From the NCBI RefSeq assembly GCF_030369615.1, contig NZ_CP128494.1, positions 1,321,501 through 1,385,500 on the forward strand: a stretch of DNA of 64,000 nucleotides, read 5' to 3'. The notes below the pieces were generated by a model. The model did no database searches. It was not told where the DNA came from and worked only from the letters and a program-made list of their open reading frames with translations. Shown one piece after another: positions 1 to 64,000 of this stretch. The stretch's first letter is position 1; each line of letters begins with the position of its first letter. Source of the DNA: Geobacillus stearothermophilus ATCC 12980. GTDB taxonomy: Bacteria; Bacillota; Bacilli; Bacillales; Anoxybacillaceae. The translations under genes were made by a program, and so were the position numbers.

Positions 1-45
1 GGCGGGCGGAGCGGAGACTGAAGGGAACTGGGAGGGGGACGGAAT

Positions 46-444
46 ATGGCCGCATTGGCGCTGGCGCTGTGCGTCGTCTCGATCGCCGCGTCGCTTTGGC
101 TCAAAGAGCAGGTGGAGCGCGTTTTGTTTCGCTGGAGAAACGTTCCTGTTCTCCATGCGGCCAATATCGTCATCATTGCGGCCATCGTTGCGGTTGCCTA
201 TTATCGGCTGAGCGGCATCGGCGTCTACTTGCGTGATTTGGCCGACATCGATGGATTTTGGTATGTATTTGCCGGAACAACGCAGCTTGTGCTGCCGCTT
301 TATTTGTTCGCCAGCTGGCTGCTCGCCAGGCGACGCGGGCGCGAGAAAAAATATACGCGCAGCAAAGACAAAAAGGTGCTGTATATCAACGAAAGGTATC
401 TTGCGCGCCGCTATCGCGACGATTATCGTTCGAAAACGTCTTAA
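46..444 (+). CDS. Small three-TM membrane protein, unknown function
   Basis: I do not recognise this 132-residue protein. It shows three hydrophobic segments (about residues 1-19, 38-54 and 71-94) followed by a very basic tail of about 38 residues rich in Arg, Lys and Tyr, so it is probably an inner-membrane protein with a cytoplasmic positively charged end. The ATG at 46 follows a GGGAGGGGG ribosome binding site at the usual distance. A strong terminator begins two bases after the stop, so it is the last gene of its unit. The next gene on this strand, deoD, is nearly 300 bases away and probably has its own promoter. The upstream context lies outside the window. Confidence 0.65.
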   Translation: MAALALALCVVSIAASLWLKEQVERVLFRWRNVPVLHAANIVIIAAIVAVAYYRLSGIGVYLRDLADIDGFWYVFAGTTQLVLPLYLFASWLLARRRGREKKYTRSKDKKVLYINERYLARRYRDDYRSKTS

Positions 445-445
445 A

Positions 446-478
446 AAGGGAGAGCAGCTCTCCCTTAAAATTTTGTTT
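446..478. terminator. Rho-independent terminator
   Basis: A perfect 9-bp stem (AAGGGAGAG / CTCTCCCTT, loop CAG) is followed by a T-rich run. It closes the upstream membrane gene. The stem also overlaps the stop codon of the small minus-strand gene at 465-572. Confidence 0.85.
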
Positions 479-572
479 TTTCTTTTTTGGACGTTGACGG
501 CTGGTTGTTCGCTTTTGAGGATGGATTCGTTTTGTTGGCGTACTCCACCGCCTGCTCAAGTTTCTTTTTCAC
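465..572 (-). CDS. Small basic hydrophilic protein (35 aa)
   Basis: A short reading frame begins with GTG at 572, placed six bases after AAAGGAGGA, which is a near-perfect ribosome binding site. The product starts VKKKLEQAVEYANKTNPSS and is Lys-, Ser- and Asn-rich with no membrane segment or cysteine. The size and composition resemble the small acid-soluble or minor spore proteins of Bacillaceae, but I cannot assign a family. It lies antisense between two plus-strand genes and ends inside the upstream terminator. The ribosome binding site is the main support. A chance ORF is the alternative. Confidence 0.5.
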   Translation of the reverse strand: MKKKLEQAVEYANKTNPSSKANNQPSTSKKEKTKF

Positions 573-729
573 CGTCTTTCCTCCTTTCCCGCCGTGTGGG
601 CGCGAATAGTATGCCCGCCTTTCGCTCAAGCTACTCGAGGCAAGACTGCCATTTTCCGCAAACATATGATATGATAAACAAGGGCATGGCCGAACCATAA
701 CCGTTCGAAGTCATAAGGAGGAATCGAGT

Positions 730-1437
730 TTGAGCGTACATATCGGAGCCAAACAAGGGGACATCGCCGAACGCATTTTGCTGCCGGGCGACCCGCTGCG
801 CGCCAAATACATTGCCGAGACGTTTTTGGAAGGGGCGGTGTGCTACAATGAAGTGCGCGGCATGTTCGGATTTACGGGGACATACAAAGGGCATCGCGTC
901 TCCGTCCAAGGGACGGGGATGGGAGTGCCGTCCATTTCGATTTATGTCAACGAATTGATCCAAAGCTATGGAGTAAAGACGCTCATCCGCGTCGGAACAT
1001 GCGGCGCCATTCAACCGGATGTGCGCGTGCGTGACGTCATTTTGGCGATCGGCGCATCCACCGATTCTAACATGAACCGTCTCATTTTCCGCGGCCGCGA
1101 TTATGCGCCGACGGCGGATTTCCACTTGCTGCGGACGGCATACGACGTTGGAATGGAAAAAGGATTGGCGCTCAAAGTCGGCAACGTCTTTACCGCCGAC
1201 ATGTTTTACAACGACGAACCAAACTGGGAAACGTGGGCGCGCTACGGCGTATTGGCCGTCGAGATGGAAACGGCGGCGCTCTATACGTTGGCGGCCAAAT
1301 TCGGCTGCCGGGCGCTGTCGGTGCTGACGGTCAGCGACCATATTTTAACCGGCGAGGAGACGACAGCCGAAGAACGGCAAACGACGTTTAACGAAATGAT
1401 CGAGGTGGCGCTCGAAGCGGCGGTTCGCAGCAGCTGA
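730..1437 (+). CDS. deoD: Purine nucleoside phosphorylase, DeoD type
   Basis: This 235-residue cytoplasmic enzyme phosphorolyses purine (deoxy)ribonucleosides to free base and (deoxy)ribose-1-phosphate in purine salvage. Length and motifs match the hexameric DeoD family: the phosphate-binding [13 protein letters not shown] near residue 20, [16 protein letters not shown] near 60, RVGTCGAIQ near 86, and the substrate-binding [13 protein letters not shown] near 178. The start is TTG, chosen because AAGGAGG lies 8-14 bases upstream and the family N-terminus [13 protein letters not shown] follows directly. A peptidase gene follows 51 bases downstream on the same strand, an association also known from Bacillus subtilis (deoD-yodJ). 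Confidence 0.96.
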
Positions 1438-1488
1438 TGATGCGGCGGCTGTTCGGTGCGCCCCGGGAAACAGAAAAGGGGAAGATGA

Positions 1489-2304
1489 ATGAATCAGCGT
1501 TGGCAAACAGCGGCGCTTATGTGCCTGTTGCTCGTTGGCTGCCAAACGGGAGGAAGCGGTGACGGCGGCGCGGCCGGCTCGCCCGGGCAGCCGGCGGAAC
1601 ATACGGCGCCGCCCAGCGTTCATAAACGAGAGGAACTCAACCGGCCGGTTGACCCGGATTTGCAGCTTGAAGCGAAATATTGGAACGTCATCGAGGTGCG
1701 AAACGGCCAAAAGGTCATTATGAATCCGGACAACATTTTGGTGCTCGTCAATAAAGAGCAGTCGCTTCCGTCCGGTTACAAGCCGGCCGATTTGGTTGTG
1801 CCGCGCGTGCCGTTTTCGTTTGCCGACCCGAATGCAGAAAAGCGGCGTATGCGGGCCGAGGCGGCCGCCGCGCTCGAAGAAATGTTTGCCGCCGCCCGCC
1901 GCGATGGCATCGAGCTTGTCATGGTGTCCGCTTACCGGTCGTATGAGCGGCAGAAGGCGATTTTTGCGGAGGAGGTGCGGCAAAAAGGGGAGAAAAACGC
2001 CGTCCAGGCCGTCGCCCACCCGGGACAAAGCGAACACCAGACAGGGCTTGCAGTCGACATTAGCAGCCGGTCGATCGGCTGCCAGCTGACCGAGGCGTTC
2101 GGGGCGACAAAAGAAGGACAGTGGGTCGCTGCCCACGCGCACGAATACGGGTTTATCATCCGCTATCCGAAAGGGAAGGAAGCGGTGACCGGCTACAAGT
2201 ATGAGCCGTGGCATCTTCGCTATGTCGGGCGGAAGGCCGCCGCCGTGATGAAAGAGCGCGGCATGACAATGGAAGAATATTTTCAAGCGGTAAAAAAAGT
2301 GTAA
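1489..2304 (+). CDS. D-Ala-D-Ala carboxypeptidase lipoprotein (VanY/LdcB, YodJ-like)
   Basis: The 271-residue product has a lipoprotein signal (MNQRWQTAALMCLLLVGC) with the lipobox Cys near residue 18, then a Gly/Pro-rich linker, then a M15B peptidase domain. Zinc-site motifs are visible: SAYRSYERQ, SEHQTGLAVDIS (the SxHxxGxAxD motif) and EPWHLRYVG. The family trims the terminal D-alanine or works on tetrapeptides in peptidoglycan, outside the membrane. It lies downstream of deoD and may be cotranscribed with it, and a strong terminator follows. YodJ of B. subtilis is the probable counterpart from gene order and length. Confidence 0.9.
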   Translation: MNQRWQTAALMCLLLVGCQTGGSGDGGAAGSPGQPAEHTAPPSVHKREELNRPVDPDLQLEAKYWNVIEVRNGQKVIMNPDNILVLVNKEQSLPSGYKPADLVVPRVPFSFADPNAEKRRMRAEAAAALEEMFAAARRDGIELVMVSAYRSYERQKAIFAEEVRQKGEKNAVQAVAHPGQSEHQTGLAVDISSRSIGCQLTEAFGATKEGQWVAAHAHEYGFIIRYPKGKEAVTGYKYEPWHLRYVGRKAAAVMKERGMTMEEYFQAVKKV

Positions 2305-2362
2305 AGACGGGGCTTGCCTAAAAGAGCGGCAATGCTTCTATCTAGGGCAGCATGGAAAAACA

Positions 2363-2416
2363 GACCACCGCGAAAAACCCGGTAAAACCAAGGGTTTCAG
2401 AGGTGGTCTCTTTTTT
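2363..2416. terminator. Bidirectional terminator between convergent genes
   Basis: GACCACC pairs with GGTGGTC and an inner AAACCC/GGGTTT extends the stem. The run TCTTTTTTA follows on the plus strand and TGTTTTTCC on the minus strand. It sits between the convergent peptidase and methyltransferase genes. Confidence 0.85.
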
Positions 2417-2486
2417 ACATACTTTCGGTTCCATTTCATCAAAAAGGGGCTTTTGAGTCAGTACCCGTGTTCGTTTGTTGCAGCCC

Positions 2487-3185
2487 CTATGTCTCACACC
2501 AAAACACGCAGTACCCGAGCCGGTCGGCAAATTGAGCTGTCAGCTGCTGATGCTTCTGCCACATGCTTGCCATCTCCGGCGTCGTCGGGAAGACGATGAC
2601 GGCCGGCGCCCCTTCGCCCGCCGCCTCCGCCGCCGTTTTGTAAAAGAAATGGCGGCAGCGGAATCCGTTTTGTTCAAGCGTTTTTTTCCATTCGCCGGGC
2701 GTCATCAGCCGCTTGAAGCCGTAGAACGCGGTGATCCGCTGCTGCTCGGCGGCGGTGAGCCGCTTATGGCATGCTTCGATGCCGATGAATGTGCCCCCTT
2801 TCTTCAGCACGCGGCAGATTTCATCAAGGGCAGCAGGCAGTGAAACAAAGGCGAGCACCGATTCGGAAAGGACAAGATCAAACGTGCCGGCGGGAAACGG
2901 CAGCGATTCGACTGAAGCCTGGTGCAGGCGAACCGGAACCGCCATGGCACCGAAACGCTGCTTCGCCTTGGCGATCATTTTGGGATGGAGATCGATGGCC
3001 GTCACGTCCGCGCCGTACTGTCTAGCGATATACGCCGCTGTCTGCCCTGTGCCGCAGCCGACGTCAAGCACGGCGGTTGAGCGGTCAATATTAAGTTTAC
3101 GTAAGATTTGTTTTGTCAACTCAAAACCGCCGGGGTGGGCGCCGTCAATCCCCATGTCCGCCAACCAGTCCAAATACGTCATCAT
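2487..3185 (-). CDS. Class I SAM-dependent methyltransferase
   Basis: The 232-residue cytoplasmic protein carries the Rossmann-type SAM-binding motif I (AVLDVGCGTGQTAAYIA), the acidic strand-2 end (VTAIDLHP) and the motif IV/post-I region (FDLVLSESVLAF). This defines the methyltransferase-11/25 group, but the substrate cannot be told from the sequence. I place the start at the ATG pair at 3185/3182 because GGAGA lies just upstream. A longer frame to 3221 lacks its own ribosome binding site. It is divergent from the CDF exporter and shares a terminator with the peptidase gene. Confidence 0.85.
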   Translation of the reverse strand: MMTYLDWLADMGIDGAHPGGFELTKQILRKLNIDRSTAVLDVGCGTGQTAAYIARQYGADVTAIDLHPKMIAKAKQRFGAMAVPVRLHQASVESLPFPAGTFDLVLSESVLAFVSLPAALDEICRVLKKGGTFIGIEACHKRLTAAEQQRITAFYGFKRLMTPGEWKKTLEQNGFRCRHFFYKTAAEAAGEGAPAVIVFPTTPEMASMWQKHQQLTAQFADRLGYCVFWCET

Positions 3186-3359
3186 GGCATTCTCTCCTTT
3201 TTCACTCAGTTGGTTTATCATATGCCAGAGAGCCGTTTTTTGTCTTTGAGCAAAAAAATTGGCTTGTCCCTATACTCATGAAAAAAAGCAATTTTGTTGC
3301 TATAGACCCAACCGCTATCAAGCTGGTACACTGATACGTGCAAGAACGAGAACGCTAGG

Positions 3360-4238
3360 TTGGTGAATGGAGTGGAACGGAAACAACGGGCGGAGGCTGG
3401 GGTGTTGTTAAGCCTCTTTATCTATCTTCTGCTGGCAGCCGGCAAGCTTTTGGCCGGGGCGGCAGCCGGATCGGACGGAGTGAAAGCGGACGGATGGAAC
3501 AATTTGAGCGATGTGATGGCTTCCGTCGCTGTCTATATCGGCATGAAAATTGCCAAAAAACCGCGCGACCGCAATCATCCGTACGGACATTCGCGGGCGG
3601 AGAACATTTCGTCGCTGTTGGCCGCCTTTTTCATGATGTCCATCGGTATTGATGTGATTACAGACGGCGCCCGCACGCTTCTTGGCGGCGGGAGGGAGGC
3701 CGCCCCCGATTGGCTGGCGGCAGCGGTCGCCCTTGCTTCAGCAGCAGTGATGTTCATCATCTATGTCATCAATGTGCGGCTGGCGCGGCGGACGAACAGC
3801 ATGGCGCTGGCGGCCGTAGCGAAAGACAACTTATCGGATGCACTCGTCAGCATTGGCGCCGCGCTTGGGATTGTCGGCGCGCATCTTGAGTGGGCATGGC
3901 TTGACCCGTTGGCGGCGCTCGTCATTGGTGCGCTCATTTGCAAGACGGCGTGGGAGGTGTTTATGGAAACGGCCCATGCGTTGACCGACGGGTTTGATGA
4001 AAGAAAGCTCGCCATTTACCGGCAAGAAATCGCTGCGGTCAGCGGGGTGCGTGATGTCGCGGATATTAAGGCGCGCATGCTCGGCGATGACGTTGTGCTC
4101 GAAGTAACCATCCGCGTCGATTCGCAGTTGACGGTAGTGAAAAGCCATGAAATTGCCGACGAGGTCGAGCGTTTAATGAAAAAACGGCATAACATCCGGG
4201 CGACGCACGTTCATGTGGAGCCGGAAGCGGTGCGCTGA
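3360..4238 (+). CDS. Cation diffusion facilitator (CDF) metal exporter
   Basis: This 292-residue inner-membrane protein exports divalent cations by proton antiport. It has about six TM helices in the first 200 residues, the metal-site region DGVKADGWNNLSDV near residues 37-52, the typical HPYGHSRAENISS, and a C-terminal cytoplasmic domain ending in HVHVEPE. The pattern is closest to the Bacillus manganese exporters MneP/MneS as I know them, but the metal is an inference. The TTG at 3360 has only a weak ribosome binding site, and GTG at 3363 or 3372 are alternatives. A small inverted repeat AGCAA-N5-TTGCT (3287-3301) in the upstream gap could be a regulator site. Confidence 0.88.
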   Translation: MVNGVERKQRAEAGVLLSLFIYLLLAAGKLLAGAAAGSDGVKADGWNNLSDVMASVAVYIGMKIAKKPRDRNHPYGHSRAENISSLLAAFFMMSIGIDVITDGARTLLGGGREAAPDWLAAAVALASAAVMFIIYVINVRLARRTNSMALAAVAKDNLSDALVSIGAALGIVGAHLEWAWLDPLAALVIGALICKTAWEVFMETAHALTDGFDERKLAIYRQEIAAVSGVRDVADIKARMLGDDVVLEVTIRVDSQLTVVKSHEIADEVERLMKKRHNIRATHVHVEPEAVR

Positions 4239-4293
4239 GCGGAGGCCAAGCAAACGGGGGCGCGGCCGTCGCGCCCCAACCGCCTGCCGATCA

Positions 4294-4320
4294 AGAGGGA
4301 GGGATGGTCCTCCTTTTTTT
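4294..4320 (+). terminator. Probable terminator after CDF gene
   Basis: GGAGG pairs with CCTCC across a six-base loop and is followed by seven Ts. A separate GC hairpin (GGGGCGC/GCGCCCC, about 4257-4276) precedes it. The short stem lowers confidence. Confidence 0.6.
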
Positions 4321-4519
4321 CGAATGCTGCCGTCCGATGGACGCTCCTGCTTTGTTAAGGCATCGTTCCATTCGGCGGACAAAAGCGGCTTTCGGCGGGC
4401 ACGGGGCGGCGTTGCTGCGCCGATGTTCCGGCCGTTTTTTCGGCGGCCGGCGAGGAGTAGTTTTTCGGCAAACGGCAAACAATACGAATAAACGCATCAG
4501 TTAGAAAGGAGACTCGTGT

Positions 4520-5476
4520 ATGTCCATCCATCCGAACCCCCGCTTGCCGCTTGGCGGAATATACGAACGGCATGCGCCGGCGGGCGGCCAGTCGTGCTGG
4601 CTTCATTTCACCGCCGCCGCCAAGCCGGATTTGGAACGGTTCCTCTCCTCGCTGTCGATTCATCCGCTCGCCCGAAAACGGCTTATAGGTGGAACAGACA
4701 TTCCACTGGTCGATGAGTACGAAGGATTCCTTTTTGTATCGTTGTTTATCATCCGTCCGTCCGGCCGAACGGCAAACATTCGCCTGCTTGCCGCCGAGCG
4801 GCATATCATCAGTTATATGGATGAAGATGACCCGTTTATCGGCCATGTGAAAGAACGGCTGTTGGATCATCGCGATCAGGCGCTGTACCCTGGATATGTT
4901 CTTTACCATTTCCTGGACTTAGCCGTCGCTCGCTTTTTGCAGGTGATCGACCAAATCGCCGACCGCATTCAGGCGCTTGAGCGGCAAGTGTTTGCGACGC
5001 CGTTCGCCAATGAAATCGGGCGTGAAATTTACCGGATGAAAACCCATCTTCATGAGCTGCGGCAAGTGGCCGAAGCGCAGGAAGAGGCGATCAAAACGAT
5101 CCGCCATGCCGAGCTGCCGTACATCAACGCGGAAACGAATCCATACATCGATGAGGTGGCCTCCCGTTTCGCCCGCGTGCCGGCGGCGCTCGACGCGTTT
5201 AAGGAATCATTGTCCGCCATTTTCGATTTGCAACTGTCGCTCAAATCCGATCATATGAACGTCATTATGAAAACATTGACATTGGTGAGCGTCATATTTT
5301 TGCCGATGACGTTTATTGCCGGTGTCTACGGCATGAATTTTTCGTTTATGCCCGAGCTGAAATGGCGGTACGGGTATCCGTTCGCCCTGCTGCTGATGGC
5401 GACCGTCGCCGTCCTCATTGCCCTGTATTTTAAGCGCAAAGGTTGGTGGGGGGAGACTGGGACGAAAGAAAAATAG
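4520..5476 (+). CDS. corA: CorA-family magnesium/divalent cation channel
   Basis: The 318-residue protein has a large cytoplasmic alpha/beta plus coiled-coil N-terminal part and two C-terminal TM helices. The diagnostic YGMNF motif lies near residue 270 at the end of TM1, followed by the short acidic loop (MPELKW) that forms the outer selectivity ring, and by a basic C-terminus (FKRKGWW). These features define the pentameric CorA Mg2+ channel. AAAGGAG lies 8 bases before the ATG. It stands alone, about 90 bases upstream of the first YjcZ mini gene. Confidence 0.93.
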   Translation: MSIHPNPRLPLGGIYERHAPAGGQSCWLHFTAAAKPDLERFLSSLSIHPLARKRLIGGTDIPLVDEYEGFLFVSLFIIRPSGRTANIRLLAAERHIISYMDEDDPFIGHVKERLLDHRDQALYPGYVLYHFLDLAVARFLQVIDQIADRIQALERQVFATPFANEIGREIYRMKTHLHELRQVAEAQEEAIKTIRHAELPYINAETNPYIDEVASRFARVPAALDAFKESLSAIFDLQLSLKSDHMNVIMKTLTLVSVIFLPMTFIAGVYGMNFSFMPELKWRYGYPFALLLMATVAVLIALYFKRKGWWGETGTKEK

Positions 5477-5534
5477 GCGCCAGCTTGCAAAAATGGGCGT
5501 TGGCCCGGTCGTTTGGGCGGGCGGACGCATATGA

Positions 5535-5554
5535 TGGTCCCATCAACGGGACCA
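5535..5554 (+). other. Hairpin just upstream of a YjcZ ribosome binding site
   Basis: TGGTCCC and GGGACCA form a 7-bp stem with a six-base loop, ending right where AAGGAGG of the next small gene begins. It has no T tract, so it is not a clear terminator. It might shield or stabilise the 5' end of the mRNA. Confidence 0.5.
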
Positions 5555-5568
5555 AGGAGGTGTCCGCC

Positions 5569-5658
5569 ATGAGCAGTTTGGTCAGCAGCGGTTATGCGCT
5601 CGTCATTGTTTTGTTCATTTTGTTGATTATTGTCGGTTGTGTATGTGTCGCCTGGTAG
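5569..5658 (+). CDS. YjcZ-family sporulation mini protein (29 aa)
   Basis: The product is one short hydrophilic head (MSSLVSSGY) and a single TM helix ending in a Cys/Trp tail. The core LVIVLFILLIIVGC is the hallmark of the YjcZ/YtgP-like Bacillaceae sporulation proteins. AAGGAGG lies 8 bases before the ATG. Two paralogues follow at 6409 and 6541. The mini proteins are known from spores, but their biochemical role is unknown. Confidence 0.85.
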   Translation: MSSLVSSGYALVIVLFILLIIVGCVCVAW

Positions 5659-5768
5659 GAAGCCGGACGGAAAAGAAGGGGAAGACGGGTCAAACAGTGC
5701 GGCTAGGCAAGACGGTGAAAGGGGCGGGCGCATCCCGTTTTGCGTCGGTTTCCCCTCGTTTTGTTCAC

Positions 5769-5803
5769 AAAAACACGCCGGATGACGCGGTCGTGTTTTT
5801 TTA
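5769..5803 (+). terminator. Rho-independent terminator
   Basis: AAAACACG pairs with CGTGTTTT around an inner CCG/CGG stem, and TTTTTTT follows. It separates the first YjcZ gene from the transporter remnant. Confidence 0.75.
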
Positions 5804-5864
5804 TAGATAAAATGAGGCGGCGGTATAATGGAACGGAAGCGATTAGGGAAAAGGAGAACATCAT

Positions 5865-6284
5865 ATGGGGCATTTCAGTGAAGAAAAGCAAGGGGTTTTG
5901 TACACCGCCGCCTCATACTTGTTGTGGGGAGTGCTGCCACTCTATTGGAAACTGCTTGAGGCGCGCCCGGCGCTCGAGATTTTGGCGCACCGCATCATAT
6001 GGTCGTTCGCTTTTATGATCATTCTTTTGGCGGCGACCGCCGTGCCGCTTTTGTATTTCGCCAAAGGGGCGAAGCGCGTGTCGATGACGATGCTCGGCTT
6101 TTTGCAATACATTTCGCCGACGATTAGTCTTCTCCTTGGTGTCTTTTTGTTCGGCGAACCGTTTACGCGAGCCCATTTGTACGCATTCAGCTGCATTTGG
6201 ACGGCGCTTATCGTGTTTTCCGTTGTTCAAATCAAGCAAGCGCCAGGGCAGAAAAAATGGAAGCGAAGTTCGCTTAAAGCATAA
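5865..6284 (+). pseudogene. RarD/EamA transporter with internal in-frame deletion
   Basis: The 139-residue frame reads like the first about 55 residues of a RarD-type EamA permease (GVLYTAASYLLWGVLPLYWKLL, then ALEILAHRIIWSFAFM), directly joined near residue 60 to the last about 80 residues (AKGAKRVSMTMLGFLQYISP, then GVFLFGEPFTRAHL). Family members are about 300 residues with ten TM helices, so roughly 160 residues are missing and the frame is kept. A four-to-five-TM protein is unlikely to transport. Start and ribosome binding site (AAAGGAGAACATCAT-ATG) are intact, so a short product is probably still made. Confidence 0.8.
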
Positions 6285-6285
6285 A

Positions 6286-6318
6286 AGCGGTCCGAGAACG
6301 GGCCGTTTTTTTGTTTTT
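6286..6318 (+). terminator. Rho-independent terminator
   Basis: CGGTCC pairs with GGGCCG (one wobble) and is followed by seven Ts. It closes the RarD remnant. Confidence 0.75.
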
Positions 6319-6408
6319 ACGGCAAATACCTATTTTTGCCGAACCCCCTAACCATTTTCCTGGTTTGTGAATAGTCTACTAGTACAAAAACAAAGGAGGT
6401 GTTGGTAA

Positions 6409-6507
6409 ATGGGTGCAGCTTACGGCGGCGGATTCGCGTTGATCGTTGTTCTGTTCATCTTGTTGATTATTGTCGGATGCGCATGTATCGGTGGTTGGGT
6501 GTGCTAA
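6409..6507 (+). CDS. YjcZ-family sporulation mini protein (32 aa)
   Basis: The second YjcZ paralogue has a Gly/Ala head (MGAAYGGGF), the same LIVVLFILLIIVGC helix core as the copy at 5569, and a Cys-containing tail ending in GGWVC. AAAGGAGGTG lies 7 bases before the ATG. A third copy starts 33 bases after the stop, so these two very likely share a transcript. Confidence 0.87.
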   Translation: MGAAYGGGFALIVVLFILLIIVGCACIGGWVC

Positions 6508-6540
6508 CGAACCCTACTTTCTAGCAAGGAGGTGACGAAT

Positions 6541-6675
6541 ATGACATGCGGCTTTTATGGCGGCTGGGGCGGCTATGGCTTCGGTTATCCGGGTTACGGC
6601 GGCTACGGCTACGGCTTTGTGCTGATCGTCGTTTTGTTTATTTTGCTCATTATCGTCGGGGCAACATGGTGCTAG
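6541..6675 (+). CDS. YjcZ-family sporulation mini protein, Gly/Tyr-rich head (44 aa)
   Basis: The third paralogue carries an extended head made almost entirely of Gly, Tyr, Phe and Trp (residues 4-26, with YGGWGGYGFGYPGYGG) before the conserved LIVVLFILLIIVG helix and a C-terminal Cys. AAGGAGGTGACGAAT precedes the ATG. Such aromatic-glycine heads occur in other Bacillaceae YjcZ proteins. Spore-coat or membrane association is inferred only. A terminator follows directly. Confidence 0.87.
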   Translation: MTCGFYGGWGGYGFGYPGYGGYGYGFVLIVVLFILLIIVGATWC

Positions 6676-6690
6676 GCGGATGATGGGCAT

Positions 6691-6736
6691 GCGGAGGGAG
6701 ACGGCCGGGCAACGGCTGTTTCCCTCCGCTTTTTTT
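6691..6736 (+). terminator. Strong rho-independent terminator
   Basis: GCGGAGGGA pairs perfectly with TCCCTCCGC around an inner GCCG/CGGC stem, followed by seven Ts. It ends the two-gene YjcZ unit. Confidence 0.9.
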
Positions 6737-6815
6737 GTGAACAGGCAGGAACAACGAAAGGAAGTGGAGAAATCATAAACGATGAGAAAATGGAAAGCAT
6801 ATGGAGGACGGGGAA

Positions 6816-7709
6816 ATGACACATATTGCAAAAGACATCGTCGCGACGTTTTCGATCGTCGCGTTCGATCCGGCGACCGGGGAGCTTGGCATCGCTGTTC
6901 AATCGAAATTTTTAGGCGTTGGTGCGGTTGTTCCGTGGGCGAAAGCGGGCGTCGGCGCCGTGGCGACGCAGTCATATGCCAACACGTCATACGGCCCACG
7001 CGGCCTCGAATGGATGGAACAAGGGAAAACGGCGCAAGAAACGCTTGAGTTGCTCGTTGCCGATGACAGCGAGCGCGATTTGCGCCAGGTCGGCATCGTG
7101 GATGCGAAAGGACGGGCAGCAACGTTCACCGGAAAAAAATGTTACCCGTGGGCGGGCGGCATTACCGGACCGAACTATGCAGCGCAAGGCAATATTTTAG
7201 CCGGGGAGGAAACGGTGCTGGCGATGGGAAGAACATTCGAGCAGGCCAAAGGGCCGCTCGCCGAGCGATTGCTAAAGGCGCTTCAAGCTGGTCAGGCGGC
7301 GGGGGGCGACCGCCGCGGGCAACAGTCGGCTGCCTTGCTCGTTGTGAAAGAAAGGGGCGGCTATGGCGGGTACAATGACCGCTATATCGATTTGCACGTT
7401 GACGACCACCCGCGGCCGATCGAGGAGCTCATTCGCCTGTATGAGCTGCGCCAGCTTTATTTTGAGAAACCGCGCCCCGAAAAAGTGGCTGTAATGGAAG
7501 GCGCGGTCAAGGAAGAGGCGGCTTTCCACTTGATCCGGCTCGGCTACTTGCCGAAAGAGCGCGCCGCCGACAGCGAGGCGCTTCACGAAGCGCTGAAAGC
7601 GTATATACATACAGAAAACTTTGAGGAACGCGAACTAGAAAAAGGGAAAATCGATCTTGACGTGCTCGCGTATATGAAACAGCAGCCGTCGCCGCAGGGG
7701 GAAAAATAA
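6816..7709 (+). CDS. DUF1028 family protein (Ntn-hydrolase-like)
   Basis: The 297-residue cytoplasmic protein matches DUF1028 over its whole N-terminal two thirds: ATFSIVAFDPATGELGIAVQS, then VGAVVPWAKAGVGAVATQ and GKCYPWAGGI-type segments. The family has an N-terminal-nucleophile hydrolase fold and is often met near amidohydrolases, but its substrate is unknown to me. A C-terminal extension of about 80 residues is charged and helical. I choose ATG 6816 rather than 6801 because GGAGG at 6803 is correctly spaced only for 6816. The gene is monocistronic between two terminators. Confidence 0.85.
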   Translation: MTHIAKDIVATFSIVAFDPATGELGIAVQSKFLGVGAVVPWAKAGVGAVATQSYANTSYGPRGLEWMEQGKTAQETLELLVADDSERDLRQVGIVDAKGRAATFTGKKCYPWAGGITGPNYAAQGNILAGEETVLAMGRTFEQAKGPLAERLLKALQAGQAAGGDRRGQQSAALLVVKERGGYGGYNDRYIDLHVDDHPRPIEELIRLYELRQLYFEKPRPEKVAVMEGAVKEEAAFHLIRLGYLPKERAADSEALHEALKAYIHTENFEERELEKGKIDLDVLAYMKQQPSPQGEK

Positions 7710-7770
7710 AAAAATAAAAACGATCACTGCATGGTTGGTCGGGCGGATGAATGGCGTTGTATGAAAAGCG

Positions 7771-7803
7771 AAGGTGTCCCAAAAGGAGCGGGACACCTTT
7801 TCC
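7771..7803. terminator. Terminator, GGTGTCCC/GGGACACC type
   Basis: AAGGTGTCCC pairs with GGGACACCTTT across about nine bases and runs into T residues. The same stem sequence recurs as terminator at 30901, 44449 and 46847 in this window. Confidence 0.85.
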
Positions 7804-7882
7804 TATGACTGCATATGCGCAGACAATGATTTATGCGGTGTTTCGGTTCAGGAAAAACAGCCCGTGTTTGGGCAGCGGCCGT

Positions 7883-9250
7883 TTAGGAGGCGAGCGGCGC
7901 ACGCCCGCTGTCATGTCTGCGCCAAACGGCCCGCAGGCGAAAGCTGAGAAACAGAGCACCTGCTGCCAATCCGGCGATCAGGCCGATCCAATAGCCGAAC
8001 GCTCCGGCGGCAGTCAAGAGAGCGAGCGCGCAGCCAAGCGGAAGGCCAACGCCCCAATAGGCGAGAAGAGCGGACCAAAAAACAGCGTTCACCTCTTTAT
8101 AGCCCCGCAGCGCTCCTTGGATGGGAGCGGCGATGGCATCGGAAACTTGAAAGAAGATCGCATAGAGCAAAAATTTCCCCGTCAACGCCGCCACTGTCGG
8201 ATCGTTTGTATACAGTCGAGCAACATCGCCGCGGAAGATGGAAAGAAACAATGCAGCGGCGGCAGCGACCGCCAAGGCGAGGGTGATACCGATCAGGCAA
8301 TATTGTTTGGCCGCTTCATAACGGTTGGCCCCAGCTTCAACGCCTACGGCGATCGTCAGCGCCATCGATAAGCTGAGCGGAATCATATACAACAAGGAAG
8401 CGAAGTTGAGGGCGCTTTGATGGGCAGCGACTGTTTCGGTGCCAAACCGGCCGACAAGCAGCGTCACCGCAGCGAAAATGCTCGTTTCAAAAAAGATGGC
8501 TGATCCGATCGGCACCCCGGTTTTCAGCAACTCTTTCCATGCGGCCCATGACGGACGGTAAAAACGGACGAGCACGCGATAGGGAGACAGACGGCGAAAT
8601 TTCACCGCGGCAAAGGCAGCGGCCGCGAAGCAGTATGCGTACGTGATCGCTGTCGCATAGCCGGTGCCGATGCCGCCAAGGCGCGGAAACCCGCCATGCC
8701 CGTAAATCAACAGCCAGTTGAACAGCATATTGATCGGCAAGGCGGTGAGCGTAATCCACATCGTCACGTTCGTTTGCCCAAGTGCATCGATGAAATAGCG
8801 GAGCACAGAATAAAGAAACAGCGGGACGATCCCAAACGACAAGGCGCGTAAGTAATGAAAGGCGATATGCCGAACGTTTTCGTCCAAAGACATCTGTTTC
8901 AAGATCAACGGCACAGAAGCGGCGCCGGCCATGACAATGGCGGCAGCAAGCGCGACAGCCAAGTAGAGCGCCTGGGTGACGGCGCGGGCGATTGAGTCAT
9001 GGCGTCCGGCGCCGAGATGATGCGAGACGATCGGGGACAAGGCGAGCAAAATGCCGCCGACGCCGGTCCACACCGGCACCCATAGGCTGGAGCCGATCGC
9101 GACGCCGGCAAGATCTTCGGCGCTCGCGTGGCCGGACATGGCGACATCGACAAAGTTCATGGCATATTGGCCCGTTTGCGAAACGAAAATGGGAAGAAAC
9201 AAGGCGAACAGGCGCCGCCATTTGCCGTTGGGCGGAGCGGGCGTGGTCAT
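7883..9250 (-). CDS. MATE-family multidrug/cation antiporter
   Basis: The 455-residue protein has about twelve TM helices in two MatE repeats and the NorM-like starts FLPIFVSQTGQYAMNFVDV near residue 20 and SIFFETSIFAAVTLLVGRFG near residue 260. Members export drugs or metabolites in exchange for Na+ or H+. I set the start at the ATG at 9250 (MTTPAPPNGKWRR), preceded by AAGGGGG. The longer frame to 9286 lacks support. It follows the histidine kinase gene on the same strand by about 100 bases, with a hairpin between, so read-through is possible. Confidence 0.9.
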   Translation of the reverse strand: MTTPAPPNGKWRRLFALFLPIFVSQTGQYAMNFVDVAMSGHASAEDLAGVAIGSSLWVPVWTGVGGILLALSPIVSHHLGAGRHDSIARAVTQALYLAVALAAAIVMAGAASVPLILKQMSLDENVRHIAFHYLRALSFGIVPLFLYSVLRYFIDALGQTNVTMWITLTALPINMLFNWLLIYGHGGFPRLGGIGTGYATAITYAYCFAAAAFAAVKFRRLSPYRVLVRFYRPSWAAWKELLKTGVPIGSAIFFETSIFAAVTLLVGRFGTETVAAHQSALNFASLLYMIPLSLSMALTIAVGVEAGANRYEAAKQYCLIGITLALAVAAAAALFLSIFRGDVARLYTNDPTVAALTGKFLLYAIFFQVSDAIAAPIQGALRGYKEVNAVFWSALLAYWGVGLPLGCALALLTAAGAFGYWIGLIAGLAAGALFLSFRLRAVWRRHDSGRAPLAS

Positions 9251-9312
9251 AATCGTTCCCCCTTTTTCCATGATAAAGTGACACATTGTTCTAAATCATC
9301 AACCTCATCGTT

Positions 9313-9345
9313 TCCGAAGCCGGGATGGCCTCCCTCTTCGGAAGC
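9313..9345. other. Intercistronic hairpin without T tract
   Basis: TTCCGAAG pairs with CTTCGGAA, with an inner GGG/CCC, between the kinase stop and the MATE start. It lacks a T tract on either strand, so I read it as an mRNA hairpin or a degenerate terminator. Confidence 0.5.
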
Positions 9346-9348
9346 AAT

Positions 9349-10612
9349 TTACGACGAAAGAAACGGCGGTTGGCTGCAAAGCGGAAATTCGATCAAAAAA
9401 CAAGTGCCGCGTGCATCGCTTTGCACTTTCATCGTCCCGCGATGCAGTTCGACGATTTTTTTCGATAACGACAGGCCGAGCCCAGTTCCCGTTTCCTTCG
9501 TTGAAAAAAACGGATCGAAAACATGGTCGATGACCGATGGCGGAATGCCGGGCCCATCGTCGCAGAAGCGAAGCTGGACGATATGGTTCACTTTCCGGCT
9601 GCTCACCGTGACATTCATCGTTTTGGCCACTTTGGCTTCCACAGCGTTGCGGAATAAGTTTAAAAACACTTGCAAAAGCTGGCGGCGGTCGCCGCTCATT
9701 TCGTAATCGTCCAGTTGTTCGTCGAGGTCAAAATGGACGTTCACACTGTGCAGCAACGCCTCGCTCTGCAGCAGAACGCCGACATCGTCGCGCAAAAAAC
9801 GGTGCAGCCGGAACGTTTCCATCTTCACGTCCGCCGGCTTGGCGATGTTTAAAAAGTCGGTGATGATGCCGTTTGCCCGGTCAAGCTCAGGAATGAGCAG
9901 GCGTTCGACGAGCGAGGCGATCCGGTCTGGCAGCTCGGTTTTGAGCAGCTGCAAATAGCCGCGCACCGTTGTCAGCGGATTGCGGATTTCATGGGCGATG
10001 CCGGCGGCGATGCGGCCGGCGACGGCGAGCTTTTCCGTTTCTTTCATCATATTGAGCGACTGAAACATACTGATGACTCGTTTGATCGATCCGTCATCGT
10101 TGTAAATAAAACGGGTGTTGACGATGCCGTAAAATCGGTCGAGCACCTCGTGATTGTAGAGCGGCTCGCCTTTTTCAAGCGATTCGAGCGTTGCGATCAG
10201 CTCGTCAGGCAGCTTCAGCAGCTCGCGAATATGTTTGCCGATGATGGCGTCGCGCTCGACGCCCGTGTCAATGGCCGCCTGCAAATTGCAAAGCGTGATG
10301 ATCCCTTTGTCGTCGACAAAAACGATATGGTGCGGCACGAGATCGAGCAGCGGCGTCAAAAAGGCTTCCACTTTTTCAAACGGTACGTCGCGATACAAGT
10401 CAATATCCCACTGCCATTTGGCTTCCTTTTCAAGGGACGGTGGAATGGTGCGAAGGTGCGGCCGGACGTCGCCGCGCTTTTTTTTCGATGGCGATTCCAC
10501 TTTCGTAATCGGCAAAGGTGAACGGAAACGGAAGCGTTTCGATGAGCCGCTCATAAGCGCGCAGCTTTCGTTCGAGCTCTTCGATTTGCGATTGTACGAG
10601 TCGATCGTTCAT
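9349..10612 (-). pseudogene. PAS sensor histidine kinase, frameshifted at an A8 tract
   Basis: The gene begins at 10612 (MNDRLVQSQIEELERKLRAY, a coiled coil, then LPFPFTFADYESGIAIEKK, a PAS start). It meets a run of eight As (T8 on the plus strand, 10478-10485) and then falls out of frame. Removing one A joins it exactly to the downstream frame (KKRGDVRPHLR), which carries a second PAS domain, the H-box AGIAHEIRNPLTTVRGYLQL, the N-box FRNAVEA, and G-boxes DDGPGIPP and GTGLGLSLSKK. The architecture and H-box match the Kin sporulation phosphorelay kinases. A homopolymer error, phase variation or real loss are all possible. Confidence 0.85.
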
Positions 10613-10654
10613 CTCTTCAAACTCCTTAGCTGCATATTTCGTTTTTCATTTTAC

Positions 10655-10682
10655 AAAAACCGCCATCCGTCGGCTATGGCGG
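10655..10682 (-). terminator. Rho-independent terminator of the AlaX gene
   Basis: On the minus strand CCGCCAT pairs with ATGGCGG and is followed by TTTTTGT. It separates alaX from the kinase gene. Confidence 0.75.
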
Positions 10683-10748
10683 ACATCGCATCGATCCGAC
10701 GGGAGGACGAAACGAATCGAAGCAACCGGGCGGTGCGGGCAGGAGCCG

Positions 10749-11918
10749 TCAATCGATGCCTGCCGTTTCCACGCGGGAAAGGAACTGGCTAAGCGCCTCA
10801 AGGGACGGAAAAGCAGCTTGCCCCTGCCGCTCGTTGCCGCCCCCTTTGCCGCCAAACAGGGCGGCTTGTTCTTTCAGCCAGTTCCCTGCATGGAGCAAGG
10901 AAGACGGTGCTTTGGCGATCACGGCGCGCCAATCGGAGGTGGAGGCGAGAAGCGCGGTTTTGCCATAACGGTCGGCGATCAGACGGGCGATCATTTGCAG
11001 TTCTTTTGCCCCATATTGGTCGTAACAGCCAATCACTGCACGTCCTGATTCGGCGGCGGCCCGTTCGGCTTCGACGGCAAAGACGATTGCCTCGTATTGG
11101 CGCAGCCGTTTTTCCCATTCTTTTTTCTCTTGTTCCCATTTTGCGATCACGTCGAGCAGCTGATCGCGGCTTGTCCCGAACCGACCTGCTGCCGTCTGCA
11201 CGACGCGGTGGGTTTGCTGGTAGTCGGCAAGCGCCCGGCCGCCGCAAAGAAAGGAAAGACGCGTCATGCCGCGATGGCGCTCTGCTTTCAGCAATTTGAT
11301 CACGCCGATTTCGCCCGTGCGTTTCACATGGGTGCCGCAGCACGCCGACAAATCGATCCATTTCATCTCGACAACACGGACAGAACCTTGGACATCGGGA
11401 CGCTTGCGAAACGGCATCCGTTCTGCTTCTTCCGGCGTCACCCAATACGTCTCGACCGGGAGATTCGCGTAAATGAGTTCGTTGGCCCGGTTTTCCACTG
11501 CCAGCATGTCTGCTTCCGTCAGCGCACCCGCCGTGATGTCGATTGTGACGACCTCGCGCCCAAGGTGAAAACCGACTGTTTCGGCGCCGAGCTGTTCAAC
11601 GAGTACAGCGGATAATAAATGTTGGCCGCTATGCTGTTGTGTATGATCGCGGCGCCGTTTCCTATCAAGGACGCATGAAACGGCGCCCATTCCCGGGTGG
11701 GCAGGAAGGCGGTGATACACTTCCCCGTTTTCGTCAAACACATCGAGCACCGGCAAGCCGGCGATCGTGCCGGCGTCAGACGGTTGGCCACCGCCTTCCG
11801 GGTAAAACGCTGTTTCCGCCAAGGTGACAATGTATGTTTCGCCGTCTTGGCGGACGCTTGTCACCGTTGTCGTCCACACTTCAACATCCGGCGCCGTATA
11901 GTACAACTTTTTCGTCAC
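10749..11918 (-). CDS. Alanyl-tRNA editing protein, AlaX-L type
   Basis: The 389-residue cytoplasmic protein hydrolyses mischarged Ser- or Gly-tRNA(Ala). It lacks the aminoacylation domain of AlaRS and starts with an AlaX/threonyl-editing fold: GGGQPSDAGT near residue 42, the zinc ligands HTQQHSGQH near residues 92-100, and the second metal pair in CCGTHVKRTGEIG near 195. A coiled coil around residue 260 leads to a DHHA1-like C-terminus with GGKGGGNERQGQA, as in the long AlaX class. The start is GTG with AGGGATG upstream. It is divergent from ilvA. Confidence 0.92.
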   Translation of the reverse strand: MTKKLYYTAPDVEVWTTTVTSVRQDGETYIVTLAETAFYPEGGGQPSDAGTIAGLPVLDVFDENGEVYHRLPAHPGMGAVSCVLDRKRRRDHTQQHSGQHLLSAVLVEQLGAETVGFHLGREVVTIDITAGALTEADMLAVENRANELIYANLPVETYWVTPEEAERMPFRKRPDVQGSVRVVEMKWIDLSACCGTHVKRTGEIGVIKLLKAERHRGMTRLSFLCGGRALADYQQTHRVVQTAAGRFGTSRDQLLDVIAKWEQEKKEWEKRLRQYEAIVFAVEAERAAAESGRAVIGCYDQYGAKELQMIARLIADRYGKTALLASTSDWRAVIAKAPSSLLHAGNWLKEQAALFGGKGGGNERQGQAAFPSLEALSQFLSRVETAGID

Positions 11919-12327
11919 AACCGTTTCATCCCTTCGTCTTCCGAATGCTTTTCTTTCATATTAGCAAATTCCCTCGCGTTTGCCTATCGCCGATCTTTTT
12001 GGCCGCTTTTTCCCGTTGGCAATTGACTAAATCTATAGAACAATGTTCTAAATAAACAATATTCACAAAAGAAAAAGAACAGACCATAGACAGCTCTTCC
12101 CCTAGAAACACTCTGATGTTTTGAGACAAGTCCAACGTTCAAACGGTTTGACAAAGGAAGCGGGTTGCAGCGATGTTTGTTGAACATGATTTTATGCAAC
12201 AAAACTATATGCTAAAAATAATCCAAAACCAACTAAAGAAAAGCAACATTTGTCGGTGATGGAATGTTTTGTATATAATAAAGCGGGGTGAACAAGAACC
12301 GGTCGCCCGATCGGAAAGGGTGGTTTG
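11919..12327. other. Divergent intergenic region alaX-ilvA
   Basis: This AT-rich gap of about 400 bases has no convincing gene. It contains a small palindrome GAACAATGTTC (about 12038-12048) and the ilvA promoter near its right end. I looked for a T-box leader before ilvA and saw none. The transcript leader would be only about 40 bases. Confidence 0.6.
12250..12279 (+). promoter_or_regulatory. Sigma-A promoter for ilvA
   Basis: TTGTCG and TATAAT are separated by 18 bases. The -10 ends about 48 bases before the ilvA start. Confidence 0.6.
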
Positions 12328-13539
12328 ATGATGTTGACGTTAACAGACATTGAACAAGCGCGAGCGAAAATGAAAGGCATCGTCCACCAAACGCCGCTTG
12401 AGCATTCGCAGACGTTCAGCCGGCTGTCCGGCAATGAGGTGTATATGAAACTGGAAAATTTGCAAAAAACAGGTTCGTTTAAGGTGAGAGGCTCATTCAA
12501 TAAAATTATGTCGCTCACGGAAGAAGAAAGGGCGCGCGGCGTCATCGCCGCCTCGGCCGGCAACCACGCCCAAGGGGTCGCCTACGCAAGCGGCATGCTC
12601 GGCATTCCTTGCACGATTGTCATGCCGAAAGGGGCGCCGCTCAGCAAAATTGAAGCGACGAAAAGCTACGGGGCGGAAGTCGTGCTGTACGGCGATGTGT
12701 TTGACGAGTCTTTGGAATATGCATTAGAGTTGCAACGTGAACGGGGGATGACATTTGTTCATCCGTTTGACGACTTGGCGGTGATGGCCGGCCAAGGGAC
12801 GATCGGCTTAGAGCTGATCGAGCAGCTTCCCGACGTCGATGTCGTTCTTTGTCCGGTCGGCGGCGGCGGGTTGCTTGCGGGGGTGGCGCTTACGTTAAAA
12901 CAGCTGAAGCCGTCGGTTGAAGTGTACGGCGTTGAGTCATCGGCTTGCCCCGGCATGACGGCGGCCATACGCCATAAACAGCCCGTCTCCATTGCCGCAT
13001 CGAATACGATCGCCGATGGGATTGCCGTGAAAAAGCCGGGCAATATTACGTACCAATACATTGAGCAATACGTCGATGGCGTTGTATGCGTGAAAGAGGC
13101 GGAAATTTCGCGGACGATGCTGTATGTGCTCGAGCGGAACAAGCTGTTAATCGAAGGGGCGGCAGCTTGTCCGTTGGCGGCATTGTTGTATCAAAAGCTG
13201 CCGTTTCGCGGCAAAAAAATCGCCGCCATTTTAAGCGGCGGCAACGTCGATGTGACGCTCATTTCCCGCATCATTGAGCGGGGGCTTGTCGAAGCGGGCC
13301 GGTTTGTGACGTTTACAACGGTCATCTCCGACAAGCCGGGCCAGTTGAACAAGCTGCTGCGCATTATTGCGGAGCTTGAGGCAAACGTGATGTCGATTCA
13401 CCATCAGCGCATCGGCGCCAAGGTGCTGCCAGGTCAGGCGGAAATTCACTTTTCGCTCGAGACAAAAAACGAAGACCACATTCAGCAAATCTACCAAGTG
13501 TTGTTGAAAGAAGGCTACGATGTACAGTTTTACCGATGA
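12328..13539 (+). CDS. ilvA: Threonine ammonia-lyase (threonine dehydratase) with one ACT domain
   Basis: This 403-residue PLP enzyme deaminates threonine to 2-oxobutyrate, feeding isoleucine synthesis or threonine catabolism. The PLP lysine lies in TGSFKVRGSFNK near residue 52, and the phosphate-binding loop is VGGGGLLAG near residue 175. A single ACT domain occupies the last about 80 residues (FTTVISDKPGQLNKLLRII). The medium length resembles the TdcB/IlvA medium form rather than the longer biosynthetic IlvA. ATG at 12328 or 12331 fits the AAAGGGTGG ribosome binding site better than the TTG at 12325. No other ilv gene is nearby. Confidence 0.9.
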   Translation: MMLTLTDIEQARAKMKGIVHQTPLEHSQTFSRLSGNEVYMKLENLQKTGSFKVRGSFNKIMSLTEEERARGVIAASAGNHAQGVAYASGMLGIPCTIVMPKGAPLSKIEATKSYGAEVVLYGDVFDESLEYALELQRERGMTFVHPFDDLAVMAGQGTIGLELIEQLPDVDVVLCPVGGGGLLAGVALTLKQLKPSVEVYGVESSACPGMTAAIRHKQPVSIAASNTIADGIAVKKPGNITYQYIEQYVDGVVCVKEAEISRTMLYVLERNKLLIEGAAACPLAALLYQKLPFRGKKIAAILSGGNVDVTLISRIIERGLVEAGRFVTFTTVISDKPGQLNKLLRIIAELEANVMSIHHQRIGAKVLPGQAEIHFSLETKNEDHIQQIYQVLLKEGYDVQFYR

Positions 13540-13568
13540 GCGCGCGATGGGAAAACGGTTTGTGTTTC

Positions 13569-13595
13569 GCCACTGTCTGTTAAGCAAACAGTGGA
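13569..13595 (+). other. Hairpin after ilvA
   Basis: CCACTGT pairs with ACAGTGG across about twelve bases about 30 bases after the ilvA stop. There is no T tract. It may stabilise the 3' end together with the terminator at 13665. Confidence 0.45.
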
Positions 13596-13664
13596 AAAGC
13601 CGTCTTCGAAATCATGTTCACAGGGCTGCCACATGAATACGAAACCATCATTTGCCCAACATAG

Positions 13665-13706
13665 CGGCTGTTCTTTATGACATGCAGGACAGCCGTTTTG
13701 TTTTGT
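13665..13706 (+). terminator. Terminator downstream of ilvA
   Basis: CGGCTGTTCT pairs with AGGACAGCCG (one mismatch) and is followed by TTTTGTTTTG. It lies at the 3' end of the convergent DUF6154-like gene. Confidence 0.8.
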
Positions 13707-13957
13707 CAATGCACGCGCGGCGCATCTTGCGGCCGCGTCGCGCCGAGGCCTTCGCGGGCCATTTTCGCTTTCAAGCTTTCCAGGACATACAAACCGAACA
13801 TGCCAAGCAGCTCTTCATCAGTCATCTCACCAATCAGCTTGAGCACATCGCGGCGGCTAAGTTCATCTAAAATCGACATCGCCACCGCTTCGGCATCTTC
13901 TTCATCCCCGGTCAGTCGATCTTTATAGTATTCGTACAGATCGTCAATAAACTTCAT
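13706..13957 (-). CDS. DUF6154-like small acidic protein
   Basis: The 83-residue helical, acidic protein begins MKFIDDLYEYYKDRLTGDEE and contains MTDEELLGMFGLYVLESLKA, a pattern of a small Bacillaceae family of unknown function (DUF6154 as I recall it). I prefer ATG 13957, or the GTG six bases before it. The longer frame to 14035 adds an Arg-rich stretch unlike the family. AAAGGAGGA is present but too far upstream (about 13995) for either start, so the true start is uncertain. It is divergent from the GNAT gene. Confidence 0.65.
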   Translation of the reverse strand: MKFIDDLYEYYKDRLTGDEEDAEAVAMSILDELSRRDVLKLIGEMTDEELLGMFGLYVLESLKAKMAREGLGATRPQDAPRVH

Positions 13958-14105
13958 CTGCACGGCCGCCCTGCTTTTGGAGGCAGCCTTCCTCCTTTCC
14001 TCACGGTCGGCCGAAGCCGGTCGCTCCCTGATCATCCCGCCATTGGCAACGGGTATACGTTATAGTATAATGGAAAAAATATCATTCGAAAAGCGGGGGA
14101 ATTCT

Positions 14106-14894
14106 ATGATTCGCCGGTTAACGGCTGAAGACCATCAACAAGTCTATTCGTTTTTGCGGCAAGATCCGTCGTTCAATTTATTTATCATCGGCGATATTGA
14201 GTCGTTTGGCTATGACGCCGATTTCCAAGACGTTTGGGGGCAGTTTGACGATGCCGGCTCGCTGAAGGCGGTGCTGCTCCGTTATTACGATTCCTACATT
14301 CCGTACGCGCCTGGCGATTTTGATGCCGATGGCTTTGCTCGTCTCATCCGCGAGACAGCCCCATCATCGTCCATCCAGCTGTCCGGCAAGGCGGACATTG
14401 CCAGGCAGTTCGAAGAGCGGCTGCCGCTTGGGGAGAAGCGAACGCTTTACTTTTGCGAGTGTCGGACGGATGAATACGCCCGTCAAGAAATGGGGGCGTT
14501 CGCCGTCAAAAAAGCCGAATTGGCCGATGTCGACCGGATTCTCGACTTGCGGCGCCGCATTGCCGAATTTGAAACGAGGCCGTCGTCCCGCGATATGCTA
14601 GTGAAAGGGATGGAAACCAATTCAGCTAGAACGTACTACATTGAACAAGACGGCCGAATGGTGGCCGCCGCATCGACATCAGCGGAAAACTCATTGTCGG
14701 CGATGATCGTCGGTGTCTGCACGGATCAGGAGCATCGAGGGAAAGGGTATGCCAGCACCATCGTGGCGAAGCTCGTTTGCGATTTGCTCGCTGAAGGGAA
14801 GATGCCGTGCTTGTTTTATGACAATCCAGACGCCGGCCGCATTTACCATCGCCTTGGTTTTCGCGATATCGGATTGTGGGCGATGTACCGTTAG
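14106..14894 (+). CDS. GNAT-family N-acetyltransferase
   Basis: The 262-residue cytoplasmic protein has two GNAT-like halves. The C-terminal half carries the acetyl-CoA pyrophosphate-binding segment VGVCTDQEHRGKGYASTIVAKL (Q/RxxGxG/A motif) near residue 205 and ends with RIYHRLGFRDIG, typical of the fold. The acceptor is unknown. GCGGGGG lies about 9 bases before the ATG at 14106. The longer frame from 13977 runs through the divergent promoter region and is not used. A hairpin terminator follows. Confidence 0.82.
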   Translation: MIRRLTAEDHQQVYSFLRQDPSFNLFIIGDIESFGYDADFQDVWGQFDDAGSLKAVLLRYYDSYIPYAPGDFDADGFARLIRETAPSSSIQLSGKADIARQFEERLPLGEKRTLYFCECRTDEYARQEMGAFAVKKAELADVDRILDLRRRIAEFETRPSSRDMLVKGMETNSARTYYIEQDGRMVAAASTSAENSLSAMIVGVCTDQEHRGKGYASTIVAKLVCDLLAEGKMPCLFYDNPDAGRIYHRLGFRDIGLWAMYR

Positions 14895-14906
14895 AAGGCG
14901 GAAGTC

Positions 14907-14942
14907 CCGCCAGCTTGCTTGTGTACAAAAGCAGGCTGGCGG
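14907..14942. terminator. Hairpin terminator between convergent genes
   Basis: CCGCCAGCTTGC pairs imperfectly with GCAGGCTGGCGG, ending directly at the stop codon of the small minus-strand gene. It has only a short T tail on the plus strand. Confidence 0.65.
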
Positions 14943-15080
14943 TTATTGTCCGTCCGCTCCGTTTGGCGTGACGCGGCGAATGTGCTCGTCGCCGCGCTCT
15001 TGCATCGCTTTTGCCTTGTCGTTGACGAGCTGTTTTTGGTCTACGATGGAAGAAGAAGGTGTTTGTTTTTTGTTCGCCAT
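14943..15080 (-). CDS. Small hydrophilic protein (45 aa)
   Basis: An ATG at 15080 follows GAGGTGATTCCAT, a good ribosome binding site. The product (MANKKQTPSSSIVDQKQ... ending in NGADGQ) is charged and Gln-rich with no membrane part. It starts 6 bases after the stop of the zinc-ribbon gene at 15087, so the two form an operon. I do not recognise the family. The composition would fit a minor spore protein. Confidence 0.65.
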   Translation of the reverse strand: MANKKQTPSSSIVDQKQLVNDKAKAMQERGDEHIRRVTPNGADGQ

Positions 15081-15086
15081 ATGGAA

Positions 15087-15335
15087 TCACCTCAATGGAG
15101 ACGATTTTGCGCGCTGAATGAACATGTCCGCATCTTCGATCAGCCCGCAGACGCCGCATTGGACGCGGTAGCTCGGGCCGCGGTACGGGAGATGGAACGG
15201 TTCGAGCGCTTCATTTGTGTATTCATGCTCGATGTCGCCGGTGTGCGGATCGAGCTTGACCGCACGCGGATGCTGCTCAATGAGATGAAACCGCGTCCGG
15301 TTCGTTTTGCAGTTTGGGCATAGCATCGGTTCCAA
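15087..15335 (-). CDS. Small zinc-ribbon-like protein
   Basis: The 82-residue protein has two CxxC knuckles, CPNCK near residue 6 and CGVCG near residue 60, which should bind one zinc ion. The spacing fits a zinc ribbon, but I cannot name a family. The start is TTG at 15335, chosen because GGAGG lies nine bases upstream. The internal ATG at residue 4 has no such site. It is first gene of a two-gene unit with the 45-residue protein. Confidence 0.7.
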   Translation of the reverse strand: MEPMLCPNCKTNRTRFHLIEQHPRAVKLDPHTGDIEHEYTNEALEPFHLPYRGPSYRVQCGVCGLIEDADMFIQRAKSSPLR

Positions 15336-15527
15336 TCGAAGCCACCTCCATCTTTATCATTTGAAAACATGGCGGCCATTATGTATCAGCAGGCCCTGTA
15401 CGACCGTGTTGGTCATGAGAAGCAATGGTTGACAATCATGGTGCAGTTCGGGTATGGTAAAGGAAAAACAAAAAATATTTCACTTTTTCAGAAAATAGTG
15501 TATTATAAATGGCAAAGGGGATTTTCT

Positions 15528-15668
15528 ATGGCTGACAAACCGCTCAGAGACCGCATTATCGATACGGCGCTTCATTTATTTGAGAAATACGGCTACCACG
15601 GCGTGACGGTCGACCGCATCGTTGCGGAAAGCGATACGTCGAAAGGCGGGTTTTACCATAATTTTAAC
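15528..15668 (+). pseudogene. TetR-family regulator, truncated after the HTH
   Basis: From the ATG at 15528 the frame encodes about 47 residues of a TetR DNA-binding domain: LRDRIIDTALHLFEKYGYHG, then TVDRIVAESDTSKGGFYHNF. Homology stops abruptly after the recognition helix, where other members continue with KSKDEL-like residues. A hairpin, tandem repeats and an IS110 element follow, so the ligand-binding domain (about 140 residues) is gone. I found no remaining 3' part on the far side of the element. Confidence 0.8.
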
Positions 15669-15684
15669 ATCTTTCCGAAAGAAG

Positions 15685-15717
15685 TCTTCCACTTCTAAAC
15701 GAAGTGAAAGTGGGAGA
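15685..15717 (+). repeat. Hairpin remnant resembling an IS200/IS605-type right end
   Basis: TCTTCCACTT pairs with AAGTGGGAGA (one wobble), with a nested ACTTC/GAAGT. A second small palindrome TTAGGTATAGCCTAA (15728-15742) follows. Such CCCACTT/AAGTGGG hairpins occur near right ends of tnpB-carrying elements. No tnpA or tnpB is present, so this is an inference from shape only. Confidence 0.35.
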
Positions 15718-15752
15718 TGAATTTTGGTTAGGTATAGCCTAAAATTGTCTCT

Positions 15753-15974
15753 TTTTCCGTGAAAATGCAGGACTGACGCGAGATTTTCATCCCTGGGTGG
15801 AGGGCAAAGCGTGCTGCCCATGGATCTTTTCCGTGAAAATGCAGGACTGACGCGAGATTTTCATCCCTGGGTGGAGGGCAAAGCGTGCTGCCCATGGATC
15901 TTTTCCGTGAAAATGCAGGACTGACGCGAGATTTTCATCCCTGGGTGGAGGGCAAAGCGTGCTGCCCATGGATC
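15753..15974. repeat. Three tandem 74-bp repeats
   Basis: TTTTCCGTGAAAA begins at 15753, 15827, 15901 and 15975, an exact 74-base period: three full copies that look identical and a short fourth start. Each unit contains the palindrome TTTTCcgtGAAAA and the segment CATCCCTGGGTGGAGGG. A diverged unit (CATCCCTGGGTGGAGGGCAAA, then GCCCATGGATC) lies beyond the IS110 element at about 17487-17534, so the element appears to sit inside this array. Confidence 0.9.
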
Positions 15975-16121
15975 TTTTCCGTGAAAATCCCCACCACTTG
16001 GTGAGTGCGGTATACTCTCCTGATCCGTGAGGGTATACTGAAAATGGCCAAAAAAGGCAATAGGAAAGCAGAGGTGCCCGATTTTAGGCATCTCGTATAA
16101 CCTGTCTGCCTTTTGGCTAGA

Positions 16122-17258
16122 CTAAATAAGTTGTGGTTGGCGGAACGGCTCTTTGCGGGAGATCATGCAAAAGATGATCACCAACATCCGCCGAGCAATG
16201 GCGATGAGGGCTTTTTTCTTCCCGCACCGGGCCGCCAACGACCAAAACTTTCGGGACAAGGGATGCGTCTTGGATCGAGCTGCTGACCATGCCGCCTCGC
16301 ATAACGCCGATCGGAGATGGGGATTGCCTTTTGTCGTGCGCGTGCTCTTTCGCTTTCCGGCGCTTTCATGGTTGCCGGGGGACAATCCAGTCCATGAAGC
16401 CGCCCGTTCCGGCGTTTCAAAGACGCTCATGTCGGTTCCCATCTCGGCGATGATGACGGCGGCGGTTTGTTTTTTCACTCCGGGCATGGTCATCAGCAGG
16501 TTCACTTCCTCGCGATACGGCTCGAGCAGGCGGTCGATGTGTTGGTCGACTTCTTCGATGAGCCGCTCCAATTCCTCAACGTGTTTCCACAAGAGGCGAA
16601 GGAGACGGAGCTCGTGTTCGGTCAAGGTGCCGAGCAGCGAATCGTACACCGCTTGCTTTTTCGTTTTGAGCCTTCCGCGCAGGCATTCATCCAACTCGTC
16701 CTTGTCCACGTATCCCTTCTCCAGCAGCCGGGCGAGGATGTCTTTTCCGGAAACGCCGAAGAGATCGGAGAGGACCGAGCCGAGTTTGACATTGGAAGAC
16801 TCGAGCACTTTTTGAATCCGGTTTTTCTCCGAAGTCAGCTGTCCGACCCACTTTTTGCGGAGGCGGGTAAAATCCCGCAATTCGCGAATATCCGCTGGGG
16901 GGACGAAACTTTTTTCAACGAGTCCATGGCGGAGCAGCTTGGCGATCCACTCGGCGTCCGAGACATCGGTTTTTCTTCCCGGGACATTTTTGATCCGCTG
17001 CGGATTGGCCAGTGTCAAGTCGACATAGCCCTCGAGGAAGGCGAAGACCGGTTTCCAATACACGCCGGTGGATTCCATGGCGACATGGGTGACGCCATGT
17101 TCTTCGAGCCACTCAAGCAGGTCGCCAAGTCCCTTCGAGAACGTGGAGAAGGTTTGAATGTCCTTTTGAATGTGTCCATCTTCTTCCCATAGCGCGCAGG
17201 CGACGATGGTTTCGGCATGAACATCCAATCCTGCGCAGCGAGGATAGATGACATCCAT
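16122..17258 (-). CDS. IS110-family transposase (DEDD recombinase)
   Basis: The 378-residue protein has the N-terminal RuvC-like DEDD domain: D in GLDVHAETIVACAL near residue 10, E in MESTGVYWKPV near 60, and DxxD in GRKTDVSDAEW near 92. After a coiled coil comes the Transposase_20 domain, with LLMTMPGVKKQTAAVIIAEMG near residue 250 and the segment KRKSTRTTKGNPHLRSAL that holds the family's nucleophilic serine. The start at ATG 17258 is preceded by AAAGGAGG. The frame appears intact, so the element may be active. Confidence 0.95.
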   Translation of the reverse strand: MDVIYPRCAGLDVHAETIVACALWEEDGHIQKDIQTFSTFSKGLGDLLEWLEEHGVTHVAMESTGVYWKPVFAFLEGYVDLTLANPQRIKNVPGRKTDVSDAEWIAKLLRHGLVEKSFVPPADIRELRDFTRLRKKWVGQLTSEKNRIQKVLESSNVKLGSVLSDLFGVSGKDILARLLEKGYVDKDELDECLRGRLKTKKQAVYDSLLGTLTEHELRLLRLLWKHVEELERLIEEVDQHIDRLLEPYREEVNLLMTMPGVKKQTAAVIIAEMGTDMSVFETPERAASWTGLSPGNHESAGKRKSTRTTKGNPHLRSALCEAAWSAARSKTHPLSRKFWSLAARCGKKKALIAIARRMLVIIFCMISRKEPFRQPQLI

Positions 17259-17493
17259 GATGAAAATCCTCCTTTTCGATGATCGAGTGCGCAAACAGTG
17301 AATCCACGGGAGACATGCGGCAGTTTTCCGTTCGTCGTCACCTTTCCTCTGTCACAGGAAAGGCCGGACAATGGGTGGTGCACCCAGTGGATTCAAACAC
17401 TTTTCTGTACAGGGTCCAAGCCACCATTAAGTATAACGTCCTGTTAAACTGTTTGCGCCTATTCTTCATTATGGGAAGAAAAGGGGGATTTTC
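17259..17493 (-). ncRNA. Candidate bridge RNA region of the IS110 element
   Basis: The region between the transposase start and the inferred element end has no ORF but several inverted segments, for example CCTTTCCTGTG against CACAGGAAAGG (about 17342-17364). In IS110 elements this upstream end gives rise to the bridge RNA that pairs with donor and target DNA. The RNA boundaries and guide loops cannot be fixed by eye. Confidence 0.4.
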
Positions 17494-17838
17494 ATCCCTG
17501 GGTGGAGGGCAAACCATTGCCCATGGATCTTTTCTGAGCGGAAGCATGGGGTGTATCCAGTTTGAAAAAATGGATGGATGTCCCTCTTGCCAAGGGACGG
17601 CCGATCATGTATCATAATAATCACCAATCCGTTGCTGCGTTGTGCGTTGTAGAATGAAGTTTCAACCGATGGCAATCAAAAGGGAGTTCTACATTGAAGC
17701 GGGAATGTCATGCCTCAATATTCGTGATGGAGGACGGCAGGAACGCTTCTGCGAACACCCACCTGGTGGAGCGTGGTTGAGAAACTGCATTCAGCCAACG
17801 GCAACAGCGGCGCGGATTCACGAATGAGGAGTTGGCAA
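17494..17838. other. Remnant region between IS110 and MarR operon
   Basis: About 340 bases without a convincing gene. They hold the diverged repeat unit to about 17534, a small hairpin GTCCCTCTTGCCAAGGGAC (about 17580-17598), and an inverted pair GTAGAA/TTCTAC at about 17649-17692. Short frames here have no ribosome binding site or recognisable domain. Confidence 0.5.
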
Positions 17839-17881
17839 AAGAGTCCAACTGGATGCAAAACATCCGGTTGGACTCTTTTTC
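17839..17881 (+). terminator. Strong rho-independent terminator
   Basis: AAGAGTCCAAC plus GGATG pairs with CATCC plus GGTTGGACTCTT, followed by Ts. No intact gene lies directly upstream, so it is probably left from a lost gene. Confidence 0.8.
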
Positions 17882-17920
17882 GTTGCGTATGTTTTCTCAA
17901 AAAGACATGAAACAATATAG

Positions 17921-17948
17921 TTGATTTTTCCTGTTTTCATGTTATAAT
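17921..17948 (+). promoter_or_regulatory. Promoter and possible operator of the MarR efflux operon
   Basis: TTGATT and TATAAT lie 16 bases apart. Two TTCGTA repeats (17957-17962 and 17972-17977) directly downstream are 15 bases apart and could be the site for the MarR protein encoded next. Confidence 0.55.
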
Positions 17949-18022
17949 AACCATATTTCGTACAGTAATAATTCGTATTGAAACTATTCCAACAAGAAAG
18001 ATGAGGCAAGGAGGGGGGATGA

Positions 18023-18463
18023 ATGGAAGGGATCAGCCGGGACATCATGTATGCTGTCTTCCGGACGCAAAAGGCGCTTTATCGCCTCATCCGCGAGGAC
18101 GCCGCCCGCGTCGGGGTGACAGAGGTGCAGCTGATCGTCTTATATACGCTGCTGAAAAAAGAGCATATTCGTCTGAATGACTTGGCGGAAAAATTAAACT
18201 TAAGCAACAGCAATGTCAGCGGCACGGTTGACCGGCTCGTCGGCGCCGGCCTTGTTGTCCGAGAGCCGTCGAAGCAAGATCGGCGCGCGGTCATTTTGAG
18301 TTTGACGGAAAAAGGAAAAGAGACGGTGTCGGAAGCGTTTGGCGAGCAGTCGGTGCTGCGCCGGCGGCTTGGCCGCATTCAAGAACTCGTCTCTCCAGAG
18401 GAGATTGAACAGTTTTTGCATCTTCATGAAAAAATTAAAGCGATTTTACTCGGGGAGGAATAG
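18023..18463 (+). CDS. MarR-family transcriptional regulator
   Basis: The 146-residue winged-helix protein has the MarR core: LNDLAEKLNLSNSNVSGTVD (recognition helix) near residues 53-72, then the wing VVREPSKQDRRAVILSLTEKG. AAGGAGGGGGG lies 6 bases before the ATG. The membrane-fusion gene begins 2 bases after its stop and an MFS exporter follows, the usual layout of a self-regulated drug-responsive efflux operon. The ligand is unknown. Confidence 0.92.
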   Translation: MEGISRDIMYAVFRTQKALYRLIREDAARVGVTEVQLIVLYTLLKKEHIRLNDLAEKLNLSNSNVSGTVDRLVGAGLVVREPSKQDRRAVILSLTEKGKETVSEAFGEQSVLRRRLGRIQELVSPEEIEQFLHLHEKIKAILLGEE

Positions 18464-18465
18464 AC

Positions 18466-19104
18466 GTGAACGTGAAACGACTGGTTGCGCTGAACATCAT
18501 TGTGCTCATTTTGCTTGTCGGTGGAGGCTTTGCCGCCTACTACTATGTGAATGAAGCAACGAACTACATTAAAACGGACAACGCCCGCATCGACGGCCAG
18601 GTCATCTCCGTCGCTGCGCCGCTGTCCGGGAAGTTAACATCCTGGCGGGGCGACACGGGAAAAACCTTCTCAGCTGGGGAAGAAATCGGCGAGGTGTTTG
18701 ACGGCAAAACAACGATTCCGGTGACAGTGCCGCATCGGATGACGATCGTGCAGCAAAACGCAGTCAAGGACTCGTTTGTCGCTGCGGGGATGACGCTGGC
18801 CCGCGGGTTTGATTTGAACGATTTGTGGGTGACGGCGAATATTGAAGAGACGGATATTGAAGACGTGAAAATCGGGCAAGACGTCGATATTTATGTCGAT
18901 GCGTATCCGGATCGCAAATTCAGCGGCAAAGTCGAAAAAATCGGCAACGCGACAGCGAATACGTTCAGCCTGCTGCCAAGTTCCAATGCGACCGGCAACT
19001 ACACGAAAGTGACCCAAGTCATCCCGGTGACGATTTCCATTGACAACTACAGCGGAGCCGGACTTGTGCCGGGCATGAACGTCACCGTCCGCATCCATAA
19101 GTAG
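18466..19104 (+). CDS. HlyD/EmrA-like efflux adaptor protein
   Basis: The 212-residue protein has an N-terminal TM anchor (residues 5-27), a lipoyl-like half (DNARIDGQVISVAAPLSGKL), and a beta-barrel part (DLWVTANIEETDIEDVKIGQDVDI). It lacks the long coiled-coil hairpin of Gram-negative EmrA, as expected in a monoderm. The start is GTG, 2 bases after the marR stop. It should work with the DHA2 exporter encoded 10 bases downstream. Confidence 0.88.
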   Translation: MNVKRLVALNIIVLILLVGGGFAAYYYVNEATNYIKTDNARIDGQVISVAAPLSGKLTSWRGDTGKTFSAGEEIGEVFDGKTTIPVTVPHRMTIVQQNAVKDSFVAAGMTLARGFDLNDLWVTANIEETDIEDVKIGQDVDIYVDAYPDRKFSGKVEKIGNATANTFSLLPSSNATGNYTKVTQVIPVTISIDNYSGAGLVPGMNVTVRIHK

Positions 19105-19114
19105 GTGATGGAAG

Positions 19115-20827
19115 ATGACAGCATTTGTCATTGGTTATATTGTGTTTGCCGTTTTGGTTTTGGCGGCGGTCAACATCGCGCTGCGCCGCCGCAAACCGGC
19201 TTCAGCCGCAGGGAAGGCGGCAGATGAAGCGGCGGAAGCCAACGCTCAACCGTTAGCGGAAACGAAAGCAGAGCCGTCGACAGGAACGGATGGGCGTCCG
19301 GTCGCTCCGGCCGGTCAAGGCGGCCTTGGGGATATCGGCAGCCGCGGCAAGGTTGTGGCGACGGTCATGCTGGGCGCGTTTGTCGCCATTTTGAATCAAA
19401 CGTTGATCAACGTCGCCTTGCCGCATATGATGCAAGATTTCAACGTGGAAACGTCGACGATTCAATGGCTCGTGACCGGCTATATGCTCGTCAACGGGGT
19501 GCTTATCCCGATCAGCCCGTTTTTAATCGCCAAGTTTCCAGCGAAACGGTTGTTTTTATCGGGCATGTCGTTTTTCGCCATCGGCGCGTTTGTCTGCTCG
19601 ATCGCTCCGTCGTTTGCCGTCATGCTCACGGGGCGGTTGACACAAGCGGTCGGGGCCGGCATTATTATGCAGCTGATGATGGTCATTATGTTGTCGATTT
19701 TCCCGCCGGAACGCCGCGGGGTGGCCATGGGAACGGTCGGAATCGCCATGATGTTTGCGCCGGCGGTCGGGCCGACGCTGTCTGGCTGGATCGTTGAACA
19801 TTATACATGGCGGCTGTTGTTTTACGTCGTGTTGCCGATCGCGATTTTAGACATTGTGCTCGCCTCCGTCTGGCTGAAACATACGCCGCGTAAAGGCAAT
19901 CCAGTGCTGGACGTGCAAGGGGCGGTCTACTCTACGATCGGGTTTGGCGGTGTTCTGTATGGCTTCAGCGAGGCCGGAAGCAAAGGATGGGGCGAGACGG
20001 AAGTCGTTGTTTCGCTTGTCATCGGCGCCTTGTTCCTCATCATGTTCACATGGCGTTCGCTGCGCTCGGAGCATCCGGTGCTCAATTTCCGTGTGTTCCG
20101 CTACCCAGTGTTTACGTTGGCGACCGTCATCGGATCGGTCATCAATATGGCGATGTTTGCAGCGATGGTGTTGCTGCCGGTGTATTTGCAAAACTTGCGC
20201 GGCTTTACGCCACTTGATGCCGGTTTGCTGTTGCTACCGGGAGCGATTGTCATGGCGATCATGTCGCCGATTTCCGGCTGGGTGTTTGACCGCATCGGCG
20301 CGCGGGCGCTGGCGATCGTCGGCTTGATCATCACCGCGGTCACGACGTGGGAATTCAGCAAGCTGACGATGGATACACCGTACAGCCAGTTAATTTGGCT
20401 TTATATTTTCCGCATGTTCGGCATGTCGATGCTCGGAATGCCGATTATGACGGAAGGATTGAACGCCTTGCCGCGCCATTTGTACAGCCACGGCACGGCG
20501 ATGTCCAATACGATCCGCCAAGTGGCCGCTTCGCTCGGAACGGCGTTCTTGGTGACGATCATGTCCAACCGGGCCAAATTCCATGCGGACATGTACCGAA
20601 ATGAGATGACGGAAAACAATCCGTTTTTCATGAGCCTTGTCGGCCAGCTGAAGCAGGCGATTCCGAGCGATGAAGCGGTGGTGCAGCTGCTGTATGGGCT
20701 CGTGCAGCAGAGATCGACTGTCGAAGGGATTAACGATGCCTTTTTCGTCGCCACCTGCTTGACGGTATTGGCGTTAATGATGGCGTTTTTCTTAAAGGGA
20801 AAAAAGCATAAATCGCCATCAGCGTAA
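19115..20827 (+). CDS. DHA2-family MFS drug exporter (EmrB-like)
   Basis: The 570-residue membrane protein has the fourteen-TM EmrB/QacA pattern: NQTLINVALPHMMQDF and STIQWLVTGYMLVNGVLIPI near residues 95-135, and motif C in VGPTLSGWIV near 220. One extra TM helix and an Ala/Glu/Pro-rich linker of about 50 residues (20-75) precede the core, which is unusual for the family. It ends the marR-emrA-emrB-like operon before a terminator. The substrate is unknown. Confidence 0.93.
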   Translation: MTAFVIGYIVFAVLVLAAVNIALRRRKPASAAGKAADEAAEANAQPLAETKAEPSTGTDGRPVAPAGQGGLGDIGSRGKVVATVMLGAFVAILNQTLINVALPHMMQDFNVETSTIQWLVTGYMLVNGVLIPISPFLIAKFPAKRLFLSGMSFFAIGAFVCSIAPSFAVMLTGRLTQAVGAGIIMQLMMVIMLSIFPPERRGVAMGTVGIAMMFAPAVGPTLSGWIVEHYTWRLLFYVVLPIAILDIVLASVWLKHTPRKGNPVLDVQGAVYSTIGFGGVLYGFSEAGSKGWGETEVVVSLVIGALFLIMFTWRSLRSEHPVLNFRVFRYPVFTLATVIGSVINMAMFAAMVLLPVYLQNLRGFTPLDAGLLLLPGAIVMAIMSPISGWVFDRIGARALAIVGLIITAVTTWEFSKLTMDTPYSQLIWLYIFRMFGMSMLGMPIMTEGLNALPRHLYSHGTAMSNTIRQVAASLGTAFLVTIMSNRAKFHADMYRNEMTENNPFFMSLVGQLKQAIPSDEAVVQLLYGLVQQRSTVEGINDAFFVATCLTVLALMMAFFLKGKKHKSPSA

Positions 20828-20833
20828 ACAAAG

Positions 20834-20864
20834 GAAGCGGCGCAGAAGCCGCTTCTTTTTTTGT
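20834..20864 (+). terminator. Rho-independent terminator of the efflux operon
   Basis: GAAGCGGC pairs perfectly with GCCGCTTC and is followed by seven Ts. Confidence 0.9.
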
Positions 20865-20959
20865 TTTATGCCATTATGGACAACAATGTTCTTGCTCCCT
20901 TTTTGCACACATATACATCATAAAGACAAGCGGATGACAAAAGAGGGGAGGGGAGCGCC

Positions 20960-21109
20960 ATGGCGCATTTCGGCTCGAAAGGATGGCTTGTGGCTGAGTT
21001 GAAAAAGGCAGGCATCGCCCGCCATCCGGTCGGACGGAAAAAAATTGAGACATACAAAGCAGCCGAGCTGTATGGGTTGTACCGAAAATATGTGCAGAAA
21101 ACGTGCTAG
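20960..21109 (+). CDS. DUF2639-like small basic protein (49 aa)
   Basis: The product (MAHFGSKGWLVAELKKAGIA, then RHPVGRKKIETYKAAELYGL) matches the DUF2639 family (YflJ-like), small basic proteins of Bacillaceae with unknown function. GAGGGGAGGGGAGCGCC lies directly before the ATG. A terminator overlaps the stop codon. Confidence 0.8.
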   Translation: MAHFGSKGWLVAELKKAGIARHPVGRKKIETYKAAELYGLYRKYVQKTC

Positions 21110-21137
21110 GCCGGATGAAAAATCCGGCTTCTTTTTT
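21110..21137 (+). terminator. Rho-independent terminator
   Basis: GCCGGA pairs with TCCGGC, followed by TTCTTTTTT. It starts at the last base region of the DUF2639-like gene. Confidence 0.8.
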
Positions 21138-21198
21138 GGGCAACCTAAAGGGGAAAGGAGGGAGGCGCGCCTGATGGTTGACAAACGCGCCGGAAGCG

Positions 21199-21393
21199 AT
21201 GAAGAAAAAACGGTTTACGGTAGCGGAAGGGGAAACGATCGCCGCCTGTTTAGCGCGAATGAAACAGGAAGGCTACCGCCCCATCCGCCGCATCGAGCAG
21301 CCAATTTTCCGCGAAGTGGAAACGAACGGCGAAACGATGGTTGAGCCGTGCGGGCGCATCATCGAATTTGAGGGGGTGCGCGATGAGCCGTAG
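21199..21393 (+). CDS. NETI motif-containing protein
   Basis: The 64-residue protein MKKKRFTVAEGETIAACLAR, with MKQEGYRPIRRIEQPIFRE and PCGRIIEFEG, belongs to a small conserved Bacillaceae family named after the NETI motif (here GETI). Its function is unknown. Family starts agree with ATG 21199. The in-frame TTG at 21178 sits 14 bases after AAGGAGG, so seven extra residues are possible. Confidence 0.78.
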   Translation: MKKKRFTVAEGETIAACLARMKQEGYRPIRRIEQPIFREVETNGETMVEPCGRIIEFEGVRDEP

Positions 21394-21539
21394 CAACAGG
21401 TCGTTAGCACGGTTGCCCGCCGCCGCCAACGATTTGAGGCGTCGGCCATAGCGGCAAATGGCGAATGGGACGTTGCAGCCGGTTGTCCGGGTCGCTACAA
21501 TAAAGAAGGGGAAAAATATAAAGAGAAGGAGATGACGCC

Positions 21540-21746
21540 ATGATTCATCACACATGGGCGACCCGGCCGACGATCAAAAAAGTAAAGTGCGTTCACACGA
21601 ACGCGGAAAAGTACATGGTCAGCAATGTATTGACGCCGGGCAAAGTATATGAAGTAAAAAACGAAACCGACGAGTTTTATTTTGTCATTGACAACAGCGG
21701 AAAAGTCGGCGGGTTTTACAAAGATTATTTTGAGGAAGTCAAGTGA
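21540..21746 (+). CDS. DUF6501-like small protein
   Basis: The 68-residue protein begins MIHHTWATRPTIKKVKCVHT and has the segments LTPGKVYEVKNETDEFYFVI and DNSGKVGGFYKDYFEEV. This resembles a conserved small SH3-like Bacillaceae family (DUF6501 as I recall). GAAGGAGATGACGCC precedes the ATG. It is convergent with the KinB-like kinase and shares its terminator. Confidence 0.78.
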   Translation: MIHHTWATRPTIKKVKCVHTNAEKYMVSNVLTPGKVYEVKNETDEFYFVIDNSGKVGGFYKDYFEEVK

Positions 21747-21763
21747 TCGCGCCAATCACCAAG

Positions 21764-21799
21764 AAAAAACGGATGTCCGAAACAGGGCATCCGTTTTTT
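21764..21799. terminator. Bidirectional terminator
   Basis: AAAAAACGGATG pairs with CATCCGTTTTTT, giving a T tract on both strands between convergent genes. Confidence 0.88.
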
Positions 21800-21802
21800 C
21801 GA

Positions 21803-23095
21803 TCAGCCGGCGGCGCTTTGTTCCGCCGTCGGCGGCCGCAACCGGCTTGCCGGCAGCGTGATCGTCAACGTCGTCCCTTTTTGTACGGCGCTTTCGATCG
21901 TCCACGTTCCTCCCATTTGTTCGATGATTTTGACGGCGACCATCGCACCAAGCCCAGTGCCTTTTTCTTTTGTGCTGAAGTATGGCTCGCCGAAGCGGCG
22001 CACTTGTTCTTTCGTCATGCCAACGCCGTTGTCGGAAATGGTAATGACGACTGATGCCCACCGGTTCTCGGCCGCAACATGGAGCGTGCCGCCGTTCGGC
22101 ATCGCCTCAATGCTGTTTTTCAACAAGTTGAGAAAACACTGTTGGAAATATTGTACGTTTCCGATAACGACACCATGTTCGAGGGAAGAGGATACATGGA
22201 TCGAATGCATATGCGCCATTGGCGTAATCATTTGCAACACTTTTTGAAGCTCGACGGCGACATCAATCGGCTCGGTCTCTTTTGGCGCCGGTTTGGCAAA
22301 CGTCAAATAGTCGCGGATGATGGCTTCCGCCCGCTCGAGTTCCTCTAAGGCGATGCGAATGTACCGCTCTTCGGTTTCGCGCGGCAGCCGACCCGTTTGC
22401 AGCAGCTGGATGAATCCTTTGACGACGGTGAGCGGGTTGCGGATTTCATGGGAAATGCTGGCTGCCATTTGGCTGACAATCTGCATTTTTTCCATCTTCA
22501 TCAGCTCCGCTCGAGCGAGCTGTGCCTCATGAAGCGTCTCCATCAAATAGACAGCGAACATCATGACGAACGGCGGCATTATAATGAAATACGCGATATA
22601 CGGCCTCGTTACCGGAAAATCAGCAATCATCACGGCGACAAATGTCGTCAGCACCGCGAGCAAAAACGTCAGCCCAAGCGACATAACGAGCTTGCTCGGC
22701 CGCGGTAGCTTGCGAAACAGCGGCGAGGCGGCCGCCGCTATGGCAAACATGATGGTGTAAACGATCAACGTAAGCGGCTGAAATCCGTACAAAACGGTGC
22801 GTGCCAGCATCAAGACAACAAACAGCACCGCCCCGACCGCGCCGCCGCCATACAATGTCCCAAGCAAAAACGGAATTTGCCGGAAATCATGGACGCACAG
22901 CGGATCCATGTAAATCGGAAATTTCATGCACAAAACGGCCGCCAACGCCAAGCAAGCGCCAAGCAGCGCTTGGCCATAGAGCGGGCGCTGCCGGATCGCT
23001 CGACTATGGTCATAAATAAAGGAAAAGGCAAAGATCGTGACTAAAATATAAAATAAGTTGTTCAAGACGTGCTGGTTAATGTATAAACCGGCCAT
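21803..23095 (-). CDS. KinB-like membrane sensor histidine kinase
   Basis: The 430-residue protein has six hydrophobic segments in residues 1-195 of the 5TMR-LYT type (PLCVHDFRQIPFLLGTLYGG near residue 66), then HisKA and ATPase domains. The H-box is SHEIRNPLTVVKGFIQLL near 219, the N-box LLKNSIEAMPNGG near 330, and the G-boxes SDNGVGMTKEQ and KGTGLGAMVAVKI. This is the architecture of KinB, which feeds phosphate into the Spo0F-Spo0B-Spo0A relay. There is no response regulator next to it, as for other phosphorelay kinases. The frame is intact, unlike the kinase at 9349. Confidence 0.9.
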   Translation of the reverse strand: MAGLYINQHVLNNLFYILVTIFAFSFIYDHSRAIRQRPLYGQALLGACLALAAVLCMKFPIYMDPLCVHDFRQIPFLLGTLYGGGAVGAVLFVVLMLARTVLYGFQPLTLIVYTIMFAIAAAASPLFRKLPRPSKLVMSLGLTFLLAVLTTFVAVMIADFPVTRPYIAYFIIMPPFVMMFAVYLMETLHEAQLARAELMKMEKMQIVSQMAASISHEIRNPLTVVKGFIQLLQTGRLPRETEERYIRIALEELERAEAIIRDYLTFAKPAPKETEPIDVAVELQKVLQMITPMAHMHSIHVSSSLEHGVVIGNVQYFQQCFLNLLKNSIEAMPNGGTLHVAAENRWASVVITISDNGVGMTKEQVRRFGEPYFSTKEKGTGLGAMVAVKIIEQMGGTWTIESAVQKGTTLTITLPASRLRPPTAEQSAAG

Positions 23096-23173
23096 ACGAA
23101 AAATCTCCTAACTGAATAGACATCATCACCTTTCATTATAGCGGAAAGAGATTGAAAGAAAAATATGCATTGG

Positions 23174-23381
23174 CTATGTCCGGTCTTTCAGCAGCCAAAC
23201 CGCCAAGGCGCCAAGGAGCGGCAGCGAGCGTAAACGAAGCCGCCGTCGAGCGCAAAATCGGAAAGAGCGCCGGGATGACCGCCTGCATCGCATCGTTCAA
23301 AAAGTGGCCGAGGCTGATGCGAACAAAAATCGGGTAGACGGTCATGCTGACGGCGCTTGTTCGTTCCGTATGAACCCCCAT
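23174..23381 (-). pseudogene. Fsr-like MFS transporter, internal deletion and frame change
   Basis: From ATG 23381 (ribosome binding site GGGGGAGAACG) the frame encodes the start of a fosmidomycin-resistance-type MFS protein: TVYPIFVRISLGHFLND, then AMQAVIPALFPILRS. It then jumps to the last residues of the same kind of protein (RSLPLLGALAVWLLKDRT, stop at 23174), but in another frame. About 330 residues are missing. This is a deletion remnant. The original frame runs on antisense to about 23136. Confidence 0.75.
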
Positions 23382-23502
23382 CGTTCTCCCCCGTTCCAAC
23401 CATAGATCTTAATATGGCTAAATTATACTTGATCCTTGCCACCAGAGAAAGCCCCATTTCCCAGCGTGAGCGCAGGCAAGAGGGCGCTTCATTTTTGTCT
23501 TT

Positions 23503-24651
23503 TCAATCGCCAGCGCGGTAATTCAGCTTTTCTTTTCCAGATGCACTGATGACGAGCTCGACGTTTACGAATAGCGTGTTGTTATGGAGTGGGATGAGGC
23601 CGTTGATCTGATGTTTTTTCCAGAGATCCGGACGCTGGCGATACAGCTGCTCCGACAGATTCAATATATCGATCTGCTGCTTCTTGCCAAGTTCATACAA
23701 GCGGCGGATCTCCTGCTTCACCGTTTGTTCCGCCAGTTTGGTCAGTTGTTTTCGCGAGAGCGGTTTGCGCAGTTCGATGATGGCGCCTTGCGCCTGCACT
23801 TGGACAGTAAACGCAGGCTCTCCATCCTTCACTTTGACCGACCATTTCGTTTTCGGGTCCCGGACGACAAGAGAGGCGACCGTTTTCCCTTTTTGTTTGA
23901 CATAAATCGGGGTGCGGCGAATGTCGTGTTCGAGCCAGCGAAGTCCCTCTAGATCGGAACGGCGGACACATTGCTGGAGGCTGTAATGGTGGACAAAACA
24001 CACGCCGGAAACAGCGAGCATCGGTTTCGGCTTTTTATTTTCGATCCAGCGCCGGCGGTCGAGCGTTAAATACGGAAGCCTTGCCGTATCGGCTTTTTCA
24101 TCCATATCGACAATCAGCCGGCTGAGCCGGATCGGGCGGATAAACGAACTTTGTTGAAAGATTTCTTCCGGATTGGACAACAGCGAATAATACGAGGAAG
24201 CGTTTAACAGCGGCGTCGCTTCAAACAGCTCGGACAGCGGCTCATCGGTGGCGTACACCCATGCTGTATGGCGAATTTCGTTGTAACGGTTCAGCACGTC
24301 GATCACATCGGCCACGATGCCTTTTTGCAAGGCCCGTTTGGTAAAGACAATGCTTTTTACATGGCCCCATGACACCCTTTGTTGAATGGAAGGGTAGATT
24401 TTGTCGGTCGCGATATTAAACGTTTCGCCAGCGGCTTTGCCGATGGAAACGGCCGCTTTCTCTTTGCCGCCTCCGGCCTCGACTTTGGCGAGGGCGGTGA
24501 AACCAACCAGCTGAACGTAGGCGACCACTTGGCCATCTTTATAATCCACCCCAATGGCATGAATATACACAATGTGATCGATGTTGCGCGTGTCCCAACA
24601 GCCGCTGAGCAAGATGACGGAAGCGATGACGGGAAAGAGCCGCTTCCTCAT
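23503..24651 (-). CDS. Ger(x)C-family germinant receptor lipoprotein (C subunit)
   Basis: The 382-residue protein has a lipoprotein signal (FPVIASVILLSGCWD, lipobox Cys near residue 18) and the GerC pattern: HIVYIHAIGVDYKDGQVVAYVQ near residue 28, the SIGKAAGETF-type segment, and the C-terminal EQLYRQRPDLWKKH. It sits on the outer face of the spore inner membrane with the A and B subunits. Its start overlaps the A gene stop by 4 bases (ATGA), so translation is coupled. It is last of the B-A-C operon. Confidence 0.93.
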   Translation of the reverse strand: MRKRLFPVIASVILLSGCWDTRNIDHIVYIHAIGVDYKDGQVVAYVQLVGFTALAKVEAGGGKEKAAVSIGKAAGETFNIATDKIYPSIQQRVSWGHVKSIVFTKRALQKGIVADVIDVLNRYNEIRHTAWVYATDEPLSELFEATPLLNASSYYSLLSNPEEIFQQSSFIRPIRLSRLIVDMDEKADTARLPYLTLDRRRWIENKKPKPMLAVSGVCFVHHYSLQQCVRRSDLEGLRWLEHDIRRTPIYVKQKGKTVASLVVRDPKTKWSVKVKDGEPAFTVQVQAQGAIIELRKPLSRKQLTKLAEQTVKQEIRRLYELGKKQQIDILNLSEQLYRQRPDLWKKHQINGLIPLHNNTLFVNVELVISASGKEKLNYRAGD

Positions 24652-26180
24652 TTTTGTTCCCTCTCTTTCGCAATGAGATCATTTGGGTGCACAATGCGGT
24701 TGCGCGTGCGGAACTGCTTCCATGTACTCGGGATAAAGACTTTCCCGATATCTTTTGATGGCGGCGCCAGCGGCGTGAGATACGGAACGCCGCAGGTGCG
24801 CAAGTTGACCGCATAAGTCAAGATGAAAAACAGCGACAGAATGAAGCCAAACAGGCCAAGAACGGTGGAAGCCGTCAAGACAATAAAGCGCAGCAAGGTG
24901 ACACTGCCGGCCATATTTTGATTGACGAGCGTGAATGTCGAGATGACGGAAATGGCGGCAATGACGAGTGTGGCCGGGGCGGCGAGCCCGGTGTTGATCG
25001 CCGCCTGGCCGATGATTAAGCCGCCGACGACGGACAGCGTCTGCCCGATGGCGATTGGCAGCCGCATCCCGGCTTCCTTAAACACCTCAAACAAAATCAT
25101 CATCACAAACATCTCCAGCGGCACCGGAAGCGGCACTCCTTGGCGCGACAAAATGAGCGTCGCCAGCAAGGTGAACGGAAGCTGGTCCGGATGGAAGCAG
25201 GTCAAGGCGACCCAGGCGCCCGGCAAATAAATGGCGACCGAAGTGCCGACGAGCCGAAGCAGGCGCTGAAACACGACAAACAAGAAAAGCGTGTTGTTGT
25301 CTTCCGCCGTGTTCAGCAAAAACGTTAAATTGCCCGGTCCGATCAAGGCGGTCGGCGCCCCGTCCACCAAGATGATAAAACGGCCGTTGAGGAGCGAATT
25401 GACGGCAAAATCGGGCCGCCCGGTGTAGCCGAACATCGGGAACAAAGAAAAACGGGTGTCGGAAAACCACTCTTCAATTTGGTTGGTGCTTGTCACCGAG
25501 TCGATGTACAAACTGAGCAGACGGCTTCTCACCTCGTCGATGATTTCTGTATTGGCAATATCATCGACATAGAGGAGCCCGACTTTTGTCTGGCTGCGTG
25601 TGCCGATGACAAACGGTTCGTAGACGAGCCGGTGTGAGCGCAGCCGCTTGCGAATGAGGGCGACATTTTTGCTGATTTCTTCAATAAATCCATCTTTGGG
25701 TCCACGAATCGATACTTCCGTGTTCGGCTCTTCCGGATCGCGGCTGGGCGGGCTGGCGAGCGGCATCGTGTACAAGACATCGGCTTCATGGAAATAAATG
25801 AGCAAATCGCCGCTAAACAGCCTGAAGTTGAGATCATCGATCCGCACTTCTTTTCCCATATACTCAAGCGCCGCCGGTTTGCGGGCCTCGATGTCAGCAG
25901 CCGTAAAGCACGGATGCTGTTCGCACAGCTCGCGGAACATCGGATAAATGGCCTTTTGCAGCATTTGCGTATCGCACAGTTCTTCACAATAAATAAACAG
26001 CAAGTGCACGACAGCCGCCGAGCCGTCAAAAGAGGTTGGAATCGCGGCTTCCGTCATGATGACATCCGGGCATTTGGCGTACATCGTGCGCAACGCCTCT
26101 TCGGAGATGATGACGGTCTCGAGCCCCGTGTAATCGTCTTTCAACCGTTTGCCTTCGGCGGCTCGCATGGGTCGTTTCAT
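24648..26180 (-). CDS. GerA-family germinant receptor A subunit
   Basis: The 510-residue protein has a soluble N-terminal domain of about 290 residues and about five TM helices after it. Family segments are VGLLYVDDIANTEIIDEVRSRL near residue 190, GRPDFAVNSLLNGRFIILVDG near 250, and GVPLPVPLEMFVMMILFEVFKEAG near 350. It forms the germinant-gated ion channel complex in the spore inner membrane with the B and C subunits. GGGGTGG lies before the ATG. It overlaps both neighbours by 4 bases. Confidence 0.94.
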   Translation of the reverse strand: MKRPMRAAEGKRLKDDYTGLETVIISEEALRTMYAKCPDVIMTEAAIPTSFDGSAAVVHLLFIYCEELCDTQMLQKAIYPMFRELCEQHPCFTAADIEARKPAALEYMGKEVRIDDLNFRLFSGDLLIYFHEADVLYTMPLASPPSRDPEEPNTEVSIRGPKDGFIEEISKNVALIRKRLRSHRLVYEPFVIGTRSQTKVGLLYVDDIANTEIIDEVRSRLLSLYIDSVTSTNQIEEWFSDTRFSLFPMFGYTGRPDFAVNSLLNGRFIILVDGAPTALIGPGNLTFLLNTAEDNNTLFLFVVFQRLLRLVGTSVAIYLPGAWVALTCFHPDQLPFTLLATLILSRQGVPLPVPLEMFVMMILFEVFKEAGMRLPIAIGQTLSVVGGLIIGQAAINTGLAAPATLVIAAISVISTFTLVNQNMAGSVTLLRFIVLTASTVLGLFGFILSLFFILTYAVNLRTCGVPYLTPLAPPSKDIGKVFIPSTWKQFRTRNRIVHPNDLIAKEREQK

Positions 26181-27274
26181 CCTGCCACCCCTCTTTTCTT
26201 TTTTCGATATGCCAACAAAGCGAAACCACTTAACACAACGGACAGCGCAAGACTAAACAGCAGCGATGCCGGCAGCACCCCATGTTTGACAAAATGCAAA
26301 AACTGTTCATCGCTGACCGGCGCCAGCGCCGCCAATGTGATCGCCAAGTAGAGGACAATGAGCACCCAACGGCGGGTTTGCGGATGGCGGATCGGAAACA
26401 ATTCCACAATCAGCGCTGTCGATAAGGAGATGCGGATAAAGGCGCCGGACAGCCATTGATAGACCGACAGAAAGTCCACATGCTCAATGTACGTCCCTAA
26501 ACTGACCATCCGCCATTGCTCAAACGCCGGATAGCGAAGGCGCGTCGCCTGCTCGGGGCCAAATTCGGTGATGGTGCCAATCGTCGGCCCGATGCTCAGC
26601 CCGGCTGTGAAAACAGCGATGGCGGCAAGCGCCTTCCATGAAAATGGGCGAGGCAGGCGATGGGAGAGAAACAATAGAACGATCACTTCCACATATCCTG
26701 CTCCGGCGTACATCATGCCGTTGAGCACAGGTCCAACACCATGTTCAAGCGTTGGTCTGAGCAGTGAATAATCTTTATGAGGCGTGGTCGAGAGCATAAC
26801 GAAAAAACCAAACACGATGACGAACGGGCAAATGATCATGGAAGTGTTGGCAATCGAGTCGATGCCTTGGTACGAGTTATAAAAACAAACGGCCACGATG
26901 ACCAAAATCAGCGCCCATCTCGGCGTCGCCGTCAAATAAGAGGTGGTGGTAAACGTGACCGTATCGTTTAACGTGACAAAACTATGAAGAAGCAAGAATG
27001 CGCTGCTGACACCGGCCATCGCATAAGCAGCCGCGCTCGAAAATCGGGCCTTGAGCCAGTCAAACAGCCGCTCGCCGTTCAGTTGTCGGATGGTGAAATA
27101 AAGCAGCGGCAGCCAAACGAGCAAACACGCCAACGCTCCCAAGGCGGCGATCCACGCATCGCGGTGGGCGGCCTCAAGCATAAAGGGGATGATGATGACA
27201 TGATTCATCAGCCCGACCGACAGCATGACCATAAATAACAGTTGCAGAGCGCTAAGCGGCTGTCCGTTCATCAT
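26177..27274 (-). CDS. GerB-family germinant receptor B subunit
   Basis: The 365-residue protein has ten TM helices of the APC-type spore germination permease family (SALQLLFMVMLSVGLMNHVI near residue 6, YNSYQGIDSIANTSMIICPF near 150). The B subunit holds the amino-acid ligand pocket in characterised receptors. I start at ATG 27274, since AAAGGGATCC lies before it. It is first of its operon, with order B-A-C instead of the commoner A-B-C. I saw no convincing sigma-G promoter in front of it. Confidence 0.92.
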   Translation of the reverse strand: MMNGQPLSALQLLFMVMLSVGLMNHVIIIPFMLEAAHRDAWIAALGALACLLVWLPLLYFTIRQLNGERLFDWLKARFSSAAAYAMAGVSSAFLLLHSFVTLNDTVTFTTTSYLTATPRWALILVIVAVCFYNSYQGIDSIANTSMIICPFVIVFGFFVMLSTTPHKDYSLLRPTLEHGVGPVLNGMMYAGAGYVEVIVLLFLSHRLPRPFSWKALAAIAVFTAGLSIGPTIGTITEFGPEQATRLRYPAFEQWRMVSLGTYIEHVDFLSVYQWLSGAFIRISLSTALIVELFPIRHPQTRRWVLIVLYLAITLAALAPVSDEQFLHFVKHGVLPASLLFSLALSVVLSGFALLAYRKKKRGVAG

Positions 27275-27532
27275 GGATCCCTTTCTTTCCATGCAATCTC
27301 CAAAGGGCGGGGGATGTAGGGCAAAAGGCTGCTGATTCCAGAAACCTTGCTGAACCGGCTTCTTTTCTGATGAAATGCCGCTGATTGGCTTTCTAAAACG
27401 ATAGTGTTTCCAGTCCAGGGGAATTTATCCGCGCAAACGGCAACCCAACAGCGAAACTTCTCAGGCGGCAGGGGGCACAATACAGGGAAGAAAGGGCGAA
27501 CATCAACGGCATGCAAGGGGGCGCAGCATGAA

Positions 27533-27811
27533 ATGGCTTCATTTGACGATCGGCGTGAAGATTTCCAGCTGCCGCCCCACCCGGTGTATGTCCCGGTGAC
27601 GCTGATCCGCGATGGCCAGCTGTTGGCAGACGAATTAGCGGAGCTTGGGAAAACGGAGCAATGGCTGGCCGCCAAACTGCAAAAACAAGGAATTGCCTCG
27701 CCAAAAGACGTGTTGATCGCCGAGTGGCTCGAAGGAGATGGGCTGTTTGTTCAGACGTATCAGCCCGCCGAGCGGCAACGGTCAACGCGGCGGTCGACGG
27801 CGTCGGAATGA
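27533..27811 (+). pseudogene. DUF421/YetF C-terminal fragment
   Basis: The frame encodes YVPVTLIRDGQLLADELAEL, then GKTEQWLAAKLQKQG and a VLIAEWLEGDGLF segment. This is the cytoplasmic C-terminal part of DUF421 (YetF/YdfS-type) membrane proteins, which are normally 200-230 residues with two or three N-terminal TM helices. The TM part and most of the first cytoplasmic repeat are missing, and no good ribosome binding site precedes ATG 27533. A truncated remnant is most likely. Confidence 0.65.
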
Positions 27812-27862
27812 GAGAAAGAAAGAATCCAGGGATGGATTCTTTCTTTATTTTGGAAAAAACTC

Positions 27863-27891
27863 TTGCCTTTCTTCTGTTTTATGTGTACTAT
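27863..27891 (+). promoter_or_regulatory. Sigma-A promoter of the GntR-ABC operon
   Basis: TTGCCT and TACTAT are separated by 17 bases, about 41 bases before the gntR start. The -10 lies inside the palindrome at 27885-27903. Confidence 0.7.
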
Positions 27892-27903
27892 TGGTTATAG
27901 TAC
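27885..27903 (+). promoter_or_regulatory. Palindromic operator for the GntR/YtrA-type repressor
   Basis: GTACTAT and ATAGTAC form a perfect inverted repeat with a five-base centre. It overlaps the -10 element, so binding by the GntR protein encoded next would block transcription of its own operon. Confidence 0.65.
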
Positions 27904-27931
27904 GGTTGTGACAATGAGAGGAGGAGGGGAG

Positions 27932-28339
27932 ATGTTTGAGCTTGATATCCGCAGCCGCCAGCCGATTTACGAACAACTGATTGACAAAATGAAAGAAATG
28001 ATCGTCCGCGAACTATGGCAGCCGCACGATCAGCTGCCATCGGTCAGGACGATGGCGAAACAGCTGATGGTGAATCCGAACACGATTCAAAAAGCGTACC
28101 GCGAACTGGAACGCGACGGCTGGATTTATTCGATTCCAGGGAAAGGCAGCTTCGTTGCCCCGCGCTCGAAAGAACCAAACATCGAGGCGATCGCTGCGGT
28201 CCGTGAGCAGCTTGTCCGCCTTGTCAAGGAAGCACGGTTTTTAGGGGTGACAAATGAGCAGTTATGGCAATGGGTTCGAGAAGGAGAGAAAGAGGGGGAG
28301 AATCGTGATTCAACTTGTGGACGTGACGAAAATGTTTGA
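27932..28339 (+). CDS. GntR-family regulator, YtrA type
   Basis: The 135-residue protein has an N-terminal winged helix (PIYEQLIDKMKEMIVRELWQ, then LPSVRTMAKQLMVNPNTIQK, the recognition helix, and YSIPGKGSFVAP) and a short helical tail, as in the YtrA subfamily that controls ABC operons. GAGGAGGGG precedes ATG 27932. It overlaps the ATPase gene by 35 bases, so the two are coupled. Autorepression through the palindrome at 27885 is likely. YtrA-type operons respond to cell-wall antibiotics in Bacillus, but the inducer here is unknown. Confidence 0.9.
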   Translation: MFELDIRSRQPIYEQLIDKMKEMIVRELWQPHDQLPSVRTMAKQLMVNPNTIQKAYRELERDGWIYSIPGKGSFVAPRSKEPNIEAIAAVREQLVRLVKEARFLGVTNEQLWQWVREGEKEGENRDSTCGRDENV

Positions 28340-29204
28340 TCGATTTGCCGCTGTCAAGGGCGCGAACATGATGGTGCCAAAAGGATCGATTTACGGGCTG
28401 CTCGGCCCGAACGGCGCCGGGAAAACGACGCTGCTAAAGATGATGGCCGGCATTCTCCGCCAAGATCGCGGAACGATTACAGTGGACGGGGAGGATGTGT
28501 GGGAAAATGTCCGGGTGAAGCAACGCCTTTTGTTTTTGCCGGACTTTGTCTACTTTTTTCCGCACGCGACGATTCGGCAAATGGCGGATTTTTACGAGCA
28601 ACTGTACCCGTCGTTCAGCCGCGGGCGGTTTATGGAATTGCAGTCCGTCTTTGCGCTTGATCCGAACAAAAAGATTCAGCAGTTTTCCAAAGGCATGCAG
28701 CGCCAAGCGGCGTTTTGGCTCGCCTTTTCCGTCCAGCCGGATGTGCTCATGATGGATGAGCCGCTTGATGGGCTCGATGCATTCGTCCGCCGTCATGTGA
28801 AGCAGCTGCTCATAGAAGAAGTGGCCGAACGGGAGATGACGGTCGTCATTTCGTCGCACAATTTGCGCGAGCTCGAAGATTTATGCGACATCGTCGGATT
28901 GATGGCGCAAGGGACCGTACGGATGGAGCGTGATTTAAACGAGCTGCGCGCCGGGATGCATAAAATTCAAGTCGCGTTTCGCGGCAGATTTCCGAGCGAG
29001 TTGGCCGAACGCCTTGACATCGTGCATCGCGAGGAGCGCGGCAGCATCGTTCTTCTTGTCGTCCGCGGCGAGAAACGATCCATCGAAGAGACGGTGAGTT
29101 CGTTTGCTCCGCTCATTCTCGACATCTTGCCGCTGTCGTTGGAAGAAATTTTTATGTACGAAATGGGGGATGTTGTCGATGTCCGCGAAACGGTTGTCGG
29201 CTAA
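28305..29204 (+). CDS. ABC transporter ATP-binding protein (YtrB-like)
   Basis: The 299-residue ATPase has Walker A GPNGAGKTT near residue 37, a signature that departs from LSGGQ (FSKGMQRQ, about residue 128), and Walker B VLMMDEP with D-loop DGLD. It starts with GTG 28305, after GAGGGGGAG, inside the gntR 3' end. The permease starts within its last 26 bases, so three genes are tightly coupled. A lipid-facing or bacitracin-type exporter is plausible. Confidence 0.9.
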   Translation: MIQLVDVTKMFDRFAAVKGANMMVPKGSIYGLLGPNGAGKTTLLKMMAGILRQDRGTITVDGEDVWENVRVKQRLLFLPDFVYFFPHATIRQMADFYEQLYPSFSRGRFMELQSVFALDPNKKIQQFSKGMQRQAAFWLAFSVQPDVLMMDEPLDGLDAFVRRHVKQLLIEEVAEREMTVVISSHNLRELEDLCDIVGLMAQGTVRMERDLNELRAGMHKIQVAFRGRFPSELAERLDIVHREERGSIVLLVVRGEKRSIEETVSSFAPLILDILPLSLEEIFMYEMGDVVDVRETVVG

Positions 29205-30885
29205 CCGCGCCATGTGGACGCAAAATGTTCGCCAAATCGGCTGGATAGCCATCATTCATCTGCTGTTATGGCTGGCGGCGATCGTATTGCCGATTGGGCT
29301 TTCGTACTCGCAATATGATCCAAAAGTCGGAAATGTGCCGCCATGGAAAGACGTTTACGATATATCCAACGGGTTCGAGACGTTGATTGCTTGGCTTGTC
29401 CCGATCTTGGCGGCGGCCGGCGTGGTTCGCTATATGCATGAGAAACGGTCGGCTGATTTCATCCATAGCTTGCCCATCCGCCGCACCGAACTGCTTGCCG
29501 GGCAGATGTTTATTGGATGGCTCTTTTTGGCGGTTCCGCTCGTGTTGACCGCCTTGGTTGCGATCGGATGTCTGTACGGACTTGATCTCCCGTGGCCGAT
29601 TGGAGCGGGGGATGTGGGACGATGGCTTGGCGAGACGCTTGTCGTAGAGACGGTGATTTTTGCGCTAGGTGTCATGGTCGGCGTGCTCGTCGGCCAATCG
29701 ATCGTTCATATTGTGTTAACGAATATTGCTCTCTTTTTTCCGACAGGCATCATGGTGTTGCTGTTTAGCAATTTGCCGTTATGGTTGTATGGATTCCCCG
29801 ATGGGTACTATTTATCGGGAAATCTGATGGATTGGGCGCTTCCGATTCGTTATGCGATGCTGACGGATCAAGCGATGAGCGCGGGGGAAGCCGGACTGTT
29901 GCTGCTGTTGTCGCTTCTATTTTTCAGTTTGTCCATTTGGTTGTACGAGCGGCGGCCGACGGAAGCGGCCGGACAGGCGCTCGCCTTTTCAGTGCTTCGC
30001 CCACTGTTTGTGTATGGAGTGGCGTTTTGCATGTGCTTGACCGGCGGGTTCTACTTTGGACAAGTCCAACGGCAGTGGGGATGGATCATCTTTGGGTATG
30101 TTGCGTTTTCGCTTATCGGGTATGCCGTTGCGCAAATGGTCGTGATGAAAACATGGCGTGTTTTTCATAAATGGAAAGGGTATATCGCCTTTGCCGCTGT
30201 GATGTCGGTCTTATTTTTGACTGTGCGCCTTGATCCGGTTGGATATGTGAGACACGTTCCGAATTTGTCCGATATTGAGAAAGTCTATTTCGGCCAGTCG
30301 GTGATGAATTGGCAAAATCCTAACTTGATGGAAAGAGAGTTTGAAGCATTCGATCAGTTTTTGCGCACGAAGGACAACATCAAAGCTGTCAGGGCGCTTC
30401 ATGCGCAGCTTGTGCACGATCAGCCGCTCCCGTCACGTTTTGGCAACGTCCGGCCGATTGTGATCGGGTATGTGCTCAAAGACGGCACGCGTCTCCTCCG
30501 CCGCTACGAAGTGCCGATTGAACCGTACATGCCGTATTTTCAGCGCATCATGGGCTCAAACGAATATAAGCAGCAATATTATTTGCTCCTTCGCCCGAGC
30601 TATTCTCCGATCCGCCAAGTGACGATCCGCAATGTCGAAACGGGGCGTCCGGTGGTCGTGCTGGCCGATCCGAAGGAGATCGAGTCGTTTGTCCAGGCGC
30701 TCAAACAAGATTTGTGGAATGAGCCGGTGGAGGACATCATCCGCGGGGGGAGAACATGGCAGGGGGATATTGAATTGCTGCAAAGCGACGGCGATTCGTT
30801 TACCGTTCCCTTATCTTCACACAGCACCCATGTTCGCGAGTGGTTGCAACAACGGCATCATTGGGAGCAAATACAGAAAAGGTAA
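29179..30885 (+). CDS. ABC-2 type permease with large C-terminal domain
   Basis: The 568-residue protein has six to eight TM helices in its first about 380 residues (IIHLLLWLAAIVLPIGL near residue 20, IGWLFLAVPLVLTALVAIG near 110) and then a soluble domain of about 200 residues probably outside the membrane. It resembles the ABC-2/DUF6449-like permeases of ytr-type operons. ATG 29179 after GGGGGAT gives a plausible cytoplasmic start. The longer frame to 29104 lies inside the ATPase gene. It probably pairs with the ATPase encoded just upstream. Confidence 0.82.
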   Translation: MSAKRLSANRAMWTQNVRQIGWIAIIHLLLWLAAIVLPIGLSYSQYDPKVGNVPPWKDVYDISNGFETLIAWLVPILAAAGVVRYMHEKRSADFIHSLPIRRTELLAGQMFIGWLFLAVPLVLTALVAIGCLYGLDLPWPIGAGDVGRWLGETLVVETVIFALGVMVGVLVGQSIVHIVLTNIALFFPTGIMVLLFSNLPLWLYGFPDGYYLSGNLMDWALPIRYAMLTDQAMSAGEAGLLLLLSLLFFSLSIWLYERRPTEAAGQALAFSVLRPLFVYGVAFCMCLTGGFYFGQVQRQWGWIIFGYVAFSLIGYAVAQMVVMKTWRVFHKWKGYIAFAAVMSVLFLTVRLDPVGYVRHVPNLSDIEKVYFGQSVMNWQNPNLMEREFEAFDQFLRTKDNIKAVRALHAQLVHDQPLPSRFGNVRPIVIGYVLKDGTRLLRRYEVPIEPYMPYFQRIMGSNEYKQQYYLLLRPSYSPIRQVTIRNVETGRPVVVLADPKEIESFVQALKQDLWNEPVEDIIRGGRTWQGDIELLQSDGDSFTVPLSSHSTHVREWLQQRHHWEQIQKR

Positions 30886-30900
30886 CGCCCGATGAAGAGA

Positions 30901-30940
30901 AAAGGTGTCCCGTTGCTTTTGGGGCACCTTCCTCTTTTTT
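30901..30940 (+). terminator. Terminator, GGTGTCCC type
   Basis: AAGGTGTCCC pairs with GGGGCACCTT (one wobble) and is followed by CCTCTTTTTT. It closes the GntR-ABC operon. Confidence 0.85.
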
Positions 30941-30954
30941 CCACCGGCTGTTGG

Positions 30955-31182
30955 TCAAGACGTTTTGTTTTTTCGTTTCCACATCCAAACGTTCAATAGA
31001 TCGAGCAACAGAAAAAAAATGAACAAGGATAAAATAAATAGTTCCGGCATTTCCATTGCCCGAAAGGGATTCAGCACGATATACAACGATTGATGCAAGG
31101 TCATCCCCATCAACTGATCCATGCTTACCATCGTTCCTATGGCGAGCAAGGCAAACATCAGCCAAACAACAATTAGTTTCAT
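30955..31182 (-). CDS. Small two-TM membrane protein
   Basis: The 75-residue protein has TM segments at residues 3-20 and 46-66, a short loop between them, and a basic tail (WKRKNKTS). A GGTGG-like site precedes the ATG at 31182. It lies antisense in front of the gerK-like operon. No family recognised. The forespore promoter at 31250 faces the other way, so its expression is unclear. Confidence 0.6.
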   Translation of the reverse strand: MKLIVVWLMFALLAIGTMVSMDQLMGMTLHQSLYIVLNPFRAMEMPELFILSLFIFFLLLDLLNVWMWKRKNKTS

Positions 31183-31249
31183 GGCGTTCCACCTGCTGTT
31201 TTTCTTTTTTCTTTAGTTTTTGCTATTGATTCAAAACTGATGCACGGGC

Positions 31250-31279
31250 GTATACCCTCCCGATTTCGTGTCCATAATG
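31250..31279 (+). promoter_or_regulatory. Probable sigma-G promoter of the gerK-like operon
   Basis: GTATA (fits the GHATR -35) and CATAATG (six of seven in CATNHTA) are exactly 18 bases apart, about 36 bases before the gerA-type start. Forespore sigma-G control is what known ger operons use. Confidence 0.65.
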
Positions 31280-31314
31280 AGGGATAAAAAGGAAGCGGAG
31301 TGAGGAGGAAAAAC

Positions 31315-32940
31315 ATGCTGTTTCAATGGGGAATGGGCCGACAAAAAAAGCAGATCAATGACAGGGTGAAACAAGAAGGACCGGACCATAGCGGCGAGGC
31401 AACGGACGTCCCGCAAGAGCCGATGTCAGCTGAATTAGCCGTCAACCTTGACATCATCCGCCAAACGACTGGACAAAGCAGCGATGTTGTCATCCGCCGG
31501 TTTTCGCTTGGCCAAGAGAAGCAAATCAATGCAGCCATCGTCTTTGTGGATGGTCTTGTTGACGAAAAACATGTGTACGAGTTTTTGCTAACGCCGTTGC
31601 TAGAGGCGTCATTTCCACTGTCATTAACAGAAAAAGAATCGTTTCCGTGGATCGAACAAAAGTTGGCCGCGGTGGGCGGTGTGAAGCATGTCATCGATTG
31701 GGAACACCTGTTTTTGGAGCTGTTTTCCGGAGAGACCATCATCTTGTTGGATGGGGTGCCGTCCGCTGTCAGCGCCAGCACCAAAGGCGGCCAATATCGT
31801 GCAATCGAGGAGCCACAGACGCAACTCGCCGTCCGCGGGCCGCGCGAGGGATTTACGGAGTCGTTGCGCGCAAACACCGCGATGATCCGCCGCCGCATTA
31901 AAAATCCCAATCTTTGGCTGGAAACGATGCAAATCGGCACCGTGACGCAAACGGATGTCGCGATCATGTACATCAAAGGCATTGCCAATGACGAGGTTAT
32001 CGAGGAAGTGAGAGCGCGCCTGCGCCGCATTGATACGGACAGCGTGCTTGAGTCCGGTTATATTGAACAGTTAATCGAAGATCAAACGTTTACGACATTT
32101 CCGACGATCTACCATACCGAGCGTCCCGATGTGGTGGCGGCGAATTTGCTGGAGGGGCGGATTGCGATTTTGATTCAGGGGACGCCGTTTATCCTGATTG
32201 TGCCGGCTTTGTTTATCCAATTTTTTCAAGCAGTAGAGGATTATTATTCCCGTTTTGATATTGCGACCGCTCTTCGTTTTTTACGCGTATTGATTTTTTT
32301 TCTCTCGCTCGTCGCGCCCTCTATTTATATTGCTGCGACGACGTTCCATCAAGAAATGATCCCAACTCAGCTTGTCATCGCCATTGCCGCCCAGCGTGAG
32401 GCTGTGCCGTTTCCCGCTTTTGTCGAGGCATTAATCATGGAAGTGACATTTGAGATTTTGCGCGAAGCGGGGATTCGGCTGCCGCGTGCGGTCGGGCAAG
32501 CGGTGTCGATTGTCGGGGCGCTTGTCATCGGTGAGGTGGCGATCGATGCCGGTTTTGTTTCATCGGCCATGGTTATCGTTGTCTCGCTCACCGCGATTGC
32601 CAGCTTTGCAACGCCGGCGTTTGCCATCGCCATCTCAGCACGCCTCATCCGCTTTGGGTTGATGTTTTTAGCGGCGATGTTCGGGTTTTATGGCATTATA
32701 ATGGGTCTGCTGATCATGATTCTCCATTTATGCAGCTTGCGTTCATTTGGCATGCCATACATGTCGCCGCTTGCTCCATTTATTTCAACCAATGTAGGCG
32801 ATACCCTCTTTCGGATTCCGACATGGATGTACCGCGAGCGGCCGCGCCTGATTAATCAGAAAAATATCATTCGCCAATCAGGGGATCAGAAACCGCAGCC
32901 TCCGGCACCAACACGCCAGGAAAAGGAGGATGAATCATGA
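31315..32940 (+). CDS. gerKA: Germinant receptor A subunit, GerKA-like
   Basis: The 541-residue protein has the same domain plan as the A subunit at 24648: a soluble N-terminal domain, then about five TM helices. Family segments are TDVAIMYIKGIANDEVIEEV near residue 213, ERPDVVAANLLEGRIAILIQG near 267, and REAVPFPAFVEALIMEVTFEI near 360. AGGAGG lies 6 bases before ATG 31315. Length and the A-C-B gene order agree with GerK of B. subtilis, which takes part in the glucose/AGFK germination response. The ligand is inferred only. Confidence 0.9.
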   Translation: MLFQWGMGRQKKQINDRVKQEGPDHSGEATDVPQEPMSAELAVNLDIIRQTTGQSSDVVIRRFSLGQEKQINAAIVFVDGLVDEKHVYEFLLTPLLEASFPLSLTEKESFPWIEQKLAAVGGVKHVIDWEHLFLELFSGETIILLDGVPSAVSASTKGGQYRAIEEPQTQLAVRGPREGFTESLRANTAMIRRRIKNPNLWLETMQIGTVTQTDVAIMYIKGIANDEVIEEVRARLRRIDTDSVLESGYIEQLIEDQTFTTFPTIYHTERPDVVAANLLEGRIAILIQGTPFILIVPALFIQFFQAVEDYYSRFDIATALRFLRVLIFFLSLVAPSIYIAATTFHQEMIPTQLVIAIAAQREAVPFPAFVEALIMEVTFEILREAGIRLPRAVGQAVSIVGALVIGEVAIDAGFVSSAMVIVVSLTAIASFATPAFAIAISARLIRFGLMFLAAMFGFYGIIMGLLIMILHLCSLRSFGMPYMSPLAPFISTNVGDTLFRIPTWMYRERPRLINQKNIIRQSGDQKPQPPAPTRQEKEDES

Positions 32941-34139
32941 AACGATCTATCGCCATGTTTGTGTCCTTTTTTGTTTGTGCAGTGTTGCTGGCTGGCTGTT
33001 GGAGTAAAAAAGAGTTAACCGATTTGTCCGTTGTCATTGCCGTCGGCCTCGATAAAACAAAAGACGGCAGATATTTGGTCTCGTTTCAAGTCGTCAACCC
33101 GGGCAACGTTGCGGGAGCGCTCCAACGAGGAGGCGGGGCGGGCGGCGTGCCCATTTCCGTTTATACGTCGACCGGAGACACATTGGTCGAGGCAAGCCGG
33201 AAAGCCTCGAAAAAGTTGTCGCGCATCCTGTATTACGCTCATACCAACTTGGTGGTCATCAGCGAGGAATTGGCACGCCAAGGGTTGAATGGGGTATTCG
33301 ATGCGATAGAACGGAATCAAGAGTTTCGGACGACAACGAAGCTGGTTATTGCTCATGGCCACTCAGCGAAAGAGGTGTTAAGCGTATTAACACCCATTGA
33401 CAAAATTCCCGCCAATCAAATTATTAAGACGTTGGAGTTTTCCGAGATGGCCTTGGGGCAGACAATCAGCACTGATGTCTGGGAAGTGATTCGTGATTTT
33501 ACATCTTCAGGAAAAAATATAGTCTTGACGGGTGTTGTCATTGAAGGAAACACACAGCGGGGCAAACGGCAAACAAACGTTCAATCCTCTGTGCCAGATG
33601 CTCGCATCAGCTTGGATGGGCTGGCGTTATTTAAAAAAGACCGTCTTGTTCGCTGGGTGAACGGCTCAACGGAACGAGGCGTGCTTTGGGGGTTGGATCG
33701 AATCAAACAAACGAATATTACGATCCCATGGAAAGGAAAAAAAGAAGCGATTGGTTATCGAGCGATGGGAGTGACAACGAGGTTAAAAGTGGAATTGAAA
33801 AACGGCCATCCTTCCATTTTGGTTCATATCCAAACAGAAGGGGATATCAGTGAGACGTACGTCCCGATCAATTTGGCTGATTACCGATTATTGTTTCAAT
33901 TAGAAAAGGCGATTGGTCGGGATATTGAACGGGAAGTGAGACAGGCGATTGAAACGGCCCAGCATGAAAAAACGGATGTTTTTGGTTTTGGCGAGGCGGT
34001 GCATCGCGCCCACCCCCGCCTGTGGAAAAGAATCAAAAAAGAGTGGGATGACCGCTATTTCCCTCATCTTCCGGTGACAGTGAAAGTGGATGCTTCCATT
34101 CGACGCACGGGATTGCGGAATACGCCATATATCAAATAA
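32937..34139 (+). CDS. gerKC: Germinant receptor lipoprotein, GerKC-like
   Basis: The 400-residue lipoprotein has signal FFVCAVLLAGCW with the lipid Cys near residue 21 and the GerC segments LTDLSVVIAVGLDKTKDGRY near residue 28, STGDTLVEASRKASKKLSR near 78, and a C-terminal part ending WKRIKKEWDDRYF. Its ATG overlaps the A-subunit stop by 4 bases. The B subunit follows 53 bases downstream. Confidence 0.92.
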   Translation: MKRSIAMFVSFFVCAVLLAGCWSKKELTDLSVVIAVGLDKTKDGRYLVSFQVVNPGNVAGALQRGGGAGGVPISVYTSTGDTLVEASRKASKKLSRILYYAHTNLVVISEELARQGLNGVFDAIERNQEFRTTTKLVIAHGHSAKEVLSVLTPIDKIPANQIIKTLEFSEMALGQTISTDVWEVIRDFTSSGKNIVLTGVVIEGNTQRGKRQTNVQSSVPDARISLDGLALFKKDRLVRWVNGSTERGVLWGLDRIKQTNITIPWKGKKEAIGYRAMGVTTRLKVELKNGHPSILVHIQTEGDISETYVPINLADYRLLFQLEKAIGRDIEREVRQAIETAQHEKTDVFGFGEAVHRAHPRLWKRIKKEWDDRYFPHLPVTVKVDASIRRTGLRNTPYIK

Positions 34140-34192
34140 GCGTTTTCGGCTTAAAAACTTGGATACGGTAGCGTGAGGAGCGATGGAGCGAG

Positions 34193-35296
34193 ATGGAACA
34201 TAGTAAAATCAATATGCGCCAGCTGTTTGTCCTGATCGTATTGTTTGAGCATGGCAGTGCGATAGTCATTCCGCTCGGCGCCAGCGCCAAGCAAGATGCG
34301 TGGATCGCCATTTTGCTCAGTCTGGTTCTTGGGCTATTGCTGATTTTGGTTTATGAGCGTTTGTTTCATTATTATCCCGATCAGCCGCTGACTTCCTATG
34401 TGACACATATCGTCGGTAAGCCGCTCGGCAAGGTGTTGGCAGTTCTCTATATTACCTATTTTTTCCATATCACCGCCCGTGTGTTGCGTGATTTTGGCGA
34501 ACTGTTGCTCACGTTTGCCTATCCGGAAACGCCGCTGTTTGTTTTGAATGCCCTTATGGCTATGACGGTCATGTACGGTGCCTATAAAGGCATTGAAGTA
34601 TTGGCACGCACCGGCGAACTGCTTTATACGTTGTTGCATATACTGGCAGTTGTTGGATTCCTCTTAGTTATCGCTTCCGGAGTTGTTGATCTCACCCAGA
34701 TCCAACCGGTGTTAGAGGAAGGGTGGAAACGGGTGTGGAAAACGGTGTTCACGGAAACGTTGTACGTGCCGTTTGGCGAAATGATCGTGTTTACCATGCT
34801 GTTTCCATACTTGAATCGTCCGGAAAAAGCGCGGCGGGCCGCCGTTGCCGGGATGGTGTTGACCGGGATCAACCTGGCGATCATTATGGTCGTTAATACG
34901 GCCGTCTTAGGAGCTGATGCGGTGTCACGTTCATCGTTTCCGTTGCTCGATACGATCCGCCGCATTCGAGTCGCTCACTTTTTAGAGCGGCTTGATGTCT
35001 TTTTTATGGTCGCTCTAGTGATCGGGGGGTTTTTTAAAGTCTCCATCTTTTTTTATGCCGGCATCGTGGGGGTGGCTCATGTATTCGGGTTTTCGAACCA
35101 CCAGCGGCTTGTTTATGCGTTTGGGGTGCTTGTCTTATTGTGGTCGGTGGCGATGGCCAGCAACTACTGGGAACATATTCATGAAGGATTAAAGATTGTC
35201 ACGTTCTATCTGCACATCCCGATGCAAATCATCATCCCGGTGCTCTTGCTTGTGATTGCGGCGATTCGCCGGCGGTTTGGACAATCAGCAAAATAA
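34193..35296 (+). CDS. gerKB: Germinant receptor B subunit, GerKB-like
   Basis: The 367-residue permease-like protein has ten TM helices and the family start NMRQLFVLIVLFEHGSAIVI, LGASAKQDAWIAILLSL, and EMIVFTMLFPYLN near residue 195. It should bind the germinant in the spore inner membrane. The ribosome binding site is weak (GGAGCGATGGAGCGAG). A family A mobile repeat begins 12 bases after its stop, so no native terminator is left. Confidence 0.92.
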   Translation: MEHSKINMRQLFVLIVLFEHGSAIVIPLGASAKQDAWIAILLSLVLGLLLILVYERLFHYYPDQPLTSYVTHIVGKPLGKVLAVLYITYFFHITARVLRDFGELLLTFAYPETPLFVLNALMAMTVMYGAYKGIEVLARTGELLYTLLHILAVVGFLLVIASGVVDLTQIQPVLEEGWKRVWKTVFTETLYVPFGEMIVFTMLFPYLNRPEKARRAAVAGMVLTGINLAIIMVVNTAVLGADAVSRSSFPLLDTIRRIRVAHFLERLDVFFMVALVIGGFFKVSIFFYAGIVGVAHVFGFSNHQRLVYAFGVLVLLWSVAMASNYWEHIHEGLKIVTFYLHIPMQIIIPVLLLVIAAIRRRFGQSAK

Positions 35297-35307
35297 GAAA
35301 AACGGAC

Positions 35308-35532
35308 TATATAGATGCAATTTGAAGATTTACCATTTGCAGCTTTTATCGACTGTCAGGCGACCGAACAACGCCGCTTCCAGCCCCATATATGGGTCTG
35401 TGAAGCAGGTGGTTGTTCGGTCTTCCGTCACGCCTTGGCGTGACGGAGAAGTCTGTGGCTTGCCTTCGACAGTCGAAAATGGACAAACCGCTTTTCTGTC
35501 AAGGATATGTTAAACTTCTTCGTTGCATCTAT
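35308..35532 (+). mobile_element. MITE-like element, family A, copy 1
   Basis: About 225 bases between TATATAGATGCAA and the partly degraded partner TTGCATCTAT. Inside are nested inverted pairs: CGACTGTC/GACAGTCG, ACCGAACAAC/GTTGTTCGGT, the small hairpin CCCATATATGGG, and CCGTCACGCC/GGCGTGACGG. Copies 2 (50254-50492) and 3 (55543-55772, inverted) share most of the sequence. No ORF or transposase is inside, so it would need a transposase in trans. Confidence 0.85.
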
Positions 35533-35764
35533 CCTGAAAACACCATTTAAGATAAAAAAACGGAACCCGCCTAGCCTTCGGAATTTGATTCCAAAGGAGC
35601 GACATTCCGTAGTGCACCAGACTACTGGGGTCCGTCTATATATCGGACTTTTACGTACCATAGATACAACGACCTCATGACCCCAGCTGCAAGGAGACCA
35701 TTCGACAGAAGGTTGTTTTCATCCTTCCGATGGTGACGAAATTTTTTTGTCATGGGAGTCTATA
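35533..35764. other. Gene-free remnant between family A and family B elements
   Basis: About 230 AT-rich bases with no credible gene. Short minus-strand frames lack a ribosome binding site. An inverted pair CCTTCGGAATTTGATTCCAAAGG (about 35574-35596) and palindromic TATA runs suggest debris of a further mobile element. Confidence 0.5.
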
Positions 35765-35883
35765 TATATAAGTTGCAATAAAGATTTTCCGATTGTTCGA
35801 TTCTGTTTTCCTTCATAACAAGTCATTTTGATAGAATGCGGTGGGCGCTCTACTGGATGTAAAACAAAGTTTCAACTTATATA
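35765..35883 (+). mobile_element. MITE-like element, family B, copy 1
   Basis: About 119 bases bounded by TATATAAGTTGCAA and TTTCAACTTATATA (inverted, one mismatch). The left end (AGTTGCAATAAAGATTTTCCGA) and the right end (ATGTAAAACAAAGTTTCAAC) recur with few changes in copy 2 at 56809-56926. There is no coding capacity. Confidence 0.7.
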
Positions 35884-35955
35884 GAATAAAATTATACACA
35901 ACGATGAACGGCGGCTGGGCCCCGCGATCGGAATGGAGAGGAGAGTGGCGCAGAC

Positions 35956-37692
35956 ATGGGGCGGGTGCTGATCTATTTGCGGCCATATGGGAAGTGGATG
36001 GCGTTAGCTTGGTTGTTTATGTTGACCGAGCTCATCATCGAGCTTTGGCAGCCGCTGTTGATGGGGAAAATCATCGACGATGGTGTCATGAAACAGGATG
36101 TTGCGGCCATTTTCACGTGGGGAGCCGTGATGCTCGGGGCGTCGCTGTTGGCGTTTGCCTCAGGCATCGCCAACTCATTTGCCGCAGCCTACGTCGGTCA
36201 GGAGTACGGATTTGCGCTGCGGACGGCGCTGTTTGCCAAAATCCAATCGTTTTCGCTTGCGCGCATCGAGCAGTTGTCGCCGGCCTCGCTCGTCACCCGG
36301 ATGACGAACGATGTGACCCAAGTGCAAAACATGTTGTTTATGAGTTTGCGCATCGCCTTGCGTGCGCCGCTTCTGGTCGTCTTCGGCGTCGCGATGGCGT
36401 TTGTCGTTCATGCGCGCTTGGCGCTCGTTTTGGCGGTGGCTGTTCCTCTGTCCGCTGTTTTTTTATTGTGGGTTGTACAAAAGGCGGCGGCGTCCTTTTC
36501 CGCCGTCCAACGAGCGCTTGATCGCGTCAACGGCGTGATGCGTGAAAATTTGGCCGGCATGCGCCTCATCAAAGCGTGGATGAGAAAAGAATACGAAGAG
36601 GAGCGATTTGCGGCGGCGAACGATGCGCTGATGGAACGGACCATGAGTGTGCTGCGCCTCGTGGAGACGATCACGCCGGTGTTGCTGATCGTGATGAACA
36701 CCGCCATCGTCGCCGTTCTCCTTTTTGGCCGCCACCATATCGAGGCCGGGACGGCGAGCGCTGGGCAAGTCGTGGCTGTCATCAATTACGCCACAAGGAC
36801 GACGGCTGCGTTGTCGATGTTTACATTTATTACGATGGCGTTTTCACGGGCGCGCGCCTCGGCCGCCCGCCTCGCTGAACTTCTTGAAGCCCCGGGCGAG
36901 CGACACGGGGCGGATGCGGGCGGTGGTCCGGCCGTTCAGCGCGGGGAAATTCGCTTTGAGCACGTTTCGTTCCGCTATCCAGACAACGACCTTGACGCGC
37001 TTTCTGACGTATCGTTTGTCATCCGTCCGCATGAGACAGCCGCCATTTTAGGAGCGACAGGGGCCGGCAAATCGACGCTTCTTCAGCTGATTCCCCGGTT
37101 GTACGAACCAAGAGGCGGGCGCGTGTTGATTGATGGCGTCGATGTGCGCGAGTTTTCCGCCGAACAGCTGCGGACGGCGGTGCGCTTTGTTCCGCAGGAA
37201 GTGCTGCTATTTTCCGGAACGGTTGCCGACAACCTTCGCTTCGGCAAGATGACAGCGACGATGGAAGAGATTGTGCAGGCGGCTCGTGATGCGCAAATTC
37301 ATGAAACTATCACTCGGTTTCCGGATGGATACGACGCACGGATCGGTCAAAAGGGTGTCAATTTATCAGGCGGGCAAAAGCAGCGGCTGTCGATCGCCCG
37401 CGCCTTGGTGGGGCAACCGCGCGTTTTGCTTTTGGATGACAGCACAAGCGCGCTCGATGCAGAGACGGAAGCAAAGCTGCTCGCAGCGTTGCGGAAGTAT
37501 GCATGCACGACGGTGATAGTGACGCAAAAGGTGAGCACCGCGATGGCGGCGGATACGATTTTGCTTTTGGAAGACGGCCGCTTGATCGCACAAGGAAGTC
37601 ATGAACAACTGCTGGCGACGAGCGACCTGTATCGACGCATCGTCGCCACGCAGGAAGGAAAGAAGGGATCGGTGGATGTCACTACGGCATAG
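35956..37692 (+). CDS. Heterodimeric ABC exporter, subunit with degenerate Walker B
   Basis: The 578-residue half-transporter has six TM helices (residues 1-300) and an ATPase domain: Walker A GATGAGKST near 365, a canonical LSGGQKQRLS signature near 472, but Walker B LLLDDSTSALD with Asp in place of the catalytic Glu. Its partner (37676) has the opposite pattern, so together they form one working and one non-hydrolysing site. Lengths fit YfiB/YfiC more than BmrC/BmrD of B. subtilis. Multidrug or lipid export is likely. GGAGAGGAG precedes the ATG. Confidence 0.92.
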   Translation: MGRVLIYLRPYGKWMALAWLFMLTELIIELWQPLLMGKIIDDGVMKQDVAAIFTWGAVMLGASLLAFASGIANSFAAAYVGQEYGFALRTALFAKIQSFSLARIEQLSPASLVTRMTNDVTQVQNMLFMSLRIALRAPLLVVFGVAMAFVVHARLALVLAVAVPLSAVFLLWVVQKAAASFSAVQRALDRVNGVMRENLAGMRLIKAWMRKEYEEERFAAANDALMERTMSVLRLVETITPVLLIVMNTAIVAVLLFGRHHIEAGTASAGQVVAVINYATRTTAALSMFTFITMAFSRARASAARLAELLEAPGERHGADAGGGPAVQRGEIRFEHVSFRYPDNDLDALSDVSFVIRPHETAAILGATGAGKSTLLQLIPRLYEPRGGRVLIDGVDVREFSAEQLRTAVRFVPQEVLLFSGTVADNLRFGKMTATMEEIVQAARDAQIHETITRFPDGYDARIGQKGVNLSGGQKQRLSIARALVGQPRVLLLDDSTSALDAETEAKLLAALRKYACTTVIVTQKVSTAMAADTILLLEDGRLIAQGSHEQLLATSDLYRRIVATQEGKKGSVDVTTA

Positions 37693-39478
37693 CCCGCACG
37701 GAGCGCGTGTTGGCGCAAGTGCGCAACGGGCGAAAAACAGCGTCGGCACTTTGCGGCGGCTTTGGGCATTTATCGCTCCGCAAAAGCGAAAGCTGTTTGC
37801 AGCCATGGCCATGGTGATGGCCAGCTCGGCGCTGGCGCTCGCCGGCCCGTACGTCATCGGCTGGGCGGTCGATGGGTACATTGTGGAGCGGAAGACGGAC
37901 GGGTTTATGGCGACGCTCGTTTTGCTTCTTGCCATTTATATGGCCCTTGGCGCGGCGACGTTTTGGCAAAACTACTGGATGATCGATGTCGGCCAGCGGA
38001 CGGTGCGCGGGATTCGCGAGCGGTTGTTTCGCCATTTTCATGAGCTGCCGATTTCGTTTTTTGACCGCCGCCAGCAAGGGGAGCTGATGAGCCGGATTAC
38101 AAACGACATCGACCATATGAGCCAGACATTTAACAGTACTGTTGTCCAGGTCGTCTCGAGCACGTTGACGTTGATGGGCGCGATCGTGGTCATGCTTTTA
38201 CAGAGCGTTGTGTTGACGATCGTAACGCTTGTTGTCGTGCCGCTGATGTATGTAGGCATGCGCTGGATTACAAACCGGACGCGGGTGCGTTTCCATGAGC
38301 AGCAACGGGCGCTCGGAGAGATGAACGGCTTTATCGAAGAGGTCATTTCCGGACAGAAAGTGGTGAAGCTGTTTTCCCAAGAAGAGCGGATGGAGGAGGA
38401 ATTGGCGCGCAAAAATGCCGAGCTGAAACAAGCCGGGTTTTGGGCGCAAACGTATTCCGGCTTTATTCCGAAGCTGATGAACTTTTTAAACAGCGTAAGC
38501 TTCGCTCTCATCGCTGGCGTCGGCGGATGGCTGGCGGCGAAAGGGACGATATCGGTCGGGACGATCGTCGTGTTTGTCGAATACGCCCGCCAGTTTACCA
38601 GACCGCTTAATGACCTGGCCAATCAATGGAACACACTGCTGTCGGCGTTGGCTGGCGCTGAACGGGTGTTGGAAATTTTGGATTTGCCGGAGGAAGAGGA
38701 AGACGAGCGGGAAGCGGTGGCTTTGGACCGTCTTGATGGACGCATTGAGTTTCGTCAAGTCGTCTTTTCTTACGACAAACAGCGTCCGGCGCTCGACGGC
38801 GTCACCTTTTTCATCGCCCCGGGGGAGACGGTCGCGCTTGTCGGTCCGACTGGAGCCGGCAAAACGACCGTATTGCAGCTGTTGACCCGCTTTTACGATC
38901 CGGATGAAGGCGTCATTTTGATCGATGGACGCGACAGCCGGACGATCAAGCGAGCAAGTTTGCGCCGGCATATGGCATTTGTGCTTCAGGATACGTTTTT
39001 GTTCGCCGGAACGATCCGCGACAACATTCGTTACGGCCGGCTTGAGGCGACCGATGAAGAAGTCGAAGAGGCGGCGCGCCAGGCGAACGCCCACTCGTTT
39101 ATTATGAAGCTGCCGAACGGCTATGACACCGTTTTGACCTCGGGAGGAGGCGGGATCAGCCAAGGGCAGCGGCAGCTGTTGGCCATCGCTCGGGCGATGA
39201 TCGCCGACCCGGCCATTTTGATTTTGGACGAAGCGACGAGCAACATCGATACGGTGACCGAAGTGCGCATTCAAGAAGCGCTCGCGCGGCTCATGAACGG
39301 CCGGACGTGCTTGGTCATCGCGCACCGGCTGAACACGATTCAACATGCCGACCGCATCCTTGTGCTCAACGAAGGCAACGTGATCGAGCAAGGGACGCAT
39401 GAAGAACTGTTGGAAGCAAAAGGATTTTACTTCCAATTGTATCAGCGCTATTGGTTGCGCAATGTGCAGCAGGCATAA
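37676..39478 (+). CDS. Heterodimeric ABC exporter, partner subunit
   Basis: The 600-residue half-transporter has six TM helices and an ATPase domain with Walker A GPTGAGKTT near residue 393, a degenerate signature ISQGQRQLL near 495 in place of LSGGQ, and an intact Walker B LILDEATSNID with catalytic Glu. This complements the first subunit. ATG 37676 follows AGAAGGGATC and lies in the last 17 bases of the partner gene. No clear terminator follows. Confidence 0.92.
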   Translation: MSLRHSPHGARVGASAQRAKNSVGTLRRLWAFIAPQKRKLFAAMAMVMASSALALAGPYVIGWAVDGYIVERKTDGFMATLVLLLAIYMALGAATFWQNYWMIDVGQRTVRGIRERLFRHFHELPISFFDRRQQGELMSRITNDIDHMSQTFNSTVVQVVSSTLTLMGAIVVMLLQSVVLTIVTLVVVPLMYVGMRWITNRTRVRFHEQQRALGEMNGFIEEVISGQKVVKLFSQEERMEEELARKNAELKQAGFWAQTYSGFIPKLMNFLNSVSFALIAGVGGWLAAKGTISVGTIVVFVEYARQFTRPLNDLANQWNTLLSALAGAERVLEILDLPEEEEDEREAVALDRLDGRIEFRQVVFSYDKQRPALDGVTFFIAPGETVALVGPTGAGKTTVLQLLTRFYDPDEGVILIDGRDSRTIKRASLRRHMAFVLQDTFLFAGTIRDNIRYGRLEATDEEVEEAARQANAHSFIMKLPNGYDTVLTSGGGGISQGQRQLLAIARAMIADPAILILDEATSNIDTVTEVRIQEALARLMNGRTCLVIAHRLNTIQHADRILVLNEGNVIEQGTHEELLEAKGFYFQLYQRYWLRNVQQA

Positions 39479-39564
39479 CTGTATGGTGTTCACGTTTGTG
39501 GAGGACTTCAGATGAATGCGTGTCTCCTCCATGCGAACTCGAGTGCTCAGGAAAGGAAGAGTGG

Positions 39565-39756
39565 ATGAAAAAAACAATTAAACAAAAATATAAAGATATT
39601 TTGTTAGTCATTTCCGCCGCTTTGTGCTTTACGGCCGGGGCCGATCGGCAAGCCGCTTTTGAAACGTTTCGCGCCAGCTTGCGGATAAGGCCGGATGGCT
39701 GGCGATTTGCTTCATGGCAGCAGCATTGTCGCGCTCATGATAGTAAATGTGATTGA
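39565..39756 (+). CDS. Doubtful short ORF downstream of the ABC exporter
   Basis: ATG 39565 follows AGGAAAGAGTGG. The first about 24 residues (MKKTIKQKYKDILLVISAAL) look like a membrane-protein start, but the rest is antisense to the MOSC gene end and reads as noise. It may be the head of a lost gene. Confidence 0.2.
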   Translation: MKKTIKQKYKDILLVISAALCFTAGADRQAAFETFRASLRIRPDGWRFASWQQHCRAHDSKCD

Positions 39757-40277
39757 TATACGCGATGGACAGCGCCCCCCACGCCCCGTTCGACGAGAAC
39801 GAGCGGCGCGCCCGGCTCTATGACGCCTTCTTGCAAGACGCGGAAATAAAACCCGCTTTTTCCTGTCTGGCAGACGGCTTTCGGCAAATCGGGCAGCTGA
39901 TGTTTGAACGCCAATTTGGAGCACGGCTGGCGCGGCTGCGACACTTGTACGAGCGCTGTGCCGGCGACATAAATGTCGCCAAGACATACATCGTCTTCCG
40001 TCAACCCGAGAAGCGTCCAGTTTTCGCCAAACGCCCCCGCCGTAAATGGGCGGCCGTATCGCTCTTCCCAATAGACGAAATGCTCGGACGGATAGGCGCA
40101 AATCGCTTTATCTTCTCCTCCGTGATGGACGAGGTCGGCTTGTCCATCTCCAGCCAAGTTTTGTTTGCCGACCGCAACGGGATGAGCGACCGGCGTTTTG
40201 TCAATGCCGGTTGTGATCCGCTGGCCGCCGATGTGGAGCGTTTTCGGCTTCCCGACATTAATGGAGAGAATCTGCAT
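39629..40277 (-). pseudogene. MOSC-domain protein (YiiM/YflK-like), frameshifted at a G6 tract
   Basis: From ATG 40277 (after GGGGGTG) the gene encodes a MOSC/3-alpha protein: MQILSINVGKPKTL, HHGGEDKAICAYPSEHFVYW near residue 55, and GAFGENWTLLGL near 85. Near residue 168 a run of six Gs (C6 at 39775-39780) shifts the frame, and it stops at 39735. With five Gs the frame continues as GALSIAYINHIYYHERDNAA to a stop at 39629, giving about 215 residues, close to YflK length. MOSC proteins handle sulfur/molybdenum-cofactor chemistry or 6-N-hydroxylaminopurine detoxification. Confidence 0.85.
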
Positions 40278-40282
40278 CGCGT

Positions 40283-41287
40283 TCACCCCCATACCGCCTC
40301 GGCGATGAGCCGGAAGCTTGCGAGTTTATCCTCGAAGTCGTATGTAATCGTCACGAGCATGATTTCCTCTGTTTCATACGTTTCGCTCAGCCGATACAGC
40401 TTGTCTTTGACGCGCGTCGGACTGCCGACGATCATCCGCCGCCGGTTGTCTTCCACCCGTTTGCGCTCATACGGGCTGTACGGATACGCAGCCGCTTTTT
40501 CCGGGCTTGGCGTGCCGTTCAGCGCCATCCCTTGCTCGATCATAAGAAGCGACAGATCAAGGCTGCCGGCGATCCATTCCGCTTTTTCATCCGTTTCGGC
40601 GCAAATTGCAAACACCGCGACCATTCCGCGCGGCTCGGCCAAATACGGCGATGGAACAAACCGGTCACGGTACAGCCGCATATAATGTTCGCCGCCTTCC
40701 CCGTTGATAAACTGGGCGAACACATACGGCAGCCCTTTATCGGCTGCCAGCTTCGCCGTTTCCGAACTGGAGCCGAGCAGCCATAGTTCCGGCGGGGACT
40801 GCACGATCGGCGTCGCCTTGACGCCATAAAGCGGGTGGACGGGCGGAAGCGCATCGTGCAAATACCCAAGCAAGTCATCGATTTGCTCCCGATAGCGATC
40901 CGCTGAACGCGGCCGGCCGTCTTGGAGCGCCATCGTCGCCCGCGGCATGCCGCCGGGTGCCCGCCCGATGCCGAGATCGACGCGGCCGGGATGAAGGCCG
41001 GCAAGCACATGGAAGTTTTCCGCCACCTTGTACGGGCTGTAATGCGGCAGCATCACGCCGCCTGAGCCGATGCGGATGCGCGACGTTTTCGCTCCGATGT
41101 GTCCGAGCAGCACTTCCGGCGACGAACCGGCAAGGCTGTTTGTATCGTGGTGTTCCGACACCCAAAACCGCTTATAGCCGAGCTGCTCAACGTGTTGGGC
41201 GAGCTTGACGGTGTTCTCGAGCGCTTCTTCTGCCGTCATGCCTTCGGCGATCGGCGACTGGTCGAGGACGCTCAGTTGCAGCGCCAT
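40283..41287 (-). CDS. LLM-class flavin-dependent oxidoreductase
   Basis: The 334-residue luciferase-like monooxygenase has the bacterial-luciferase fold and group signature: LSVLDQSPIAEGMTAEEAL at the N-terminus, YKRFWVSEHHD near 38, GSGGVMLPHYSPYKVAENFH near 74, and LGIGRAPGG near 106. It belongs to the YwcH/YceB-type enzymes that use reduced FMN from a separate reductase. The substrate is unknown. AGGAGGAATCGC precedes the ATG. The MOSC gene starts 5 bases after its stop, so they form an operon. Confidence 0.92.
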   Translation of the reverse strand: MALQLSVLDQSPIAEGMTAEEALENTVKLAQHVEQLGYKRFWVSEHHDTNSLAGSSPEVLLGHIGAKTSRIRIGSGGVMLPHYSPYKVAENFHVLAGLHPGRVDLGIGRAPGGMPRATMALQDGRPRSADRYREQIDDLLGYLHDALPPVHPLYGVKATPIVQSPPELWLLGSSSETAKLAADKGLPYVFAQFINGEGGEHYMRLYRDRFVPSPYLAEPRGMVAVFAICAETDEKAEWIAGSLDLSLLMIEQGMALNGTPSPEKAAAYPYSPYERKRVEDNRRRMIVGSPTRVKDKLYRLSETYETEEIMLVTITYDFEDKLASFRLIAEAVWG

Positions 41288-41384
41288 TGCGATTCCTCCT
41301 TCTTCCGCCGCAGCGGTGGAAATAATGATTAGTTTCTATTATGCGCTGTTTTGCTTCGGTTTGTCCATTCATTTGTCCACCCGC

Positions 41385-41534
41385 CTAGCAAAAAACCGAT
41401 CCGCCGTCGGCGGATCGGCCAATCCCGTCAAGATGCGCGGCAGTGCGGCGATAATAAAACATCGGGTGGGATGCGGGTGGTGTGGCAGCTGGCCCGTACA
41501 CGCGCGGGGTCATGTGTTTATTCATATAAATCAA
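41385..41534 (-). CDS. Small unrecognised protein (49 aa) with overlapping terminator
   Basis: A TTG at 41534 lies ten bases after AAAGGAGG. In-frame ATG codons follow at 41525 and further on. The product (IYMNKHMTPRVYGPAATPPA, then SHPMFYYRRTAAHLDGIGRS) is Pro/Tyr/His-containing and ends in Cys. The last codons run through the stem of a strong minus-strand terminator, which argues for a real transcript. No family recognised. The composition is like small spore-coat proteins, but that is only a guess. Confidence 0.5.
   Translation of the reverse strand: MIYMNKHMTPRVYGPAATPPASHPMFYYRRTAAHLDGIGRSADGGSVFC
41389..41418 (-). terminator. Strong minus-strand terminator
   Basis: CCGATCCGCC pairs perfectly with GGCGGATCGG with a three-base loop, and six Ts follow on the minus strand, overlapping the end of the 49-residue ORF. 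Confidence 0.88.
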
Positions 41535-41608
41535 TGCACAAACGCCTCCTTTCCGTCGTCTATGTGGCATCATATGCCGAGCTGTGCAGTTCGGTTTGGG
41601 CGCTGGAT

Positions 41609-41638
41609 TTGTGACACCCGCCTTCCTTTTGATATAAT
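41609..41638 (+). promoter_or_regulatory. Sigma-A promoter of the thioredoxin-like gene
   Basis: TTGTGA and a perfect TATAAT are separated by 18 bases. The -10 ends about 32 bases before the start codon. Confidence 0.75.
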
Positions 41639-41669
41639 GAAAGAAAATATTGGAGAAAGGGTGTTGTTG

Positions 41670-42233
41670 ATGCCAGCTGTCGAATCGAACATGTTTCCCC
41701 TCGGCAAACAAGCGCCGTCGTTTTCCCTCACGAATGTCATCGATGGCAACGTCGTCCGTCTTGAGGATGTGAAATCGGACGTCGCAACCGTCATTATGTT
41801 CATTTGCAATCACTGCCCATTTGTCAAGCATGTCCAGCACGAGCTTGTTCGCCTCGCGAACGATTATATGCCCAAAGGGGTGTCGTTTGTCGCCATCAAC
41901 TCCAACGATGCGGAACAGTATCCAGAAGATTCACCCGAAAACATGAAAAAGGTGGCGGAAGAGCTCGGCTATCCGTTTCCGTATTTGTACGATGAGACGC
42001 AAGAGGTGGCGAAAGCATACGACGCCGCTTGCACCCCGGACTTTTACATTTTCGACCGGGATCTGAAATGCGTCTACCGCGGCCAGTTGGACGACTCGCG
42101 CCCGAACAACGGCATCCCGGTCACCGGGGAGTCGATCCGCACCGCGCTGGATGCTTTGTTGGAGGGCCGCCCGGTGCCGGAAAAGCAAAAGCCGAGCATC
42201 GGCTGCAGCATTAAATGGAAACAAACACTGTAA
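41670..42233 (+). CDS. Thioredoxin-family (AhpC/TSA-like) protein
   Basis: The 187-residue cytoplasmic protein has the peroxiredoxin/TlpA fold: MFPLGKQAPSFSLTNVIDG, then TVIMFICNHCPFVKHVQHEL with a CNHC redox motif near residue 45, and the cis-Pro region ACTPDFYIFDRDLKCVYRGQ. No signal peptide or TM anchor is present, unlike ResA-type proteins. It is probably a disulfide reductase or peroxidase of unknown substrate. GGAGAAAGG lies about 9 bases before the ATG. Confidence 0.88.
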   Translation: MPAVESNMFPLGKQAPSFSLTNVIDGNVVRLEDVKSDVATVIMFICNHCPFVKHVQHELVRLANDYMPKGVSFVAINSNDAEQYPEDSPENMKKVAEELGYPFPYLYDETQEVAKAYDAACTPDFYIFDRDLKCVYRGQLDDSRPNNGIPVTGESIRTALDALLEGRPVPEKQKPSIGCSIKWKQTL

Positions 42234-42241
42234 CAATGTGC

Positions 42242-42270
42242 TTGACTTTTCATTGTGAAGCGGGTATGAT
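42242..42270 (+). promoter_or_regulatory. Strong sigma-A promoter
   Basis: TTGACT and TATGAT are separated by 17 bases. A hairpin with T tail follows within about 75 bases, before the next gene. Confidence 0.7.
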
Positions 42271-42276
42271 GGAAAA

Positions 42277-42349
42277 AGCATCATTCGTTCGTTGCGGAAT
42301 CGCCACCGCCGTGCCGTTGGCTTGCGAGTGCAGCCGGCACGGCATTTTT
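42277..42349 (+). ncRNA. Candidate small RNA or terminated leader
   Basis: A transcript from the promoter at 42242 would meet the hairpin GCCGTGCCG/CGGCACGGC (42308-42343) followed by ATTTTTG. This would give an RNA of about 70 bases without coding capacity. The gamma-glutamylcyclotransferase-like gene begins 144 bases further on, so it could also be an attenuator. Boundaries are inferred. Confidence 0.35.
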
Positions 42350-42492
42350 GTGGCCGCGATCTACTGAACAAATTCACACTGGCGCCGCCTCGGAGCGGCA
42401 AGGATGGATGAGAGGAAGGGCTTCCATTGTTTTTGTTTCCTTTCCTTGAGTTTTCGTAATTTATGTTATGTAAACAAAAGGAGAACGAGGAG

Positions 42493-42882
42493 ATGGCGGA
42501 AGGGCGATATTGGGTGTTTGTGTATGGAACGTTGCTGACTGGCGAAGAAAACCATGAAGTGGCCGCTCCATACTTTCGCGCCGCGTGTCCAGGGAAAGTA
42601 AACGGCCGCTTATACAATGTCGGTCCGTACCCCGCGCTTGTGCTTGGAGAAGAGGGGGAAGTGGAAGGGGAGTGGCTGACGGTGACGGAAGAAGGGCTCA
42701 AGGCAATGGATGAGCTCGAGGATTACGTTGAAGGGCGGTGCGATAACGAATACGAACGGGTGTGGGTTCGCGACGCGTGCAAACCGATCGAAGGATATGT
42801 GTACGTCTATCCGCCGGAAAAAGCGGCCGGCTTGCCGCTTATTCCGTCCGGATCATGGCGGCGGCGTGAGGAGAAAATGTAA
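42493..42882 (+). CDS. Gamma-glutamylcyclotransferase-like (GGCT/YtfP) protein
   Basis: The 129-residue protein has the GGCT fold: YWVFVYGTLLTGEENHEV (substrate-binding YGTL) near residue 6, NVGPYPALVLGEEGEVEGEW near 42, and LDELEDY-type MDELEDYVEG near 73, whose Glu acts as acid/base in the family. Actual substrates of bacterial members are mostly unknown. ATG 42493 follows AAAAGGAG. The longer frame from 42463 is less likely. Confidence 0.85.
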   Translation: MAEGRYWVFVYGTLLTGEENHEVAAPYFRAACPGKVNGRLYNVGPYPALVLGEEGEVEGEWLTVTEEGLKAMDELEDYVEGRCDNEYERVWVRDACKPIEGYVYVYPPEKAAGLPLIPSGSWRRREEKM

Positions 42883-42889
42883 CATCTAG

Positions 42890-42935
42890 AAACAGCCTGT
42901 GAGGAACGGTCATCCTCTGGGCTGTTTATTTTTTA
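42890..42935 (+). terminator. Rho-independent terminator
   Basis: AAACAGCC pairs with GGGCTGTTT, with GAGGA/TCCTC inside, followed by ATTTTTT. Confidence 0.82.
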
Positions 42936-42953
42936 CATGAATATGAAAACGGT

Positions 42954-42970
42954 TGTAAAAAATCGTTATA
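42954..42970 (+). promoter_or_regulatory. Possible GlnR/TnrA site upstream of glnA
   Basis: TGTAA-N7-TTATA fits TGTNA-N7-TNACA except for one base. It ends 28 bases before the -35 element of glnA. Confidence 0.4.
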
Positions 42971-42998
42971 AAAATACAGAAAAATTGCTAAAAAAGTG

Positions 42999-43027
42999 TT
43001 GCCAAACGGCCACTCTTTTTCTATAAT
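42999..43027 (+). promoter_or_regulatory. Sigma-A promoter of glnA
   Basis: TTGCCA and a perfect TATAAT are separated by 17 bases, 46 bases before the glnA start. Confidence 0.75.
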
Positions 43028-43073
43028 AAAAGCATGTTAGAAAAATAAACGTACGAATGTGAGGTAATGTTAC

Positions 43074-44432
43074 ATGTCGAAAACGTTCGTTTCCTCCACC
43101 CAAACGGGATTGCTCGAACAAATTAAAGAAACGATCCAACAAAAGAACGTTGAGCTTCTTCATTTGCAGTTTGTCGACATTGAAGGGATCTTAAAGCACG
43201 TGACCGTGACGGCTGAACAGCTTGATGATGTTGTCGAAGGGAAAATCATGTTTGATGGTTCGTCGATCAAAGGCTTCTCGCCGATCAACCGTTCCGACTT
43301 GTATCTTCTTCCGGATTTGAATACGTTTGCTGTTTTGCCGTGGACGGTCGAGGAAGGCTATGCGGAAGCGCGCTTTCTCTGCTCGGTGACCAATCCGGAC
43401 GGCACGCTGTTTGAAGGCGACCCGCGCAACGTGCTGAAAAAAACGATCGAGCGGGCGGCGGAAAAAGGATATACGATCTCGGTCGGTCCGGAGCTGGAGT
43501 TTTTCCTGTTCAAAGCCGATGAAAACGGCAATCCGACGCTCGAGCTCCATGATGGCGGCGGTTATTTCGAACCGTCTCCGAAAGACTTGGGCGAACGCGT
43601 TCGCCTTGAAATTTACCGCGCCTTAAAAGCGATGGGCTTTACGATTGAAGCGTCGCACCATGAAGTGGCGGAAGGCCAGCATGAGATCAACTTCAAATAT
43701 GCCGATGCGCTCGGTGCGGCTGACAATGCGACGACGTACAAATGGGTTGTCAAAACGATTGCCAGCAAGTTCGGCCTCCATGCGACGTTTATGCCAAAAC
43801 CGGTGTTTGGCATCAACGGTTCAGGCATGCATGTCAACATTTCCCTCTTCAAAGATGGGGAAAATGCGTTCTTTGATCCGAACGATGCGAACCAGTTGTC
43901 AGAAACAGCGTACCAATTCATCGCGGGCTTGCTGAAAAACGTAAAACACTTCGCGGCGGTTACGAACCCGCTTGTCAACTCGTACAAACGGCTTGTGCCA
44001 GGGTATGAAGCGCCTTGCTACATCGCTTGGTCCGCTTCCAACCGTTCGGCGCTCATCCGCATTCCGGCCAAACGCGGCGTCGCGACGCGCGTTGAGCTCC
44101 GTTGCCCGGATCCGTCGGCCAATCCGTATTTGGCGTATGCCATCATCGCTGCCGCTGGCCTTGACGGTGTCGAAAAAGGTTTAACCGCTCCGGCGCCGAT
44201 TGATGAAGACATCTTCCATATGTCGGAAGAACGACGTGCGGAGCTTGGCATCGACAACTTGCCGGAAAACTTGGGCGAGGCCATCGCAGCGCTAGAAAGC
44301 GGAGAAATCGGCCGCGCGACGCTTGGCGAGCACGTATTCAACGAATATGTCGCGTTGAAAAAAGAGGAATGGAACAGCTACCGCACGGCGGTTCATGCTT
44401 GGGAAGTCGAGCGGTATCAAGGAAAGTTCTGA
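43074..44432 (+). CDS. glnA: Glutamine synthetase, type I
   Basis: The 452-residue enzyme makes glutamine from glutamate, ammonia and ATP. Motifs visible: FDGSSIKGF near residue 58, VGPELEFFLF near 137, GSGMHVNISLF near 250, and NRSALIRIPAKRG near 325, all in family order. It is slightly longer than the usual 444 residues because of an N-terminal extension. GlnR, normally encoded directly upstream in the glnRA operon of Bacillaceae, is absent, so this may be an additional glnA copy. A possible GlnR/TnrA box lies upstream and a terminator follows. Confidence 0.96.
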   Translation: MSKTFVSSTQTGLLEQIKETIQQKNVELLHLQFVDIEGILKHVTVTAEQLDDVVEGKIMFDGSSIKGFSPINRSDLYLLPDLNTFAVLPWTVEEGYAEARFLCSVTNPDGTLFEGDPRNVLKKTIERAAEKGYTISVGPELEFFLFKADENGNPTLELHDGGGYFEPSPKDLGERVRLEIYRALKAMGFTIEASHHEVAEGQHEINFKYADALGAADNATTYKWVVKTIASKFGLHATFMPKPVFGINGSGMHVNISLFKDGENAFFDPNDANQLSETAYQFIAGLLKNVKHFAAVTNPLVNSYKRLVPGYEAPCYIAWSASNRSALIRIPAKRGVATRVELRCPDPSANPYLAYAIIAAAGLDGVEKGLTAPAPIDEDIFHMSEERRAELGIDNLPENLGEAIAALESGEIGRATLGEHVFNEYVALKKEEWNSYRTAVHAWEVERYQGKF

Positions 44433-44448
44433 TCGAAAGCCAGCATTC

Positions 44449-44487
44449 AAAAGGTGTCCCGTCGCCATATTCGGGGCGCCTTTTTTC
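44449..44487 (+). terminator. Terminator of glnA, GGTGTCCC type
   Basis: AAAGGTGTCCC pairs with GGGGCGCCTTT (two wobbles), followed by six Ts. Confidence 0.85.
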
Positions 44488-44618
44488 TGCAGGCAGCTGT
44501 TTGTCTTGATGGACGGCCGCGCGGCGCCTTCCGCCCGTCGGCCGCCAAGCTGCCGGCGTTCGCAACGTCATCTTGCGCGTGGGGAGGAAAAGATGACTGC
44601 ATTTTTTTATTTTTTAAA

Positions 44619-44639
44619 TTCATAGTTGACATCTATGAA
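44619..44639 (+). promoter_or_regulatory. 21-bp palindrome at the promoter of the TauE/SafE gene
   Basis: TTCATAG and CTATGAA flank TTGACAT exactly 7-7-7. TTGACA inside would be the -35 of a promoter whose -10 is TTAAAT 17 bases on. A repressor bound here would cover the -35. Confidence 0.55.
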
Positions 44640-44695
44640 TAATGGGATTTAAATTATAAGTAACACGCTCAACTATTGCAAGCGGAGGGAAACCA

Positions 44696-45583
44696 ATGAA
44701 AAAACTGATCGTTTTTGTGTTTGTAGGATTTATCGCCCAGTTGATCGACGGATCGCTCGGAATGGCGTACGGCGTCACCTCGTCGACGCTGCTGTTGACG
44801 TTTGGCATCGCTCCAGCTGTTGCCTCGGCGTCCGTTCATTTGGCGGAAGTGGTGACGACAGCGGCGTCCGGCGCCTCTCACTGGAAATTTGGCAACGTCG
44901 ATCGCGCCATGGTCGGGAAGCTCATTATTCCTGGGTCGGTCGGCGCGTTTATCGGAGCATGCTTTTTAAGCAACTTGCCAGGGGATTTGATCAAACCGTA
45001 TGTATCGTTGTTTTTATTGGCGCTTGGCTTTTACATTATTTATCGATTTTTAGTGTTGAACGGCCGCGCGCCGTCGGCGTCAGGAAAACAGTGGTCCAAT
45101 AAGCAGCTCGTCCCGCTCGGCTTGGCGGCCGGTTTTCTTGATGCGACCGGCGGTGGGGGCTGGGGGCCGATTGCGACGCCGGTGTTGTTGGCCAATAAAA
45201 GCACGGAAGCGCGCAAGGTGGTCGGCACCGTCGATACATCCGAATTTGCCGTCGCGCTGTCGGCGACGCTAGGATTCGTCATTTCGCTTGGTTGGGAGCA
45301 AGTGAACTGGCACTGGGTGCTGACGCTCATGGCTGGCGGGGTCGTCGCTGCACCGATCGCCGCTTGGCTTGTGCGCAAACTGCCGTCCCATTTGCTTGGA
45401 GTGTTGGTTGGCGGATTGATTATTTTGACAAACGTTCGCACGCTTCTGCACGCTTGGGAAGCCCCGGCGCCGGTTTATCCTGCTGTGTACGGCCTCATCG
45501 TCATCGGCTGGGCGGCGGCAGTATGGGTGGCGATCAGAAATGGACGGAAAGGAAAAACAGCTAGTGGGGAGTTGGCGTCGTAA
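44696..45583 (+). CDS. TauE/SafE (DUF81) family exporter
   Basis: The 295-residue membrane protein has seven to eight TM helices and the family repeat: FIAQLIDGSLGMAYGVTSST near residue 10 and GFLDATGGGGWGPIATPVLL near residue 143. Members export sulfite or organosulfonates, or import sulfate. The substrate is unproved here. GGAGGGAAACC precedes the ATG. It is monocistronic behind a palindromic operator-like site. Confidence 0.9.
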   Translation: MKKLIVFVFVGFIAQLIDGSLGMAYGVTSSTLLLTFGIAPAVASASVHLAEVVTTAASGASHWKFGNVDRAMVGKLIIPGSVGAFIGACFLSNLPGDLIKPYVSLFLLALGFYIIYRFLVLNGRAPSASGKQWSNKQLVPLGLAAGFLDATGGGGWGPIATPVLLANKSTEARKVVGTVDTSEFAVALSATLGFVISLGWEQVNWHWVLTLMAGGVVAAPIAAWLVRKLPSHLLGVLVGGLIILTNVRTLLHAWEAPAPVYPAVYGLIVIGWAAAVWVAIRNGRKGKTASGELAS

Positions 45584-45870
45584 GCATTAGGGGGCGCTTG
45601 GCAAACGACAGTGTCTTTCCGTTGGCGGCAGCGTTGGATGCGATCGGGTTGAGCATCAGGGAGCTTGTTCGTGCTGCAAAGGGCAACGGTCGACAGCGCC
45701 TGCCCTCAAAAATAGCGCGCGGATCAGTTGTTGCCCCGTTGACGACAGTTGAAACGAGAAGGTGGCTCTTGCCCTCTGGGCAGGGGCTGCTTTTTTATCA
45801 ACCCCTGTAGCGGGAAGCCGGTTTCTATGTTAAAATATTCTGCATCATCAACCAAAGGGGGAGAGGGAAC
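45584..45870 (+). other. Intergenic region with one terminator
   Basis: This region has no supported gene. A 70-residue frame from TTG 45598 shows no recognisable domain. A hairpin GGCTCTTGCCC/GGGCAGGGGCT with a T6 tail (about 45762-45797) is a likely terminator. Upstream sequence is GC-rich and may fold, but no known riboswitch core was recognised. Confidence 0.5.
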
Positions 45871-46831
45871 ATGGCACAGCCGCTTGATCTCGGCCGCCGC
45901 ATTTCACTCATCGATTTGTATGATTTTCGCATGCCGCGGCGCACCGGTACATACGTGCTTCACGAAGAGAACTTGGCGATCGTGGAAACAGGGCCAAGTC
46001 CGTCGGTGCCGCATTTGCTTGCTGGGTTGAAAGCGCTTTATATTGATCCGTCTGATATTCGCTATATCATCGTTACCCATATTCATTTGGACCACGCCGG
46101 CGGTGTAGGGCTACTTCTTCAGCATTGCCCGAATGCGATGGTTGTCGTCCATCCGAAAGGGAAGCGGCATTTGGCTGATCCATCGCGCCTCATCGCCGGG
46201 GCGAAGGCGGTCGGTGTACGGCGCGCAGTTTGAGTCGCTCTTTGATCCGATTCTTCCGGTGCCAGAAGAGCGATTGATTGTGAAAGAGGACGGGGAAACG
46301 TTGGCGTTGAGTGTGGAGCGGACGCTCACGTTCTATGATACGCCGGGGCATGCGAACCATCATGTTTCCATTTATGATTCGTACAGCCGCGGCGTGTTCA
46401 CCGGCGATACGATCGGCGTTTTTTACCCGCAGCTGCAAGAAGCGGGGCTTACGTTTTGCCTGCCTTCAACATCTCCGAACCAATTTGACCCTGAAGCGAT
46501 GGAGCGGTCGGCTGAGCGGCTCGAGAAGTTGAATCCGTCGCGCATCTATTTTGGTCATTTTGGCATGCTCGATGACCCGCAGGAGGCGTTCCGCCAGCTT
46601 CGCGTTTGGCTGCCGAAGTTCGTGGCGGCAGGAAAAGAAGCGATCGAGCGAAATCCGGAAGCATCGCCCGCAGAGCAGGCGAAAGTCGCTGCACAACGGT
46701 TGCGCCGCGATGTAGAAGCGTTTTTGAACGAATATGGCGTCCCGTCTTCGTCGCCGGTGTATGCGGCGATCGAGCTGGATTTGCAAGTGTGCGCGATGGG
46801 GTTGATCGATTACTGGCATAAGCGGCGGTGA
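45871..46831 (+). pseudogene. MBL-fold metallohydrolase split by a 4-bp duplication
   Basis: From ATG 45871 (GGGGGAGAGGGAAC upstream) the first 116 codons encode an MBL N-terminus with the zinc motif THIHLDHAGG near residue 70. At 46208-46215 the sequence CGGTCGGT duplicates four bases, the frame is lost and a stop follows at 46233. The other frame then encodes the rest (YGAQFESLFDPILPVPEERL, DTPGHANHHVSIY, GDTIGVFYP) to 46831. Deleting one CGGT restores a protein of about 318 residues. A lactonase- or ribonuclease-type hydrolase was probably encoded. Confidence 0.87.
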
Positions 46832-46846
46832 TAGGGGTGAATGAAC

Positions 46847-46877
46847 GGTGTCCCAAGCATAAAAGGGACACCTTTTC
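46847..46877 (+). terminator. Terminator, GGTGTCCC type
   Basis: GGTGTCCC pairs perfectly with GGGACACC and runs into TTTTC. Confidence 0.85.
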
Positions 46878-47111
46878 TTTGTTAATACGTATAACGATGA
46901 TGATGACGAATCCGTCTGCTTGGTTTCATGCCATGAGGCCGGTTTTTCTCCTTCCAAACGGTGCGTTTTGCGGTTCAAGACAGGCGTTGGTTGGCGGCGA
47001 AACGCACGGCTTCAGGCGCGCCGTTTCGTGAACGGGAGATGGATATGGTAGAGTGGGAGTGCAGAATCCCAATCTTCGTTCTCAACCACGACGCCATAAG
47101 GAGGTGGGGAC

Positions 47112-47420
47112 GCGAAGCAAGAGAAACCGTTTCTGTATCGCATTGGCATTGACCTCATCATCGCCTCGTTCGTCGTTTGGGTGGCGGTGCCGATCGCGCC
47201 GTTTCTGCCGTTTTCAGCCGCTGTCAAGGCAACGATTGTCGCCACGGTCATTGCGGCGGCGGAAGTCATGTTTTGGCTTGGGGTGCTGCTGGCTGGAAAA
47301 GAAGCAGCGAGGAAGCTGAAAGCGTATTGGAATCCGAAGCATTGGCGCATAAATCGGCAACGGTTGGATCAAACCAATGATGTTAAGCAAAAAGAGGAAC
47401 GGTTGGAAGAAAGCCAATAA
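47112..47420 (+). CDS. Transporter-suffix-domain-like protein lacking a normal start codon
   Basis: The frame from 47112 encodes AKQEKPFLYRIGIDLIIASF, a second TM (ATVIAAAEVMFWLGVLLAGK), then KAYWNPKHW and a charged tail. This is the pattern of the small two-TM 'transporter suffix' proteins. AAGGAGG lies at 47098-47104 as if for a start near 47110. However, no ATG, GTG or TTG exists in frame between the stop at 47097 and the GTG at 47181, and that GTG would cut the first TM. A mutated start or an unusual initiation codon is implied. Confidence 0.6.
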   Translation, partial: AKQEKPFLYRIGIDLIIASFVVWVAVPIAPFLPFSAAVKATIVATVIAAAEVMFWLGVLLAGKEAARKLKAYWNPKHWRINRQRLDQTNDVKQKEERLEESQ

Positions 47421-47437
47421 AGAGATGAGGTGGTGGC

Positions 47438-48235
47438 ATGAGACGGAGAGCTGTTTCGTTTCTCATCGTTGTTGCCGCTCTGTCCGGAGCGCTTTGGCTT
47501 GGCGGCCTGGCATTGGCGGTGCAAGACCAGTTTTTTTCGGTCGCCAAGCCGCCGACGAAAGAACAACGGCCGCCGACGGCTGAAACAAGGCAACATGACG
47601 AGAAAATGGATATTGTTGCTCTTGGCGATTCGTTGACGAGAGGAACGGGCGATGAAAGCGGAAAAGGGTATGTCGGCTATATGGTCGATGAGCTTCGCCG
47701 GAAAACGGACAAACCGATCCGTGTGACGAACTTGGCCATCCGCGGCCTTCGCTCTGACGGACTGCTTCGCCAGCTTGGCCAGCCTGAGATTCAGCGGCAA
47801 GTCGCCATGGCGGATCTTATTGTGATGACCATCGGCGGCAACGACTTGTTTCAAGGCGGGGAAGCGTTGAAACTGGATCGAAAGCAGCTGAATGAGGCGA
47901 AACGGCGATATGTAGCCAACCTAGACCGCATTTTCGCCGCGCTGCGCCGCTTCAACAGCGAAGCGGTCATTTTTGCGATCGGTTTGTACAACCCGTTTGG
48001 CGATTTAGACGATGCCAAACGGACGTCGGCGGTTGTGCGCGATTGGAATTTTGCATCAGCGGAAGTGGCGGCCCGCTATCCGAACATCGTCGCGGTGCCG
48101 ACGTTTGATTTGTTTGCCCTCCATGTCAACGACTATTTGTACAGCGACCATTTTCATCCAAACGCGGCAGGCTACAAGCGGATTGGAGAGCGCGTCGCCT
48201 CGCTCATCACGTTGACGGAGGAGGGTGAGCAATGA
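47438..48235 (+). CDS. SGNH/GDSL-type esterase/lipase, membrane anchored
   Basis: The 265-residue protein has an N-terminal TM/signal anchor (residues 5-28), a short linker, and an SGNH hydrolase domain: block I VALGDSLTRGTGDESG (nucleophile Ser near residue 68), block III GGNDLF near 131, and block V DHFHPNAAGY with the catalytic Asp-His near 240. It probably acts outside the membrane on an acyl ester. GAGGTGGTGGC precedes the ATG. Its stop overlaps the ABC ATPase start by 4 bases, tying it to the exporter. Confidence 0.9.
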   Translation: MRRRAVSFLIVVAALSGALWLGGLALAVQDQFFSVAKPPTKEQRPPTAETRQHDEKMDIVALGDSLTRGTGDESGKGYVGYMVDELRRKTDKPIRVTNLAIRGLRSDGLLRQLGQPEIQRQVAMADLIVMTIGGNDLFQGGEALKLDRKQLNEAKRRYVANLDRIFAALRRFNSEAVIFAIGLYNPFGDLDDAKRTSAVVRDWNFASAEVAARYPNIVAVPTFDLFALHVNDYLYSDHFHPNAAGYKRIGERVASLITLTEEGEQ

Positions 48236-49146
48236 CCAAACAGGTGACGTTAGCGGTCAAAGAGCTGCGGAAAACGATTCGCGGCAAGGAAATTATTAAA
48301 GGCATTTCGTTTGAGTTGCATGAGGGGGAAGTATTCGGTTTTTTAGGGCCGAACGGCGCGGGAAAAACGACAACGATCCGCATGCTCGTCGGGCTCATTC
48401 GGCCGACGTCGGGGACGGTGGCGATTTGCGGGTATGATCTTCACCGCCAGTTTACCGACGCGATCCGCCAGATCGGCTGCATCGTCGAAAACCCAGAAAT
48501 GTATCCGTATTTAACAGGATGGGAAAACCTTGAACATTTCGCCCGCATGATACCGGGAATTGGTGCAGATCGGATCATGGAAGTGGCGAAGCTCGTCGGC
48601 CTTGAACAGCGCATCCATGACCGAGTGGGCACGTATTCGCTCGGCATGCGGCAGCGGCTCGGCATCGCTCAGGCGCTGCTTGGAAAGCCGAAGGTGCTCA
48701 TTTTGGACGAGCCGACCAACGGCCTTGACCCGGCCGGCATTCGCGAAATGCGCGCCTTCATCCGCTTTTTGGCGGAAACGGAAGGGTTGAGCGTCCTTGT
48801 TTCATCGCATTTGTTAAGTGAAATTCAATTAATGTGCGACCGCGTCGCCATTATGGCGAAAGGACGGCTCTTGGCCGTGGACACGGTTGAGCGGCTGTTA
48901 AACCAACAGGCGCGCGTCGTCTGGAAAGCCGCTCCAACGGATCGGGCGCGGGCGCTGTTAGCGGCGGAAACCGAGGTGTTGCGCGCCGATGAAGAGACGA
49001 TCGTCACGCCATATGAGCCGTCGAGACTAGCCGCTTGGAACGCCAAGCTTGTCCAAGCCGGCGTCTCGGTTTCGGAAATTGAACCGCGGCTGCCGACGCT
49101 CGAGGACTTGTTTATCGAGCTGACAGGGGGCGAAACGATTGAGTAA
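48232..49146 (+). CDS. ABC transporter ATP-binding protein (BcrA/YhcG-like)
   Basis: The 304-residue ATPase has Walker A GPNGAGKTT near residue 42, signature YSLGMRQRLG near 136, Walker B VLILDEPTNGLD near 154, and the H-loop SSHLL. The C-terminal about 80 residues are the ABC-2-associated domain. GGAGGGTGAGCA precedes the ATG. It overlaps the GDSL gene and the permease gene, so the three form one operon. Bacitracin-type self-resistance or lipid export is a family-level guess. Confidence 0.92.
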   Translation: MTKQVTLAVKELRKTIRGKEIIKGISFELHEGEVFGFLGPNGAGKTTTIRMLVGLIRPTSGTVAICGYDLHRQFTDAIRQIGCIVENPEMYPYLTGWENLEHFARMIPGIGADRIMEVAKLVGLEQRIHDRVGTYSLGMRQRLGIAQALLGKPKVLILDEPTNGLDPAGIREMRAFIRFLAETEGLSVLVSSHLLSEIQLMCDRVAIMAKGRLLAVDTVERLLNQQARVVWKAAPTDRARALLAAETEVLRADEETIVTPYEPSRLAAWNAKLVQAGVSVSEIEPRLPTLEDLFIELTGGETIE

Positions 49147-50119
49147 GCTCGTGTATAATGAAATGTTGAAAATCGTCCGCAAAAAGCGGCTATGGGTGAT
49201 CGCCGCCATCATTGTGGTGCTCGTCGCCTTGTTTACATACGCCCAATACCGCGAGACGGAAGAGTTGAGAAAACGGCTTGGCACGACCGACTGGCGGACG
49301 CAGCTGCAGCAGCAAATCGTCGATTTGCAAAACCGCTTGCAGTCGCCGAGCATGTCTGAGGAATGGCAGAAATACTTGCAAATCCGCCTCAAGCAGCAGC
49401 AGTACTACTTAGAGCACAACATTAATCCGTCCGCCCCTGGAGCGCCGACGTTTATGCGCACGTTTATCGAAAACGCCATCGACTTGTTTTTGCCGCTTTT
49501 AGTGATGGTGGTTGCGGCCGATTTAGTGTCGTCCGAGGCAAGCGCTGGAACGATCAAGCTGCTTCTCGTTCGGCCGGTGAAGCGGTGGAAAATTTTGTTG
49601 AGCAAATATATCGCGTTGCTCCTGTCGGTGTCGCTCATTATGCTGATGGCGGCGGTGCTGTCGTATGCCATCTCCGGACTCGTGTTTGGATATGGCGGCT
49701 TCCGTCTGCCGCTATTGACCGGATTTGTCCAGCAAGGAGAGGATCTCAATACAGCGAATGTCCACATGATTCCGCAATGGAAATACATTTTGATCGAGCT
49801 CGGGCTGGCAGCGTTTGTGAGCGTTGTCGTCGGCACACTGACGTTTATGTTTTCCGTGCTGCTTAGGAGCACGGCGGCGGTGATGGGCATCATGCTGGCA
49901 GCATTGATTTCTGGCGCGATTTTGTCGAACATGGTGTCGTCGTGGCATTCGGCAAAATATTTGTTTATGGTCAATTTGCGGCTGACGGATTACATAAAAG
50001 GAGCGGCTCCGCCGATTGAGGGGATGACGCTTGGCTTTTCGATGGCCGTGCTGGCTGTCTGGGGGCTTGCAGGGCTTCTTGTCGCTTTTTTTGTCTTTAT
50101 GCGGCGAGATGTCTATTGA
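49139..50119 (+). CDS. ABC-2 type transporter permease
   Basis: The 326-residue membrane protein has a TM near residue 18, an external helical segment rich in Gln (LQQQIVDLQNRLQSPSM, about residues 60-90), and five more TM helices from residue 115 onwards. This is the ABC-2 permease plan. It starts with TTG 49139 inside the ATPase gene end. A terminator follows the stop. Confidence 0.88.
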   Translation: MSKLVYNEMLKIVRKKRLWVIAAIIVVLVALFTYAQYRETEELRKRLGTTDWRTQLQQQIVDLQNRLQSPSMSEEWQKYLQIRLKQQQYYLEHNINPSAPGAPTFMRTFIENAIDLFLPLLVMVVAADLVSSEASAGTIKLLLVRPVKRWKILLSKYIALLLSVSLIMLMAAVLSYAISGLVFGYGGFRLPLLTGFVQQGEDLNTANVHMIPQWKYILIELGLAAFVSVVVGTLTFMFSVLLRSTAAVMGIMLAALISGAILSNMVSSWHSAKYLFMVNLRLTDYIKGAAPPIEGMTLGFSMAVLAVWGLAGLLVAFFVFMRRDVY

Positions 50120-50136
50120 AAACGGCAGAGCGGCGA

Positions 50137-50170
50137 AAACCTGAGGGGGTGTTCCCTCGGGTTTTTTAGT
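50137..50170 (+). terminator. Rho-independent terminator
   Basis: AAAACCTGAGGG pairs with CCCTCGGGTTTT and is followed by TTAG. It closes the GDSL-ABC operon. Confidence 0.88.
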
Positions 50171-50187
50171 GAAAGGGGATGAAATGC

Positions 50188-50938
50188 CTATCTATTCGGC
50201 TGCTTGTCGTGAACGCCGGCGAGTCCAAGCGCGTGATGGCCCCGCAGCAACTGTATAGATGCAATTTAAAGCTTTAACATTTTTCGTCTTTGCCGGTCAT
50301 TGCATCCGACTGTCGAGTGACCGAACAACGCTGCTTAAAGACCCATGAATGGGTCTGTGAAGCGAGTCGTTGTTCGGTCTTCCGTCACGCTAAGGCGTGA
50401 CGGAGGCAAGCCACACGCTTGCCTTCGACAGTCGAAAATGGGCAAACCACTTTTCTGTCAAGGATATGTTAAACTTCTTTGTTGCATCTATATGCTCCAC
50501 GGCCGGCCATTGCTGTTCATCGCAACGGATGAGAAGCACGATCCCATTCGGTATGGAAGAGATCGGCGCATCTTCGCGGTCGGCGAGCAAATACAGCTTG
50601 TTCATGTCGACTGAGCCGCGGTAGCTGTCCCAAATGCTGTACATGTAGATGGCCACATAAAACATGAGCCATCGTTCGTCAAGAACGGCTTTTGCCTTTT
50701 CAAAATCGCCAAGCAGCGAGTATAATATACCTGTATTGATATGGGCTTTTGTGTTGATAAACAGCTCCCAGAGGATTAACATAAAGGCCGTGGCGTAGCG
50801 TTGCTGCATCAAATTGCCGAAACCCGGAAACGAAAAGGAAAAAAAGGCGACGACAAGCGGATGACGCAAATGGAAATGGGTGGTTGTCAATTGCGACAAA
50901 TGCGCCCGTTTGCGCCGCGCCGGCGGAATGAGTTTCAC
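50188..50938 (-). pseudogene. Unknown membrane-associated protein interrupted by a family A element
   Basis: From GTG 50938 (after GGAAAGGGGG) the frame encodes a basic head, a hydrophobic stretch (LVVAFFSFSFPGFGNLMQQR) and a soluble part up to WPAVEH, about 149 residues. Element copy 2 enters there. Beyond it the same sense reads QLLRGHHALGLAGVHDKQPN and stops at 50188, which looks like the native C-terminus. Without the element the protein would be about 170 residues. I do not recognise the family. Confidence 0.7.
50254..50492 (+). mobile_element. MITE-like element, family A, copy 2
   Basis: About 239 bases from TATAGATGCAA to TTGCATCTATA. All internal stems of copy 1 are present with changed loops: CGACTGTC/GACAGTCG, ACCGAACAAC/GTTGTTCGGT, AGACCCAT/ATGGGTCT, CCGTCACGC/GGCGTGACGG, plus GGCAAGC/GCTTGCC. 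It splits the minus-strand gene at 50188-50938. Confidence 0.88.
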
Positions 50939-51068
50939 AAAGCGCCCCCTTTCCTTTACACGGTTGCTGTGTTTTTAGTAGTAGAAAAAAAGGAGCGGCA
51001 GCTATGCAGGTCGTTTCAGAAAAAAGATCAATTTTCATCCGTTATGGCGAAAAAAAGATAAAAAAACT

Positions 51069-51097
51069 ATTGACTTTCCTTTGAGGTTCATATAGAA
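51069..51097 (+). promoter_or_regulatory. Promoter of the tRNA cluster
   Basis: TTGACT and TAGAAT are separated by 17 bases, 33 bases before the first tRNA. Confidence 0.75.
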
Positions 51098-51129
51098 TAT
51101 GAATTGTCGCAAGGTAAACCAGCATATGT

Positions 51130-51206
51130 CGGGAAGTAGCTCAGCTTGGTAGAGCACACGGTTCGGGTCCGTGAGGTCGCAGGTTCAAATCCTGTCTTCC
51201 CGACCA
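51130..51206 (+). tRNA. tRNA-Pro (anticodon CGG)
   Basis: A 77-base cloverleaf: acceptor CGGGAAG/CTTCCCG, anticodon stem CACGG/CCGTG with loop TTCGGGT (anticodon CGG, reads CCG), T-arm GGTTCAAATCC, and encoded ACCA end. It is first of three tRNAs. Confidence 0.95.
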
Positions 51207-51216
51207 TTATAGACAT

Positions 51217-51289
51217 GGGGCCTTAGCTCAGCTGGGAGAGCGCCTGCCCCGCACGCAGGAGGTCATCGGTTCGAATCCGATAGGCTCCA
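51217..51289 (+). tRNA. tRNA-Ala (anticodon CGC), C at position 33
   Basis: A 73-base cloverleaf: acceptor GGGGCCT/AGGCTCC including the G3:U70 alanine identity pair, and anticodon stem CCTGC/GCAGG with loop CCCGCAC. The anticodon is CGC (reads GCG). Position 33, which is U in almost all tRNAs, is C here. CCA is not encoded. The T-arm GGTTCGAATCC is normal. Confidence 0.88.
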
Positions 51290-51298
51290 TTTTCATAC

Positions 51299-51388
51299 GG
51301 AGGAATACCCAAGTCTGGCTGAAGGGGGCGGTTTCGAAAACCGCTAGGGGTGTCACAGCCCGCGGGGGTTCGAATCCCTCTTCCTCCA
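51299..51388 (+). tRNA. tRNA-Ser (anticodon CGA)
   Basis: A 90-base class II cloverleaf: acceptor GGAGGAA/TTCCTCC, anticodon stem GCGGT/ACCGC with loop TTCGAAA (anticodon CGA, reads TCG), a long variable arm, and T-arm GGTTCGAATCC. CCA is not encoded. Confidence 0.95.
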
Positions 51389-51434
51389 TTTCTAATATCC
51401 ATCCTGTCAAATTGTAAATCATGAACCCCTTGAT

Positions 51435-51460
51435 ACGACTGCGTTGGCAGTCGTTTTTTC
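51435..51460 (+). terminator. Terminator of the tRNA cluster
   Basis: ACGACTGC pairs perfectly with GCAGTCGT, followed by TTTTTC. Confidence 0.88.
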
Positions 51461-51586
51461 ATTTTTTCGGAATCCTTTTGACTTTTCTTCAAATCTTTTA
51501 ACATGTTCAGCGTCTTATCATCAATCGTAATCGTTCGTTTCGAATCGAAAACACCGTCTCGATGGCATCTTTTTTTTTGAATTTAT

Positions 51587-51605
51587 GTATATACTATGTA
51601 TATAC
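51587..51605 (+). promoter_or_regulatory. Double palindromic operator of the MazEF-like operon
   Basis: Two copies of the self-complementary octamer GTATATAC are spaced by TAT, an 11-base period that puts both on one face of the helix. They overlap a TATACT -10-like element, and autoregulation by the antitoxin-toxin complex would fit. Confidence 0.6.
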
Positions 51606-51660
51606 GAAATGAAAGGAGAGAGGTATAGTGGAATTAAACAAACAGAAAGGAGTGTCAATC

Positions 51661-51897
51661 ATGACAATAACAGTTCAAAAATGGGGAAACAGCCTTGCGG
51701 TTCGTATCCCAAGCGTGATTGCTGAACGTTTAGCGCTTCATCAAGGATCAGAAGTGGAGGTGATCGTTGAGAACCAAGCGATCAAGTTGATCCCGAAAAA
51801 GAAAAAGCCGACATTGGAGGAACTTTTGGCTAAAATCACGCCGGAAAATCGCCATGCTGAAATTGATTTTGGAACAGAAGGGAATGAATTGTTCTGA
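51661..51897 (+). CDS. mazE: MazE-like antitoxin (AbrB/SpoVT fold)
   Basis: The 78-residue protein starts with the swapped-hairpin DNA-binding fold (MTITVQKWGNSLAVRIPSVI, then RLALHQGSEVEVIVENQAIKL) and ends with an acidic tail that would wrap the toxin. ATG 51661 follows AAAGGAGTGTCAATC. An upstream in-frame GTG at 51628 also has a good site and would add 11 residues. Stop and toxin start overlap (TGATG). Confidence 0.92.
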   Translation: MTITVQKWGNSLAVRIPSVIAERLALHQGSEVEVIVENQAIKLIPKKKKPTLEELLAKITPENRHAEIDFGTEGNELF

Positions 51898-52226
51898 TGC
51901 AAGCGCCGGATCGTGGGGATCTTGTTTACGTCAATTTCAATCCACAAGCAGGGCATGAGCAGGCAGGAAAAAGGCCCGGCATCGTTCTATCACCAAAGCG
52001 GTTCAATCAATTGACAGGGTTTGCGGTGCTTTGCCCGATCACCCAGCAACAAAAAGGATATCCATTTGAAGTGGAATTGCCATCAGGCTTGGCCGTTGAA
52101 GGCGTGATTTTAACCGATCAGGTCAAAAGTTTAGATTGGCGCGCCCGACAGCTTCAAATAGTAGGACGGGCGCCCAATGAAGTTGTTTCGGATTGCTTGG
52201 ATCTGATTCATACTTTTCTTTCGTGA
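51897..52226 (+). CDS. mazF: MazF/PemK-family mRNA interferase toxin
   Basis: The 109-residue protein has the MazF SH3-like fold: DRGDLVYVNFNPQAGHEQAG, the catalytic Arg in GKRPGIVLSPK near residue 26, the ITQQQKGYPFEV loop with Thr near 49, and ILTDQVKSLDWRAR near 75. It cuts mRNA at short sequence motifs. Its ATG overlaps the antitoxin stop. The pair lies next to the tRNA cluster, a frequent site for acquired modules, and resembles plasmid PemIK/ChpBIK-type systems more than the Bacillus NdoAI/NdoA pair. Confidence 0.93.
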   Translation: MQAPDRGDLVYVNFNPQAGHEQAGKRPGIVLSPKRFNQLTGFAVLCPITQQQKGYPFEVELPSGLAVEGVILTDQVKSLDWRARQLQIVGRAPNEVVSDCLDLIHTFLS

Positions 52227-52357
52227 AAGGCCATTTATATTGGCCTTTTGTTCACTTTTAGCATACTTTTTGCGTACATTTTTGCCCTTCACGCTCCTTG
52301 AGGCGGGAGACTTCCTTCGGATGTTTTGTTAAAAAGGCAGAATCGAGCAACGAAAAG

Positions 52358-52380
52358 AAGGCGGATCGTCCCGCTTTTTT
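52358..52380 (+). terminator. Weak terminator after mazF
   Basis: GCGG pairs with CCGC, followed by six Ts. The stem is short. The gap 52227-52439 holds nothing else I can support. Confidence 0.4.
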
Positions 52381-52439
52381 GCATGGATTGACACACTGGA
52401 GATTATTTTGCACAAATGCTGTTTTTCAGCCGCCACAAC

Positions 52440-52613
52440 CGCGGCGAGGAAACGGAGCTAAACGTGACCGCCCGCGAAAAACTCCGCCTTCTTCTTTATG
52501 CCGGCGAGCCGGTGAACGAACCGGTCGTCGCCTACGGGCCGTTCGTCATGAACACGCCGGAACAAATCCGCGAGGCGATTCGCGATTACCAGGAAGGGCG
52601 GTTTGGGCGATAA
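52440..52613 (+). pseudogene. Pirin C-terminal fragment
   Basis: The frame encodes KLRLLLYAGEPVNEPVVAYG, then PFVMNTPEQIREAIRDY and GRFG, the typical end of the pirin C-terminal cupin domain. Pirins are about 230-290 residues, and the N-terminal metal-binding cupin is missing. The ATG at 52416 is fortuitous, without a ribosome binding site. A 5' truncation is the simplest reading, possibly caused by arrival of the tRNA/MazEF segment. Confidence 0.78.
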
Positions 52614-52708
52614 TGGAAGGGAAAGAGCCGATTCGTTGTATGGCTCTTTCTTTTTTGTTATCATGTTCACAAAAAGAAGCCGTTGGGTTGTTCAAGGAGG
52701 ACATAGTC

Positions 52709-53458
52709 ATGAACCAAGTCATCGAAACGATTCTCCAGCACCGTTCGATCCGCCGGTTTGAAGACAGGCCGCTCACGGATGAACAAATCCGCACGATCGT
52801 CGAATGCGCCCAGGCGGCATCCACTTCAAGCTATGTTCAAGCGTACTCGATCATCGGGGTGAAAGATCCGGAGAAAAAACGGAAGCTCGCCGAGTTGGCG
52901 GGAAATCAATCCTATGTCGAGCATAACGGCCATTTCTTTGTCTTTTGCGCTGATTTTCACCGCCATGAGCTCATTGGCGAGCTAGAAGGAAAAGACGTGC
53001 TTCCATCGCTTGAGAGTACGGAAAAGTTTATGGTTGCGCTGATTGACACGGCGCTTGCGGCGCAAAACGCCGCCATTGCCGCGGAGTCGATGGGGCTTGG
53101 CATCTGCTACATTGGCGGGCTGCGCAACAACTTGCCGGAAGTATGTGCGCTGCTAAATGTGCCGAAGCGGGTCATTCCGCTGTTTGGGCTTGCCGTCGGC
53201 TATCCTGCACAAACGCCGGATCAAAAGCCGCGGTTGCCGTTTGAACACGTTTATCATGAGGACGAATACAACCAAGACCGCGCCCGATTCCTCGAACAAT
53301 TGCAACGCTACAACGAAACGGTTTCGGCGTATTATGAGCAGCGGACAAACGGCCGCCGCCGCGACACATGGACCGGGCAGATGGCCGATATGCTCAGCCG
53401 CCAAGTCCGGATGTACATGAAGGAGTTTGTGGAAGGGAAAGGGTTCAATTTACGGTAG
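52709..53458 (+). CDS. nfsA: Oxygen-insensitive NADPH nitroreductase / FMN reductase
   Basis: This 249-residue flavoenzyme belongs to the NfsA/FRP group: VIETILQHRSIRRFEDRPLT (FMN phosphate contacts), CAQAASTSSYVQAYSII near residue 39, GLGICYIGGLRNN near 135, and FGLAVGYPAQTPDQKPRLP near 160. Its length equals NfrA1 of B. subtilis. It reduces nitro-compounds, quinones or free FMN with NADPH. AAGGAGGACATAGTC precedes ATG 52709. Confidence 0.92.
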   Translation: MNQVIETILQHRSIRRFEDRPLTDEQIRTIVECAQAASTSSYVQAYSIIGVKDPEKKRKLAELAGNQSYVEHNGHFFVFCADFHRHELIGELEGKDVLPSLESTEKFMVALIDTALAAQNAAIAAESMGLGICYIGGLRNNLPEVCALLNVPKRVIPLFGLAVGYPAQTPDQKPRLPFEHVYHEDEYNQDRARFLEQLQRYNETVSAYYEQRTNGRRRDTWTGQMADMLSRQVRMYMKEFVEGKGFNLR

Positions 53459-53531
53459 CCTCGCTGCAGGCGGGAGCCCCCAGCTCCCATTCCCGAAGTC
53501 CAAGAGGTTCGTAAGAAAGGAGAGAACGAGA

Positions 53532-54275
53532 GTGGACAAAATCCGGCAACTGGCGCAATGGATCAAAGAGGCGAATACAATCGCCGTCCTGACCGGGGCC
53601 GGGATGAGCACGGAGTCTGGCATTCCTGATTTTCGCAGCGAAAACGGCCTTTACGCCCAAGAGGACCATGTCGAATATTATTTGTCAGAGCATTATTACA
53701 AAAAAGATCCGATTGATTTTTGGCGTCGATTCAAGCGGATGTTTTCATTAAAAATGATGGGCGGCTTTGCCCCGAATGACGGGCATCGGTTTCTCTGCTG
53801 GCTTGAGGAGATGGGCAAGACGGTGACGATTTTGACGCAAAATATTGACGGGCTGCATACGAAAGCAGGAAGCACGAATGTCATTGAGCTGCACGGCACG
53901 CTGCAGACGGCGACATGCCCGTCATGCGGCAACAAGTATGATCTGTCGTTTATCAACCGTCACGAGGTGCCGCGCTGTGAAAAGTGCCAGACGATTGTCA
54001 AACCGGATGTCGTTTTGTTTGGCGGGCTCGTGCCGCGCATGGAAGAAGCGTTTGCTGCGGCGGCCGCCAGCGACTTGCTTCTGGCGATGGGAACAAGTTT
54101 GGAAGTGGCGCCCGCGAATCAAATCCCGTTTTATGTCGCCGCCGAATCGCCGGCAACAAGGAAAGTATTGATCAACAAAACAGCGACAAGAATGGACGGG
54201 ATGTTTGACCTTGTCATTTATGGCGGAATCGGGGAAACGGTCGCTAGCGTGCGCAAGCAAATACAGGCGGAATAG
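53532..54275 (+). CDS. srtN: NAD-dependent protein deacetylase (sirtuin)
   Basis: The 247-residue enzyme removes acetyl groups from lysines using NAD+. Motifs: GAGMSTESGIPDFRS near residue 21, TQNIDGLHTKAG near 103, catalytic His in ELHGT near 120, the zinc site CPSC and CEKC near 130-155, and MGTSLEVAPAN near 195. The start is GTG 53532 after AAGGAGAG. The length matches SrtN of Bacillus. A decayed permease gene follows. Confidence 0.95.
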   Translation: MDKIRQLAQWIKEANTIAVLTGAGMSTESGIPDFRSENGLYAQEDHVEYYLSEHYYKKDPIDFWRRFKRMFSLKMMGGFAPNDGHRFLCWLEEMGKTVTILTQNIDGLHTKAGSTNVIELHGTLQTATCPSCGNKYDLSFINRHEVPRCEKCQTIVKPDVVLFGGLVPRMEEAFAAAAASDLLLAMGTSLEVAPANQIPFYVAAESPATRKVLINKTATRMDGMFDLVIYGGIGETVASVRKQIQAE

Positions 54276-54284
54276 ATCGATAGA

Positions 54285-54977
54285 TTCCATGACACGAAAG
54301 AAATGCCGATCGTCGCATCGATGGCGGCGGTCGGGCTGCTTGGCGTCTTGATGGAGCGGCTCGTGTTTTATCCGCTTCGCGACGCATCGCCGCTCCATGA
54401 CAAAATTGCGGCGATTGGCATTTTGTTGTTTTTGGAGGCATTCGCCCAGTTCGTCTGGGGGCGGACTATCAGACGATGCCGACTCCGTATGGCGATGTCG
54501 TCACGTTGTTCGGATTCACATTGACCATTCAACGCATCCTCATCATCGCATCCGCTGTCATCATCATGATCTTGTTTACCTCTTCTTGAAAAAGACGTTC
54601 ATCGGGTCTTCCATCATCGCGATGGCGCAAAACCGCGAAGGGGCGAATTTGGGCGGCATTAACACGAATAAAGTCGCCATGCTGACGTTTTTCCTTTCCG
54701 GCAGTTTGGCAGCGCTCGCCGCGTCGCTCGCTTCGCCGATCAACCTTGTGTTTCCCGGCATGGGGCATCTCGTCATCTTGAAAGCGTTTGGCATCATCAT
54801 TCTCGGCGGCATGGGAAGCATTCCCGCGCCATTGTCGGCGGCTATATTTTGGGATTCAGCGAAAGCTTGGGAGCGACGTATGTGTCGAACGACTACAAAG
54901 ACATTATCGCTTTTGCCATCCTCGTCATCATTTTAACGGTCAAACCGAACGGACTGTTTGCCAAGGAGGGACATTGA
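54285..54977 (+). pseudogene. Branched-chain amino acid ABC permease (LivH), multiply frameshifted
   Basis: Three consecutive frames encode LivH pieces: [20 protein letters not shown] up to about 54460, then [20 protein letters not shown] to about 54585, then KKTFIGSSIIAMAQNREGAN through GIIILGGMGSIP at about 54828, and again another frame for SLGATYVSNDYKDIIAFAIL and KPNGLFAKEGH. At least three frameshifts are present and the N-terminal about 55 residues are missing. The gene is clearly dead. Confidence 0.85.
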
Positions 54978-55105
54978 TGGCTGTATTCGCCAACCGGCGC
55001 TTATGGATCGCCGTTCTTGCGGCGCCGGCTGACATCGTTCGCATTATGACGTTTTTTGATTCGTTAATGATAGAATTGCCGCCTGGAAGCACTGTTTCGG
55101 GTTGA
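54977..55105 (+). pseudogene. LivM start fragment
   Basis: ATG 54977 overlaps the LivH stop (TGATG) and AAGGAGG lies before it, as for a livM gene. Only the first about 16 residues (MAVFANRRLWIAVLAAP) look native, and the frame then runs into unrelated sequence and stops at 55105. It is a truncated second permease of the same operon. Confidence 0.6.
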
Positions 55106-55248
55106 TCAATTCTTATTGTGTACTTATTATCATAAAAAACTATGTTCTAAATAATCAAATAAACAAATAGAAAAATTTTCAATAATGAAATAAAATAAAA
55201 CTGCCCTGCCACATGATGAATCTAATCACAGGAGAGGAGAGACCGACC

Positions 55249-55530
55249 ATGCGGGAAATGGCCCTCGGCCTTGCCGCCTCGTTCTTTTTTGCCGTTACGT
55301 TCATATTGAACCGGTCTATGGAACTAGCTGGCGGGAGTTGGACATGGAGCTCGTCACTTCGTTTTTTCTTTATGGTTCCGCTGTTGTTTGTCATTCTTCT
55401 TGCCCGCCGCAATCTCGGTCCGGTTTGGCGCGACATGAAGCGCCATCCATGGACATGGATCGTCTGGGAGACGGTCGGTTTCGGCTGTTTCGAAGGCCCA
55501 GCCTTCGTATCGGGTGGAGGGAGAGCGGTG
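55249..55530 (+). pseudogene. EmrE-like (PF13536-type) efflux transporter, N-terminal part only
   Basis: ATG 55249 follows GGAGAGGAGAG. The frame encodes GLAASFFFAVTFILNRSMEL, SSSLRFFFMVPLLFVILLAR and HPWTWIVWETVGFG, the first three TM helices of a ten-helix multidrug efflux transporter of about 300 residues. After that the sequence loses likeness (CFEGPAFVSGGGR) and element A copy 3 begins at 55543. The first about 80 residues are native. The rest was deleted or displaced. Confidence 0.7.
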
Positions 55531-55542
55531 AAAACGAGCATC

Positions 55543-55772
55543 TATATAGATGCAACGAAGAAGTTTAACATATCCTTGACGGAAAAGCGGTTTGTCCATT
55601 TTCGACTGTCGAAGGCAAGCCTATGGCTTGCCCCGTCACGCCAAGGCGTGACGGAAGACCGAACAACCACCTGCTTCACAGATCCATATATGGGTCTGTG
55701 AAGCGGCGTTGTTCGGTCGCCTGACAGTCGATAAAAGCTGCAAATGGTAAATCTTCAAATTGCATCTATATA
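55543..55772 (-). mobile_element. MITE-like element, family A, copy 3 (inverted)
   Basis: 230 bases bounded by perfect 13-base ends TATATAGATGCAA and TTGCATCTATATA. Read on the minus strand it follows copy 1 almost throughout, with the same stems and the hairpin CCGTCACGCC/GGCGTGACGG. It is the best-preserved copy at its ends. Confidence 0.9.
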
Positions 55773-55917
55773 CGCGCTGCTGGCCTGCCATGCGGCTGTG
55801 ATTTATCTCTGGATTAGCGACTGGGACGTGCTTATGACGCCCGTGGGTCTTGTCGTATGGGGCGGAGGGGTTGCTGTCAGCCTCACCATCCTTCACTTTC
55901 GCCCCCGTATTCATCCC
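55773..55917 (+). other. Membrane-protein-like coding fragment
   Basis: One frame continues through two hydrophobic stretches (ALLACHAAVIYLWI and PVGLVVWGGGVAVSLTILHF) without start or ribosome binding site. It may be a piece of the interrupted transporter or of another lost gene. Confidence 0.35.
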
Positions 55918-55920
55918 AGT

Positions 55921-56041
55921 TTGCCGCCTGCTTCCTTCAGATTCTGCGTCGCCGCAGACACCCTTGCGTTAAGCTAACTGCTACTTCTGCCTTCGCAGTT
56001 CGGGACTTTCACCCTATAGACTGCACCCGTGCCGGGCGCAC
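55921..56041 (-). mobile_element. 5' fragment of a group IIC intron (GsI-IIC-like)
   Basis: On the minus strand, from 56041, the sequence begins GTGCGCCCGGCACGGGTGCA and continues through TATAGGGTGAAAGTCCCGAA to GGAAGCAGGCGGCAAACT, which I recognise as the start of domain I of the Geobacillus GsI-IIC intron. It breaks off after about 120 bases. No reverse transcriptase or domain V/VI is present, so it is a dead fragment. Confidence 0.82.
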
Positions 56042-56046
56042 ACGAT

Positions 56047-56074
56047 GACGGCGGCGTCGATGCTTGCCGCCGTC
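56047..56074. other. Stem-loop at the intron 5' junction
   Basis: GACGGCGGC pairs perfectly with GCCGCCGTC and lies five bases from the intron 5' end. Group IIC introns insert next to such stem-loops, so this is the likely target hairpin. Confidence 0.65.
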
Positions 56075-56126
56075 TGTTCATTGATCATCGAATGGGCGGT
56101 GCGCTCGATGCCGTAGGAACACTTGG

Positions 56127-56633
56127 TTAGTCGTTGCGGCCGTCAGCGGCCCGGAAGGCTTCTGGAGCGATCCGGCGGCCAACCGCATACATGATCGGTG
56201 CGCCGATCGCCATGACAACAAACTCGCCAATGGCCGTCGTCAGCCATGTGAGCCAAAACGGAAAGCCGAGCGCGAGCTTTAGTTCAAAGGCGATGATGGC
56301 CATGGTCACGGTAAACGACAACGTATTGATCGCCATACGCGCCCAAATGTTCTCGACATAACGCATAGAAACAATCGTGATGAGAAGCGCCAGCACCGAC
56401 TGGCCGACGCCGAATACAAGATCATACGCGACAATCGGCGAGAAAAACAAATTGGCCAAAAAGACGCCGAGCACGATGCCCACGGCGTATGTTCGGCGGA
56501 ATACGACTAGGTGGTTTAACATTTCTGAGACGCGAAACTGAATGTTCGTAAAGCCAAACGGCTGGATGAACGCCGTCACGGCGATATACACGGCGGCGAT
56601 CAAACCGTTTGTCGCCATCGTTCGAACGTTCAT
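56127..56633 (-). CDS. queT: QueT-family queuosine precursor transporter
   Basis: The 168-residue membrane protein has five to six TM helices and the QueT pattern: NGLIAAVYIAVTAFIQPFGF, NIQFRVSEMLNHLVVF (RxSE motif) near residue 33, and FVMAIGAPIMYAVGRRI at the end. It is the substrate-binding S component of an ECF transporter for queuine/preQ1-type precursors. I use ATG 56633 after GGAGAG. The longer frame starts in the divergent region. I looked for a preQ1 riboswitch upstream and did not recognise one. Confidence 0.9.
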   Translation of the reverse strand: MNVRTMATNGLIAAVYIAVTAFIQPFGFTNIQFRVSEMLNHLVVFRRTYAVGIVLGVFLANLFFSPIVAYDLVFGVGQSVLALLITIVSMRYVENIWARMAINTLSFTVTMAIIAFELKLALGFPFWLTWLTTAIGEFVVMAIGAPIMYAVGRRIAPEAFRAADGRND

Positions 56634-56705
56634 GGTATTCTCTCCTCTCGTGCATGATGATATGATTGTAGCATACCACTCTCGTGAACGAAAGGAGCGG
56701 GATCC

Positions 56706-56810
56706 ATGGCTGCAAAGAAACAAGCAGCAGACCGATACGGTTCCGTCTGGGAGGTCGCAATTACGGCGCTTCGCCTCGGCTTGACGTCATTTGGCGGACC
56801 GGTCGCATAG
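56706..56810 (+). pseudogene. Chromate transporter (ChrA), truncated by element B
   Basis: ATG 56706 (after AAAGGAGCGGG) encodes 34 residues ending ALRLGLTSFGGPVA, the strongly conserved first helix motif of ChrA proteins. The stop is created exactly where family B copy 2 begins (56809). The remaining about 350 residues are absent. Divergent from queT. Confidence 0.8.
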
Positions 56811-56926
56811 GTTGTAATAAAGAATTTCCGACCTCCATGTCCCGTCTTTACTTTATCACCTAACAAGCTGGCACGGTGACAAGAAGAGCGAACAATGCCA
56901 TGTAAAACAAAATTGCAACTTATATA
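56809..56926 (+). mobile_element. MITE-like element, family B, copy 2
   Basis: About 118 bases. The left end AGGTTGTAATAAAGAATTTC and right end ATGTAAAACAAAATTGCAAC-TTATATA match copy 1 at 35765 with a few changes. The centre differs. It truncates the chromate transporter gene. Confidence 0.7.
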
Positions 56927-57141
56927 GATCGATCAACAGCAGCGCCAGCCAAGAGAAACGCTATGAGAAAATGGATGGTCACAATAGCAGGCGGGAGGTC
57001 AAACCAGACAACAAGGGGCCGAGTGCGATCTGCGCCGCAAGCAATCCAGCCGCCGCCGACCATCGTGGCGAGCACGATGGCGTCGATCGTCAACCTCGTT
57101 AGGACTGGCCAAGTTGGTTTAGTTTTCCGTGATCCGCTCAT
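56927..57141 (-). other. Remnant of a minus-strand membrane protein
   Basis: A minus-strand frame has hydrophobic pieces (IDAIVLATMVGGGWIACG and IVTIHFLIAFLLAGA) that lie partly in different frames and run into element B. No full family could be recognised. The stretch is probably the far side of the broken locus. Confidence 0.35.
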
Positions 57142-57182
57142 ACTAACAACAGCATGATCGACTTGAAAGGAAGTGGATCAAA

Positions 57183-59300
57183 GTGAAACAGGCATGGCGC
57201 ATTTATATGAGCGATTTGAAACATCTCACGACCAACTGGGCCGCATCCATATTGGCTCTCGGTCTGATCGTTCTTCCATCGCTTTACGCTTGGATCAATG
57301 TAGAGGCTTCGATTGACCCTTATGCCCATACAGAGGATTTACCGGTCGGCGTCGTGAACGAAGACCGAGGGGCGGAGCTCGCCGGTCACCGGTTTCACGC
57401 CGGCGATGAGATCGTCAAGACCTTAAAAAACAACCACCAGTTGGGATGGCGATTTGTCACGCGGAAAAAAGGAATGGAAGGCGTTCGGAGGGGAGACTAC
57501 TTTGCGACGATCGTCATTCCGGCTGATTTCTCGGCTAAATTAGCCACTGTAGTGCAGAAACGTCCGAAAAGGGCGGTTATTTACTATTATGAAAACGACA
57601 AACGGAACGCCATCGCTCCCAAAATCACGGAGCGCGGAGCAAGTACATTGTCAGCGCGAGTCAGCGATGAGTTTGTGAGGGTGGTCAATACCGCATTGTT
57701 TTCCTTGTTCCACCAAGCGGGAGTGACGCTCGAACAGCAGCTTCCTACCATTCGCCGCGTTGAAGCGTTCGTGTTTCGTTTGGAAAACGAATTGCCAACG
57801 ATTCAACGACAATTGAAAGCCCTAGATCGCGATGTGGGAGAGGCAAGATCACTAGTTCGTACAGGCCGCGAGCTTCTGCCGGCTGCCAAAACAACGGTGC
57901 GGCGCGGTTTAGAATGGACAGGCCGCGTTGAGAAGTTGTTCATGCAAGTCAATGCTTCATCGCACTTATGGGAAAAGCCGGTGGAAATGGCGGTTCATGC
58001 GCTCTATTCCTTTGCAGAGCAGACGCCACAGTCCCTCGATACACCGGAAAAGCAAGCGCGTTGGGCGGCTCTCATCCAACAGGCGGCAACAGACGCGAGC
58101 CCATTGGTTCAGCAATTGCGCCGAACGTTGAGAACATGGGAGGGGACGATTGATTCCTCTTCGCTTCAACCTGTGCAACGCACAGTCAGCCGTATCGAGC
58201 AGACGCTAGCGTCTATTCAAGAAACAGCGGCGCTAGTGAAACAACATCCAACAGGCGTCGAAGGGAAGATCACTCACCTGCGTGAACAAATGGCCTTATT
58301 GGACGCACAGGCGCAGCAACTTGATCAAGCATATCGCCAACGGCTGCTACCTATGCTGCGGGCAAAATGGAATCAAACAGGGGAACAGGTGCGCCAAGCG
58401 AAACAAACGCTTCTTCGCATGGATCAAGCGTTACATGAGGCAGAGCAATGGTTGTCAAACACAGATCGTGATTTAGCGGCCGCGCAACAAGCGCTAAAGA
58501 CCGCACAGGCTCAATATCCATTTCTCTCCCGCCAGGTCCGCGAGCTGGCCGCCTTCCTATCGAAAATCAAAAGAGAAACCGACATCGACGAACTGATTCG
58601 CTTGTTGAAACAAGATCCACAGGCGAAAGGGGCGTTTTTTGCTCACCCGGTTGACGTCAAAACGTTCCGCCTTTTCCCGCTGCCGAACTATGGTTCGGGC
58701 ATGAATCCATTTTACACGGTGCTGGCCATATGGGTAGGATGTTTGTTGCTTGTTTCCGTCTTGTCGACCGATCCTTCTTCGTTTTCGGAAGCGAATGAGC
58801 GGGAACAATATGTCGGACGGCTGTTGACCTTTTGGACGCTGAATGCTTTGCAGGCGATGGTCGTGACAGCTGGAGCGGCTTTCATCTTGCCGAATATTTT
58901 CGTCCGTGAGCCGGGATGGTTCATGACGTTCGGCCTTTTGTGCAGCTTTGTCTTTATGGCGGTGGTTTTTTCGCTTGTTTCCTTGTTCGGCAATGTGGGA
59001 AAAGCGATGGCGATTGTGTTGCTCGTCTTGCAAATTGCCGGAGCGGGAGGCACGTATCCGATTGAGCTGATTCCTCCGTTCTTTCAGCAATTAAACCCTT
59101 GGCTGCCGTTTACCTACGCCATTGACATCATGCGCGAGGCAGTCGGCGGGATCGTATGGGAAAATGTTGAGCATGACGTCAAGCGGCTTCTCTTGTTTGC
59201 CGTTGCCGCCCTTTTGGCTGGGCTTGTGTTGAAAGGCCCGTTAAGCACGTGGATGCGCGTGCTGAAGGAAAAAGCTGTTCAAAGTGGTTTGTTTCATTGA
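57183..59300 (+). CDS. YhgE/Pip-family membrane protein
   Basis: The 705-residue protein starts with one TM (ASILALGLIVLPSLYAWINV near residue 22) and an extracellular N-terminal domain (EDLPVGVVNEDRGAEL). A long helical, Gln-rich coiled-coil region (about residues 190-470) follows, with five C-terminal TM helices (about 505-690). This is the architecture of the YhgE/Pip (phage infection protein/ESX-accessory-like) family, relatives of ABC-2 permeases. Its function is poorly known. Some members serve as phage receptors or assist type VII secretion. The start is GTG 57183 after AAAGGAAGTGG. Confidence 0.88.
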   Translation: MKQAWRIYMSDLKHLTTNWAASILALGLIVLPSLYAWINVEASIDPYAHTEDLPVGVVNEDRGAELAGHRFHAGDEIVKTLKNNHQLGWRFVTRKKGMEGVRRGDYFATIVIPADFSAKLATVVQKRPKRAVIYYYENDKRNAIAPKITERGASTLSARVSDEFVRVVNTALFSLFHQAGVTLEQQLPTIRRVEAFVFRLENELPTIQRQLKALDRDVGEARSLVRTGRELLPAAKTTVRRGLEWTGRVEKLFMQVNASSHLWEKPVEMAVHALYSFAEQTPQSLDTPEKQARWAALIQQAATDASPLVQQLRRTLRTWEGTIDSSSLQPVQRTVSRIEQTLASIQETAALVKQHPTGVEGKITHLREQMALLDAQAQQLDQAYRQRLLPMLRAKWNQTGEQVRQAKQTLLRMDQALHEAEQWLSNTDRDLAAAQQALKTAQAQYPFLSRQVRELAAFLSKIKRETDIDELIRLLKQDPQAKGAFFAHPVDVKTFRLFPLPNYGSGMNPFYTVLAIWVGCLLLVSVLSTDPSSFSEANEREQYVGRLLTFWTLNALQAMVVTAGAAFILPNIFVREPGWFMTFGLLCSFVFMAVVFSLVSLFGNVGKAMAIVLLVLQIAGAGGTYPIELIPPFFQQLNPWLPFTYAIDIMREAVGGIVWENVEHDVKRLLLFAVAALLAGLVLKGPLSTWMRVLKEKAVQSGLFH

Positions 59301-59459
59301 AAATTGTCTGTTCTCTTTATGGAAGCATCTGTTACAATAGGGACGAGAGCGTTGCTTCATTCTCAATTGCCCCGTAGGATAGACGTCTCCCAAGCATTGT
59401 TCACTGCTGCTTTTGCGCGATGGGAGAGCGCTCGATGGCGGGGAAAAGGGGAGAGAATC

Positions 59460-59621
59460 ATGTCGATCCGTCGACTGCTTGGTTTTGCGCTCATTTTTTT
59501 GGCGATTTCGATGTTTATCGAGCAAATGTGGTGGGTCGGGGGAATTTGCCTCTTGATTGGAATTGGAATGACGGCGAAGTGGAGGAAAAGAAGCATATAT
59601 GGTAACGATCGAGAGCGATAA
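59460..59621 (+). CDS. Small two-TM membrane protein upstream of nos
   Basis: The 53-residue protein [20 protein letters not shown], with [17 protein letters not shown] and a basic tail, has two TM helices with a Trp-rich turn. GGGGAGAGAATC precedes the ATG at 59460. Its end overlaps the nos start by 23 bases, so the genes are translationally coupled. No family recognised. A -10-like TACAAT lies at about 59332. Confidence 0.65.
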
Positions 59622-60726
59622 GCTCAGACAGCACGATGAGCAGTTGATGACAAAAGCAGAACAGTTTATCATAGCAAGCTATCGGGAGCTTGGAAAAAGT
59701 GAGCAAGAAATAAAGCGGCGGGTGAATGAAATCCGTTGGGAAGTGGAACAAACCGGAACATACCGCCATACGTACGAAGAGTTAAGCTATGGGGCTAAGA
59801 TGGCTTGGCGCCACAGCAACCGCTGCATCGGCCGCTTGTTTTGGCAATCGCTCCATGTCATCGATGCGCGAGAAGCGGTCACCGAGGAAGAGGTGTTTTC
59901 GTATCTATTCCATCATATTGAGGTTGCAACCAATGGCGGGAAAATCCGACCGACGATCACGATCTTCCGTCCCAATGGGGAAGTGCGCATTTGGAATCAT
60001 CAACTGATTCGTTATGCCGGTTATGAAACCGAAGAAGGGATTATCGGCGACTCATCCTCCCTCACGTTCACCCGCGCCTGTGAACAGCTTGGGTGGAAGG
60101 GGGAGAAAACGCCTTTTGACGTGTTGCCCTTGGTGATCCAGGTAGGCGGCCAGAAGCCTGTTTGGACGCCGATCCCTAAAGAATTGGTGCTTGAGGTGCC
60201 CATTGAACATCCGGAGTTTCCGTGGTTTCGCGATCTGCAGTTAAAATGGTACGCGGTCCCGATTATTTCAGATATGTGTCTAGAAATTGGCGGTATTCGC
60301 TATATGGCAGCACCGTTTAACGGGTGGTACATGGGTACGGAGATTGGAGCCCGCAATTTTGCCGATGATTATCGCTACAACATGCTTCCGAAAGTGGCCT
60401 CTTGCATGGGGCTTGACACCAACTCCAACGCATCATTATGGAAAGACAAGGCGTTGGTCGAATTGAATATCGCTGTTTTGTATTCCTACAAAAAGGCGGG
60501 CGTCAGCATCGTTGACCATCATACCGCCGCGCGCCAATTTCAGTTGTTTGAACAGCAAGAGAAAGCAGCCGGCCGCCATGTCACCGGCGATTGGACATGG
60601 CTGATTCCGCCTCTTTCTCCGGCAACAACGCACATTTTTCATCGGTCGTATGACAACACGATGATGCTGCCCAACTTTTTCTATCAGGACCGTCCATACG
60701 AACCACAAAGGGGAGAGGAACAATGA
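59599..60726 (+). CDS. nos: Bacterial nitric oxide synthase (oxygenase domain)
   Basis: The 375-residue enzyme oxidises arginine to citrulline and NO. It is the stand-alone oxygenase domain typical of Bacillaceae, with the heme-thiolate Cys in [11 protein letters not shown] near residue 76, the substrate-binding [14 protein letters not shown] near 245, and pterin-site [12 protein letters not shown] near 330. Electrons come from cellular flavodoxin reductases, since no reductase domain is fused. AGGAAAAG lies before ATG 59599. An ATPase gene overlaps its stop (ATGA). The protein is near-identical in layout to the characterised Geobacillus NOS. Confidence 0.96.
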
Positions 60727-61509
60727 CCGTCATCATCCGCATGCGCGATGTGTCATGGGCAAGAGGAGAGCGCATGATTTTGCGCGATATAAACTGGGAA
60801 GTAAAAGAAGGCGAGCAATGGGCGATTCTTAGACTAAACGGCTCCGGGAAAACATCGCTTCTCAATATCGTCACCGGCTATCAGTACCCGACGAGCGGGG
60901 ATGTTGAAGTATTGGGCTATCGGTTTGGACAGGCGAGTCTGCCGGAGTTGCGCCGGCACATCGGGTTTGTCAGCAGCGCGCTCCTTGATCAATTTCACGA
61001 CACGCTGCAAACGGAAACAGTTGAAGATGTCATCATCAGCGGCAAGTTTGCAACGATTGGCCTGTATGATGCAGTAACTAGCGAGGATCCGGGATCAAGC
61101 GGAGGCATTGATGGAATCGTTCCGCCTGCAAGCGGTAAAAGGGAAGCGATACGCGACGCTGTCGCAAGGAGAAAAGCGAAAAACATTGATCGCCCGAGCG
61201 TTGATGGCGAATCCGAAGCTGCTGATCTTGGACGAGCCGACCGTTGGCCTAGACTTATTGGCGCGTGAAGAAGTGCTTTCCTTGATCGAACAGGTCGTGT
61301 CCCGTCCGTGCCATGTATTATACGTCACCCACTATATTGAAGAGATTGTGGGATCGATCACCCATGTGCTGCTCTTGCAAGACGGGCGCATTGCCGCCGC
61401 TGGGCGAAAAGAGGATGTGCTGACCGATGAGCGGCTTTCAGCGGCGTTTCGCCTCCATATGCGCGTTCATTGGGAGAACGGGCGGCCGTGGGCGTCTGTG
61501 CGCCGCTGA
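60723..61509 (+). pseudogene. ABC transporter ATPase (YlmA-like), frameshifted and with altered Walker A
   Basis: The first frame has the N-terminal half with RLNGSGKTS near residue 38, where the usual first Gly of Walker A (GxxGxGKT) is Arg. At 61089-61090 an extra C (GATCCGGGATC for GATCGGGATC) shifts the frame, and it stops at 61268. The other frame carries on with MESFRLQAVKGKRYATLSQG (signature LSQGEKRK), LLILDEPTVGLD and YVTHYIEEI to 61509. Repaired length about 262 residues, close to YlmA. It overlaps the nos stop by 4 bases. Confidence 0.85.
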
Positions 61510-61612
61510 GCCGGCCGATTCCTCCACCGCTAGGAGGTTGGTGATTTAGTACAAAATAATGGTAGCTCCACCTGTTTCTCAATTTTCAACCCGCATAGCG
61601 CCATCAACGCAT

Positions 61613-61648
61613 AGAGGATGTCCGCCAAGCAGCGTGACATCCTCTTTT
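61613..61648 (+). terminator. Rho-independent terminator
   Basis: AGAGGATGTC pairs perfectly with GACATCCTCT, followed by TTTTG. It ends the nos-ATPase unit. Confidence 0.85.
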
Positions 61649-61661
61649 GTGGCTCGACGTT

Positions 61662-61868
61662 TCAAAACGCCCGGTCAACGGGCGGAAAATCGATATCGTC
61701 CGCTTGTTGGCGGCCGTCAGCGGGCGTGATTTCAATGACCGGCGGCCGTCCGTTTTCAAAGCCGCGGGCGATATCGCGAATCGGACTCATTTCATCGGGA
61801 ACGCCGATTCCCGGGGTATAGCGCGGCAGGTTGGAAGCGGCGCTGCGTTCTTCCCAAGGTTCTCTCAT
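61662..61868 (-). CDS. Small hypothetical protein (68 aa)
   Basis: ATG 61868 follows GGAGGTGTTGGTTC. The acidic product (MREPWEERSAASNLPRYTPG, then IGVPDEMSPIRDIARGFENG) has no TM or Cys and many Pro/Asp/Arg. I do not recognise a family. It is convergent with the nos unit and divergent from the gene at 62022. Confidence 0.6.
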   Translation of the reverse strand: MREPWEERSAASNLPRYTPGIGVPDEMSPIRDIARGFENGRPPVIEITPADGRQQADDIDFPPVDRAF

Positions 61869-62021
61869 GAACCAACACCTCCATATTCTCAGTATGGCCA
61901 TTGATGGATGCCGTACAAATGGAAATCAAATCCTTTCCCGCCAATTTCTTTTGTGGAGCCCTGTCATCTGTTGTAGGCATACTATGGATGACAATATGGG
62001 CAACAGGAGGGAAGGAACTCA

Positions 62022-62288
62022 ATGCAATTTGGGAAAGATGCGATCGAAGCGATTTGGCGCCGCCAGTGCGGAGCGTGGGAGTGGAGCGATGTGGCATGTG
62101 TCCAATCATTTTTGGTGGAATGTTTACAACATAACCTTGATCCGCAAGACGGGCTCAATTGGATCATTGAGCACCGCACCCAGCTTTCTGACGCCGATGC
62201 AGTGGTGGACGCGGCACTCCGTTGGGTGAATGAACATACGTCCACTGGCTCCCCGGTGTCAGGAATCGGGGCGGAACAACAAGAGTGA
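62022..62288 (+). CDS. Hypothetical protein (88 aa)
   Basis: The product MQFGKDAIEAIWRRQCGAWE, with WSDVACVQSFLVECLQHNLD, is a soluble, probably all-helical protein with three Cys. GGGAAGGAACTC precedes the ATG. No family recognised. The next gene starts 30 bases after its stop. Confidence 0.65.
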   Translation: MQFGKDAIEAIWRRQCGAWEWSDVACVQSFLVECLQHNLDPQDGLNWIIEHRTQLSDADAVVDAALRWVNEHTSTGSPVSGIGAEQQE

Positions 62289-62318
62289 GGCGGCGAACAG
62301 GAAAGGGCGGAACAAAGG

Positions 62319-62561
62319 ATGGTATGGGTCATCAAAACAAAACACGAAAATGACCAAGGGGAGACGGTCGGGCTGGAGCTCGAGAGCGAAGATGGGTGGC
62401 TTGACGCCAACGTTCGCTGGGACGGATGCATGGAAATTCACTTGTACTTGGTGACGGAGGAAGGCCGCGAACTGAGCGATACGCTCCATACGTGCGATTT
62501 GCAGGGGCTGATCGAGCGGTTGCAGTCATTGGATTCCGTGTGTCGATCGTTCTTTTTCTAA
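62319..62561 (+). CDS. Hypothetical protein (80 aa)
   Basis: The product MVWVIKTKHENDQGETVGLE, with GWLDANVRWDGCMEIHLYLV and DTLHTCDLQGLIERLQSL, is an acidic alpha/beta protein. It sits in the same unit as the 88-residue gene and ends before a terminator. AGGAAAGGGCGG lies somewhat far upstream and AAAGG directly before the ATG. Confidence 0.65.
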   Translation: MVWVIKTKHENDQGETVGLELESEDGWLDANVRWDGCMEIHLYLVTEEGRELSDTLHTCDLQGLIERLQSLDSVCRSFFF

Positions 62562-62630
62562 ATTTCAAGACAGGGGAGATGATGAAGGCCGAACCACCAG
62601 TAGCGCCGCTGACCTTATCGATGGATAAAC

Positions 62631-62661
62631 GAGGAGCCAAAACTGCGGCTCCTCTTTTTTC
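62631..62661 (+). terminator. Rho-independent terminator
   Basis: GAGGAGCC pairs perfectly with GGCTCCTC, followed by six Ts. Confidence 0.88.
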
Positions 62662-62741
62662 CTTAACAGCATGGTGTTGAAACAGCCCCCTTTCCAAATG
62701 GGGAAAAGGGGTGGCTGGTCGGGGAACGGTGCGATCAAACG

Positions 62742-63569
62742 TCAAAGCGCCCCTGCTTGATTCCGGATGGGTTCTGCGAGCAACTGATCCACGTCGTCGA
62801 TCAACTCGTCAACATGGTCATACGGCGCATCCAGCTGCAGCATTTTCCGCAAGATCCGACGAGCGTTTGGCGATAAATCGAGCTCTTCTTCCCAGCTTTT
62901 TTCCTCGTCACTTGTCGGTTCATAGGCAGAATACAATAAAAACAAGGTGAAGTGTCCAAGGGCATAGAAATCGCTTCGTGGATGCGGTTCGCGCCGCAGC
63001 CGTTTCTCAAGCGGGTCGTCATCGCGGAAATCCACCGGTTCGCCGATGCGGCAGGCCAAGCCGAAATCGATGATCGCCGCCGTTCCATCGCGCCAAATGA
63101 TGTTCGAGATGCGCAAATCGCGGTGGACGATGCCGAAAGCATGGACGTGCCGGACGACCTCAAGCACCTTCTTTAACAATCGAAACGCCTCTTGTTCCGT
63201 GTACTTGGCTTCCAGCTTGAAAATCTGGTCTTCCACCGTTTCTCCGTCGATATACTCCATCACGAGATGCGGCTGTCCGCGCTCCACAAACCGATCATAC
63301 AGCCTCGGAATTTGCGGGTGGCGCAGGTGGGCGAGCACGTCAGCTTCGCGTTGAAGCAAGCGGCGGCCGTCTTCGCCTTTTGTCCGCCGCGCTTGTTTGA
63401 TGACGACAAGACGGCCTGTCAGGTGATCGCGCCCTTTGTAGGCGATGCCGTAGCTTCCCATCCCAAGCTCTTCGATGATTTCATAGCGGCCCAAAAGCAC
63501 CTTCCCGCCCCGATGCGGCCGATCAACCCAGCGGGAAACGAACGGATGGCGTTCAAAAAACCGTTTCAT
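62742..63569 (-). CDS. Hanks-type Ser/Thr protein kinase
   Basis: The 275-residue soluble kinase has the Gly-rich loop ELGMGSYGIAYKG near residue 34, the lysine in VVIKQARRT near 58, the catalytic loop IVHRDLRISNIIW near 148 (Asp and Asn present, with Arg in place of the usual Lys), and DFGLACRIGE for the DFG motif. No TM or PASTA repeats are present, so it is not PrkC. Size and type resemble YbdM/YabT kinases of Bacillus. It has no ribosome binding site of its own. The ATG overlaps the stop of the His/Tyr-rich gene (TGATG), so translation depends on it. Confidence 0.88.
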   Translation of the reverse strand: MKRFFERHPFVSRWVDRPHRGGKVLLGRYEIIEELGMGSYGIAYKGRDHLTGRLVVIKQARRTKGEDGRRLLQREADVLAHLRHPQIPRLYDRFVERGQPHLVMEYIDGETVEDQIFKLEAKYTEQEAFRLLKKVLEVVRHVHAFGIVHRDLRISNIIWRDGTAAIIDFGLACRIGEPVDFRDDDPLEKRLRREPHPRSDFYALGHFTLFLLYSAYEPTSDEEKSWEEELDLSPNARRILRKMLQLDAPYDHVDELIDDVDQLLAEPIRNQAGAL

Positions 63570-63766
63570 CAGCTGCCGAAAAAGCTTGAGAAGAAGCTGC
63601 CGCTATGATGTTTCTTTTTGTAGTGATGATGCCCGTACTGGGACGGGTAGTGGTGCGAATGATACGTCGGGTTGTAATAATGGTGGTCGCTGCTGCTGTA
63701 ATGTTTATGGTAGTGCGACGGATGATGGGGATGGCCGAAAAGGGATTTTAGCCATTTTTTCAACAT
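63569..63766 (-). CDS. His/Tyr/Ser-rich mini protein coupled to the kinase
   Basis: The 65-residue protein begins MLKKWLKSLFGHPHHPSHYH, has a middle of repeated HYY/SHHY-like patterns, and ends KKKHHSGSFFSSFFGS. About a quarter of the residues are His, and Tyr and Ser abound. It is most like small spore-coat proteins and would bind metal. AAAGGAGCGATCACG precedes the ATG. A possible sigma-K promoter (AC-N16-CGTATATATA, one mismatch from CATA) lies upstream. It is a candidate substrate of the kinase encoded directly behind it. Confidence 0.75.
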   Translation of the reverse strand: MLKKWLKSLFGHPHHPSHYHKHYSSSDHHYYNPTYHSHHYPSQYGHHHYKKKHHSGSFFSSFFGS

Positions 63767-63837
63767 CGTGATCGCTCCTTTGTGATAGATTTATCTATAT
63801 ATACGAGGCAATGAGAGGGAGGTTTCAGATTCAAAGA

Positions 63838-63880
63838 TGAAAAAGAAACCGCCAGGGGCATTAGCCCCTAGCGCGGTGCG
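63838..63880 (-). terminator. Terminator of the gene entering from the right edge
   Basis: On the minus strand CTAGGGGC pairs with GCCCCTGG (one wobble) and is followed by CGGTTTCTTTTTC. It overlaps the stop codon of the edge gene. Confidence 0.75.
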
Positions 63881-64000
63881 GCAACCTCATTCCTTTTTTT
63901 CGTTCAACGCCTGCTTGAGCAGCTCCCCTAAACTCGTGCCAAACGATTCGTTGGCCGGGCTGTATTTTTTCAGCAGCGCCCGTTCGCTGCCTTTGGCGGC
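63869..64000 (-). CDS. C-terminal end of an unidentified protein (partial)
   Basis: The last 43 codons of a minus-strand gene that begins beyond the window: KGSERALLKKYSPANESFGT, then SLGELLKQALNEKRNE, stop at 63869. It is soluble and helical. The family cannot be named from this part. A terminator overlaps the stop. Confidence 0.6.

Follow-up and report, generated by a model that had tools for sequence, protein, structure and literature searches.

A portable cloverleaf core in an IS630-type MITE of Geobacillus stearothermophilus, probably selected during propagation

The usual definition of a MITE rests on its ends, and the interior is regarded as filler. The Correia or NEMIS elements of Neisseria have TATAG-type ends, a likeness to the elements described here as family A. 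Like family A they are MITEs, with TA at the termini and structured transcripts (PMC2229807), but RNase III cuts those transcripts at the TIRs (PMC10969869), and the available parts of these sources describe no cloverleaf. RUP, an IS630-Spn1-linked MITE of Streptococcus pneumoniae, is like family A short and non-coding with IS630-like terminal repeats, and it is found at TA targets in 108 copies, often in IS-rich regions (PMC2229807, PMC3049150). It differs in being 107 bp long, and no TIR-independent core common to transposon types appears in the available portions of these papers; both RUP and the Correia elements were compared with family A by their described features. The streptococcal BOX elements share with family A a modular make-up, a predicted secondary structure and MITE traits, but consist of boxA-B-C modules with other ends, in which boxB can be missing or repeated, and the accessible text reports no fixed four-stem core for them (PMC3049150). 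The bcr1 repeat of the Bacillus cereus group likewise shows traits of a mobile element and has a predicted structure that is conserved, but is 147-167 bp long and belongs to another host group, a comparison made by description and not by sequence (PMC2267715, as far as the source was available). Our literature search found no published description of family A.

The DNA analysed here (the window) is a stretch of 64,000 nt from the forward strand of G. stearothermophilus ATCC 12980 (GCF_030369615.1, NZ_CP128494.1, 1,321,501-1,385,500). A first-pass annotation had described three family A copies in it. All three are present, although the earlier limits were slightly wide and included the flanking TA. 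Their features, in window coordinates, are as follows.

35310..35532, + strand: copy 1 of family A, an IS630-type MITE, with repeat B adjoining its right end
35310..35320, + strand: left terminal inverted repeat of copy 1, TATAGATGCAA
35523..35532, + strand: right terminal inverted repeat of copy 1, final A missing at the repeat B junction
35349..35477, + strand: cloverleaf core of copy 1, a match to covariance model R1 (G000:C1:1356849-1356977)
35350..35357, + strand: P1 5' arm of copy 1, CGACTGTC
35362..35372, + strand: P2a 5' arm of copy 1, GACCGAACAAC
35412..35422, + strand: P2a 3' arm of copy 1, GTTGTTCGGTC
35425..35446, + strand: P3 hairpin of copy 1, CCGTCACGCC/GGCGTGACGG
35467..35475, + strand: P1 3' arm of copy 1, CGACAGTCG
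50254..50492, + strand: family A copy 2; the empty site of relatives reads CAAC-TG-CTCC, target duplication TG
50306..50436, + strand: cloverleaf core of copy 2, model match (G000:C1:1371806-1371936)
55545..55770, - strand: family A copy 3, within an EmrE-like gene; two relatives have the empty site
55601..55731, - strand: cloverleaf core of copy 3, model match (G000:C1:1377101-1377231)

With up to one mismatch allowed, TATAGATGCAA occurs six times in the window, each time at one of the six copy ends, against an expectation of 0.55, and this count was reached in none of 100 shuffles. The start that the annotation gave for copy 1 lies 12 bases past the stop codon that ends a GerKB-type Spore_permease gene, and reading frames enter copies 2 and 3 and terminate within them, both sites being empty in relatives (for copy 3 by local alignment); of these two frames, the one at copy 3 alone matches a Pfam family (EmrE). 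That the elements are transcription terminators or fixed parts of genes is extremely improbable. The position of copy 1 just behind a gene and its strong hairpins would suit a terminator, but the bases that come after P1 in copy 1 are A's and not T's, whichever strand is read, and the copies occur in both orientations relative to genes. Fixed positions without empty sites, the outcome that the annotation had set against its own reading, were not found; the empty sites in relatives refute a fixed gene part.

Family A lies at 28 places in its own genome, and the proposed search of Geobacillus genomes found matches in all 14 genomes of the genus that were searched, its own included. Complete copies in the genome of origin are 223-240 bp long, contain no transposase gene and end in TATAGATGCAA/TTGCATCTATA. 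A lone ATAGATGCAA is found at 883456 of the same genome. All four insertions that could be resolved against empty sites have a 2-bp target duplication, TA at loci L011 and L014 and TG at L003 and L016. A full-length IS with matching ends, for which a search had also been suggested, is present in the same genome in the form of IS630-family elements of ~1.19 kb (L172, L174, L177), and the IS proteins of L172 and L177 have HTH_33 and DDE_3 domains. Compared with the best of four IS630 ends of this genome, the left end of family A shares 16 of the 21 bases that follow TATA (0 of 100000 shuffles), and the two forms of the right end each share 14 of 21 (57 and 69 of 100000 shuffles). Because its ends match those of an IS630-family IS in the same genome, family A is classed as an IS630-type MITE, which bears out the annotation's view that the copies, with their terminal repeats, 2-bp target duplications and empty sites, look like MITEs. 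We infer with high confidence that the elements have been transposed, in trans, by the IS630-family transposases of that genome. The cloverleaf core was not found inside the IS630 copies L172, L177, L162, L152, L142 and L246, and it is therefore a feature of the short elements.

The interior of family A is a 131-nt core in which a closing stem, P1, encloses three hairpins, the two-part P2, P3 and P4. The nested stems listed in the annotation, CGACTGTC/GACAGTCG, GACCGAACAAC/GTTGTTCGGTC and CCGTCACGCC/GGCGTGACGG together with a CCCAT/ATGGG hairpin, were all recovered, as was a fourth stem that it had not listed, GGCAAGCC/GGCTTGCC, which is degraded in copy 1. Copy 1 has a folding energy of -101.3 kcal/mol, whereas shuffled sequences give -59.0 +/- 3.8 (z -11.3). 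The CCCAT/ATGGG hairpin reads CCCATATATGGG in copy 1 and CCCATGAATGGG in copy 2; in copy 3 it is CCCATATATGGATC, so that one arm is changed. Matches to the core model were obtained in 34 of the 41 genomes from the bacterial family and span nine genera.

The annotation had asked for the stems to be examined for covariation, and compensatory changes are indeed present across genera in an alignment fitted to the structure. In this alignment (A4; 30 rows, 90.9% of cells paired; 29 loci were given to it, L290 falling short of the 1e-8 threshold), 40 of 56 stem pairs show compensatory change, and there are 192 two-sided changes, compared with 54.2 +/- 6.7 in shuffled controls and 23-51 in slid ones. 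The first alignment (A1), which was not fitted to the structure, had given no support, with an RNAalifold covariation term of +0.4 and two-sided changes in 8 of 30 pairs; it misaligned the P2 tip of distant copies and was replaced by A2/R2, in which the structure was given from the consensus fold. A3 was in turn replaced by A4 because it contained opposite-strand partial matches. Single-sequence folds of L191, L198 and L219 yield the same stems. The seven copies examined in G016 all fold from sequence alone into the same four stems with most stem letters different; direct alignment of the G016 core with that of family A gives a score of 24 (best shuffle 27), the linkage between the two being made by the model score and by way of other copies.

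The core is not confined to IS630-type ends. In G170, a genome from another bacterial family, it is flanked by GGCTSTTTTC ends with 8-bp target duplications. The alignment score between the family A and G170 cores is 62, whereas the best of 500 shuffles reaches 24; all four comparisons of the end arms fall inside the shuffle range. Since the same core stands between unrelated, 8-bp-duplicating transposon ends in G170, it appears, on sequence grounds, to be portable between transposon types and not bound to one transposase. ISL3 elements have ends of this kind. An ISL3 transposase as owner of the G170 ends was considered and rejected, none of the four loci examined (one in G170, three in G016) having these ends.

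An alternative explanation is that family A is an ordinary IS630-type MITE with a passive interior that is palindromic by chance, stem conservation being mimicked by a few recent master copies and two-sided changes arising by template switching in hairpins. MITEs commonly have stem-loop interiors, according to the available part of one source (PMC2229807). The near-palindromic P1 arms, the single-arm remnants L044 and L450 and the numerous internally deleted G170 elements would fit such an origin, but the model has matches in nine genera, seven of seven G016 copies fold alike although most of their stem letters differ, and the core is retained between two sets of ends that are unrelated to each other, all of which speaks against it. 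The pattern of variation also bears on this point. From 106 matches in sampled loci we obtained 89 distinct near-full Geobacillus copies, a set that is not random because 40 of the regions were picked for divergence, and counts were made on 86 of them (L069, L070 and L049 omitted). Shared variants per 1000 bases number 27 in the terminal repeats, 46 in stems, 94 and 144 in the side arms and 281 in loops. The corresponding figures for private mutations are 9.1, 6.3, 7.2 and 9.0, and 2.7, the loop class having just 18 columns and 4 private mutations. Shared variation thus spares the stems nearly like the terminal repeats and is about six times denser in loops than in stems, whereas private mutations, which lack that pattern, strike stems about as they do elsewhere. 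Among the 59 private mutations in stems, 42 disrupt a pair, 16 produce G-U and one stays Watson-Crick. Resident copies decay without structural constraint, as a passive interior would, yet the shared variants count against such an interior, which we hold to be unlikely. These counts indicate that the fold is probably selected in the lineages that amplify and not in copies already resident. The recurrence of the fold in related genera and between the ends of an unrelated transposon type suggests that it promotes the spread of short elements. Taken as a whole, we consider an IS630-type MITE carrying a portable, selected cloverleaf to be the best explanation, with a probability of roughly 0.6.

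The first-pass annotation had taken the interior to suggest either a structured RNA or else a substrate in hairpin form; the fold is real, with compensatory changes across genera, but an RNA made from resident copies is disfavoured. Such an RNA would be transcribed from neighbours or alone, be processed (e.g. by RNase III) or bound by protein, and benefit element or host. It could account for the covariation seen in the structure-fitted alignment and has parallels in the Correia and BOX elements, which are transcribed; for these, the available parts of the sources report or propose processing by RNase III or an influence on adjacent mRNAs (PMC2229807, PMC10969869, PMC3049150). In G055 and Anoxybacillus calidus (L211, L346), a core that lacks recognisable ends occupies what looks like an orthologous site, which could be read in the same way. 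Base-pair bias gives mixed signals, the active and diverged copies having been sorted by eye: G-U exceeds A-C (99 vs 60) in 18 diverged copies, for which strand and alignment were chosen by a model that itself favours G-U, but there is no G-U excess in 20 active copies (39 vs 36) or in the 86 Geobacillus copies (197 vs 196, or 79 vs 127 minus four polymorphic pairs). At 78 places, genes are oriented to read into the element in the sense direction 38 times and antisense 49 times; right-hand genes are directed at the element in 49 of the 78, a weak skew that might be cited in favour of an RNA. Pairs are freely lost in resident copies. In a search of the window no Rfam family reached its gathering score on the family A element, and none of nine matches from five loci (E up to 5) attained its family's cut-off. 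We regard a resident RNA as quite improbable. Since active copies lack a G-U excess, residents lose pairs freely and the orientation skew is weak, a DNA hairpin acting in propagation fits better, and selection on the fold during propagation is more likely to have acted on it as DNA than as a resident RNA.

How the fold would help is a more doubtful matter. The mechanism that we favour, with low confidence, is that the core may be extruded in the form of DNA hairpins or a cruciform, which would remove ~130 stiff bp from the path between the element ends; the transposase would then be able to pair both ends of a very short element. Such a benefit would be independent of the type of transposase, and it would require both strands to form Watson-Crick pairs. 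Tentatively, we propose that the core may be a transposon-agnostic DNA structural module of 131 nt that hitch-hikes between unrelated transposon ends (IS630-type and 8-bp-duplicating), hairpin extrusion making very short elements competent for transposition, with the module as the unit of selection and the terminal repeats exchangeable. The interior of family A is conserved, with compensatory changes, and present between different ends. If the fold does aid transposition, it would offer a handle on how elements of less than ~250 bp join the ends of stiff DNA and out-number their parent IS. A covarying repeat is also not necessarily an RNA gene, as DNA can give covariation without G-U bias.

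A wide genome scan returned at least 120 stretches, 80 of which were listed, and is not a census of distribution; 30 out-of-taxon stretches taken from the 80 matches listed contained no core match (E up to 0.1). Phage records gave no match to copy 1. Of 14 viral contigs from two pattern searches, 12 were without the core (E up to 0.1) and two (L429, L431) have ordinary copies. Against the favoured explanation, 13 of 22 distinct two-ended elements in G170 are missing part of the core, and L436 and L441 have a common deletion junction. The reduced forms may be moving too, or the deletion may be recurring at short repeats.

The three family A copies, which the first-pass annotation had described as dispersed palindromic elements with a branched fold, were recovered in the window as follows.

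35310-35532 (+), copy 1
50254-50492 (+), copy 2
55545-55770 (-), copy 3

All six matches of TATAGATGCAA in the window are ends of these copies (0.55 expected), and copy 1 folds much more strongly than its shuffles (z -11.3). The host genome holds family A at 28 places, 22 at full length and six partial or split, a place being a grouping of match rows and full length meaning an alignment that starts by query base 4 and reaches base 225. BLAST with copy 1 gave matches in 14/14 genomes of the genus (own included) and in 6/11 other genomes of the family, with none in 16 genomes of the order that lie outside the family. Three loci (L004 1501-1964, L089 and L092) hold head-to-tail pairs with a TATA junction common to both members, an arrangement that insertion of one copy at the other's end would produce. 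At another, L024 1222-1500, a family A copy is split by a non-coding piece; we take this piece to resemble an IS200/IS605-type remnant, and some of its sequence recurs in these genomes.

Empty sites, through which the first-pass annotation had hoped to define the target duplication, did so. The flanks of ten own-genome insertions were joined and searched in 14 same-genus genomes, and fetched loci were aligned for five of the ten. The site was empty in 3/3 loci for L011 (GGTC-TA-CATG), in the single locus for L014 (AAGC-TA-GCAT), in 5/5 for L016, which is window copy 2 at 50254 (CAAC-TG-CTCC), and in 10/10 for L003, where the TG is exact in 6/10, so that each of these four insertions has a 2-bp duplication. 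The fifth, L009, has one empty site, which has diverged (L128), and a second locus (L134) that is unreadable; window copy 3 is likewise absent from two relatives, with a diverged junction. These empty sites delimit the element as TATAGATGCAA...TTGCATCTATA, flanked by a duplication of 2 bp. All four resolved targets read C-TA or C-TG, then G or C. IS630 elements duplicate TA within a CTAG target, and TG is unusual for them; the empty sites in relatives give TG, not TA, for L003 and L016.

A search for a full-length IS with the same ends had also been proposed, and IS630-type elements with matching ends were found in the host genome (L172, L174 and L177, with ends such as TATAGATGCACCTTGAAAAGTTAAC; the family A ends are TATAGATGCAATTTGAAGCTTTAAC and TATAGATGCAACGAAGAAGTTTAAC). 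The DDE_3 domain (PF13358) has matches in 14/14 same-genus genomes, own included, several of them within an IS of about 1.19 kb flanked on both sides by TA; L172 and L177 each use two frames to encode an HTH_33 and a DDE_3 protein. Counted from the base after TATA, family A shares 16/21 bases at its left end with the closest of four IS ends from the host genome (0/100000 shuffles), and 14/21 at its right end (57 and 69 of 100000 shuffles for the two forms of that end). Ends still closer to this IS type, TATAAATGCACATTGAAGTGTTAAC, occur in L069 and L070, from Anoxybacillus amylolyticus plasmids, and in L198 (genome G048), and match locus L152 at 23/25 bases. None of the IS copies examined carries the core, the cloverleaf interior of family A (about 131 nt; closing stem P1 and hairpins P2 to P4); the sole core match in L174 is an adjoining family A copy.

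A first covariance model of the core, R1, matched 34/41 genomes of the family and 9/9 genera at E <= 1e-4, three of the 34 only at 4e-5 to 6e-5. A second, R2, matched at least 10 of 299 sampled genomes of the order, of which nine belong to this family and G170 to a different one, a count that is a lower bound because strict filters were applied and 11 candidates were scored per genome. Thermolongibacillus altinsuensis is among the named records in the pattern-scan matches listed, as are several Anoxybacillus species. Genome G016 has 43 core matches at E <= 1e-3, and in seven of these the stem letters are mostly unlike those of family A, yet the same four stems fold from sequence alone. Pairwise alignments link the cores stepwise: scores (best shuffle in brackets) were 155 (27) for family A and core g8, 44 (25, of 1000 shuffles) for g8 and G016, 64 (26) for G016 and L211, 62 (24, of 500 shuffles) for family A and G170, and 61 (26) for core g6 and G170. 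Family A against G016 (24, best shuffle 27), G170 against G016 (23, 24) and g8 against L211 (30, 35) were not significant. The cores at L211 1501-1636 (genome G055) and L346 2025-2160 (Anoxybacillus calidus) lack recognisable transposon ends and look as if they occupy the same site in the two genomes. A family-A-type element at L044 1373-1493 has its core cut down to one CGACAGTCG, as has an 81-bp G170 element (L450).

The stems, for which a covariation test had been proposed, were examined in a 30-row alignment fitted to R2. Two-sided changes affected 40/56 pairs, against 24.0 +/- 2.3 in shuffled and 11-19 in slid alignments, and 192 cells, against 54.2 +/- 6.7 and 23-51; the tool cautions that counts of this sort run high when sequences are related or the alignment is fitted. 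The unfitted first alignment, in which the tip of the two-part P2 hairpin is misaligned in distant copies, gave two-sided changes in 8/30 pairs and a covariation term of +0.4, which is no support. The separate folds of the distant copies are independent of the model.

In G170 the cores lie between GGCTGTTTTCGTAAACTTTGTTGCTTT and a right arm with terminal AAGCAACAATCTTTTAGAAAAGAGCC. With <= 3 mismatches allowed, the end pattern has 328 occurrences in this genome, and its reversed control has 0. Among 30 loci fetched were 22 distinct elements with both ends, nine near full length (190-198 bp) and 13 with internal deletions (78-177 bp); their 8-bp flanks were identical in 10, one base apart in 9 and out of register in 3. 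By alignment, the G170 core is homologous to that of family A and the end arms are not, all four end-arm comparisons falling inside the shuffle range. IS630-type ends were seen in one G170 copy (L264 = L291). In G016 the ends are like those of a second IS630 type: they match one end of L142, an IS of genome G011, at 19 and 18 of 23 bases (0/100000 shuffles); L246, an IS630 found in G016 itself, matches them less well (17 and 15 of 23).

In 86 Geobacillus copies, the rate of shared variants (per 1000 bases) rises from 27 for terminal repeats through 46 for core stems and 94 and 144 for the side arms to 281 for core loops. Private mutations in the same classes have rates of 9.1, 6.3, 7.2 and 9.0, and 2.7; the loop value comes from just 4 events over 18 columns. 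Private stem mutations broke the pair in 42/59 cases. Together these rates suggest that resident copies are unprotected and that amplifying lineages retain stems almost as well as terminal repeats, the stems being guarded in amplification and not at rest. No excess of G-U pairs over A-C mismatches was found in active copies (39:36) or in Geobacillus copies (197:196, or 79:127 minus four polymorphic pairs); G-U exceeded A-C, 99:60, in 18 diverged copies, where strand and alignment were chosen by the model. Rough ORF calls at 78 places gave 38 cases of a neighbouring gene running into the core in sense and 49 in antisense; the left gene lay on the core's strand at 38 and opposite at 40, and the right gene at 29 and 49, a weak skew. 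The variation pattern, the G-U and A-C counts and gene orientation lead us to favour a core that acts as a DNA fold during transposition, in which hairpin extrusion could shorten the path that separates the two ends when an element is short. Among the elements treated in PMC2229807, PMC3049150, PMC10969869 and PMC2267715, RUP and Correia elements are the nearest kin of family A by type. No description of family A was found in titles and abstract starts of the mostly open-access literature on Geobacillus/Anoxybacillus MITEs, palindromic or stem-loop repeats, IS630 MITEs, bcr1 and MITE cruciforms.

Other features of the window are as follows.

17629-17817, 6S RNA (Rfam)
35533-35766, repeat B, beginning CCTGAAAACACC and directly abutting the right end of copy 1; far end estimated from a match
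42354-42440, BsrC match (Rfam)
51130-51388, three tRNA genes (Rfam)
55888-55958, group II intron fragment beside copy 3, a weak match (34.1 bits, cut-off 32)

Starts of the repeat B type adjoin family A ends at 10/28 own-genome places, and a 108-base short form of the repeat has 15 own-genome matches.
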